Source: an uncultured Alphaproteobacteria bacterium (GTDB lineage: Bacteria > Pseudomonadota > Alphaproteobacteria > HIMB59 > GCA-002718135). Taken from it: DNA of 44,467 nucleotides. The position numbers were made by a program, and so were the translations under genes. Each line of letters opens with the position of its first letter. The first letter of the stretch is position 1. The stretch spans positions 1 to 44,467 of the forward strand of contig CACJEE010000007.1 in the NCBI GenBank assembly GCA_902592345.1. The letters run 5' to 3'. Of the stretch, positions 1-44,467 are shown in pieces. The notes beneath the pieces were generated by a model, which was not told where the DNA came from, searched no databases, and was given only the letters and a program-made list of their open reading frames with translations.

Positions 1-2
1 TT

Positions 3-167
3 CAAGGTAAAATTAATTTCGATAAAAGTATGCCCGAAGGAGTCAGTAAAAAATTATTAGATATTAGCAAGATTAAACGTCTAGGTTGGACCCCAAAAAC
101 CAAATTATCAAAAGGTTTAGGTAAAACCATAAAATATTTTAGAGAAAATTTTGATAAGTCTTACTAA
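3..167 (+). CDS. C-terminal fragment of a nucleotide-sugar epimerase/reductase, GDP-L-fucose synthase-like (5' truncated by window)
   Basis: Frame 3 reads QGKINFDKSMPEGVSKKLLDISKIKRLGWTPKTKLSKGLGKTIKYFRENFDKSY*, which resembles the C-terminus of GDP-fucose synthase (PxGxxxKxLDxSKxxxLGWxPK). Confidence 0.75.
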   Translation, partial: QGKINFDKSMPEGVSKKLLDISKIKRLGWTPKTKLSKGLGKTIKYFRENFDKSY

Positions 168-903
168 TTCATTTTCTATAATTACCGTTACAAATAATAG
201 TCAAAGCACAATTGAGAAAACAATATTGTCAGTAATAAATCAAAGTTATAAAAATTATGAATATATTATAATTGATGGCGGCTCATCAGATAAAACATTG
301 GAAATTATTAACAAATATAAGAATAATATAGATAAATTTATTTCAGAGAATGATAATGGCATTTATGATGCTATTAACAAAGGTATTAAGCTTTCTAAAA
401 ATTCAATAATAGGTATTTTGCATTCAGATGATTCTTTTTATTCTAATGACGTTCTTTTAAAATATTCGAGAGTTTTTAAGAAAGATATTGATATAGTTTA
501 TGCAAATTTAATCATTGTTAATGATAAAAAAGTAATAAGAAGGTGGGTTTCAAATAATTTTAAAAGAAATTCATTCATGAATGGATGGTCACCCCCACAC
601 CCTACTTTTTTTGTAAGAAAAAAATATTACTCTAAATTTGGTAATTATAGTCTGAAATATAAAATTGCTTCTGATATTGATTTAATGTTTAAATTTATGG
701 AGATCCATAAACTCAAATCATATTATTTGAATACTACTACTGTAATCATGAAGACTGGAGGGGTTTCAAATAAAAATATTCTTAATAAAATAAAATTAAA
801 TTTAGAAATTATAAAAATCTTAAAATCGCAAAGAAATAATAAGTTTAAATTAATTAATTTTATTTTTAAAAAATTTTTTTATAAAATAAAACAATATTTT
901 TAA
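151..903 (+). CDS. Glycosyltransferase family 2
   Basis: SIITVTNNSQSTIEKTILSVINQSYKNYEYIIIDGGSSDKT and HSDD motifs. TTG start overlaps the upstream gene by 17 nt. Confidence 0.9.
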   Translation: MISLTNSFSIITVTNNSQSTIEKTILSVINQSYKNYEYIIIDGGSSDKTLEIINKYKNNIDKFISENDNGIYDAINKGIKLSKNSIIGILHSDDSFYSNDVLLKYSRVFKKDIDIVYANLIIVNDKKVIRRWVSNNFKRNSFMNGWSPPHPTFFVRKKYYSKFGNYSLKYKIASDIDLMFKFMEIHKLKSYYLNTTTVIMKTGGVSNKNILNKIKLNLEIIKILKSQRNNKFKLINFIFKKFFYKIKQYF

Positions 904-907
904 TTAT

Positions 908-2155
908 TTATATATTTTCTAGAACTTCAATTAATTTATTTGTATCCTTAATTGAATTATAATGAGTCATGCTAACCCTAACTACCCCATCATTGGTATC
1001 TATTTTTAGTGCATCTAGACATCTCCATGCATAAAAATTATCATTTCTTGTAGCAATTTTATTTGCAACCAAAATTTTACTTAGTTCTTTAGATGACTTA
1101 TCTCTAGCTGTAAATGAAACTGTCGGCGCTCTATTTTTATTTGTAATAATATTTTTACCAATTAATTTTAGTTTTTTATTGTTATTAATATATTCTAAAA
1201 TTGGGTTAGCTATAATTTCCTCATGTTTTGAAATTAAATCATTAACTTTTTCAACTTTATTTCTCAAAGTTATTTTATCATTTTCAAAATGATGATTGTA
1301 TAATTTTTCTATATATTCATTAATTCCAATTAGCGATACTAACTCTTCATGATTAGGGCCTCCTGGATTGATTGTGTAAGGATAATCTCCGTCCAAAAAT
1401 TGATGGTTTTGATTTGGTAAATTTTTTAAAATATCTTTTTTACCATATAATAAGGCCAAGTGAGGTCCATAAGTTTTATACAAACTAAAAGTATAAAAAT
1501 CTACCTCAAGATCTTTTACATCTGGAAAACCATGAGGAGCGTATGAAACTCCATCGCCAATTACAATTGCATTATACTTATGAGCTAAATTTGAAATTTT
1601 TTTTAAATCGTTAACACTTCCAACTATATTTGAGCAATGAGTAACAGCTACAATTTTTGTTTTATTGTTTAGTAATTCTTCAAATTTCTCTATCTCTAAT
1701 TCTGCAGTATCTGGATTTATCTTCCATTCTTTTATCACAGCACCATTTTCTGATAACCTTCTCCATGGACTTATATTAGCCTCATGGTCTTGATTTGTAA
1801 CAATTATTTCATCACCAGGTTTTATTGAATATTTGAGAGCATTAGACAAAACATACAAATTAATTGATGTTGAACCACCAATTATAATTTCTTTTGTATC
1901 TGCATTAATCATTTTTGCAAAAAGTTTAGTTGCTAAATCCATATTTTCACCAGCTTTTTTTGCCATTGGATATTCTGCATATGGTTGAACTTTTGTTGAA
2001 GTCATGAATTCATTTAATTTATCAATTACTTGTTTTGGAACATAGCTACCACCGGCATTTTCAAAAAAAGACCATTCTTTGCAAATTGGATCACTAAATG
2101 CTGGAAATTGCGATCTAACAAAATCTATATCGAGCTCAGTATTACTAATATTCAA
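908..2155 (-). CDS. Class V aminotransferase / cysteine desulfurase-like PLP enzyme
   Basis: FENAGGSYVP, DHEANISPWR, ATHCSNIVGSVNDL and SLYKTYGPH (PLP lysine) motifs. Confidence 0.85.
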   Translation of the reverse strand: MNISNTELDIDFVRSQFPAFSDPICKEWSFFENAGGSYVPKQVIDKLNEFMTSTKVQPYAEYPMAKKAGENMDLATKLFAKMINADTKEIIIGGSTSINLYVLSNALKYSIKPGDEIIVTNQDHEANISPWRRLSENGAVIKEWKINPDTAELEIEKFEELLNNKTKIVAVTHCSNIVGSVNDLKKISNLAHKYNAIVIGDGVSYAPHGFPDVKDLEVDFYTFSLYKTYGPHLALLYGKKDILKNLPNQNHQFLDGDYPYTINPGGPNHEELVSLIGINEYIEKLYNHHFENDKITLRNKVEKVNDLISKHEEIIANPILEYINNNKKLKLIGKNIITNKNRAPTVSFTARDKSSKELSKILVANKIATRNDNFYAWRCLDALKIDTNDGVVRVSMTHYNSIKDTNKLIEVLENI

Positions 2156-2197
2156 AAAAAAACTCCTATTTTATAAAAAATATTCTATACTTTTTAT

Positions 2198-2941
2198 ATG
2201 AAAGATAATAGAAAATTTGATAATGAAGAGCTTAAAAATCGAAGTGATTTAGCAGCAGCATACCATCTTGCTGATATATATGGATTTAGTGATATTATTT
2301 GGAATCACATTACTTGCAAAACATCCTCTGAAAAAAATACATTTCTAATAAATAAATTTGGATTAAGGTATAATGAAGTAACTGCATCTAATTTACTTGA
2401 AATTGATCTTGAAGGAAATGTTATTTCCGGTGAAGGTGAAATAAATTATACAGGTTTCGTAATTCATGGCGCTATTCATAAAAGCAGAAAGGATCTTCAT
2501 TGTGTAATGCATTCTCACTCTAGATCAGGATTGGCGGTTTCTTGTTTAAAAGATGGCTTAGAAATTTTAATTCAAGACTCTGCTATGTTTCATAATAGAA
2601 TAAGCTACCATGATTGGGAAGGTATGTCGACAAGTACAGATGAGTGTGAGTCAATATCAAAAGATTTAGGAAAAAATAATTCTATGATTTTAAGAAATCA
2701 TGGACTTTTAACTTCTGGCAAAACAATATCAGAAGCTTTTATGCTCATGTATTATCTAGATAGAGCATGTAAGGTTCAACTTGATTTGCTTTCAACAAAT
2801 AAAGAAATAATTAGACCTTCTGAAAATTTATTGGAATTTGCTGCCGGTCAATTTAATGATCCAAAATATAAACTTGGAGAACATGAATGGCCAGCCTTAA
2901 AAAGGATGCTAAATCAAAATAATAGTATATATGATCAATAA
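2198..2941 (+). CDS. Class II aldolase/adducin family protein
   Basis: AAAYHLADIYGFSDIIWNHIT, HSHSRSGLAVS and LRNHGLLTSG motifs. Confidence 0.88.
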   Translation: MKDNRKFDNEELKNRSDLAAAYHLADIYGFSDIIWNHITCKTSSEKNTFLINKFGLRYNEVTASNLLEIDLEGNVISGEGEINYTGFVIHGAIHKSRKDLHCVMHSHSRSGLAVSCLKDGLEILIQDSAMFHNRISYHDWEGMSTSTDECESISKDLGKNNSMILRNHGLLTSGKTISEAFMLMYYLDRACKVQLDLLSTNKEIIRPSENLLEFAAGQFNDPKYKLGEHEWPALKRMLNQNNSIYDQ

Positions 2942-4437
2942 TGAGTCTCACAAATGAAAATATAACAAAAGTTAAATCAAATTTAAATTATCCTTCACAA
3001 TTATTTATTAATGGCAAATATCAAAAATCAATTTCTGAAAAATCTTTTGATAATATTTCACCGATTGATGGTAATGTAATCAACGAAGTTTGTTTAGCTC
3101 ATCAAGAGGATGTTGATATAGCAGTTTTAAAGGCAAGAGAAACTTTTAATAAAGGCAATTGGTCAAATTTATCTCCATCCCAAAGAAAAAAAATTCTTTT
3201 AAAGTTTGCAACACTATTAGAGAGAGATCGTTTAGAACTAGCACTTCTAGATACAATCGATATGGGCAAAACTATTAATGACACATATAATGCAGACCTG
3301 CCAACCAGCATTGATAATATTGAATGGTACGCTGAAATTATTGATAAGTTATTCGATGATATATCACCTAGTTCAAAACAATATATGGGCTTAATTACTA
3401 AGGAGCCAATTGGTGTAGTAGCAGCTATAGTTCCTTGGAATTACCCTTTATGGATGGCAATATGGAAAATTGCACCGGCTCTGATTACTGGAAATTCTGT
3501 TATTTTAAAACCTGCTGAGCAATCTCCAATGAGCGCAATTAAAATTGGAGCCTTATTATCCGAAGCAGGAGTGCCAGATGGAGTATTTTCTGTTTTACCG
3601 GGAGATGGGCCTATAACTGGTAAATCTTTATGTCTTCATAATGATGTTGATTGTGTTGCTTTTACAGGTTCTGGAGAAGTAGGAAAACTTATTCTACAAT
3701 ATTCTGGACAATCAAATATGAAAAGAGTGCAATTAGAATGTGGAGGAAAATCACCAAATATAATTTTTGCAGATTGCCCTGATATTGACTCTGCAGCAGA
3801 AGCATCTGCTTATGCAATTTTTGGAAACCAAGGAGAGGTATGTTCAGCGGGTTCTAGACTTATTGTGCAAGAAGAGATTGAAAATGAGTTTGTGGAAAAA
3901 GTTTCTAAATTAAGTAAAAATATGCATCCATCTAATCCTTTTGATCCAAAATCATTTGCTGGAGCAATAGTAAATGCTGAACAGTTAGATAAAATTAATA
4001 AATATGTCAATATTGGCAAAGAAGAAGGTGCTAATGTTGAAGTTGGAGGAAATATTACTATGAAAGAAACAGGAGGTTATTATTTTGAGCCAACAATATT
4101 TAAAAATGTTAAGAACAATATGAAAATTGCACAAGAAGAAATTTTTGGACCTGTTCTCACTACTTTGACTTTTTCAAAATTTGAAGAAGCAATATCAATT
4201 GCTAATGATACTGAATACGGACTCGCTGCAGGTGTTTGGACAAGTGATGTTAATAAAGCTATAAAAGCTTCAAGAGAAATTCGTGCTGGAACAGTATATA
4301 TAAATAACTATGAAGAAGGTATAGACTCAACTATTCCGCTTGGTGGATATAAACAGTCAGGAATTGGTAGAGACAATGGTTATCAAGCTCTAGAAAATTA
4401 TCTCCAAGTAAAATCAACTTGGATAAAAATTACTTAA
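2941..4437 (+). CDS. Aldehyde dehydrogenase (PuuC/betaine-aldehyde dehydrogenase-like)
   Basis: PWNYPLWMAIWKIAPAL, FTGSGEVGK, LECGGKSPNIIFAD, NQGEVCSAGSR and EEIFGPVLT motifs. Confidence 0.93.
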   Translation: MSLTNENITKVKSNLNYPSQLFINGKYQKSISEKSFDNISPIDGNVINEVCLAHQEDVDIAVLKARETFNKGNWSNLSPSQRKKILLKFATLLERDRLELALLDTIDMGKTINDTYNADLPTSIDNIEWYAEIIDKLFDDISPSSKQYMGLITKEPIGVVAAIVPWNYPLWMAIWKIAPALITGNSVILKPAEQSPMSAIKIGALLSEAGVPDGVFSVLPGDGPITGKSLCLHNDVDCVAFTGSGEVGKLILQYSGQSNMKRVQLECGGKSPNIIFADCPDIDSAAEASAYAIFGNQGEVCSAGSRLIVQEEIENEFVEKVSKLSKNMHPSNPFDPKSFAGAIVNAEQLDKINKYVNIGKEEGANVEVGGNITMKETGGYYFEPTIFKNVKNNMKIAQEEIFGPVLTTLTFSKFEEAISIANDTEYGLAAGVWTSDVNKAIKASREIRAGTVYINNYEEGIDSTIPLGGYKQSGIGRDNGYQALENYLQVKSTWIKIT

Positions 4438-5573
4438 AACCGAATTTCATTTAAATAATTGAGTTTTGACGTAACTTCATCTCTTTCAATATAATAACCT
4501 TGTAAATGTCTATTACCAGAATTTGCATCAAATTTTGTTCTACCATGTAATACTCTTCTATTATCGAAGCAAAAAATATCTCCTGCTTTTAATTTAAATT
4601 GAATTTGAAATTTTTTATTATGTAATTGTTGATAAAAAAAGAAATAAGCTTCATAAAAATCATGCATTATATTTGGACTTAAATCTAAAGTCCCCATTGC
4701 GCCCAAGTTTATTCTAATTTCCTCATAATCATTATGATTATTGATTTTAATTATTGGAGATTTCTGAATTCTAATATTTTTTTGCGTGTAATCATTGTCT
4801 TTAAAAATAACCTCATTTTGAATTAATAATTTAAATTTTTTAAATTCTTTATTTTTTATGTAGTTAGCAACAGCAAACCCATCAACTGCAGTTGAACTAC
4901 CTCCTTCAGAGTCATTTTTTAAACAATGCAAAAATTGATATCCAGGAACATATTCATAATATGGAAGGTCAGTATGATTCGGGAGTGAATCAGCAGTGTA
5001 TGCTTGATTGTTAGGCTTAGGTATATTTATAACTTCAAAAGGTGTTCCGAAAAATGTTTCGCGATATTTTCCAATTTTATCTAAAATTTTAAAAGCAGAT
5101 TTATTTTTAGTAGGCGCATTCTCTACTATAGTTATCCCAAATGAATAAATTGCTTGAAGCCATTTTTTTAATTCTTTTTTATCTGAAACTATTTTTTTAT
5201 AATCAAATACTACTAATTTAATTTTATTAGCAAATTTTGCATTCCATAATTTATATTTAGATTGATAAGGTTTTAAATTTTTTTCAGTATAGCAATTATC
5301 TCTTATCCATTTCAAATTATAAATTGAATTATGATTATTTTCAGACCAAGAGATATGCAGACTTTTGTTAGTAAATCTAAAATCTATTGGCTTTATTCTT
5401 CTGGTAACAGAGAGAATATTGAATTTTCTCATTCTTGTATCTTTATGAAATCCAGTAGGGCAGTTGTCTCTTAACCAAAGAAAATGAAATTTACTTATAT
5501 GATTATCACTCCAATATATCTGAAGGTATTTATTTCTTGTTCTAATTTTAACTATTTTATATTTATCTTGCAT
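4434..5573 (-). CDS. 2-oxoglutarate/Fe(II) dioxygenase of the gamma-butyrobetaine hydroxylase / TmpA family (DUF971-like N-domain plus TauD domain)
   Basis: WLRDNC N-domain motifs, HTDLPYYEYVPGYQFLHCL, FDNRRVLHGRTKF and RHLQGYYIERDEV. HxD...H facial triad present. Confidence 0.88.
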   Translation of the reverse strand: MQDKYKIVKIRTRNKYLQIYWSDNHISKFHFLWLRDNCPTGFHKDTRMRKFNILSVTRRIKPIDFRFTNKSLHISWSENNHNSIYNLKWIRDNCYTEKNLKPYQSKYKLWNAKFANKIKLVVFDYKKIVSDKKELKKWLQAIYSFGITIVENAPTKNKSAFKILDKIGKYRETFFGTPFEVINIPKPNNQAYTADSLPNHTDLPYYEYVPGYQFLHCLKNDSEGGSSTAVDGFAVANYIKNKEFKKFKLLIQNEVIFKDNDYTQKNIRIQKSPIIKINNHNDYEEIRINLGAMGTLDLSPNIMHDFYEAYFFFYQQLHNKKFQIQFKLKAGDIFCFDNRRVLHGRTKFDANSGNRHLQGYYIERDEVTSKLNYLNEIRF

Positions 5574-5632
5574 TTCAAATAACTTTACTATTGGCTACCA
5601 TAAATTTAATTTTAATTTAAAACTTTTTTTTT

Positions 5633-6487
5633 ATGAACAAAAAATTACTTGGGATATTATTAATGACACTAGGTATGTTCTGTCTAAGTGTAAATGACAT
5701 GACTTATAAAAACTTAACAATAAATTTTCCTGTTTGGGAAGCTATATTTTTTCGAGCATTTAGTGGGTCAATTATTTCTATATTTTTAGTTTATCGTTCA
5801 GGTATAACATCAATAAAAACTAAAAAACCAATTAGGCATTTTGTTAGAGCTTTTTCAGCTGTTGGATGTGTTGTGCTTTACATTTTTGGTATAAAATACT
5901 TATTGCTTTCAGAAAACATTGCCATTGCTCACAGTGCCCCAATTATTGCAGCCTTACTTGCAGTACCAATACTTGGAGAAAAAATTGGCATTCATAGAAT
6001 GTTAGCAATAGTTTTAGGTTTTGTTGGCGTTTTGATAATCATAAAGCCTGGCACTGATTTGTTTCAACTGAAAGCCTTACTGCCAATAGGCTCAGCTTTT
6101 TTTATGGCTGCAGTATATTTATCTACAAGATCTTTAATGAATACAGAGACAAGTACATCAATAGTATTTTATTATTCTTTTTCATTACTTTTTACGTCTA
6201 TTATATTTTTTCCAGCAGATTTTATTATACCAGATATCTTTAATTTAACTTTAGCACTAAGTCTTGGTGTTATGGGGTCTTTTGGCCATTACTTTATGTC
6301 ACAAGCTGCAAGACATGCTGATGTGGCTGTAACTTCCCCTTTTGAATACACATCATTTATATTTGTAGGGTTAATGGGATACTTGTTTTTTAATGAAATA
6401 CCTAGTAATTCTGTTGTTATAGGAGCTATACTAATCATAATTAGTGGTATTTATATTGCGTACAGAGAGAGGAAAAATGATTATTAA
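5633..6487 (+). CDS. EamA/DMT-family permease
   Basis: Ten hydrophobic segments; NDMTYKNL, APIIAALLAVPILGEKIG and FEYTSFIFVGLMGYLFFNEIP. Confidence 0.9.
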   Translation: MNKKLLGILLMTLGMFCLSVNDMTYKNLTINFPVWEAIFFRAFSGSIISIFLVYRSGITSIKTKKPIRHFVRAFSAVGCVVLYIFGIKYLLLSENIAIAHSAPIIAALLAVPILGEKIGIHRMLAIVLGFVGVLIIIKPGTDLFQLKALLPIGSAFFMAAVYLSTRSLMNTETSTSIVFYYSFSLLFTSIIFFPADFIIPDIFNLTLALSLGVMGSFGHYFMSQAARHADVAVTSPFEYTSFIFVGLMGYLFFNEIPSNSVVIGAILIIISGIYIAYRERKNDY

Positions 6488-6578
6488 AAATATCCAATAA
6501 ATCTGTCATTTTTTTCAAATATAAGTTGTTTCTAGATAAATAACCGATATAAAATTTAAATAATTAGGAGGAAAGAAT

Positions 6579-7601
6579 ATGAAATTTATTAAAAAATCAT
6601 TTCTAGTTCTATCTCTTTTATCATTTTTCTCCCTAAGCTCTTTTAGTGCAAATGCTTGTACTGTTAAAGTTGGAGATTTTGACTGGGATAGTGCTAATAT
6701 TCATACGGCTATTGGTTCTTATATTATGGAACATGGTTATGGCTGTGATGTTGAAGTAACTAAAGGAAGTACAAATCCAATTTTAGCGGCTTTAATTGAT
6801 AATCAACTAGATATAATTTTTGAGCACTGGACTGATAATAATGTTGCTTTAATTGATCCAGAATTAGCTTCAGGAAATTTAGTTGATCTTGGGATTAACA
6901 CACCTGCATCAGAACAGGCTTTCTTTGTTGATAGAGCAACTTCTGAAGCACATGGAATTACTAGTGTAGATGACTTGAAAAAACCTGGTATTTGGGAACT
7001 GTTTAAAGATCCTGAAGATCCATCTAAAGGAAGAATTACAAGCTGTATTTCTGGTTGGACTTGTTACACAATCAATCTTGTAAAAATAATGGAATACGGT
7101 CTTGGTGATATGTACACAAACTTTGACCCTGGTTCTGGTGGAGCATTAGATGCCGCTATAGCTGGTGCTTTTGCTAAAGGACAGCCAATCGTTACTTATT
7201 ATTGGACTCCAACAAGTTTAATGGGAAAACCTGAAATTGACATGGTTCGTTTAACTGAGCCTGCTTATGATAAAGCTTGCTGGGACGCTATGATGGTTGT
7301 TGTAAACAAAATCAAAGCAGACGGTCCTGACGCTTATGAGCCTTCTTGTGCAAATGAGTATAAAGATATGGCTTTAACAAAGCTTGCTACAGGTAAATTT
7401 GCTGCTGATAATGCAGATATCATTGCTTTCGCGGATGCTTATACTATCACAACATCAGTTGTTAATAATATGTTAGCATACTATGTTGATGAGTCAGGTG
7501 GCGACATGGAAGCTACAGCAATGCATTATTTAGAAAATCATTCTGAATGGGAATCTTGGGTTCCTGCAGACGTAGCTGCAAAAGTAAAAAGCACATTATA
7601 A
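6579..7601 (+). CDS. proX: Glycine betaine/proline-type ABC transporter substrate-binding protein
   Basis: Sec signal peptide, CTVKVGDFDWDSANIHTAIGSYI and DIIFEHWTDNN, followed by permease and ATPase genes. AGGAGG ribosome-binding site upstream. Confidence 0.9.
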   Translation: MKFIKKSFLVLSLLSFFSLSSFSANACTVKVGDFDWDSANIHTAIGSYIMEHGYGCDVEVTKGSTNPILAALIDNQLDIIFEHWTDNNVALIDPELASGNLVDLGINTPASEQAFFVDRATSEAHGITSVDDLKKPGIWELFKDPEDPSKGRITSCISGWTCYTINLVKIMEYGLGDMYTNFDPGSGGALDAAIAGAFAKGQPIVTYYWTPTSLMGKPEIDMVRLTEPAYDKACWDAMMVVVNKIKADGPDAYEPSCANEYKDMALTKLATGKFAADNADIIAFADAYTITTSVVNNMLAYYVDESGGDMEATAMHYLENHSEWESWVPADVAAKVKSTL

Positions 7602-7615
7602 TTCATTATAAATTA

Positions 7616-7640
7616 AGTCAGGATCATCAAGATCCTGGCT
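7616..7640 (+). promoter_or_regulatory. Intercistronic hairpin between proX and proW
   Basis: AGTCAGGATC-atcaa-GATCCTGGCT, 10-bp stem with one G-U pair, then TTTC. Confidence 0.75.
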
Positions 7641-7656
7641 TTCAAATATTTAAAAT

Positions 7657-8844
7657 ATGAATAATATATCTAATTTATTTTTAAAAATTGCTTCATCCGT
7701 AATTTTTGTTTTACTTATTGTTTCAACTTATTATTTATTAATACCTAAAAATATATTTTTTTTATTTTTAAAATTTATTTTTATAATTCCAACGATTACT
7801 CTTTTAGTTAATTTATTAAATATAATACCTAAAAATTTACTTTATCAACTCTCAAAAATATTTGCTGTTGTTGTGATGATTGCTTTAATTATTGTTAGCT
7901 ATCTTTCTTCAAAAAGAAAACCAGACAATGTTTCAGAACTATATACAGACTTTACTTGGTTAATTAATTGGCCAAAATGGCTTGATACGCCTTTTATGCA
8001 TTGGATAAACAAAGGTTGGAGAAGTTTTATAGCAGATTATGGAGTTATCTTTGATGCTATTGGATACGGTCTCCTTAGAGGATATACTGAATTAAAAACC
8101 GTTATTGTTCAAGCCCCATGGCCTGTAGTAATTATCGGAGTTATTGCTATCACATATTTTACTAGTGGTAGAAAACTTGGAACTACAGTATTTGTTGGTT
8201 TTTGTACTTTTTTTATTGGTTTTTTAAATCCTCGTTTTTGGGATAAAGCAATTGAAACAACGACTATGGTGGTTATTGGAATTGCTATATGTATTGTTAT
8301 AGGTATTCCAATTGGAATAGCGATGGCTAGAAGTGAAAAAGTCAGAAATGCAATCTTACCAATTCTTGATACTATGCAAGTTATACCTGCATTTTGTTAT
8401 TTAATTCCTGGAATTATTTTATTTGGCTTAGGGGCGATACCTGCAATTATATCAATTTTTATTTATGCATGCCCACCATTGATCCGATTAACTGATTTAG
8501 GAATTAGATTAGTTGATAAAGAAGTGATTGAAGCAGCAAGATCTTTTGGGGCTAGTAAAAAGCAAATGTTGCTAGGAGTTCAATTGCCTTTAGCTTTACC
8601 TAATATTATGCAGGGCATTAATCAATGTACAATGATGGCATTAGCAATGGTTGTAATAGCTTCTATGATTGGCACAAGAGGATTAGGAGATGAAGTTTTG
8701 CTTGGATTACAACAATTAAATGTAGGAGCTGCTTTAGAAGCAGGTTTAGCAATTGTTTTATTGGCGATAGTATTAGATAGAATGACTCAAGCGTATGGTG
8801 AAAAAATACAAGAACGCACTCAGCCAATTAAAAAGAAAAAATAA
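7657..8844 (+). CDS. proW: Glycine betaine/proline-type ABC transporter permease
   Basis: GIPIGIAMARSEKVRNAILPILDTMQVIPAFCYLIP and EAARSFGASKKQMLLGVQLPLALPNIMQGINQ (ProW/OpuAB signature). Confidence 0.92.
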   Translation: MNNISNLFLKIASSVIFVLLIVSTYYLLIPKNIFFLFLKFIFIIPTITLLVNLLNIIPKNLLYQLSKIFAVVVMIALIIVSYLSSKRKPDNVSELYTDFTWLINWPKWLDTPFMHWINKGWRSFIADYGVIFDAIGYGLLRGYTELKTVIVQAPWPVVIIGVIAITYFTSGRKLGTTVFVGFCTFFIGFLNPRFWDKAIETTTMVVIGIAICIVIGIPIGIAMARSEKVRNAILPILDTMQVIPAFCYLIPGIILFGLGAIPAIISIFIYACPPLIRLTDLGIRLVDKEVIEAARSFGASKKQMLLGVQLPLALPNIMQGINQCTMMALAMVVIASMIGTRGLGDEVLLGLQQLNVGAALEAGLAIVLLAIVLDRMTQAYGEKIQERTQPIKKKK

Positions 8845-8847
8845 TCT

Positions 8848-9894
8848 ATGCCAAAAATTGAAATCAAAAACGTATATAAAATTTTTGGAAATTCTCCAAC
8901 TGAAGTATTACCTATGGTTAAAAGTGGAGCAAACAAGGAAGAAGTCTTAGAAAAGACAGGGCATACAGTTGGATTAGATAACGTCTCACTTTCAATAGAG
9001 GAGGGTGAAACATTTGTATGTATGGGCTTGTCTGGATCAGGCAAGTCAACTTTAATTAGACATTTAAATAGATTAATTGACCCAACTGACGGTGATATTA
9101 TTGTTGATGGAACAAATATTATGGAATTAGATGAGCAACAATTAATTGATTTCCGTAAACATGAATTAAGCATGGTTTTTCAGAGGTTTGGTTTATTTCC
9201 TCATAAAACAGTTATTGAAAATATTGGCTATGGATTAGAAATTCAAGGTAAAGAACCTGAAGAAAGAAAAAAACTTGCTATGATACAAATTGAGTCTGTA
9301 GGTTTGCAAGGATTTGAAGATCAATATCCAAGTCAACTATCTGGAGGAATGCAACAAAGGGTTGGTTTGGCAAGAGCTTTAGCTACTAATCCTGAAATCC
9401 TTCTTATGGATGAGGCTTTTAGTGCTTTAGATCCTTTAATTAGAAGTGATATGCAAAATCAACTTATTGAATTGCAAGCAAAACTAAAAAAAACAATTGT
9501 TTTTATTACTCATGACTTAGATGAATCTTTAAGATTAGGTGATCATATTGGTATTTTAAACGGTGGAAGACTAGTTCAAGCTGGTACACCTGAAGAGATT
9601 ATAATGAGTCCTGCAGATGATTATGTGGAAGCATTTGTTAAGGATGTTAATAGAGCAAAAGTACTACGAGCTAAAACAGTTATGATTAAAGCTAATGAAT
9701 TTAATTCAAGTGAGATAAAGCTGGCAGATGTCTTAAAAGTGGATGAAGGATCTTATATTGAACAATTTTTGCCTAAGGTTCTAGCAGACAGATGTACTGT
9801 TATGGTCGTAGATAAAAAAGGAGATACTAAAGGTTATATTACTGAAAAAGAACTAGCTATTTCCCTAAGCAAAGACGGTCACAATTTAAAATAA
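8848..9894 (+). CDS. proV: Glycine betaine/proline-type ABC transporter ATP-binding protein
   Basis: GLSGSGKSTLIRHLNRL, LSGGMQQRVGLARALA, MDEAFSALDPLIR and FITHDLDE. Confidence 0.94.
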   Translation: MPKIEIKNVYKIFGNSPTEVLPMVKSGANKEEVLEKTGHTVGLDNVSLSIEEGETFVCMGLSGSGKSTLIRHLNRLIDPTDGDIIVDGTNIMELDEQQLIDFRKHELSMVFQRFGLFPHKTVIENIGYGLEIQGKEPEERKKLAMIQIESVGLQGFEDQYPSQLSGGMQQRVGLARALATNPEILLMDEAFSALDPLIRSDMQNQLIELQAKLKKTIVFITHDLDESLRLGDHIGILNGGRLVQAGTPEEIIMSPADDYVEAFVKDVNRAKVLRAKTVMIKANEFNSSEIKLADVLKVDEGSYIEQFLPKVLADRCTVMVVDKKGDTKGYITEKELAISLSKDGHNLK

Positions 9895-9910
9895 TTTTTT
9901 TTTAAGATTT

Positions 9911-10687
9911 ATGATTTTAAATAATAAAAAATTCATAATATCTGCTGCTGCTGATGGTATAGGATTTGCTATTTCAAAATTAATAGTTGAAAATGGTGGT
10001 AAGGTTTACTTAACTGATATTGATAAAAAAAATATTAATAAAATAAAAAATAATAAAAAATTTAAAAATAAAATTTTTGCTCAATTTCTTAATGTAAATA
10101 ATTATGAAGATGTAAAAAAATATTTTTTATCCCTTAAAAAACTTAAAAAAATTGATGGTTTAATTAATAATATAGGTATTGCGGGACCAACAAAATATCT
10201 TGAAAATATTTCAAATGAAGAATGGGAAAATACTTTAAAAACTAACTTAAATAGCCATTTTTATTTTTCAAAGTTCTCTATTCCTTTTTTGAAAAAAAAT
10301 AAATCAGGCTCAATTGTTAATATTTCATCAACAGCCGGGTTATTCGGCTTTCCTCAAAGAACACCCTATGCGTCAAGTAAGTGGGCTATAATTGGATTAA
10401 CTAAAAGTTTAGCTATGGAGCTTGGTAAATATAATATTAGAGTAAATGCAATTTGTCCTGGTTCCGTTAAAGGTGATAGAATGAAAAGAGTTATAAACTC
10501 TAAAGCAAAATTATTAAAGACAACCCCAAATAAAATACAAAAAGAATTTGAGTTGATGGCCTCTATTCGCTCTTTTGTATCAAAAGAAGATATAGCATCT
10601 ATGGTAGTATATTTATTGAGCGATCATGCAAAAAATATTTCCGGACAAAGTATTTCGATTGATGGCCATACTGAAAGAATGGCTTAG
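9911..10687 (+). CDS. SDR-family oxidoreductase
   Basis: TGxxxGIG-like SAAADGIGFAI, NNIGIAG, SST..YASSKWA, PG and C-terminal SGQSISIDGH. Confidence 0.92.
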   Translation: MILNNKKFIISAAADGIGFAISKLIVENGGKVYLTDIDKKNINKIKNNKKFKNKIFAQFLNVNNYEDVKKYFLSLKKLKKIDGLINNIGIAGPTKYLENISNEEWENTLKTNLNSHFYFSKFSIPFLKKNKSGSIVNISSTAGLFGFPQRTPYASSKWAIIGLTKSLAMELGKYNIRVNAICPGSVKGDRMKRVINSKAKLLKTTPNKIQKEFELMASIRSFVSKEDIASMVVYLLSDHAKNISGQSISIDGHTERMA

Positions 10688-12315
10688 TGAATAAGCGATT
10701 TGACTACATAATTATAGGGGCTGGATCTGCAGGATGTGTTTTAGCTAACAGACTTTCAAAAGATAAAAAAAATACTATTTGTGTTTTAGAATCAGGGCCT
10801 AAATCTAATTCATGGAAGGTCGATATGCCTAGTGCATTACTTTACACAATGCATGATCCGAAATATAATTGGAAGTATTACTCTGAGCCAGAGCCATATT
10901 TAAATAATAGAAGAATTTTTTGCCCTAGAGGTAAAATGATTGGAGGATGTTCTTCTCATAATGGAATGGTATTTGTAAGAGGCAATCCATTAGATTTTGA
11001 AAGATGGGCATCATATGGTCTGCCAAATTGGAATTATAAAAATGTGTTACCTTATTTTAAGAAATTAGAGACTTGGTCAGGAGGAGAAAATTTGTATAGA
11101 GGAGGAAAAGGCCCTTTAAAAGTAAACAGATCTAAAATTGATGAAAGATTTCCTTTGTTTAACTCTCTAATTAAGGCTGCTGCAGAAGCTGGTTATGAAA
11201 CTTTTGAAGATTCTAATGGCTTTAAACAAGATGGATTTGGAACATTTGATGTAACAATAGATGGTGGAAAAAGACAAAGTGTAGCAAAAGCTTATTTAGA
11301 AGAAGTTAAAAATTATAATAATCTTATAATAAAACACAAAATAGATGTTTCAAAAATATTATTTAAAGATAAAAAAGCTATTGGTGTGGAGGTTAAAAAT
11401 AATAATAAAACTGAAATATATCATTGTAATAAAGAAGTTATACTTTCTGCTGGATCAATAAATTCACCTAAAATACTTCAATTATCAGGAGTTGGGGAAC
11501 CTAAACTATTAATGCAAAACAATATTGAAGTAATCCATGCATTGCCTGGGGTTGGGCAAAATTTACAAGATCATCTTGAGATTTATATCCAGCATAAATC
11601 AAAAACAAAAGACACTCTTTATAACTTATCTACTAATTATTTTACTCAAGCCATTGAGGGAATGAAATGGTTTTTATTAAAGCAAGGAATGCTAACATAT
11701 TCACATCTTGAAGTAGGTGGTTTTGTTAAAACATCTGAAAAATATCAACATCCTAATATTCAATTACATTTTTTTCCTTCATTAGTTATTAATCACGGTT
11801 TGACAAACCCTGCTTTTGATGGTTTTCAGTTTCATGCTAGTCCTAATCGTCCTAAAAGTAGAGGATTTGTTAAAATTAAATCTGATAATTATTTAGACAA
11901 CCCAAAGATACAGTTTAATTATCTTGAAGATGAAGAAGATTTGCAACAAATGCGCGATAGTGTGAAAATTGCTAATAAAATATTTAAACAAGATAGTATG
12001 AAACAATATCTTGGCGATCAATTAAGGCCTGGTTATGAGACTAATGACAAAGAGTTAGACGCTATAATAAGAGAAACTGCTGATACTGCTTATCATCCAT
12101 CATGTACAAATAAAATGGGAGTTGATAAGTTATCTGTAGTAGATCAGGAAACTAAAGTGCATGGTTTAGATAATATAAGGGTAATTGACTCATCTATTAT
12201 GCCAGATATTTTAAGTGGCAATTTAAATGCTGGGACTATTATGATTGCAGAAAAAGCAGCTGATATGATTATGGGCAAACAGGAAGATCCAATAAATGCT
12301 GAATTTTATAATTAG
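10687..12315 (+). CDS. GMC-family oxidoreductase, choline dehydrogenase-like
   Basis: FDYIIIGAGSAGCVLANRLS, GGCSSHNGMVFVRG, SAGSINSPKILQLSGVG and C-terminal YHPSCTNKMG. GTG start. Confidence 0.92.
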   Translation: MNKRFDYIIIGAGSAGCVLANRLSKDKKNTICVLESGPKSNSWKVDMPSALLYTMHDPKYNWKYYSEPEPYLNNRRIFCPRGKMIGGCSSHNGMVFVRGNPLDFERWASYGLPNWNYKNVLPYFKKLETWSGGENLYRGGKGPLKVNRSKIDERFPLFNSLIKAAAEAGYETFEDSNGFKQDGFGTFDVTIDGGKRQSVAKAYLEEVKNYNNLIIKHKIDVSKILFKDKKAIGVEVKNNNKTEIYHCNKEVILSAGSINSPKILQLSGVGEPKLLMQNNIEVIHALPGVGQNLQDHLEIYIQHKSKTKDTLYNLSTNYFTQAIEGMKWFLLKQGMLTYSHLEVGGFVKTSEKYQHPNIQLHFFPSLVINHGLTNPAFDGFQFHASPNRPKSRGFVKIKSDNYLDNPKIQFNYLEDEEDLQQMRDSVKIANKIFKQDSMKQYLGDQLRPGYETNDKELDAIIRETADTAYHPSCTNKMGVDKLSVVDQETKVHGLDNIRVIDSSIMPDILSGNLNAGTIMIAEKAADMIMGKQEDPINAEFYN

Positions 12316-13337
12316 TTTTTACTAGAAGCAGACCATAAATTTATATCTTCTTCTTTTGCAAATTTATCAATTGATTTTAATTCTTTTTTTGTAAAATTTA
12401 GATTGTTTAAACTATCTAGGCATTCATCAAGCTGTTTAGTTGTTCTAGCTCCTATTAAAGCTGAAGTTACTTCTTGATGTCTTAAAACCCAAGATAAAGC
12501 CATCTGGCTAATTGTTTGATTTCTTTTGGAAGCAATTTTTTTTAAATTAATAATTTTCTCTTTATAGCTTCTTGTTATTAATTTTGGACTTAATGATGAA
12601 TTCTCATTTGCTCTAGATTTGGAAGGAATTGTTTTTATATATTTATCTGATAACATTCCTTGGGCAAGAGGAGAAAAAGCAATACAGCCTATTCCAAGCT
12701 TCTTAAGAGTTTTTAACAAATCCTTTTCTATCCATCTATTGATCATTGAGTATGAGGGTTGGTGAATTAAACATTTAATACCTCTTTGTTTTAAAAGTTT
12801 GTTCATTTTAATTGTTTGTTTTGATGAATAGGATGAAATACCTATATAAAGCGCTTTACCTTGATGGACTGCACGATGCAAAGCATCAGCAGTTTCTTCT
12901 AAAGGGGTGTTAGGATCAAATCTATGTGAATAAAAAATATCTACATAATCTAATTTCATTCTATTTAGGCTTTGATCTAAACTTGCTGTTATATATTTTT
13001 TTGATCCCCATTCACCATAAGGTCCTGGCCACATATCATAACCAGCTTTAGTGGATACAAGTATTTCGTCTCTATATTTTTTTAACTCATGAGATATTAT
13101 TTTGCCAAAATTAGACTCAGCAGATCCATAAGGAGGGCCATAATTATTAGCTAGATCAAAATGTGTTACACCTCTATCAAAAGCTCTAAAAATCATTTTT
13201 TTAGATTCTGATTTAATAACCTTGCCACCAAAGTTATGCCATAGTCCAAGTGTAATTTGAGGTAAATCTAAACCACTATCACCGCATCTTTTAAAATTAT
13301 TGAATGAATATCTTTTAGGATTAGGTGTGTAACTCAT
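12312..13337 (-). CDS. Aldo/keto reductase (YghZ-like)
   Basis: THFDLANNYGPPYGSAE, STKAGYDMWPGPYGEWGS and LDYVDIFYSHRFD. Confidence 0.9.
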   Translation of the reverse strand: MSYTPNPKRYSFNNFKRCGDSGLDLPQITLGLWHNFGGKVIKSESKKMIFRAFDRGVTHFDLANNYGPPYGSAESNFGKIISHELKKYRDEILVSTKAGYDMWPGPYGEWGSKKYITASLDQSLNRMKLDYVDIFYSHRFDPNTPLEETADALHRAVHQGKALYIGISSYSSKQTIKMNKLLKQRGIKCLIHQPSYSMINRWIEKDLLKTLKKLGIGCIAFSPLAQGMLSDKYIKTIPSKSRANENSSLSPKLITRSYKEKIINLKKIASKRNQTISQMALSWVLRHQEVTSALIGARTTKQLDECLDSLNNLNFTKKELKSIDKFAKEEDINLWSASSKN

Positions 13338-13380
13338 AAGTTACACTGAAATTAGATTAAAAGCTTATTAATTAAAAGTT

Positions 13381-13557
13381 TTAATTTTTCCTTAATGTCC
13401 AACCATATCTCTCTGAGTAATAAGCATTTGCGTTATCAATTGAATCGAAATCAATTTTAGAGTCTAATGATTTCTCAATTACCTTACTTTCAAGAGAAAT
13501 ATTTTCATTATCAGATTTAGTAGCTTTAACTTTTTTGCTATTTTCTTTTTTATTCAT
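13381..13557 (-). CDS. Small uncharacterised protein (58 aa)
   Basis: Manually translated: MNKKENSKKVKATKSDNENISLESKVIEKSLDSKIDFDSIDNANAYYSERYGWTLRKN*. Divergent from the ScfR-like regulator; not in the supplied ORF track. Confidence 0.5.
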   Translation of the reverse strand: MNKKENSKKVKATKSDNENISLESKVIEKSLDSKIDFDSIDNANAYYSERYGWTLRKN

Positions 13558-13559
13558 TA

Positions 13560-13573
13560 TTTACATTCTTTAC
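13560..13573 (-). promoter_or_regulatory. Degenerate third copy of the GTAAATATTGTAAA element (12/14 on the minus strand)
   Basis: TTTACATTCTTTAC compared with TTTACAATATTTAC. Confidence 0.35.
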
Positions 13574-13612
13574 AAAAAGAGAATAAAATCAAGAAAATAT
13601 TAGAAAACTAGG

Positions 13613-13626
13613 GTAAATATTGTAAA
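13613..13626 (+). promoter_or_regulatory. Repeat element GTAAATATTGTAAA, copy 1 (putative ScfR operator)
   Basis: Exact 14-nt match to the copy at 13654. Confidence 0.5.
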
Positions 13627-13653
13627 AAAAGTATTAATGTAGTATGTAATTTT

Positions 13654-13667
13654 GTAAATATTGTAAA
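13654..13667 (+). promoter_or_regulatory. Repeat element GTAAATATTGTAAA, copy 2, abutting the regulator start codon
   Basis: Exact 14-nt repeat, 41 bp from copy 1. In context TTTTGTAAATATTGTAAATT. Confidence 0.5.
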
Positions 13668-13669
13668 TT

Positions 13670-15109
13670 ATGGAAATTAATGAAATATCTAATATTGGCT
13701 CAAAAATAAGAAAAGAGAGAAGGGCTCGCGGATTTTCACAAACTGAATTATCAAAAAAATTAGATATATCAGCAAGTTATTTAAATTTATTAGAAAGTGG
13801 GCGGAGAACAATTACTGTTCCTTTATTAATAAAAGTAGGGAATGAACTAGGTCTATCTCTTAAAGATTTAACACTAGAAAGTAATAAAAGAGTTTTATCC
13901 GATGTTATGGATGTCTTAAGCAATGAGATGTTTGAGGATCTTGATATTACCAATCAAGAAACAACTGAATTTATTAGCTCAAATCCAAATATAGCGAAAG
14001 CTTTACTAACTCTAAATGATACTCATAAATCTTTTAAAGAAGATATGCAAAATAGATTAGAATCAATGGATGTAAATTCTAATGTTGTAGAAAGTCCAAG
14101 TCGATTACCTGTTGAGGTCGTTTCTGATTTTTTGCAAGATAATAAAAATTATTTTCATGAAATTGAGCTTAACTCAGAAATAATTAGAAGAAATGCAGGT
14201 TTGGAGGATGTCCATAATATTGGATCAGGACTTAAGTTAACAAACTACTTAAAATCAAAACATAATGTAAAAGTTCAAATAGTTCCTGCAAGTGAAGAAT
14301 TAAAATCATTTAGAAAATTTGAAAGTCAAAACAAAATACTGAATCTATCTGAAATGCTAACTTATACCTCGAGAAATTTTCATTTAGCTTATCAGGTAGC
14401 TTCACTTGAATCAGAAGATGTTATAGCTAAAATTATTAATAATAATAATATTGAATCTAATGAGGTAAAAACTCTGTTAAAAATATCTTTGTTAAACTAT
14501 TTTGCTTCTGCAATTTTAATGCCCTACGATGATTTTTTAACTAATGCAAAAAAGAATAAATATGATGTTGAAATATTAATGCATCATTATGCATGCAGTT
14601 TTGAGCAAGTCACACATCGTTTAACTAACCTACAAAAACCTGGAAATGAAGGTGTTCCTTTTCATTTTTTAAAAACTGATATAGCTGGAAATGTATCTAA
14701 AAGATTTTCATTATCTGGCATTCATATACCAAGACATGGAGGATCATGCCCTAGATGGAATGTTTACATAGCTTTTCTTAACCCTGGCAAAATACATCCT
14801 CAAATTTCAAGAATGCCTGATGGTAAGGTTTATTTTTGTATAGCTCGCGCTTTTGAAAAAGGAATTGAAAAGCATGGTATGCCTAAAAGTTTCGTATCAA
14901 TAGGGCTAGGTTGTGACATCAAATATGCAAAGGATTTAATATATTCTGAAGGGATGGACATCAATAATAAAAAATTACAAACTCCAATAGGTGTATCTTG
15001 TAGAATTTGTCCTCGAATTGAATGTCAACAAAGAGCTTTCCCTCCCATAGATAAAGAACTTAAATTAGATATTAATTTTAGGGGTACTAGTCCTTATGTA
15101 ACACTCTAA
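13670..15109 (+). CDS. XRE/ScfR-family regulator (HTH, peptidase-like middle domain, Cys-containing C-terminal DUF2083-like domain)
   Basis: IRKERRARGFSQTELSKKLDISASYLNLLESGRRTI; C-terminus with HGGSCPRWN, CIARAFEKG and GVSCRICPRIECQQRAFPP typical of ScfR/RamB-type regulators. Confidence 0.85.
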   Translation: MEINEISNIGSKIRKERRARGFSQTELSKKLDISASYLNLLESGRRTITVPLLIKVGNELGLSLKDLTLESNKRVLSDVMDVLSNEMFEDLDITNQETTEFISSNPNIAKALLTLNDTHKSFKEDMQNRLESMDVNSNVVESPSRLPVEVVSDFLQDNKNYFHEIELNSEIIRRNAGLEDVHNIGSGLKLTNYLKSKHNVKVQIVPASEELKSFRKFESQNKILNLSEMLTYTSRNFHLAYQVASLESEDVIAKIINNNNIESNEVKTLLKISLLNYFASAILMPYDDFLTNAKKNKYDVEILMHHYACSFEQVTHRLTNLQKPGNEGVPFHFLKTDIAGNVSKRFSLSGIHIPRHGGSCPRWNVYIAFLNPGKIHPQISRMPDGKVYFCIARAFEKGIEKHGMPKSFVSIGLGCDIKYAKDLIYSEGMDINNKKLQTPIGVSCRICPRIECQQRAFPPIDKELKLDINFRGTSPYVTL

Positions 15110-16113
15110 ATTTTTATAAGCATTTTTCCAATATTCTTACCATTTAATAAATCTACGAAAGCTTTTGGTGCTTTACTCAAACCTTCGTAAATTGTTTCTT
15201 TTGAAACAATTTTTTTGTTTTTTAACCATTCAGACATATCATTTTGAAAATTTTCTGAGTCATTCTCGTGATCAAAAATTAAAAATCCCTTAATAGTTAA
15301 TCTTTTTACAAGTACATGAGCTATGTTTTTTAGTCCTTCAGGTATTTTGGTTGAATTCATTTGTGAAATTCTTCCACAAATTACAATTCTACCATAATTT
15401 TTCATTCTAAAAATAGCTGCTTCAAGAAAGTCTCCTCCAACATTATCAAAATACAAATCAAATCCATCTGGCATTATCTCTTTTAATTTTATGACTAAGT
15501 TATCTGTTTTTTTATAGTTAAACGCATGATCAACATTCAATTCATTTTTTAGCCAATCTACTTTTTCATCTGAACCTGTACTCGCAACAACTTTGCAACC
15601 ATGTAATTTTGCTATTTGACAAACTAAAGAACCAACACTACCTCCAGCAGCAGATACTAAAACAGTTTGATTTTTTTTAAGCTTCCCAATTTTAAAAAGA
15701 CCAGTATATGCTGTTTGACCAGTCATCCCTAAAGGTCCTAGATATGATTGTAATGTAAAATTATTTGGTTTTATTTTACTTAAATTGCTATCTGCATTAA
15801 CAAACTTATCTCTCCAACCATAATTACTCAATACGTAATCCCCAACTTCAAAAATATTTGAATTGGTTTTTTTTACAATACCTATTGCAGCTCCTTCCAT
15901 TGGCTCACCTATAACAAATGGCTCTTTGTAATTTTTCTTTTCAGTCATTCTTGCTCGCATGTATGGATCAACAGATAACCATAGATTGTCTACTAATACA
16001 TCATTATTATTTGATAAATCTATCTCTTGCTCTTTGATTACAAAGTCATCTTCACTTGGCAGTCCCATAGGAACATAGTTTTTTAATGCTATGTATTTAC
16101 TTTTTTGAACCAT
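15106..16113 (-). CDS. NADP-dependent MDR-family oxidoreductase (CurA/leukotriene B4 dehydrogenase-like)
   Basis: LSVDPYMRARM, LGPLGMTGQTAYTGLFKIG, VSAAGGSVGSLVCQIAKL and YFDNVGGDFLEAAI. Confidence 0.9.
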   Translation of the reverse strand: MVQKSKYIALKNYVPMGLPSEDDFVIKEQEIDLSNNNDVLVDNLWLSVDPYMRARMTEKKNYKEPFVIGEPMEGAAIGIVKKTNSNIFEVGDYVLSNYGWRDKFVNADSNLSKIKPNNFTLQSYLGPLGMTGQTAYTGLFKIGKLKKNQTVLVSAAGGSVGSLVCQIAKLHGCKVVASTGSDEKVDWLKNELNVDHAFNYKKTDNLVIKLKEIMPDGFDLYFDNVGGDFLEAAIFRMKNYGRIVICGRISQMNSTKIPEGLKNIAHVLVKRLTIKGFLIFDHENDSENFQNDMSEWLKNKKIVSKETIYEGLSKAPKAFVDLLNGKNIGKMLIKI

Positions 16114-16114
16114 A

Positions 16115-17050
16115 CTAAACTTTATATTTTTTTAATAATTTTTGTAAATCAATTAAAAAATTATCTCTTAAATTGGCTAGATTTTTAACAGATTTTTTTT
16201 TGGATTGAATTTTTGTGCCTTCTATGATTTTTTTCTTTAGACTATTTGTTAATTTTGGCGCCTTAAGCTTTGTCCAGGGTAATTTTAAAGCAGGACCAAA
16301 TTGCTCTAGCATATGTTTCATGCCCATTTCACCACCTGCTAAATGAAAAGTTAAAAAAGTGCCCATTAAAGACCATCTCAGACCAGGTCCGTAAATTATG
16401 GCATCATCCAGATCTTTTGTAGATGCAAATCCTTCATTAATTATATGTAATGACTCCCTCCACATAGATTCTTGTAATCGGTCTGATAAATATCCTGGTA
16501 ACTCTTTTTTTAAAATCAGAGTTTTCATACCAATTTTTGTAAAAAACTTATTTGCTTCTAAAATATTTTTTTTTGTTGTTTTTTTGCCTGGCACTATTTC
16601 TACTAAAGGTAAAAGATAAACTGGATTAAAAGGATGCGCTATTAATACTCTTTCAGGATACCTCGCTTTTGATTGTATTCTAGATGGCAATAGTCCTGAT
16701 GAACTAGAAGCAATAATTGAGCTTTTTTTAGCATGAAGACTTATTTCTTTTATGATCCTTATTTTTAATTTCTCATTTTCTGGAGTATTTTCTTGTATTA
16801 AATCTGCATCAGATACAGCTTCTTTTATGGAACTACAAAATTTTAATTGATTATTTATATTAATATTACTTTTATAAAATTTTTTTAATAAAGATTCTGT
16901 CCTTTTGACCTCATCTAATAAAAATTTCTTTTGTTTGTCACTTGGATCAAAAATTTTAATTTTTTTTTTATTAAATAAAAATCTTATAATCCATCCTGTG
17001 CCTATAACTCCAGTTCCAATAACTGCAATTTTATTTATAGAGGATCGCAC
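16115..17050 (-). CDS. 3-hydroxyacyl-CoA dehydrogenase-family protein, probable L-carnitine 3-dehydrogenase
   Basis: IAVIGTGVIGTGWIIRFL, QENTPENEKLKI, IAHPFNPVYLLPLVEIVPG and GPGLRWSLMGTFLTFHLAGGEMGM. Adjacent to BKACE and thioesterase genes. Confidence 0.82.
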   Translation of the reverse strand: MRSSINKIAVIGTGVIGTGWIIRFLFNKKKIKIFDPSDKQKKFLLDEVKRTESLLKKFYKSNININNQLKFCSSIKEAVSDADLIQENTPENEKLKIRIIKEISLHAKKSSIIASSSSGLLPSRIQSKARYPERVLIAHPFNPVYLLPLVEIVPGKKTTKKNILEANKFFTKIGMKTLILKKELPGYLSDRLQESMWRESLHIINEGFASTKDLDDAIIYGPGLRWSLMGTFLTFHLAGGEMGMKHMLEQFGPALKLPWTKLKAPKLTNSLKKKIIEGTKIQSKKKSVKNLANLRDNFLIDLQKLLKKYKV

Positions 17051-17051
17051 C

Positions 17052-17942
17052 TTAAAATTGTTTTTTGAGGTTTAATTTTTTTCTTGCTTGTTCTGGGTTA
17101 AGAATTTTTGCACCAAGATCACTTATGATTCTTGATGCTTTTTCAACTAATTGAGCATTTGTTGCAAGCACACCTTTTTCTAAATATAAATTATCTTCTA
17201 ATCCTACTCTTACGTTACCACCTAATATAACAGATTGTGCAACCATAGGCATTTGATGTCTTCCAATGCCAAATCCAGCCCAGTTAGCGTCATCCGGTAT
17301 CATATCTGCCATGACTTTCATTGAAGCTGTATTTGCAGGTGACCCCCAAGGTATTCCTAAACAAATTTGATATAATGGAGGTGAATCAACTAAACCTTCT
17401 TTATAAAGCTGATTAGCAAACCATAAATGACCCATTTCAAAAGCCTCCATTTCTGGTTTTATTCCTAAGTCTTGCATTTTTTTTGCTGCAGCTCTCAATT
17501 GAACTGGCGTATGAATAAAAGTCATGTTTGAGTCACCAAAATTTAATGACCCACAGTCTAGTGTGCAAATTTCAGGTAATAATTCTTCAACATGCTCGAG
17601 TCTGTCTAAAGCATGTATCATATCTGTGTTTGGACCAACTGGATTGAGTGGATCTTTTCCTTCTCCAACTTCAAAATCACCTCCCATGCCAGTTGTAAAA
17701 TTAATAATTACATCAGTATCTGAAGATCGAATTCTATCTGCAACCTCTTTGTAGTATTCTAATTTCCTACTTGGTTTGCCATTATTTTCCCTTACATGAA
17801 TATGCGCAACTGCAGCTCCTGCCTTAGCAGCTTCAATAGATGCTTCAGCTATTTGTTTAGGAGTTATTGGAAGGTCTGGATGTTTACTTACAGTATCGCC
17901 AGATCCAGTTACAGCACAACTAATTACAACTTCATTATTCAT
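17052..17942 (-). CDS. Beta-keto acid cleavage enzyme (BKACE, formerly DUF849), probable dehydrocarnitine cleavage enzyme
   Basis: [46 protein letters not shown] and [26 protein letters not shown]. Confidence 0.9.
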
Positions 17943-17985
17943 TTTTGTTAAAAAATGATGTATCTCAGTTATAGGAAATTAACAA

Positions 17986-18453
17986 GTGTCTATATATCTA
18001 AAAACAGGAAAAGTGCTCCCTGAGTGGACTGACTACAATGGCCATATGAATTTGGCATTTTATATTCATCTTTTTGACTCTTCATGGGAAGTATTATTAG
18101 AGAAGTTTAACATTGGAGAAAATTCAGCAAAGAATGAAAAAAGAACTACATTTGCTGTAGAGTCTCATACTACCTATGATATGGAAGTAAAAGTTGGTGA
18201 TGAAGTAGATATGAATCTAATATTTTTTGATTTTGATAAGAAAAGATTAGTTTACAAATTAGAAATGATACACAAAAAAGAAAAATATTTAGCATCCACT
18301 ACTGAGGTTTGCTCCTTATATGTTGATTTAAATTCAAGAAGAGTTACTGAGTTTGAGAATAATAAAAGAGAATTAATTCAATCTTTTGTTGATGAAAATA
18401 AAGATAAATTTAATTCAGAAAACCTACATTTAATAAATAAGTTAAAAAAATAA
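17986..18453 (+). CDS. Hotdog-fold thioesterase, probable betainyl-CoA thioesterase
   Basis: VLPEWTDYNGHMNLAFYIHLFDSSWEVLLEKFNIG. GTG start, divergent from BKACE. Confidence 0.82.
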   Translation: MSIYLKTGKVLPEWTDYNGHMNLAFYIHLFDSSWEVLLEKFNIGENSAKNEKRTTFAVESHTTYDMEVKVGDEVDMNLIFFDFDKKRLVYKLEMIHKKEKYLASTTEVCSLYVDLNSRRVTEFENNKRELIQSFVDENKDKFNSENLHLINKLKK

Positions 18454-18454
18454 A

Positions 18455-19024
18455 CTAAAGACCTAGATAAACGTGTTTGTGCGGCTCTCTATTAAATATT
18501 CTGTGAACCATAGGTATAAATTCTTCTAATTTAATAGTATCGTAATTTGGATCAAAAGAGTTTTGATCGTATGTTTCACAAAAATTTATAGTATCTTTAT
18601 AAAATGGATGACCTATAAATTTCTCCCTTAAATTTCTATCACTTCCATAATGGTGGTTATAATAATATGCTTGAAACAATCCATGTTGTTGAACTATCCA
18701 ATGAGTTTTTTCTGAAACAAAGGGTCTTAAAACTGCAGCAGAAATTTCCGAATGATTTAATGGTGCTATTTCATCACCAATATCATGTAAAAGAGAAGCA
18801 ACAACCATCTCCTCATCTGCCTTATCTCTAAGGGCTCTTGAAGCAGCTTGTAAGGAATGCTCTAATCTTGAAACTTGATATCCACCAAGTGATGAGTCAA
18901 GATTCTTTAATATTCTAATTACCCGATCTGCCGTTCCTTCAATATATTTATCTTCAAATTTTGCGAGAAGATCATAATCTTCCTTATCACCATCTTTCAT
19001 CTCAACAAATTTTACTTTTTCCAT
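18455..19024 (-). CDS. HD-domain protein with MIOX/PhnZ/TmpB-type ligand pattern (putative mixed-valent diiron oxygenase)
   Basis: LEHSLQAA, LLHDIGDE, NHSEISAAVLRPFVS, WIVQQHGLFQ and CETYDQNSFDPNYD supply an ordered H...HD...H...H...D set. Confidence 0.75.
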   Translation of the reverse strand: MEKVKFVEMKDGDKEDYDLLAKFEDKYIEGTADRVIRILKNLDSSLGGYQVSRLEHSLQAASRALRDKADEEMVVASLLHDIGDEIAPLNHSEISAAVLRPFVSEKTHWIVQQHGLFQAYYYNHHYGSDRNLREKFIGHPFYKDTINFCETYDQNSFDPNYDTIKLEEFIPMVHRIFNREPHKHVYLGL

Positions 19025-19025
19025 C

Positions 19026-19475
19026 TTAAATCTCTAAATAATAATTATAATATTCTGTGTCTCTTTTATAATCAAGTGATACATATAAAGACTGTGCTTT
19101 TTTATTATTTATGGCAGTAGATAATTCAACTATTTTCATTCTTTTTTTAACAGCATAATCTTTTGCTTTTAACATAAGCATTCTACCATAACCTAATCTT
19201 CTATATTTTTTTTCAACATAAAGGTCATATAAAATTAATTTTTTATTAATATTCAATGAATCAAAGGTTTCGTATAGCTGAACAAATCCAGCTGCTTCTA
19301 ATGATTTTGAGTAACAAATAAAAATAGTAGATTCTTTATTTAAAATTCTTTGCTTAATATAATTAGTTGATGCTTTTATGTTTGATTTATATTTATAAAA
19401 TTGTCTATACAAATCAAATAAGTGCCCAACATCTTTAATGTGTTTAGAAGTTGCTTTTATAATTTTAATTCTCAT
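19026..19475 (-). CDS. GNAT-family N-acetyltransferase
   Basis: LYDLYVEKKYRRLGYGRMLMLKAKDYAVKKRMKIVELSTAINNKKAQSLYVSLDY. Confidence 0.88.
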   Translation of the reverse strand: MRIKIIKATSKHIKDVGHLFDLYRQFYKYKSNIKASTNYIKQRILNKESTIFICYSKSLEAAGFVQLYETFDSLNINKKLILYDLYVEKKYRRLGYGRMLMLKAKDYAVKKRMKIVELSTAINNKKAQSLYVSLDYKRDTEYYNYYLEI

Positions 19476-20647
19476 TTTTTAAATAATGATCTTATTATTC
19501 CGAACATTATACAAACAATTACAAAACTTGACAAAGTATAAATAAATCCAGGGTTTCCATATATGTTCATATTAAATCCAACTATAATGGGCCCTAAATA
19601 TTCCCCTAATTCATAAATAATTATAAATAGTGATGTAGCAAAAGCTATATCAGTTACATTAATCCTCTCCCCTAAATAAGCGAGTGTTACAGTATAAAGG
19701 CTCGTAGATGCAAATCCACTTATCATTAAAGCAAAAATAATTAGATATGGATTTGAATTAGAAAAGTTTAATAACATCAACCAACAAATATGAGAGAATA
19801 GTAGTAAAAAAATAATTATTCTTTTGCTAAAATTATCAGATAAAGCTCCTATAAAAGGCTGACAGAGTACGCCAAATATTCCGCCTATAAATATATACAA
19901 ACCAATTTGTTTATCCGTAAAAAAATCATTAATCATAAAAGCAGGGAACAAAGCTAAAAAAGAAGAGTCTTCTATTCCTGCACAAAATATAGCAAAAAAT
20001 ACAAAAGGTGATATTGCAAGTATTGAAAATTTCATTTTAGAAGATTGTTCTGGAATAATAACTTGGTTAACATATTTTTTAATACTTATTAGGCTTATAA
20101 TTTTAAATCCTACTAGTATCATGCATACTATTAAAGGTATCCTGCTAGATGTTCCAAGCACTCCAACAATCAATGGACCAAGTGCCAAACCTGTTGTTAC
20201 AGATGAGTTATAAATACCTATAGATTTACCTCTATTAGAATTATTAGATACAATATTAACCCAAGTATCCATTGTCATCCATGTTAGACCGCCCATAATA
20301 CCAAATATAAAAAAACACATTGATAAATTGATTGGATGAAAAAACTCAAGCATTAATATGATACATAAGCCTTGAGTTATCGCTGATATAAAAATTATTT
20401 TATAAAAACCAAATTTTTTTAAAAGTTTAGTGACAAAAAATCCTGAGAATATTAGTCCTAATGGACCAAAAGAGGCGATAGAACCAATCAAAAATTCTGA
20501 ATAACCTGCATATTTCTGAAGTATAACTAATACAGTATAAAAATAACTAATTATTATTCCTGTACAAAAAGCAACTAATGATAAATATTTTATACTTGAG
20601 TTTACAATATTGAAGTCTAAATAGTTTTTTAAACTATTTAGAATCAT
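19472..20647 (-). CDS. MFS transporter
   Basis: About 12 TM segments; SFGPLGLIFSGFFVTKLLKKFG and QPFIGALSDNFSKR. Confidence 0.85.
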   Translation of the reverse strand: MILNSLKNYLDFNIVNSSIKYLSLVAFCTGIIISYFYTVLVILQKYAGYSEFLIGSIASFGPLGLIFSGFFVTKLLKKFGFYKIIFISAITQGLCIILMLEFFHPINLSMCFFIFGIMGGLTWMTMDTWVNIVSNNSNRGKSIGIYNSSVTTGLALGPLIVGVLGTSSRIPLIVCMILVGFKIISLISIKKYVNQVIIPEQSSKMKFSILAISPFVFFAIFCAGIEDSSFLALFPAFMINDFFTDKQIGLYIFIGGIFGVLCQPFIGALSDNFSKRIIIFLLLFSHICWLMLLNFSNSNPYLIIFALMISGFASTSLYTVTLAYLGERINVTDIAFATSLFIIIYELGEYLGPIIVGFNMNIYGNPGFIYTLSSFVIVCIMFGIIRSLFKK

Positions 20648-22026
20648 TTAGTTTGAGACCAGAGCCCCTCGTTTTTTAATTGGTCAATAGTGTTTGAAAT
20701 TGCTTGATATAACTTTTCAGTAAGCTCATTAATTTGTTCTTTATTTATAATCAGAGCAGGTGAGAGTACGCAAATATGATAAAGAGGTCTAATTATAAGA
20801 CCTAATTTAATGGATTCTTCATCAATTCTAGATCCTATTGCTTTATCTAAAACTAGTGCTTCCTTGCTGTCTTTATTAATAACACATTCAATACCAGCCA
20901 TTAGACCCTTACCTCGTATATCTCCCACTATTGGTAGTTCATACAATGAGTGAAGTTTTTCAAAAAAATAGGGTTCAATTTCTTTTACATGTTCTAATAT
21001 CTTGTCTCTTTTAAGAATTTCTATATTTTTTAGTGCAGCGGCACAACATGCTGGATGTCCAGAGTAGGTATATCCATGAAAAAACAAAGATGAGTCATCT
21101 TTTAAATCAGCTATCAATTTATTTGAAAACAACACTGCTCCTAAAGGTAAATAACCTGATGTAATACCTTTTGCACAAGTGATAATATCTGGCACAACAC
21201 CAAAAATTTCTTCTGAGGAAAAAAAATGACCAAGCCGTCCAAATCCAGTAACTACTTCATCAGCTATAAAAATAATTTGATTTTTTTTACATACATCATA
21301 AATTTTTTTAAAATATCCATCAGGAGGCACAATACACCCTCCAGATGCAAGCACAGGTTCAGCGATAAAAGCTGCAACATTTTCAGCACCAAGTTCTTCA
21401 ATTTTTTGTTCGAATTCTTTTACTAGTTCATTGCAAAATTCTTCAACAGTTTGATCTTTTTTTCTTCTATAAGGTAAAGGTGAACTTAAATGATGAATAA
21501 AATTTTTTTCAAAATCAAAACTATTTTTTTCTCTGTCCTTACCAGTAATTGATCCAGTTAAATAGGTGCTACCATGGTAAGCTTTATCCCTTGTAATAAT
21601 ATGTTTTTTATTTGGTCTGCCCAATATATTGTTATAAAACATTACAAATCTTAGTGCTGTTTCATTGGCTGTTGATCCGTCAGAGGTAAAAAAAACTGTA
21701 TTTAAATCTCCTGGAGATAGATCTGCTAGTACTGAGGCTAATTCTGCAGAAACTTCATTTGACTCAGAAAAAGGACTACAGTAATCCATTTTTTCAATCT
21801 GATTTTTAATTGCTTCTCCAATTTCTTTATTTCCATGACCAATATTATTACACCACATTCCACCTGGGCCATCGATGAATTTATTACCATTTTCATCATA
21901 CAAATAGATATTATCAGATTTAGTTATTAATTTTCTATTATAAGTACCTCTACTATTAAAATCTTCATAAGGATGAAGTACCAGTTTATCTTTTTCATAA
22001 ATTTCTGAGATATAATCATTTTTCAT
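20644..22026 (-). CDS. Class III PLP-dependent aminotransferase (omega-amino acid/diamine:pyruvate type)
   Basis: FFTSDGSTANETALRF, AYHGSTYLTGS, FIADEVVTGFGRLG and CAKGITSGYLPLGAVL. Confidence 0.9.
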   Translation of the reverse strand: MKNDYISEIYEKDKLVLHPYEDFNSRGTYNRKLITKSDNIYLYDENGNKFIDGPGGMWCNNIGHGNKEIGEAIKNQIEKMDYCSPFSESNEVSAELASVLADLSPGDLNTVFFTSDGSTANETALRFVMFYNNILGRPNKKHIITRDKAYHGSTYLTGSITGKDREKNSFDFEKNFIHHLSSPLPYRRKKDQTVEEFCNELVKEFEQKIEELGAENVAAFIAEPVLASGGCIVPPDGYFKKIYDVCKKNQIIFIADEVVTGFGRLGHFFSSEEIFGVVPDIITCAKGITSGYLPLGAVLFSNKLIADLKDDSSLFFHGYTYSGHPACCAAALKNIEILKRDKILEHVKEIEPYFFEKLHSLYELPIVGDIRGKGLMAGIECVINKDSKEALVLDKAIGSRIDEESIKLGLIIRPLYHICVLSPALIINKEQINELTEKLYQAISNTIDQLKNEGLWSQTK

Positions 22027-22049
22027 TATAAAAATACAGTATCATTCGC

Positions 22050-22063
22050 TGAATAAGCATTCA
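22050..22063. promoter_or_regulatory. Palindromic operator copy A (TGAATAAGCATTCA), 24 bp upstream of the class III aminotransferase start
   Basis: Inverted repeat TGAAT-N4-ATTCA. Shares 20 nt TGAATAAGCATTCAATGAAA with the reverse complement of copy C. Confidence 0.8.
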
Positions 22064-22083
22064 ATGAAAATTGTATATTTTTA

Positions 22084-22860
22084 TTACTTATCTTGCCATT
22101 TAGGATCAGTTTTTTTCACAAATGAAGATGCTCCTTCTTTTAAATCTTGACTGCCATAGACTTTTTTAACAGTTTCTAACGATCTTAGAATTTCAAAAGA
22201 AGGTATTTCTTTTTCATTTTCTGTTTCACGCAAAACTTCTTTAATTGAAGAATAAATTAAATTAGGTCCATTTGAAATTTTTTCTGCTATTTCCCAAGCT
22301 CTTTTTAATAACTCATCTTTATTAACAATTTCATTAATCAAACCCCAATGCTTAGCTTCTTTTGTATCCATCCATCTTCCAGTCATTAAAAACTCTACTG
22401 CTACGTGATAAGGAATTCTTCTTCTTAATTTTATTGTAGCAGCATCTGCAACAACTCCTACATTAATTTCAGGTAATGCAAATGTTGCATGTTCAGAAGC
22501 TATTATAATATCTGCTGAAATCATTATTTCAAAACCGCCACCACAAGCAATACCATTTATAGCAGCAATAATAGGTTTGTTCATATTTGGTAATTCTTGC
22601 AAACCACCAAATCCTCCTACACCATAATCAGCATCCGCTGCTTCTCCTTCATTAACAGCCTTAAGATCCCATCCTGCTGAAAAAAATTTTTCTCCGCCAC
22701 CAGTAATAATAGCTACTTTAAGATTAGGGTTATCTCTAAAATCAGAAAATATATTACCTAAAATTATGCTTGTCTTAGCATCAATAGCATTAGCTTTTGG
22801 TCTATCAATTGTAACTTCAAGAATTGAGTCTATAATTTTAGTTTTGATTGGTTCGCTCAT
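22084..22860 (-). CDS. Enoyl-CoA hydratase/isomerase family, CaiD (crotonobetainyl-CoA hydratase)-like
   Basis: RPKANAIDAKTS, FSAGWDLKAVNEGE, ACGGGFEIMISADIIIASEHATFALPEINVGV. Confidence 0.88.
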   Translation of the reverse strand: MSEPIKTKIIDSILEVTIDRPKANAIDAKTSIILGNIFSDFRDNPNLKVAIITGGGEKFFSAGWDLKAVNEGEAADADYGVGGFGGLQELPNMNKPIIAAINGIACGGGFEIMISADIIIASEHATFALPEINVGVVADAATIKLRRRIPYHVAVEFLMTGRWMDTKEAKHWGLINEIVNKDELLKRAWEIAEKISNGPNLIYSSIKEVLRETENEKEIPSFEILRSLETVKKVYGSQDLKEGASSFVKKTDPKWQDK

Positions 22861-24914
22861 AATTCTTCAAAATAATGTATTAGTGCATCTACTGCAAACA
22901 CACCTTTATTTTTTTTACAAACTATTAGTGGATTAATTTCTATTTCGTGTAATTTATTGATATTTTTTTCAGCAAATTTAGATAGTGAAAGTATTACTTT
23001 AATTAAACTATCTATATCCGCTCTATCTTGATTTCTGTAACCAAATAATATCTTACCTATTTTCATATTTTTTAATTCATTTTGAATATCTTTTTTTGTT
23101 AATGGTAATAATAAAGTTTTAGTCTCTCTAATTAGTTCTGCATAAATTCCTCCTGCGCCAATTATTATTACAGGACCAAATTCATCATCAATTTTAATTC
23201 CTACTAAAATTTCTATTAGTGAATCTTTGATCATTTTCTCTAATAAAATTTGATTTTTAAATTTTTTTGTTTTGGACACTAATTCATTAATATTTTTAAT
23301 ATTAGTTATGACACCATTATGTTCAGATTTGTGAAAAATTTGGTTTGAGTGAATTTTAGCAACTAATGGAAAACCAATTTTAGCACTATCTTTTTTTAAT
23401 TTAATTTTATTAGAAATTATTCCTTTAGGGGTTTTAATTCCAATTTTTTTTAGAAATTTTTTTGACTCAAATTCAGAGTAAGTTTTAATATTTTTATTCT
23501 TCTTCTTCTTTATTTTATAGTTTTTTACAGCAGATTCATTCTTCCAAATACTTCCAATTTCTATTGCTTTTTTAATTGTGAATAAAGCCTCTTTCATTCC
23601 TTGAAGAGGTGAAATTCCATTATTAATACATTTATCTCTAATATGTTTTGGCATTGTGTCTGATAATGAAGAGATGAGGCTTCCATTTTTATATTTTTTT
23701 GCAACTTTTATAAATTTATCAACTATTGCATCCCACTCATCAGTATCGCATTTTTCCATATTTGGAAAATCAAGCATTAGGCTTATTGAACTAAAATTAT
23801 TTTTAAAAAAAATTTTGAATGTTTTTTCAATATTATCAGGATCATTCCAGTTATATGTTTGCATATCGAAAGGATTAGAAACTATTACACCTGGATGATT
23901 TACTTTTTGTAGATCGGTTTTAATTTGTGGTTTAATTTTTCCAAATTTTAAATTTAAAGCTTCTGCAGCATCTCCTAGCATTGCCATATCTCCACCTGAG
24001 GGACCCATAATTGATATTTGATCATTTGAGATAACCCCATGGGTATGAAAATATTTAAGTAACTCAGTAAGTTCTGATAAAGTTTCACATCTGGCAACTC
24101 CCATTCTTTTAAATAAAGCATCATAAATATTTTCTTTGCCACTTAATGAACCTGTATGAGTTAAGATTGTCTCGGATGCAACTTTAGATCTCCCAACTTT
24201 TACTATCGCTATTGGGATTTTTTTTTCTTTGGAGTTTTTTAAAACTCTAATTAGTTTATTAATGCTAGTAAAACCCTCAGCATATATACCTATTGCAGTA
24301 ACTCTTTTATCTTTTAGAGCATATTCAATTGTATCCTCGATACTTATCTTGGCCTGATTTCCTAATGATATGATATATCCTATTGGAAGAGATCTGTGAT
24401 TAAAGCTAATTGTGTTTCCAATAGTTCCACTTTGACAAATAATAGCTACACCTTTGTTTGAATGACTACCTGCAACTTGATCTGACCATACTGAAACTTT
24501 ATCAAAGTAATTAATAAATCCATAGCAATTAGGACCTAAAAAAGGAGTTTTTCCAGAATTGGCTAATAATTTTTTTGTTTTTTCTTTGCCTTCTAAATTA
24601 TTTAATTCTGAAAATCTTGAAGCTAAGCATACAGCTCCTCCAGCACCCATATCAGAAATATCTTTCATTAATTTAATTGTCAAATCATTTGAAACTGCAA
24701 TATAAACACAATCAGGGATTGATGGTAAGTCAGCTAAACTTTTATAATATTTCTTTTTTTTTGAACTGCTTCTTTTAGGATTGATGTGCCAAATTTTTCC
24801 CTTAAAGCCAATCTTTATATTTTCATCAAAAACAAAATCAGCCCAGTAACCACCAATTATTGCAAGTTTTTTTGGTCTAAATAATTTACTTAAGTTCACA
24901 AAATTAAGCCCCAA
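22857..24914 (-). CDS. NDP-forming acyl-CoA synthetase (fused alpha/beta acetate-CoA ligase family)
   Basis: CoA-binding N-domain; LGPNCYGFIN, CQSGTIGN and LTHTGSLSGKENIYDALFKRMG (catalytic His); C-terminal ATP-grasp with GFPLVAKIHS and EINPLIV. Confidence 0.88.
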   Translation of the reverse strand: MGLNFVNLSKLFRPKKLAIIGGYWADFVFDENIKIGFKGKIWHINPKRSSSKKKKYYKSLADLPSIPDCVYIAVSNDLTIKLMKDISDMGAGGAVCLASRFSELNNLEGKEKTKKLLANSGKTPFLGPNCYGFINYFDKVSVWSDQVAGSHSNKGVAIICQSGTIGNTISFNHRSLPIGYIISLGNQAKISIEDTIEYALKDKRVTAIGIYAEGFTSINKLIRVLKNSKEKKIPIAIVKVGRSKVASETILTHTGSLSGKENIYDALFKRMGVARCETLSELTELLKYFHTHGVISNDQISIMGPSGGDMAMLGDAAEALNLKFGKIKPQIKTDLQKVNHPGVIVSNPFDMQTYNWNDPDNIEKTFKIFFKNNFSSISLMLDFPNMEKCDTDEWDAIVDKFIKVAKKYKNGSLISSLSDTMPKHIRDKCINNGISPLQGMKEALFTIKKAIEIGSIWKNESAVKNYKIKKKKNKNIKTYSEFESKKFLKKIGIKTPKGIISNKIKLKKDSAKIGFPLVAKIHSNQIFHKSEHNGVITNIKNINELVSKTKKFKNQILLEKMIKDSLIEILVGIKIDDEFGPVIIIGAGGIYAELIRETKTLLLPLTKKDIQNELKNMKIGKILFGYRNQDRADIDSLIKVILSLSKFAEKNINKLHEIEINPLIVCKKNKGVFAVDALIHYFEEL

Positions 24915-26055
24915 GAGGTCTTAATAAAGATCTTGAGATAATATGCCTTTGGATTTCACTAGTACCTTCCCAAATTCTCTCTATTCGAGCATCACGCCAG
25001 ATTCTTTCTAACGGTATATCAGACATCAAACCCATTCCTCCACATATTTGGATTGCTTCATCTGATACTTTACCAAGCATTTCTGTGCAGAATAATTTTG
25101 TCATTGCTGCATCTTGTGAGGAAAGAGTTTTTTGATCAATCTTCCATGCTGACTCAAGTAACATTAGATTTGCAGCTTTAATATTTGTAGCCATATCTGC
25201 TAATTTAAAAGAAACACCTTGAAACTTTCCTATTACTTTTCCAAATTGTTTTCTATTAGCGGACCAGTCAAGCGCAATATCAAATGCTCTTTCAGCTCTC
25301 GAAACAGAAGTTGCTGCAACAGTTAATCTAGTTGCCTCTAACCAAACATTCATCAATTCAAAACCTTTGTCCTTTTCACCTAAAATGTTTTTTCCAGGTA
25401 TTCTACAGTCATTAAAATTGATCACATTATTTACATATCCTCTATGAGAAACACAGTCATAGCCTTTAGCTACTTCAACACCTTTTTGATGAAGGTCCAC
25501 CAAGAAACATGATAATAAATTTCTTCCTTGCTCATCTGTTCCAGTTGATGCAAATAAAACGACAAAATCTGAAATATGAGCGTTTGATATAAAATGTTTA
25601 GTTCCATTGATTATCCAATCATCACCATCTTTTTTTGCATTTGTTTTCATTCCTCTAAGATCAGAACCAGCTTCAGGCTCAGTCATTGCAATACAATCTT
25701 TTCTTTCACCAGTAATTGCAGGTTTTAAGTATTGATCAATTAATTCACCTTCGCAAGCCATTAAGATATTTTGTGGACGCCATGCAATTTCAGCTAAGGC
25801 AAGAGATGCAAAACCTAAATGTTTTTCAACTAAAGTTAAATCAAAAGCATTTAAGCCACCTCCACCATGTTCGACTGGCATATTGCAAGCATACAATCCT
25901 GCTTCAATACTTTTTTGCTTAATTTCATCATATAATTCTTTAGGTAGATTATTTGTTTTTTCTAAAAGTTCTTCATGTTGAAGTAATTCTGTTTTAACAA
26001 AAGCATTAGTTGTATTTATTAAAAGATTTTGCTCTTCTGTAAGATTAAACTCCAT
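24904..26055 (-). CDS. Acyl-CoA dehydrogenase (CaiA-like)
   Basis: AMTEPEAGSDLRGMKTNA, GTKHFISNAHISD, ANRKQFGKVIGKFQGVSFKLADM and ICGGMGLMSDIPLERIWRDARIERIWEGTSEIQ. Confidence 0.93.
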   Translation of the reverse strand: MEFNLTEEQNLLINTTNAFVKTELLQHEELLEKTNNLPKELYDEIKQKSIEAGLYACNMPVEHGGGGLNAFDLTLVEKHLGFASLALAEIAWRPQNILMACEGELIDQYLKPAITGERKDCIAMTEPEAGSDLRGMKTNAKKDGDDWIINGTKHFISNAHISDFVVLFASTGTDEQGRNLLSCFLVDLHQKGVEVAKGYDCVSHRGYVNNVINFNDCRIPGKNILGEKDKGFELMNVWLEATRLTVAATSVSRAERAFDIALDWSANRKQFGKVIGKFQGVSFKLADMATNIKAANLMLLESAWKIDQKTLSSQDAAMTKLFCTEMLGKVSDEAIQICGGMGLMSDIPLERIWRDARIERIWEGTSEIQRHIISRSLLRPLGA

Positions 26056-26056
26056 T

Positions 26057-27244
26057 TTATATATCAGCTGGTACTTTATGCCGTCTTTGTGGATTAAAAA
26101 ACTGTTTTTTTACAACTAAACACTCAGCCCAAATTTTTTTATACTCTAATTCTTCAGGATGATATATTTCAGCGAAAACTTTTGAGCCAATTTTCATATG
26201 GTCCTTATCAACATAACCAAAAGCTATATTTGATTTTAAGCTTGGTGACCACATACCAGCTGTAACAATTCCAATTTCTTTTCTGTTTTTATCGTATAAT
26301 ACCGAGCCAATAGCAGGTTTATCACCTTGAATATCTAATCCAACTAATTTTTTAGTTAAAGGTTTCTTCTTCAGATCATTTAGAATTCTTTTGCCAGTAA
26401 AGTAGTTTTTATTTAAATCTACTAACCAGCCCATACCTAGTTCAAATGGAGTCCTCATTCTATTTGGTCTCAATGCTTGTTCTGCAGACATAAAGTCTGC
26501 ATTTGGTTGAATAAAACCTGCTTCAATTCTAACCATTTCTAGAGCATTCATACCTGCAGGTAATATTTTATAGTCTCTATTAAATTTAAATAATGAGTCC
26601 CACACATTAATTGCTTCTTCAGGATTGCACCATATTTCATAACCTAAATCTCCAGAAAATCCTGTTCTTGATATAGTAACTTTTGAGCCATTAAGGTCAA
26701 AATTATCAAAGAAAAATGGCTTTAGATTTTCTATATTCTCAACATTTAATAAATGTAAAATTTTGCAAGAAAGGGGTCCTTGAAATGCTAAAGCAGCAAT
26801 AGAGTCACTAACATCTTTAACTTCAACGTCAAAACCAATAGCTGTATCTGAAAACCAATTCAGGTTTCTCTCTGCGCAAAAGATTCGTAAATGATTTTTG
26901 TCAAAACAAAAGACAGTACCATCATCGATAACATTTCCGTCTTCATTACACCAAATAATATACATTACTTGATTAGGTTTAATTTGCGTTACATCTCTTG
27001 TGACTAATTTATCTACAAATTTGATAGCATCTTTTCCTTTGATGTCATATTTGTGCATTGGCGTTATATCTAAAACTCCTGCTGTATTTCGCATTGAGGT
27101 GTATTCTAGTTCTGTATTAGAATATTCTCTTGCAATTTTATATCCAGCCCAACGATACCAATCATTATTATAACAAGCTTCAAAAGTTCTTTTATGAAAA
27201 GGTGTTTCCAGAAGAGGTTTTGTAAATGAAAGTGTATTATCCAT
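26057..27244 (-). CDS. GcvT/aminomethyltransferase-family protein
   Basis: SMRNTAGVLDITPMHKYDIKGKDAIKFVDKLVTRDV, ALAFQGPLS, RTGFSGDLGYEIWC and ALEMVRIEAGFI. Confidence 0.9.
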   Translation of the reverse strand: MDNTLSFTKPLLETPFHKRTFEACYNNDWYRWAGYKIAREYSNTELEYTSMRNTAGVLDITPMHKYDIKGKDAIKFVDKLVTRDVTQIKPNQVMYIIWCNEDGNVIDDGTVFCFDKNHLRIFCAERNLNWFSDTAIGFDVEVKDVSDSIAALAFQGPLSCKILHLLNVENIENLKPFFFDNFDLNGSKVTISRTGFSGDLGYEIWCNPEEAINVWDSLFKFNRDYKILPAGMNALEMVRIEAGFIQPNADFMSAEQALRPNRMRTPFELGMGWLVDLNKNYFTGKRILNDLKKKPLTKKLVGLDIQGDKPAIGSVLYDKNRKEIGIVTAGMWSPSLKSNIAFGYVDKDHMKIGSKVFAEIYHPEELEYKKIWAECLVVKKQFFNPQRRHKVPADI

Positions 27245-28715
27245 TAACTTTATCCTTCAGTAATTGTTTTGCAGCATTAATGCCATTAATGCCTGTGATA
27301 CCTCCTCCTGGATGTGTACCCGCACTACAAAGATATAAGCCATTAATAGGAGTGGAATATTGGGAGGACCCATAAAATGGACGCATCATTAATAGCTGAT
27401 CTATTTCCATATCGCCATGACTCCAGTGACCACCGCATATATTATATTTATTTTCAATATCATTAGGTGTTTCAATTATCGAAGAAATAATTTGATTTTC
27501 CTCAATAAATTTTTCCAAAATCAATTTAACATTTGATAATATTTTTTCTTTATCATGCGAAGAGTTGGTTAAATAAGGTATAAAGTAGACATTAGCAGAT
27601 AATTGATTTTTATTAATGTAAAATTCTAAACAAGGATTTAATGATAATTTATTATATTTATTGTCATTAAAAGCGTGTTCAATATATTTTATATCTGGAG
27701 CATAAACAAATTTACCGGATGAATAACTTGAGTCTAAATTTTTAATTTTTATCTCACTTTCAAATTCAATATTAACTTTTGCCACTGTACCTTTGGTACG
27801 ATAATTTTTAGTTCTTCTAATGAAGTCTGTATCAAAATTAGCGGCTCCAACTAATTCTAAATATGTAGTTTTGGGGTCTGTATTTGAGATTATTGCAGAT
27901 GCTTCAATTACTTCTCCTGTATTAAGCAAAACTGAATTAACATTTTGATTTAAAATATTAATTTTTTCTACCGTCTTATTAGTTTGAATTTCAACATTAT
28001 TTTTTTTACAAATGTTCTCAATAATATTTAAGAAAGAGTTTGTATTGAATTTATTAATTCTAAATAATGAATTATTTGTAGCTTGGTTATACAATAAGTT
28101 TAGTATAGAGCCAGGAGATCTTGCACCAAGATTTGTTCCAATAACAGCCTCATTAGACATTAATCCCTTCAAAGTGTTGCTTTCTATATTATCCTCTAAA
28201 TCATCTGCAATATTTAAGCCAATCACACGTAATAATTCCCGCATGTTTTTTTTACCAAGACGTCTAACCTTAAAACCCATAGAAAATAATTGCCAAATAT
28301 CAGATTTTGAACCTGATTTAACTCTTGGGGGTCTTTTAAACATGAATGACCTCAAGGTTCTGGCAAATAAATTATATTTATTAATTAAGTTGATAAAATT
28401 TTTTTGATCAGAATTACTTGCACTAGTTTGTAAAAATTCAATATTTTTACTATCATTTATCTTAAGTACAGTATGATTTAAATCTTCAGATAAAGCAGAA
28501 ACAAAATTTTCACTTACATTTTTTTCAAATTTAATATTTAGTTCATCTATTACTTCTTTAGAAATATAACTCAACGTTTCAGCATAGTTAGCAAGACCAC
28601 CTAATTTTTCATTCTTTTCTATTACTAGAACTTTTTTTCCTTTTTTTGATAAAACACATGCTGCGACTAAACCATTATGCCCACCACCTATAATTATAAC
28701 ATCAAATTTTTTCAT
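27237..28715 (-). CDS. Phytoene desaturase-like FAD oxidoreductase (paralog 1)
   Basis: DVIIIGGGHNGLVAACVLSKKGKKVLVIEKNEKLGGLA; C-terminal NGLYLCSAGTHPGGGITGINGINAA. Confidence 0.88.
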   Translation of the reverse strand: MKKFDVIIIGGGHNGLVAACVLSKKGKKVLVIEKNEKLGGLANYAETLSYISKEVIDELNIKFEKNVSENFVSALSEDLNHTVLKINDSKNIEFLQTSASNSDQKNFINLINKYNLFARTLRSFMFKRPPRVKSGSKSDIWQLFSMGFKVRRLGKKNMRELLRVIGLNIADDLEDNIESNTLKGLMSNEAVIGTNLGARSPGSILNLLYNQATNNSLFRINKFNTNSFLNIIENICKKNNVEIQTNKTVEKINILNQNVNSVLLNTGEVIEASAIISNTDPKTTYLELVGAANFDTDFIRRTKNYRTKGTVAKVNIEFESEIKIKNLDSSYSSGKFVYAPDIKYIEHAFNDNKYNKLSLNPCLEFYINKNQLSANVYFIPYLTNSSHDKEKILSNVKLILEKFIEENQIISSIIETPNDIENKYNICGGHWSHGDMEIDQLLMMRPFYGSSQYSTPINGLYLCSAGTHPGGGITGINGINAAKQLLKDKVNG

Positions 28716-30340
28716 ATATAATGTGTGTTAATCTGTTTTTTTAAATCTATTAAAATTTCTCTCGCTGCATTAGCTCCAGGAGCACCCATTACTCCTCCGC
28801 CTGGATGAGTGCTAGACCCACACATGTATAGATTTTTAATTGGGGTTTTATACTGAGCATAGCCTGGGATTGGTCTATTAAACATTAATTGATCCATAGT
28901 AAGTTCCCCTTGGAATATATTACCTTCAGTTAAACCTACTTCTTGCTCTAATTCTTTTGGTGTTCTTATTTCTGCATGATTAATTATATCGTTAAAATTT
29001 GTTGAATAGTTTCCTATCCTACTCATAACATGTTTACCAAATTCTAATCTTTTTTCTTCTGTCCATCCTCCATCAGCTAAGTTGTAAGGCACATATTGTA
29101 CAAATACAGACATATAATGTTTTCCTTGAGGAGCCATAGTAGGGTCATTAATACTTGGAATACACATGTCTACATAAGGCAAGGATGACCACCTACCATC
29201 TTTCCAATCATCATAAGCGCCCTCCATCTCTTCTATACTTTGTGTAATATGAAGATCTCCTGTTCCTGCTGGATCTCCTTCAGGAATACTTTTCCAAATT
29301 GGCAGATCATCTAATGCTATATTTAACTTTCCTGATGAACCTCTAATTTTAAATTTCTTTACTGCATTATAAAAATCTTCTGGTAATTCTTTTTTCTCAA
29401 CCACTTTAAGAAAAGTTCTTTTTACATCAAGATTGGAAACAATTTTATTTGCATAAATTTCATCTCCATTTTCTAGAACCATCCCATAACTTTTATTATT
29501 TTTAATTAAAATTTCATTAACTGGCGAACCTGCTTTTATCTCACCACCACTGGCCTCTAAAGAAGCTGCCATTGCTTTTGTTATAGATCCCATTCCTCCT
29601 CTTGAGTATCCCCAAGCACCAACTGTACCATCAACCTCACCCATATAATGATGTAATAGGACATAAGCAGATCCAGGAGAGTAGGGGCCTAATGCAGTAC
29701 CTATAATTGCAGAACCAGCAAGATGTGCTTTTACAATATCAGATTCAAAATACTCCTCTAAATAATCTCTTACACTCATAGTCCAAAAACGAATGGTATC
29801 ATAAATCTCTTTTTCTCCTAAACCACCTAGCTCATCTTTTGCTGCAAAAAATTTTGCAAAATCAAATAATCCCATTATATCTTTGGGCGCAAATGACGTA
29901 GGATCTGGAGGTGTCATTTTTAAAAGAGGTTTTATTATTTTACATTGTCTCATAACATCTTTCCCAAACCTATCGTAAGCCTCTGCATCTTTTTTGGAAA
30001 ATTGAGCTATTGAACGATAAGTTAAGTCATGATCATTATAGTGGGCGTAGTATCTTCCATCATCAAGCATTGATGCACTTCCTTCATAAGGAATAATTTG
30101 AAGGCCATATTTTGATAATTCAAGATCTCTAAAAATCTCGGGACGTAATAAGCTACATACATAGGAGCAATTTGAATATGTCCATCCCGGATGTATTTCA
30201 CGACTAACAGCTGCTCCACCAACATAGCTTTGTTTCTCTACCACTACTACTTTTAGGCCAGCTTTTGCCAAATAACATGCTGTGGTAAGCCCATTATGAC
30301 CTCCACCAATGATAGCTACATCATAAATTGATTTTGACAT
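28712..30340 (-). CDS. Phytoene desaturase-like FAD oxidoreductase (paralog 2)
   Basis: DVAIIGGGHNGLTTACYLAKAGLKVVVVEKQSYVGGAA; C-terminal NLYMCGSSTHPGGGVMGAPGANAA. Confidence 0.9.
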   Translation of the reverse strand: MSKSIYDVAIIGGGHNGLTTACYLAKAGLKVVVVEKQSYVGGAAVSREIHPGWTYSNCSYVCSLLRPEIFRDLELSKYGLQIIPYEGSASMLDDGRYYAHYNDHDLTYRSIAQFSKKDAEAYDRFGKDVMRQCKIIKPLLKMTPPDPTSFAPKDIMGLFDFAKFFAAKDELGGLGEKEIYDTIRFWTMSVRDYLEEYFESDIVKAHLAGSAIIGTALGPYSPGSAYVLLHHYMGEVDGTVGAWGYSRGGMGSITKAMAASLEASGGEIKAGSPVNEILIKNNKSYGMVLENGDEIYANKIVSNLDVKRTFLKVVEKKELPEDFYNAVKKFKIRGSSGKLNIALDDLPIWKSIPEGDPAGTGDLHITQSIEEMEGAYDDWKDGRWSSLPYVDMCIPSINDPTMAPQGKHYMSVFVQYVPYNLADGGWTEEKRLEFGKHVMSRIGNYSTNFNDIINHAEIRTPKELEQEVGLTEGNIFQGELTMDQLMFNRPIPGYAQYKTPIKNLYMCGSSTHPGGGVMGAPGANAAREILIDLKKQINTHYI

Positions 30341-30359
30341 TTTATTTTCTTATATTTCT

Positions 30360-30375
30360 TTGAATGAGCATTCAA
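30360..30375. promoter_or_regulatory. Palindromic operator copy B (TTGAATGAGCATTCAA) between divergent FAD oxidoreductase and tetR genes
   Basis: 7-bp arms TTGAATG/CATTCAA around a 2-nt centre. Same motif as 22050 and 41273. Confidence 0.82.
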
Positions 30376-30403
30376 CCAAATTTCTTGTAAAATTAACGAT
30401 TTT

Positions 30404-31063
30404 ATGAAAAAATATTCTTTTTTTGAACATAAAATGAATAATAGAAATCAGAGACTAGCAAATAAGAAAAGTAGTAATTTAAAACTTATTTCTTCAACAA
30501 TTAAAAATTTATCAAAAAAAGGAATTAATGAGTTAACAATGCATGATGTTTCAAGTGGAGCAGGCTTATCTCAAGGTATTGTTAATTTTCATTTTAAAAG
30601 TAAAGAAATCTTATTAATTGAAACGTTAAAATTTATATCAAATGAATATTTAAAATCGTTTGATAAATACATTAAAAAATCAGAAAATGATCCAATCATG
30701 AAATTAGTAAATATGATTAATAATGATTTTAGTCCAAAAATTTGTTCACCTGAAAAGTTATCTGTTTGGTTTACTTTTTTAAGTGAAACAAAATTTAAGC
30801 CTGCATATCGTCAAATTTGCAGAGAAAGAGATTTATATTATCAAAATGTTACAGAGGATATATTTGAAGAATTAATTAAAAAAGAAAAAAATAATTTATC
30901 TAAAAAAAACTTAGCTATTGCTTTTCATGCTTTAATTATGGGACTATGGTTAAATCAATTAGATGAACCAATGAAATATAATAGAAAAGAATCCAAAAGA
31001 ATTTGTCTAGATTATTTAAAATCACATTTCCCAAAACAATTTAAAGGAATAAAAAATGTATAG
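30404..31063 (+). CDS. TetR-family regulator, BetI-like
   Basis: N-terminal HTH NLKLISSTIKNLSKKGINELTMHDVSSGAGLSQGIVNFHFKSKEILL and C-terminal ALIMGLWLNQLDEP, as in the BetI family. Confidence 0.85.
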   Translation: MKKYSFFEHKMNNRNQRLANKKSSNLKLISSTIKNLSKKGINELTMHDVSSGAGLSQGIVNFHFKSKEILLIETLKFISNEYLKSFDKYIKKSENDPIMKLVNMINNDFSPKICSPEKLSVWFTFLSETKFKPAYRQICRERDLYYQNVTEDIFEELIKKEKNNLSKKNLAIAFHALIMGLWLNQLDEPMKYNRKESKRICLDYLKSHFPKQFKGIKNV

Positions 31064-32231
31064 TGGAATGACTAAAGATTCATTGGAGTGGCAAAAAAAA
31101 ATAAGAAAATTTGTAGATACTGAGCTTATTCCTTGGGAAATTTACGCTGAAAAAAATGAAGGAAATATTCCAAGTGAAATAGAAAAGAAACATCAACAAT
31201 TAGCAATTAAATTTGGACTACCAGGAATGGGTATTTCAAAAAAAGAGGGCGGTTTAGGACTTTCAATGTTTGAGCAAATGATCATCTGGGAGCAACTTGG
31301 AAGGGTAACGAATGCTTTGTGCTGGTGTTTTTCTGAAGCTCAAGATTGGATGGAAGAAGTTTTTTCAGATTATCAAAAAAAAGAATATTTAAAACCCTTA
31401 ATGAATGGAACAAAGAAAGAATGTTACGCAATTACTGAAAAAGGATCAGGTTCTGATGTAAATGGATCTATACAAGCCACGGCTGAGTTAGTTGGAGATC
31501 AATATGTTATTAATGGTGAAAAGTGGTATGTAACAAGTGCAAACAAAGCTGATTTCTTTTTTTTACAGGCAAGGCTTAAATCTGGAAAAAATAAAAATAA
31601 TCATGCGTTATTTATTGTTGATATTAATGAGAAAGGTATAGAGTTAGTGGACTCACCTGCATTTAGTCATACATTTGCGCATCACCATTCAATTTATAAA
31701 TTTAATAATGTTAAAATACCTATAAGCCACATCATAGGTAAAGAAGATGATGGAATGTCTTACACACATGCATGGTTTAGACATGAAAGATTAGGTATAG
31801 CCGCTAGATGCTGTGGTGCTGCTGAAAGATTAATCTCTGAAGTAACACAGTTTACTAAAATAAGAGAGTCTGGTGGAAGTAAGATTAAAGATTATCAATT
31901 AATTCAATCCATGTTAGCAGATAGTGTAACTGAACTAGCGGCCACTAGACTTTTATTATACGAGATTTGTAAAGAACATGACAATAATCAAGATGTAAAA
32001 ATTTTACATGCTAAATGTTCAATGATTAAGCTTTATGCATCAGAAATGGCAAACCGAGTGGCTGATCGTTCAGTACAGATTTTTGGAGGAAGAGGTTATA
32101 TGAGAGAAAATGTGGCTGAACGTTTTTTTAGAGAATTAAGAGCGGATAGAATTTGGGAAGGAACAAGTGAAATTCAACGTATCATTATAGCAAATTCACT
32201 TTATAAAAGAGGTTTAGAAAATTTAATTTAA
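31056..32231 (+). CDS. Acyl-CoA dehydrogenase
   Basis: AITEKGSGSDVNGSIQATAE, GEKWYVTSANKADF and QIFGGRGYMRENVAERFFRELRADRIWEGTSEIQ. Confidence 0.93.
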   Translation: MYSGMTKDSLEWQKKIRKFVDTELIPWEIYAEKNEGNIPSEIEKKHQQLAIKFGLPGMGISKKEGGLGLSMFEQMIIWEQLGRVTNALCWCFSEAQDWMEEVFSDYQKKEYLKPLMNGTKKECYAITEKGSGSDVNGSIQATAELVGDQYVINGEKWYVTSANKADFFFLQARLKSGKNKNNHALFIVDINEKGIELVDSPAFSHTFAHHHSIYKFNNVKIPISHIIGKEDDGMSYTHAWFRHERLGIAARCCGAAERLISEVTQFTKIRESGGSKIKDYQLIQSMLADSVTELAATRLLLYEICKEHDNNQDVKILHAKCSMIKLYASEMANRVADRSVQIFGGRGYMRENVAERFFRELRADRIWEGTSEIQRIIIANSLYKRGLENLI

Positions 32232-32232
32232 T

Positions 32233-33117
32233 ATGAATTCAACCATACAAAATATATATTTCAGAAGTGATCAGGCTAAAGCCTATACTCTTTTAAGTCC
32301 TGCATTAATTTTAGTTATTTTTGCTATGGCCGCACCAATGATTGTCATGATTTTTACAAGTTTTAACACGCAGATCTCTATGATTGAAATTGATAGAACT
32401 TTTACAACAGGTAGATATGAAGATTTTTTTTCAAAACCAATTTTTTCAATGCTTTTATTTCGTTCAGTCAAGATATCATTTTTTGTTACACTTTTGACTT
32501 TAGTAACTACCTATCCTTTAGCTTATTACATCGCCTTTTATGTTAAAAAAAATAAAATGCTTTGGATAGTGTTAATGACACTTCCTTTTTGGACAAGTTA
32601 TTTATTAAGAGTTTTTTCATGGAGAGTCATCTTAGGAAATAAAGGTGTAATTAATTCTGCTTTAATGGGAACTGGAATGATTGATGAACCTCTTGGTTTT
32701 TTATTATACAACCAAGCAGCTGTAATAATAACTTTATCTCATGCATGGGCAGCCTTTGCTATTTTACCTTTATATGTATCTCTTGATAAAATTGATAAGT
32801 CACTTTTGGAAGCATCTTATGATCTTGGTAATACAAAATTTGAAACCTTTTGGAGAGTTACTTTTCCATTGTCTTTACCGGGAGTTATTGGAGCAATATT
32901 AATTATTTTTATACCAACAGTAGGAGATTATGTGACGCCCCAGTTAGTTGGAGGGACTGACGGCCGAATGTTATCTAATATGATTCAAAGTTTATTTGGA
33001 AGAGCCAACAATTTTCCTTTAGGTGCAGCTTCGGCTGTATTAATGCTTACAACTGTGTGCTTAATTGCTGCTTTGGTTACTTACATTACTAAAAAAGTTT
33101 CAATGAGGATGTCTTAA
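32233..33117 (+). CDS. Spermidine/putrescine-type ABC transporter permease (PotB-like)
   Basis: TLPFWTSYLLRVFSWRVILGNKGVIN and LLEASYDLGNTKFETFWRVTFPLSLPGVIGA. Confidence 0.9.
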   Translation: MNSTIQNIYFRSDQAKAYTLLSPALILVIFAMAAPMIVMIFTSFNTQISMIEIDRTFTTGRYEDFFSKPIFSMLLFRSVKISFFVTLLTLVTTYPLAYYIAFYVKKNKMLWIVLMTLPFWTSYLLRVFSWRVILGNKGVINSALMGTGMIDEPLGFLLYNQAAVIITLSHAWAAFAILPLYVSLDKIDKSLLEASYDLGNTKFETFWRVTFPLSLPGVIGAILIIFIPTVGDYVTPQLVGGTDGRMLSNMIQSLFGRANNFPLGAASAVLMLTTVCLIAALVTYITKKVSMRMS

Positions 33118-33923
33118 TGTATAATAAGAACAACACACTTTTTATCTATTGTGTTTTTTACTTTGCTTTTTTGTATATCCCTGTTCTTTTATTGCCAATT
33201 TTCTCTTTTAATGACTCATTTCACATGGTGTTTCCTTTGAAAGGGTTTACTTTTGATTGGTATATACAAATGTGGAATAAAAGTAGACTTCACCAAGCCC
33301 TGTTTAATAGCATTAAAGTAGGCATTATTGCTTCAGTAGTAAGTACATTTATAGCCTTATTTGCAGCTAAAGCATTTACAAGATACAAAGTTAAATTCCA
33401 TGGACTATCTTATGGAGCAATACTTTTACCATTCATAATTCCTGAAATAATAATTGCAGTAGCTTTGATAGTTATATGGACTAGTATGGGATTAAAACTG
33501 GGTTTAATACCTGTTACAATTTCCCATATTCTTTTTTGTACTCCTTTTTGCATGCTAATTTTAATATCAAGAATGGAAGGCTTTGATAAAAGTTTAGAGG
33601 AGGCCTCAATGGATTTAGGTGAAAATTCTTTTTGGACCTTTTGGAGAGTTACTTTCCCATTATTACTGCCAGGTATAATTGCTTCATTACTTTTAGCATT
33701 CGTTATCTCATTTGATGAGTTTATATTAGCTTTCTTTTTAAGCTCTAGTGACCAGACACTTCCAATATATATGTGGAGCCAATTAAGATTTCCAAAAAAA
33801 TTCCCTCATATATTGGCTTTAGGCGCTATAATTATTATAGTCACTTCATTAATTGTTATGACAGCTTATTGGTTAAGAAATCTTGGACAAGGTAAGAAAA
33901 AAGATTTCAGTATAGGTATTTGA
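33117..33923 (+). CDS. Spermidine/putrescine-type ABC transporter permease (PotC-like)
   Basis: LEEASMDLGENSFWTFWRVTFPLLLPGIIASLLLAFVISFDEFILAFFLS. Confidence 0.9.
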   Translation: MYNKNNTLFIYCVFYFAFLYIPVLLLPIFSFNDSFHMVFPLKGFTFDWYIQMWNKSRLHQALFNSIKVGIIASVVSTFIALFAAKAFTRYKVKFHGLSYGAILLPFIIPEIIIAVALIVIWTSMGLKLGLIPVTISHILFCTPFCMLILISRMEGFDKSLEEASMDLGENSFWTFWRVTFPLLLPGIIASLLLAFVISFDEFILAFFLSSSDQTLPIYMWSQLRFPKKFPHILALGAIIIIVTSLIVMTAYWLRNLGQGKKKDFSIGI

Positions 33924-33927
33924 AATT

Positions 33928-35010
33928 ATGAGCATTAAAAATTACATAAAAATTAAAAATTTATCCAAAAGTTTCGGAGATGTTGAAGTTTTAAAAAATA
34001 TTAACCTTGAAGTAGAAGAGGGTGAATTTTTTTCACTTCTTGGACCTTCTGGATGTGGCAAAACAACTTTACTAAGAATATTAGCTGGTTTTGAATATCC
34101 CTCAGAAGGTGAAGTTTTTTTTGATGATACCAATGTAACATCTCTCCCACCAAACCTTCGTCCCTCAAATATGGTATTTCAAAATTATGCAATTTTTCCA
34201 CATATTAATGTTCAAAGAAATATTGAGTTTGGATTAAGAAAAGAAAATTTAAGTAAAGATGAAATGCAACAAAGAGTAGAAAATGCTCTGAAGATGGTTC
34301 AACTAGAAGGTTATGAAAATAGATACTCAAATCAGTTATCAGGAGGGCAAAGACAAAGGATTGCACTTGCAAGAGCTTTAGTCAAACAACCAAAGGTGCT
34401 ACTTCTTGATGAACCACTTGGTGCTCTTGATAAAAAATTAAGAGAAGAGATGCAAATTGAATTAAGAAATTTGCAAAAAAGCTTAGGTATTACTTTTATT
34501 TTTGTTACCCACGACCAAGAAGAGGCAATGACTATGTCTGATAGAATAGCCGTTATGGATGAAGGTAATATTCTCCAAGTATCTCCACCAAAAGAAATTT
34601 ATCATAATCCTAAAAATAAATTTGTTTCTCAATTTATTGGCAATATTAATATATTGGGAGCCAAAATTAAAAGTGTTTCAAATGAAAATCTTTTAATTGA
34701 AGTAGATTGTTTTGGCTCAATTCAGTTAAAAAATTATCAACAAATAATTGAAAATGATAGAATTAATATTGCTATTAGACCTGAGGAAATAACAATTTCC
34801 AAAATAAGTGACTCCAACTATGACTATAATTTTCAAGGTAATGTTAAAAATATATCATTCTATGGAGAAAGCACTTATTTTTATGTGCAATTAAATAACT
34901 CTGATAAAATTTTAATGGTATCAAAAAATGAAACCAAAGAGCCTTTTAGTGAGAATGATAATTGTTTTGTGAATTTTAGTTCTAATAATTTAAAAATTAT
35001 AAAGGATTAA
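33928..35010 (+). CDS. Spermidine/putrescine-type ABC transporter ATP-binding protein (PotA-like)
   Basis: LGPSGCGKTTLLRILAGFE, LSGGQRQRIALARALVKQPKVLLLDEPLGALDKKLR and a TOBE-like C-terminus. Confidence 0.93.
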   Translation: MSIKNYIKIKNLSKSFGDVEVLKNINLEVEEGEFFSLLGPSGCGKTTLLRILAGFEYPSEGEVFFDDTNVTSLPPNLRPSNMVFQNYAIFPHINVQRNIEFGLRKENLSKDEMQQRVENALKMVQLEGYENRYSNQLSGGQRQRIALARALVKQPKVLLLDEPLGALDKKLREEMQIELRNLQKSLGITFIFVTHDQEEAMTMSDRIAVMDEGNILQVSPPKEIYHNPKNKFVSQFIGNINILGAKIKSVSNENLLIEVDCFGSIQLKNYQQIIENDRINIAIRPEEITISKISDSNYDYNFQGNVKNISFYGESTYFYVQLNNSDKILMVSKNETKEPFSENDNCFVNFSSNNLKIIKD

Positions 35011-35012
35011 AA

Positions 35013-35036
35013 AAACCCGCTCTTAAGAGCGGGTTT
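35013..35036. terminator. Bidirectional intrinsic terminator between convergent genes
   Basis: Perfect 24-bp palindrome AAACCCGCTCTTAAGAGCGGGTTT, GC-rich against the AT-rich background, with A/T tracts on both sides. Confidence 0.92.
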
Positions 35037-35044
35037 AATATTTG

Positions 35045-36157
35045 TTAGCCTCCAATAGTATACTCAGCCCATTTTTGTTCGATGTAGTCATTAACTTCAT
35101 CACTAGGACTATTATTAAAATTACCATTAGCAAGATGTGTAATTGGATCTTGAGCAACACCTCTTTCAGCAAGTGCTTCTTTACTTATTGTATCAAAACC
35201 CTTTTTATTAGAGTGCCCATATCCCCATTCACTCAACATATAAGCCGAAGATTCAGCACTTATTGCTGCATCAATTAAATCATATGCAAGATCAAGATTT
35301 GGTGCATCTTTATGCAAAACTAAACCACACGACCAAGTAAGAGTACCTTCTTTTGGACTCATCATAGGATAACCTGAATTCCAAGATGATTCATTCCAAC
35401 ATAAAGCAGCCCATACTTCTTCATCCATAAGCGCTTGTTCCATGGTTGCAGTATCAGTTGTAAACATTTTTACATTACCTCTCCAACCTGCGGCTTTTTC
35501 ATAAACCATATCAACATCAGCTTTTGTGATATTTTCCATTTTCTTAACATCAAGCCCAAGAGCAATTGCATAAACATACCAAGAGTCTGCTGCAGAGTCC
35601 ATTATGGCAAATTTACCTTTCATTCTTTCATCCCATAAAAGACTAAAACTTTCTTCTCCTGGTTTTACCCAATCAACTTTATCAGGATTATAAACGATAG
35701 ATGTATCACCCCAATCAACTGGCGCCATCCAATAGTTACCATCAAAGTTTATTGTACTCATATTTATTAACTCTGGAAATAAATCATTCCAGTTACTTAA
35801 TCTGCTAGTATCAAGAGGTTGAATTACTCCAGCTCTATTCCATCTTGGTGGATCTGAGTGACATGGATGAGCAAGATCAACTACATATCCTGAACGTAGT
35901 TTTTGTAGTCCCTCTTCGGCATCTCCAAAAATAGAATATTCAGGATCACCTCCATGCTTCTCAATATAACCAGAATATAGACCAGGATCATCGTAACCAC
36001 CCCAAGTAAATAGTTGAGCTTGTTGTTTAGCAAATGCAGTTTTTGGTAATAGAGGTATTGTTGTAGATAGAACACCAGCTGCACCAAGACCTTTTAACAT
36101 TTGTCTTCTTGTTAGCTCACCATTTACAATTCGTTTTGATAAATCGTATTTAGGCAT
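35045..36157 (-). CDS. Spermidine/putrescine-type ABC transporter substrate-binding protein with Tat-like signal
   Basis: LTRRQMLKGLGAAGVLSTTIPLLPKTAFA; LFTWGGYDDPGLYSGYIEKHGGDPEYSIFGDAEEGLQKLRSGYVVDLAHP (PotD-like). Confidence 0.88.
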   Translation of the reverse strand: MPKYDLSKRIVNGELTRRQMLKGLGAAGVLSTTIPLLPKTAFAKQQAQLFTWGGYDDPGLYSGYIEKHGGDPEYSIFGDAEEGLQKLRSGYVVDLAHPCHSDPPRWNRAGVIQPLDTSRLSNWNDLFPELINMSTINFDGNYWMAPVDWGDTSIVYNPDKVDWVKPGEESFSLLWDERMKGKFAIMDSAADSWYVYAIALGLDVKKMENITKADVDMVYEKAAGWRGNVKMFTTDTATMEQALMDEEVWAALCWNESSWNSGYPMMSPKEGTLTWSCGLVLHKDAPNLDLAYDLIDAAISAESSAYMLSEWGYGHSNKKGFDTISKEALAERGVAQDPITHLANGNFNNSPSDEVNDYIEQKWAEYTIGG

Positions 36158-36281
36158 AAATTTTTCCTTCCAAATTATATATTCATAACAACAAATAAAT
36201 TGCCTTTTTTCAACACTTTTTTTAAAAATTATATAAATTAACTTTCATTTATGCCCTAAAATGCTTAGTTAAATTTATTTT

Positions 36282-37664
36282 ATGAAATCAAAATACAAAA
36301 AAGTGGAGTTAGCAAGCATTGAAGAGTTCAGCTACTTTTTAAAACAAAATAAAAAAATTAAATATCTTGATGTGATTTTAGGCGATTTATCAGGCATAAT
36401 TAGAGGTAAAAGAATTCCAATTTCTGATGCAGATAAAATTTTTAAATCTGGAGTTCAATTTTGTTATTCAACTTTTTTACTTGATACCTCAGGTTATTGT
36501 CCAGATGCAGAAGGAAGGGGTTTTACAGATGGTGATCCTGATGCGAATTATTATCCAGTAAAAAATACCCTATCTTTAATTCCATGGCACAAAGATAGTA
36601 TTGCTCAAGTATTAATTACAATTCAAGATGAGTCTCGTTATTCTTCTATCATGGATCCAAGAAATGTTTTAGCTAAAGTTTGGGATGATTTTGCAAAATT
36701 AAAACTTTATCCAAGAGTTGCTTTTGAATTAGAATTTTATTTAATTAAAAGAAGAAATAAACTTGATGAAAACCCAACACCTCCAACTTCAAAGAGAAAT
36801 AAAAGGCAGACTGAAGGAACGCAAGTTTATGGAATGAGTGAGCTTGATGATTTCTATGATTTTTTAGAAGAAATAAATAAGTTTTGTAAAATTCAAAATA
36901 TACCAGCATCAACAGCATCTTCTGAATTTGCCCCTGGACAATTTGAAATTAACCTTAATAGTACTGTTGATTTATTAAAAGCAGCAGATGACTCAGTTTT
37001 ATTAAGAAGACTTGTAAAAGAAACAGCTATCAAACATGGTTATGAGGCAACCTTTCTTTCAAAACCTTATTTAAATGAAGCCGGCAGTGGTATGCATTTG
37101 CATTTAAGTTTATATGATAAAAATTATAAAAATGTTTTTTCTAAAAACAAATTAAAAAATAAATATTTACTTAATGCCATTGGAGGGCTTCAGAAAACAA
37201 TGTATGAATCTATGGCTATATTTGCCCCAAATATTAATTCATATAGAAGATTTTTACCTGATCAATTTGTTCCAGTAAATTCAAGTTGGGGTCCAAATAA
37301 CAGATCTGTTGCTTTTAGGATTCCAGTTAGTAATGAAGATGCAACAAGGATTGAACATAGAGTAGCTGGAGCAGAGGCTAACCCCTATTTGGTATTATCT
37401 TCTATTTTATCAGGCATTATGTATGGTTTTAAAAATAAAATAATGCCAGATAAGCCTAGAACAGATAATGCTTGTGATAATCCAGACAAAGAGATGCCTT
37501 TAAACATAAGTGAAGCACTATCTAAATTAGAGCGCTCAAAAGTAATGAGCAAATATCTGACAAAAGAGTATGTAAAAATTTATGTTGATTTAAAAAGGAA
37601 AGAGCAGGAGTCTTTTAATTCAGAAATTTCAAACATAGAATTAAAATGGTATCTTAATCTTTAG
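36282..37664 (+). CDS. Glutamine synthetase family, gamma-glutamylputrescine synthetase (PuuA)-like, copy 1
   Basis: PRVAFELEFYLIKR, EFAPGQFEINL, AGSGMHLHLSL, NINSYRRFLPDQFVPVNSSWGPNNRSVAFRIP and RIEHRVAGAEANPYLVLSSIL. Confidence 0.9.
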   Translation: MKSKYKKVELASIEEFSYFLKQNKKIKYLDVILGDLSGIIRGKRIPISDADKIFKSGVQFCYSTFLLDTSGYCPDAEGRGFTDGDPDANYYPVKNTLSLIPWHKDSIAQVLITIQDESRYSSIMDPRNVLAKVWDDFAKLKLYPRVAFELEFYLIKRRNKLDENPTPPTSKRNKRQTEGTQVYGMSELDDFYDFLEEINKFCKIQNIPASTASSEFAPGQFEINLNSTVDLLKAADDSVLLRRLVKETAIKHGYEATFLSKPYLNEAGSGMHLHLSLYDKNYKNVFSKNKLKNKYLLNAIGGLQKTMYESMAIFAPNINSYRRFLPDQFVPVNSSWGPNNRSVAFRIPVSNEDATRIEHRVAGAEANPYLVLSSILSGIMYGFKNKIMPDKPRTDNACDNPDKEMPLNISEALSKLERSKVMSKYLTKEYVKIYVDLKRKEQESFNSEISNIELKWYLNL

Positions 37665-38523
37665 TTTCTCCATTAAGACTAAGTATTTCTTTGTAAAGCT
37701 CAGGTCTTCTATCTCTAAAAAGTCCCCAATTTCTTCTAAATAAATGATTTTCTTCAGTATCTATTTCAGCTAGTATAACTTCTTCCTTGTCCTTTGAAGC
37801 TTCAGCAATTATTTTACCAGATCTGTTGCAAATAAAAGATCTTCCATAAAATCCGTTAACCTGACCTTTTACTGACTCTGAGCCAATTCTATTTGATGCA
37901 ACAATAGGCATGATGTTTGCTGCTGCATGACCCTGCATTACAGTCTGCCATGCATCAGAGCTGTCATAAGTGCTCATGATTTCATCTCCAATAGCTGTCG
38001 GATAAAACAAAACTTCTGCTCCTTTTAAAGCCATTATTCTAGCAGCTTCAGGAAACCATTGATCCCAACAAATTCCAATACCTATTTTACCATAAGCTGT
38101 ACTCCAAATTTTAAAACCTGTATCACCTGGATTAAAATAGTACTTTTCAAGATATCCAGCACCATCAGGTATGTGTGACTTTCTGTATTTACCCAGTATT
38201 TTACCATCAGCATCAATAACCGCTATAGAATTAAAATATGCATTATTATCTTTTTCAAAAAAACTTATAGGCAAAACAACTTTATGTTTTTTTGCAACAT
38301 CACTCATTTTATTTATTAAGGGATTATTTTCAAAAGGTTGGGCTAATTTGAATATTTCTTCATCATATTGAATACAAAAATAAGGAGTTTGAAAGAGCTC
38401 TTGTAATAAAATTATATTTGCTCCTTGTTCAGCTGCTTTTTCAATTAAATGGATAGATTTTTTTATATTATTTTCAATTTCCCAATCACAAGTCATTTGA
38501 GTGGCTGCTACTTTAATTTTCAT
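37654..38523 (-). CDS. aguB: N-carbamoylputrescine amidase (nitrilase superfamily)
   Basis: VAATQMTCDW, LLQELFQTPYFC, KYRKSHIPDGAGYLEKYYFNPGDTGF, GIGICWDQWFPEAAR; next to aguA. Confidence 0.93.
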   Translation of the reverse strand: MKIKVAATQMTCDWEIENNIKKSIHLIEKAAEQGANIILLQELFQTPYFCIQYDEEIFKLAQPFENNPLINKMSDVAKKHKVVLPISFFEKDNNAYFNSIAVIDADGKILGKYRKSHIPDGAGYLEKYYFNPGDTGFKIWSTAYGKIGIGICWDQWFPEAARIMALKGAEVLFYPTAIGDEIMSTYDSSDAWQTVMQGHAAANIMPIVASNRIGSESVKGQVNGFYGRSFICNRSGKIIAEASKDKEEVILAEIDTEENHLFRRNWGLFRDRRPELYKEILSLNGETKD

Positions 38524-38737
38524 TTTTTATTCTCTTTTTCTCTTCTAAGTAATTATTTAAACTTATAATTTTTTTGCTTGCATTAGTTTGAAACAGACCC
38601 GGTATTAAAGAGTGAATAAATGCCATCATTGAAGCTTTAAGTAATTGAAATGATATATTTTGAGCTACAAACATATGTTGAAAATAAGTTTCATCAGCAT
38701 CAATGTAGTGTTTTTTTGATTTTTTAAACAAATTCAT
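38513..38737 (-). CDS. Small DUF6356-like protein (start assigned at internal ATG; ORF track extends to 38773)
   Basis: MNLFKKSKKHYIDADETYFQHMFVAQNISFQLLKASMMAFIHSLIPGLFQTNASKKIISLNNYL. ATGA overlap with the aguA stop and 11-nt overlap with aguB. Confidence 0.75.
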   Translation of the reverse strand: MNLFKKSKKHYIDADETYFQHMFVAQNISFQLLKASMMAFIHSLIPGLFQTNASKKIISLNNYLEEKKRIKNEN

Positions 38738-39783
38738 TGTTGAATGCTTAATGGTTGTTGTTGGGTTATGCAATGAATATTTCCACCACCAAGAGATATA
38801 TCTATACCATTAATTACTAAAACTTTCCTTTTAGGAAAAACTGATTGAATAATACTCTGAGCATTTTTATCAGCTTTTTCATCATCAAAACTAGGCATTA
38901 CTATTCCATTATTTGCTATATAAAAGTTAATATAAGAACTTGGCTCATCATCGTTTGGTATTAGTCTTTTATAAGACATTTCAATTTCTATAACTTCTAA
39001 TGGACGACCATTAGCATCTTTAGATGTTCTTAATATTTCTAAATTTTCATTAATTTTTTCAAAAAAAGGATCCTGTCTATCATTACAAGATAAGGCTAGA
39101 ACTTTTGATTGATCAACAAAACAAGCAATATTATCAATATGTCCATCAGTGCCCTCATCTGTACCGTGTTTAAGCCAAATAATTTTTTTAATATTCAAAT
39201 ATTTTTTTATGTTATCCTCTATTTCCTCCTTTGATAAATTAGGATTTCTGTTTTTATTTAATAAGCATTGCTCAGTTGTGATTAGTGTGCCCGTACCATC
39301 AACGTGTATGGACCCACCTTCTAGTACCATTTGTGATTTAAAATATGTTGCAGAACTTTTTTCTATCATAAATTTAGCAATTTTATTATCAGAGTCATGT
39401 GGTGAAAATTTTCCCCATCCATTAAACTCCCAATCAACACCTCCTAATTTATTCTGATCATTGATTAAAAATGTAGCCCCGGAATCTCTTGCCCAACAAT
39501 CATCATTTTTAAATTCATAAATATTAACTGAATTATGAAGGAGTTTTTTTGCTATTTCGATATCCTCCGGGTGGACAATCATATTTACTTTTTCAAACTT
39601 TGATATTGCTTTTGAAACTTCAGCCCATTTGTATCTTCCTTTTTCAAAATCAAAATGAGACCAACTTTCAATTTCTTTATATGAATTTTTATCTTTAAAC
39701 TCATGAGGCCATTGCATCCAACAACATTCATGAGGATTCCATTCTGGGGGCATGAAAAAATTATATTGTTGAGGATATGACAT
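38734..39783 (-). CDS. aguA: Agmatine deiminase
   Basis: PPEWNPHECCWMQWPH, NDDCWARDSGATFLIND, LEGGSIHVDGTGTLITTEQCLLN and LGGGNIHCITQQQP. Confidence 0.95.
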   Translation of the reverse strand: MSYPQQYNFFMPPEWNPHECCWMQWPHEFKDKNSYKEIESWSHFDFEKGRYKWAEVSKAISKFEKVNMIVHPEDIEIAKKLLHNSVNIYEFKNDDCWARDSGATFLINDQNKLGGVDWEFNGWGKFSPHDSDNKIAKFMIEKSSATYFKSQMVLEGGSIHVDGTGTLITTEQCLLNKNRNPNLSKEEIEDNIKKYLNIKKIIWLKHGTDEGTDGHIDNIACFVDQSKVLALSCNDRQDPFFEKINENLEILRTSKDANGRPLEVIEIEMSYKRLIPNDDEPSSYINFYIANNGIVMPSFDDEKADKNAQSIIQSVFPKRKVLVINGIDISLGGGNIHCITQQQPLSIQQ

Positions 39784-39918
39784 TCAATCAGTTACATTAC
39801 AGTTTGTGCATTTTCTAAATGAAAAATCACCTTTTTTTCCTTTTTTGCTTTGTAAATCACTACAAGCTCCCAAAAAAATTAATGAAAAAAATAAAGTTAA
39901 ACAAATTATTTTTATCAT
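39784..39918 (-). CDS. Small putative lipoprotein (44 aa)
   Basis: Manually translated: MIKIICLTLFFSLIFLGACSDLQSKKGKKGDFSFRKCTNCNVTD*. Lipobox LGAC. Start overlaps the upstream stop (TAATG). Confidence 0.7.
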   Translation of the reverse strand: MIKIICLTLFFSLIFLGACSDLQSKKGKKGDFSFRKCTNCNVTD

Positions 39919-41255
39919 TAATATTTATCCATATATTTGTAATAAGCTAAGGCTAGTCTTAAGTAAAATAATCTTAATTTAGGAAAGGGAAATTTACTTG
40001 GTAGCCCTTTATAAAGTTTTGATATATTCAAATCTTTACTGTTTGATACAATTAATTTTGCAAGTTCATTACCTGACCATGGTGCTGTGTTAACTCCATT
40101 TGCCTGATAACCAAAACTATAATAAATTTCATCATCTTCAATTTTCCCAATTGAAGGTGAAAATTTATTTGTTACTGCAACAAGCCCTCTCCAATGAAAA
40201 TCAATATTAACATTATTCCACTTAGGAAAAACCTTTTTCATTTGTTGCTCCATATTTTTAGATTTCTCTAATGAAGATTCTTCACTGCCAATCAAATCAC
40301 CTCTTGCTCCAAATAAAAATCTATTATCCTTTAATAACCTATAATAAAAAAGAAGATTTCTTATATTTAGGACTGGATTGTTTGTAATAAAATTATGAGA
40401 TTTAATTTCTTCACTTGTAAGTGGTCTTGTAATAATAATATTTGATATTACTGGCAAAATCATATTATTTAGTTTTGGAAAGATATCATCTTTATAAAAA
40501 CCGTTAGTTGCCATAACAATTTTATTGGCTTTTACAATGCTTCCATTTGAAATTATTTTGAACTTTCCTTTAAACTTTTCAATTTTTGTAACTTTACTTT
40601 TTTGAAAAATTTTAACTCCTGAATTATTGGCAACATTGGCAATACCTAGTAAAAATTTTAAAGGATTAATAGCAAACCCAGGTTTATAAGACATAGCTCC
40701 AAATTGCTCATTACCACCGTGACCAATTTCATTAAACTCTTCTTTAGAAAAAACTTTTGTTTCAATACCAAATTCTTTTTTGTAGGTTGCAGCTTCTTCT
40801 TTTATCCCTTCAAAATAACTTGGATGAGGAGCTACTTCATAGTTACTATCACCTGTTAAATCACAATCTATATCGTATTCTTGAATTATATTTTTTGTAA
40901 AATTTGAACCCTCAATAGTGTTTTGAAAAAATTTTTTTGTTTCATTTTTTCCATATTTATTAAACATTTTTTTAACAGACATTTTTGCTGGAGGAATACA
41001 GCAAAATCCTGCATTTCTTCCTGAAGAACCCCAGCCAATATGACCTGCCTCAAGTAATACTACATCCTCATTATATTTCTTTGCTAATGATAATGCGCAT
41101 GACAATCCAGTATATCCTCCACCAATTACCGCTATATTTGTATTAATGTCTTTATCTAAAGTTTTATATTTATCTTTTGTGTCTACTGTAGATTCCCAGT
41201 AACTATTTACAGGATTTTCAAATTTATAAATGTCATCGTGATATAAGTTAGCCAT
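39918..41255 (-). CDS. FAD-dependent amine oxidase, PuuB/DadA-like, copy 1
   Basis: NIAVIGGGYTGLSCALSLAKKYNEDVVLLEAGHIGWGSSGRNAGF, WRGLVAVTNKFSPSIG and GYQANGVNTAPWSGNELAKLI. Confidence 0.9.
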   Translation of the reverse strand: MANLYHDDIYKFENPVNSYWESTVDTKDKYKTLDKDINTNIAVIGGGYTGLSCALSLAKKYNEDVVLLEAGHIGWGSSGRNAGFCCIPPAKMSVKKMFNKYGKNETKKFFQNTIEGSNFTKNIIQEYDIDCDLTGDSNYEVAPHPSYFEGIKEEAATYKKEFGIETKVFSKEEFNEIGHGGNEQFGAMSYKPGFAINPLKFLLGIANVANNSGVKIFQKSKVTKIEKFKGKFKIISNGSIVKANKIVMATNGFYKDDIFPKLNNMILPVISNIIITRPLTSEEIKSHNFITNNPVLNIRNLLFYYRLLKDNRFLFGARGDLIGSEESSLEKSKNMEQQMKKVFPKWNNVNIDFHWRGLVAVTNKFSPSIGKIEDDEIYYSFGYQANGVNTAPWSGNELAKLIVSNSKDLNISKLYKGLPSKFPFPKLRLFYLRLALAYYKYMDKY

Positions 41256-41272
41256 AAGTTAGTATAAATTTC

Positions 41273-41290
41273 ATTGAATGCTTATTCAAT
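41273..41290. promoter_or_regulatory. Palindromic operator copy C (ATTGAATGCTTATTCAAT), centred in a 53-bp divergent intergenic region
   Basis: 7-bp perfect arms ATTGAAT/ATTCAAT. Reverse complement shares 20 nt with copy A. Confidence 0.85.
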
Positions 41291-41308
41291 CAATATTATA
41301 TAATAGAT

Positions 41309-42541
41309 ATGAATAATGCTGATCTAAAAAACTTAATTCACAAGCAAAAACTTAATTTTTCTCTAGACCAGGAATTTTATGTAAATCAGGATATTTTTGA
41401 TTTAGATATTAAAAATATTTTTTCTAAACAATGGGTTTTTGTTGGTCATATTTCAAGGATACCAAATCACGGTGATTATTTTCTTTTTAATATTGGAAAA
41501 GAATCAATAATTATTATTCGTGATAATGATGATTCAGTACATGCTCACTACAATGTTTGCCGTCATCGTGGCTCTCAAATATGTTTAGAAAACGAAGGTA
41601 ATGCAAAAGTTCTAACTTGCCCTTATCATGCTTGGTCATACAATTTAGATGGGTCTTTAAGAGGTGCTAGACTCATGGAAAAAGGTTTTAATAAAGATGA
41701 ATGGCATTTACATAAATGTCATTCAAAAATATTTGAAGGTTTAATATTTATTAATTTATCTGAAAACCCAAATGATTTTGAAGAATTTATTGCTCCAACT
41801 AAAAAATTTATAGAATTTCATGGACTTGCAGATGCCAAAATTGCTCACAGACAGTATTATCCTACAAATGGGAATTGGAAACTTACTCTCGATAATTTTC
41901 ATGAATGCTATCATTGTCAGCCATCTCACCCAGAATACTGTCAGGTACATGATAAAGATTATATTATAGCTTATGGTGCGGGAAGTAATACGGGACCTTC
42001 ATCTGATAAATTCGATAAGGTTTTAAATGATTGGAATAAAAAAGTAGAAAAAATGGGTCATCTTACTGGTGAATATTCAGAGAGAGAATTTAATGATTAT
42101 TCTAGAAGTGCTGAAAGAACACCATTGAAAGAAGGTATGTTTACAGAAACAAAATCAGGAAAACCTGCTTCTATCTTAATGGGTAATTTTAAAGATTATG
42201 ATTGTGGTTATACATCTGTTGGAACTTCTCCATTTAATAGTCTTCTTATGTGCAATGATTTTGCTACTCTCTTTACATTTATTCCGGTGAACCCATTATA
42301 TACTCAGGTAGAATTAATGTGGTTAGTGCATAAGGATGCAGAAGAAGGAAAAGATTACAACCTTCAAGAAATGAAATGGATGTGGGATGTTACAACAATA
42401 GCTGATAAACGAATAATTGAAGATAATCAAAAAGGTGTACTGTCAAAAAAATATGTACCTGGACCTTTATCCAAAATGGAAAAAGGATTAGAGAAGTTTA
42501 AATCTTGGTATCTAAGACACTTAGAAAATAGTATTAGCTAA
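41309..42541 (+). CDS. Rieske non-heme iron oxygenase alpha subunit (glycine betaine/carnitine/stachydrine demethylase-type)
   Basis: Rieske CRHRGSQICLENEGNAKVLTCPYHAWSYNLDGSLRGA; mononuclear iron site DNFHECYHCQPSHPEY. Confidence 0.9.
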   Translation: MNNADLKNLIHKQKLNFSLDQEFYVNQDIFDLDIKNIFSKQWVFVGHISRIPNHGDYFLFNIGKESIIIIRDNDDSVHAHYNVCRHRGSQICLENEGNAKVLTCPYHAWSYNLDGSLRGARLMEKGFNKDEWHLHKCHSKIFEGLIFINLSENPNDFEEFIAPTKKFIEFHGLADAKIAHRQYYPTNGNWKLTLDNFHECYHCQPSHPEYCQVHDKDYIIAYGAGSNTGPSSDKFDKVLNDWNKKVEKMGHLTGEYSEREFNDYSRSAERTPLKEGMFTETKSGKPASILMGNFKDYDCGYTSVGTSPFNSLLMCNDFATLFTFIPVNPLYTQVELMWLVHKDAEEGKDYNLQEMKWMWDVTTIADKRIIEDNQKGVLSKKYVPGPLSKMEKGLEKFKSWYLRHLENSIS

Positions 42542-43902
42542 ACATTAAGAAGTAGATATTCTCTTTCCCAAGAACTAATTACTTTTAAGTATGCTTGATT
42601 TTCTACTCTTCTAATTGCAGCTATTGTTCTAATAAATTTCTGATTAAATACTTCATTAATTTGTTCATCATTTTCAAAGAATGAAATTGCTTCTTCAACA
42701 TTTTTAGGTAACGTACTTTTATCTTTACCAAAGACACTTTTTTTTGTTTCAGGAGTGGGCTTAAGTTTATTTTTTATACCTAAATAACCCGCGGCTAAAT
42801 TAGCAGCAAAAACTAAGTAAGGATTTGTGTCCGCTCCTGATATTCTATTTTCAATTCTCATACTATGTTCTTCATTAGAAGGAATTCTAAAGCCACAAGA
42901 TCTATTACCTAACCCCCAATTAGTATTTCTCGGTGCATCCCATGTTGCATATAACCTTCTGTATGAGTTAATATTAGGTGCATGAATTGGCATAAGGATT
43001 GGTGTATAAGTTTGAAGACCTGCAATATAATTCTTCATTAAATTTGAAACTGTACTTGTTTTGCTAAAGAAAATATTTTTTTTATTTTTTTTCCCAATTA
43101 AAGATTGATGTAAGTGTAAAGAGCTGCCAGGTTGATTTTCCATAGGTTTTGCCATGAATGTAGCATACAATTTATGTTTTATAGCAGCTTGCCTTAAAGT
43201 TCTTTTAAATAAGAAAACTTGGTCAGCTAATTCTAAGGGATCGCCATGTTGAAAATTAATTTCCATTTGAGCAGATCCACTTTCATGATTGATTGTATCT
43301 ATTTCAATATTTTGTTGCTCACAAAAATTATATACATCTTCAAATAAATTATCAAACTCATTAACTGCATCAATACCAAATGCTTGCTTTCCTGTTTCCT
43401 CTCTTCCTGATTGTCCTATAGGAACTTCTAATGGATAATCAGCATCAGGGTTGGGTTTGACTAAATAAAACTCAACCTCTGGTGATACAACTGGTTGATA
43501 ACCTAAATCATCAAATAACTTTAATATTTTTTTTAAAACTGATCTGCTGGAATTTATCACGTTAGTTCCGTTAAGATTAACTGCATCACAAATAACTTGC
43601 GCAGTAGGATCTTCATACCAAGGAACATTTCTAATTGTATTAAAATCGGGCCTTAAAATAACATCAATGTCGGTTGGGTTATAGACATCCACAGGCAATT
43701 CTTCATCTTCAGTTGCATAGCCACCTGAAATTGTTTGAATAAATACTGATTGCGGCAGTCGATGACTATCATTCTCTAAACCTTGTATAAATTTTTTAGT
43801 AGGTAAAATTTTTCCTCTTGCAATTCCTCCTAAATCAGGAACTAAACATTCTACTTCTGTAATTGAGTTATCATTCAGCCATTTTTCAAATTTTTCTTTC
43901 AT
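42538..43902 (-). CDS. Glutamine synthetase family, PuuA-like, copy 2
   Basis: ECLVPDLGGIARGKILPTKKF, PEVEFYLVKPNPDADYPLEVPIGQSGREETG, INSYRRLYATWDAPRNTNWGLGNRSCGFRIP and RIENRISGADTNPYL. Confidence 0.92.
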   Translation of the reverse strand: MKEKFEKWLNDNSITEVECLVPDLGGIARGKILPTKKFIQGLENDSHRLPQSVFIQTISGGYATEDEELPVDVYNPTDIDVILRPDFNTIRNVPWYEDPTAQVICDAVNLNGTNVINSSRSVLKKILKLFDDLGYQPVVSPEVEFYLVKPNPDADYPLEVPIGQSGREETGKQAFGIDAVNEFDNLFEDVYNFCEQQNIEIDTINHESGSAQMEINFQHGDPLELADQVFLFKRTLRQAAIKHKLYATFMAKPMENQPGSSLHLHQSLIGKKNKKNIFFSKTSTVSNLMKNYIAGLQTYTPILMPIHAPNINSYRRLYATWDAPRNTNWGLGNRSCGFRIPSNEEHSMRIENRISGADTNPYLVFAANLAAGYLGIKNKLKPTPETKKSVFGKDKSTLPKNVEEAISFFENDEQINEVFNQKFIRTIAAIRRVENQAYLKVISSWEREYLLLNV

Positions 43903-43969
43903 AGGGATTATTTAATTGTACTTATTCTTGTTTAGAGGAATAAATTCGATAAAGACATATATATTTTTT

Positions 43970-44467
43970 ATGTTTAACAAAAATCAAACCTATGAACAAC
44001 ATGATAATGAAAAAATTAGTTTTTATAGGAGCTCTATTGATAATTTAAATTCTAAAGATCAATTAAATTCAGATATTAATGTTGATGTTTGCGTAATTGG
44101 TGGGGGATTAACTGGAATATCAAGTGCTCTTAATTTAAGCAAAAAGGGATATTCAGTAGTTTTATGTGAAGCTAGACAAATAGGTTGGGGAGCGTCTGGA
44201 AGAAATGGCGGCCAACTTGGTATTGGTATGAGAAAAGATCAATATACTATTGAGAAAACATTAGGCTTAAATCATGCTAAAGAATTATGGAATTTAGGTC
44301 TTGAGTCTGTTGATGAAGTAAAGAATTTAATTAAAGAACATAATATAAATTGCCATATTGTTAATGGAGTTATGTCAACTGCATGTTTTGCAAAAGATAT
44401 TGATGAATATAAATTTGAAATAGAACATATGTCTAAAAATTATAATTTTGAAGGGTATAAGTTTTAT
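43970..44467 (+). CDS. FAD-dependent amine oxidase, PuuB-like, copy 2 (3' truncated by window)
   Basis: Manually translated: MFNKNQTYEQHDNEKISFYRSSIDNLNSKDQLNSDINVDVCVIGGGLTGISSALNLSKKGYSVVLCEARQIGWGASGRNGGQLGIGMRKDQYTIEKTLG... Confidence 0.88.
   Translation, partial: MFNKNQTYEQHDNEKISFYRSSIDNLNSKDQLNSDINVDVCVIGGGLTGISSALNLSKKGYSVVLCEARQIGWGASGRNGGQLGIGMRKDQYTIEKTLGLNHAKELWNLGLESVDEVKNLIKEHNINCHIVNGVMSTACFAKDIDEYKFEIEHMSKNYNFEGYKFY

Follow-up and report, generated by a model that had tools for sequence, protein, structure and literature searches.

The same palindrome is found at three promoters in the 44,467-nucleotide stretch of DNA analysed here (the window). Very probably it is bound by the only TetR-family regulator found in the assembly, so that polyamines and methylated amines would be taken up and degraded under joint control. 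We hold with considerable confidence that the three copies, A, B, and C, are operators of this BetI-like TetR and form one regulon (Table 1). Streamlined SAR11-type marine bacteria are described as poor in regulators. In the present case the single TetR detected in the assembly appears to link polyamine uptake, agmatine and putrescine breakdown, and the oxidation of methylated amines. Its ligand would show the substrate of the oxidase/GcvT operon, and the common operator allows annotation of a TetR subfamily in many Alphaproteobacteria. For a test of the regulon, a single protein and three short DNA probes would suffice.

Table 1. Predicted operators, promoter elements, and genes of the regulon in the window.
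Feature	Position	Strand	Remarks
Operator A (predicted), CTGAATAAGCATTCAA	22049-22064	.	Gap from hydratase stop to aminotransferase start; kept in 21 genomes
Operator B (predicted), TTGAATGAGCATTCAA	30360-30375	.	Between divergent tetR and oxidase operon; 23/23 orthologous loci
Operator C (predicted), TTGAATGCTTATTCAA	41274-41289	.	Between divergent puuB and Rieske genes; 23 loci
-10-like hexamer TACTGT (A)	22036-22041	-	17 bp from arm TTGAAT 22059-22064 as putative -35, predicted from sequence
-10-like hexamer TATATA (Rieske gene)	41297-41302	+	17 bp from arm TTGAAT 41274-41279, predicted from sequence
-10-like hexamer TATACT (puuB)	41261-41266	-	17 bp from arm TTGAAT 41284-41289, predicted from sequence
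BetI-like TetR regulator	30434-31063	+	PF00440 and PF13977; ORF opens at 30404
tetR operon continued: acyl-CoA dehydrogenase, PotB-, PotC-, and PotA-like	31056-35010	+	Overlapping/abutting ORFs
Six-gene operon: two FAD oxidases, GcvT-like, CaiA-like dehydrogenase, NDP-forming CoA ligase, CaiD-like hydratase	22084-30340	-	
Aminotransferase-MFS-GNAT-HD-like operon	18455-22026	-	Under operator A
puuB-like oxidase, small ORFs, agmatine deiminase, N-carbamoylputrescine amidase-like	37654-41255	-	Under operator C
Rieske oxygenase (GbcA-like, below cut-off)	41309-42541	+	Under operator C

The pattern TGAAT-N4-ATTCA was read from the sequence at 22050-22063 (A, TGAATAAGCATTCA), 30361-30374 (B, TGAATGAGCATTCA), and 41275-41288 (C, TGAATGCTTATTCA), which agrees with the places claimed in the earlier note. 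By chance 0.38 copies would be expected in the shuffled window, and three copies were reached in one of 100 shuffles. A and the reverse-complemented C had been reported to match over 20 nt, TGAATAAGCATTCAATGAAA, and this could also be read straight off the sequence. Each site was said to lie within about 65 bp of a start codon. The aminotransferase start is about 24 bp from A, and B is situated about 20 bp ahead of the first oxidase gene and about 60 bp ahead of the probable tetR start. Site C is, as had been noted, almost centred, with 19-20 bp to each of the two divergent starts.

The operons at A, B, and C that had been proposed as members of the regulon all carry conserved sites. In the left half of the window, the carnitine-type genes (15106-17942), ProXWV, and the betA/betB-like genes lack sites with up to two mismatches, and they are therefore not predicted to be regulon members. 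A second local regulator, of the ScfR type (PF09856, HTH_3, Peptidase_M78), is encoded at 13670-15109, near the carnitine-type genes that lack the TetR operator. For the six-gene block, amine oxidation/demethylation with CoA steps seems a better reading than choline catabolism. The protein called HD (18455-19024) gave no Pfam family match at E 0.001, and it contains the HD-like sequence LLHDIGDE.

The assembly to which the window belongs comprises 1.33 Mb and is 76% complete. A plain count of the loose motif in this assembly gives no support to the regulon, as TGAAT-N4-ATTCA occurs eight times and the reversed control seven times. The position of the copies does support it: of the eight, only A, B, and C are intergenic, and the other five are found within ORFs. 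Thus the loose pattern is not enriched genome-wide, but its intergenic copies are confined to this locus. When the whole assembly was searched with TTGAATGNNCATTCAA, B and C were the two top matches (0 and 1 mismatch). Another 19 matches have two mismatches, and all of the 13 that were inspected are located within ORFs. Extra strict matches in two relatives were rejected as regulon members, one coding site being in a cytochrome c1 gene. This near-perfect operator sequence within cytochrome c1 (G058:C9:48859 and G061:C26:2354; L237, L238) is a coding coincidence common to both relatives.

The motif is kept at the orthologous promoters in the family. The TetR is encoded in 23 of the 110 family genomes, and the first FAD oxidase gene is present in exactly the same 23. 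In all of these, site B is found between tetR and this oxidase gene, flanks included. The Rieske gene was found at 24 loci, one of which (G059) was left out of the count for site C since the gene is only partial; site C is present in the puuB/Rieske gap in 23 of 23 readable gaps. Site A is located about 30 bp ahead of the aminotransferase gene in 21 of 21 genomes with a readable gap and preceding CoA genes, and one of these copies (G058) has one arm base changed. The columns of the operator core display an identity of 0.95-0.97, compared to 0.80-0.86 in the remaining gap sequence, and 12-15 of the 16 core columns are invariant. The mean number of strict-motif sites is 4.2 in genomes with the TetR and 0.6 in those without (p ~1e-14, 110 genomes), a difference to which joint inheritance of one genomic island contributes.

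The earlier note had placed the start of the TetR at 30404. This was corrected to 30434 as the probable start, since in several relatives the frame is interrupted by stops shortly before the homologous Met (open frame of 207 aa). The protein contains both TetR_N (PF00440, 32.6 bits, cut-off 24) and the BetI-type domain TetR_C_6 (PF13977, 47.5 bits, cut-off 27). The assignment to BetI holds only as far as these domains reach, as the protein falls below both curated BetI cut-offs (TIGR03384, 90.1 bits against 201.3; NF001978, 86.2 bits against 118). Both proteins would share a palindromic operator with TTGA/TCAA ends that is situated over the -35 box (PMC12442346). However, the BetI box ATTGACG*CGTCAAT agrees with TTGAATGNNCATTCAA in these ends only, while core and spacing differ. 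BetI is a choline-responsive repressor of the bet genes and targets betA/betB; the predicted targets here are oxidase/GcvT, PotABC-type transport, agmatine/putrescine, and Rieske genes. The gene tetR has FAD oxidases, GcvT, and pot genes as neighbours, and not a bet cluster; this holds for the window and for the nearest of the distant homologues. Judged by curated models, predicted operator, and gene context, the TetR is thus not BetI.

Homologues of the window TetR were also collected from distant Alphaproteobacteria. This set comprises 35 loci whose proteins are about 30-40% identical to it, 14 found with a seed based on the recognition helix and 21 by profile search, and the 350 bp upstream of tetR were searched for the operator. 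Sites with at most two mismatches were found in 14 of the 35 (0.14 expected) and sites with at most three mismatches in 19 (0.32 expected), the expected numbers being based on random windows drawn from these loci. The profile-found subset (n=21) accounts for five and eight of these, respectively, four being from one genus. All the sites lie about 100-185 bp ahead of the matched coding stretch, and one perfect copy is found in a locus of 71% GC. About half of the 35 homologues have no clear site right upstream of tetR, partly where tetR is located downstream in an operon; several such operons have sites with one to three mismatches before their first gene. The layout of the nearest distant loci is oxidases-GcvT-aminotransferase <- operator -> tetR-potDBCA, and puuB-like or Rieske genes adjoin homologues of the window TetR in other Alphaproteobacteria. 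The invariance of the recognition helix LSQGIVNF among the matches of the seed search was set aside, as it is partly a product of the seed. In the profile search the helix is mostly S-x-G-I-V-N-F, and Q may be replaced by R, H, P, or V. The distant homologues are a stronger test of the link between TetR and operator than the co-occurrence of motif and TetR in the family genomes.

The TetR might regulate only its own divergent promoter at B, with a different regulator of similar operator binding at A and C. This is improbable. It draws on the 20 nt common to A and C, which is more than either shares with B, and on site C persisting in three genomes of other genera in which the TetR was not detected (G103, G108, and G109; 91-93% complete). 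The cores of A, B, and C are nevertheless the same, and a second TetR_N protein was not found in the window's own assembly or in G002, G001, and G106, although the own assembly is 76% complete and could be missing another. One was detected in G005. In the three genomes without detected TetR the contigs end within the block, at aguA-GS1. In G109, another contig begins within GcvT and continues into the aminotransferase gene, and one of G103 begins within the aminotransferase gene. In these two, the missing tetR is most likely located in an assembly gap. As a refutation of a common regulator, the TetR-less genomes were therefore set aside for G109 and probably for G103.

A single regulator for all three sites also fits the arrangement of the promoters. 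In essentially every variant, the operator arm TTGAAT at A, and each of the two arms at C, is separated by exactly 17 bp from a -10-like hexamer; the hexamer is TACTAT/TACTGT at A and TATAAT/TATATA and TATACT/TATAAT on the two sides of C. Toward the oxidase operon at B the corresponding distance is 15-17 bp, and the tetR promoter at B displays no clean -35/-10 pair. The start codons at C are found within a few nucleotides of the hexamers in the window, suggesting that the mRNAs from C may be leaderless or nearly so. The 53-bp divergent gap (41255-41309) apparently holds two promoters, one operator, and near-leaderless starts for two operons.

A TetR dimer would bind TTGAATGNNCATTCAA at B and control its own promoter and the oxidase operon, and the same TetR would bind at A, controlling the aminotransferase operon, and at C, controlling the puuB-agmatine and Rieske genes. 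The arm TTGAAT at A and C would double as -35, so that bound repressor would exclude RNA polymerase, and at C a single dimer would shut off the two divergent promoters together. The TetR would be released by a pathway substrate, probably a polyamine or N-methylated amine that the PotABC-type transporter brings in. PotABC-type transport genes and amine oxidase genes regularly accompany the TetR, which suggests such an imported amine, more likely than choline, as the effector. The sites, their conservation, the link to the TetR, and the promoter geometry were computed, and from these we infer binding, repression, and effector.

The operator covering the -35 elements at A and C, with a published BetI footprint that likewise covers the -35 box (PMC12442346), points to blocking of -35 binding as the likely mode of repression. 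As the sign of regulation at A and C is predicted from sequence alone, and TetR-family activators are known, among them LuxR of Vibrio harveyi, described as both activator and repressor (PMC2628434), the TetR might instead activate or have a mixed effect there. We consider this improbable, since an operator over the presumed -35, as at A and in both directions at C, is in the usual position for repression. Very improbably, the sites bind no regulator and are palindromic by chance, being simply the -35 elements of strong promoters that diverge. In favour of this, TTGAAT resembles the -35 consensus and at C a -10 is found 17 bp from each arm. Against it, both arms are kept at A although the promoter there points in one direction only, and distant copies are found upstream of tetR in GC-rich genomes.

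Repression by the one TetR would place this system among the local TetR repressors that regulate themselves through an operator in a divergent promoter and have a few further operators nearby. As in these, a site is located between divergent genes, further sites are found at neighbouring operons, and the regulator is encoded beside its targets; by sequence, a conserved palindrome lies in its own promoter (23/23) and the operator overlaps promoter elements of the targets. Differences are that site A is tied to an operon split by inserted genes, and that the operator arms appear to double as -35. The polyamine utilization genes of SAR11 and AEGEAN-169 (potABCD, puuB, spuC) encode the same types of transporter and enzymes; no regulator turned up in the parts of these reports consulted (PMC8437039; PMC10308909), whereas a dedicated TetR with operators is proposed here. 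An earlier description of this amine regulon was not found in the open literature, most subscription journals being outside the scope of the search. We regard the regulon as soundly predicted; it is undescribed, but the kind of gene control is an ordinary one.

In four distant Alphaproteobacteria (L160, L162, L164, and L171) and in two genomes of the family, G001 (genus g2) and G109 (genus g6), the aminotransferase gene follows directly or nearly so after GcvT and has no operator of its own. In the genera g1 and g4, three CoA-pathway genes are found between the two, and site A precedes the aminotransferase gene. Site A is thus present in 21 of 21 cases with the insertion and in none of six without. 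The pattern is strong, but the shared ancestry of the sequences keeps it from being a formal test. In G109 (L248:1-420), GcvT and the aminotransferase gene are separated by a short ORF whose start resembles a signal peptide (MKNLLLALIFFLFTSSIFAADEK), and no operator is found there. On balance we favour, with some reservation, an undescribed alphaproteobacterial TetR subfamily (helix LSxGIVNFxF, operator TTGAwTGNNCAwTCAA) that would govern polyamine-type uptake and amine oxidation/demethylation class-wide. In the HIMB59/AEGEAN-169 lineage, the CoA-gene insertion would have broken up the ancestral operon, and the detached aminotransferase gene would have come back under the same regulator through a new operator-promoter with arms that double as -35.

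A degenerate operator-like element, ATTAAATAGACATTCAAT, is found about 30 bp ahead of the GS1 homologue in some relatives (L036:2014, L055:5923, L058:7330, L059:12610, L063:12572, L065:10074, and L069:6092). These relatives, which are some of those examined, have a divergent pot/GS1 cassette. The element is absent from the window and was not counted as a fourth operator. The stretch ACADH2-potBCA-potD-GS1 (31056-37664 in the window) is found in strongly different versions (L036, L039, L058, and L069 compared to L034), with protein identities of either about 98-100% or 49-77%, beside a near-unchanged tetR or six-gene operon. This suggests cassette exchange via recombination. FAOX2, GcvT, and the CoA ligase display a similar mosaic variation.
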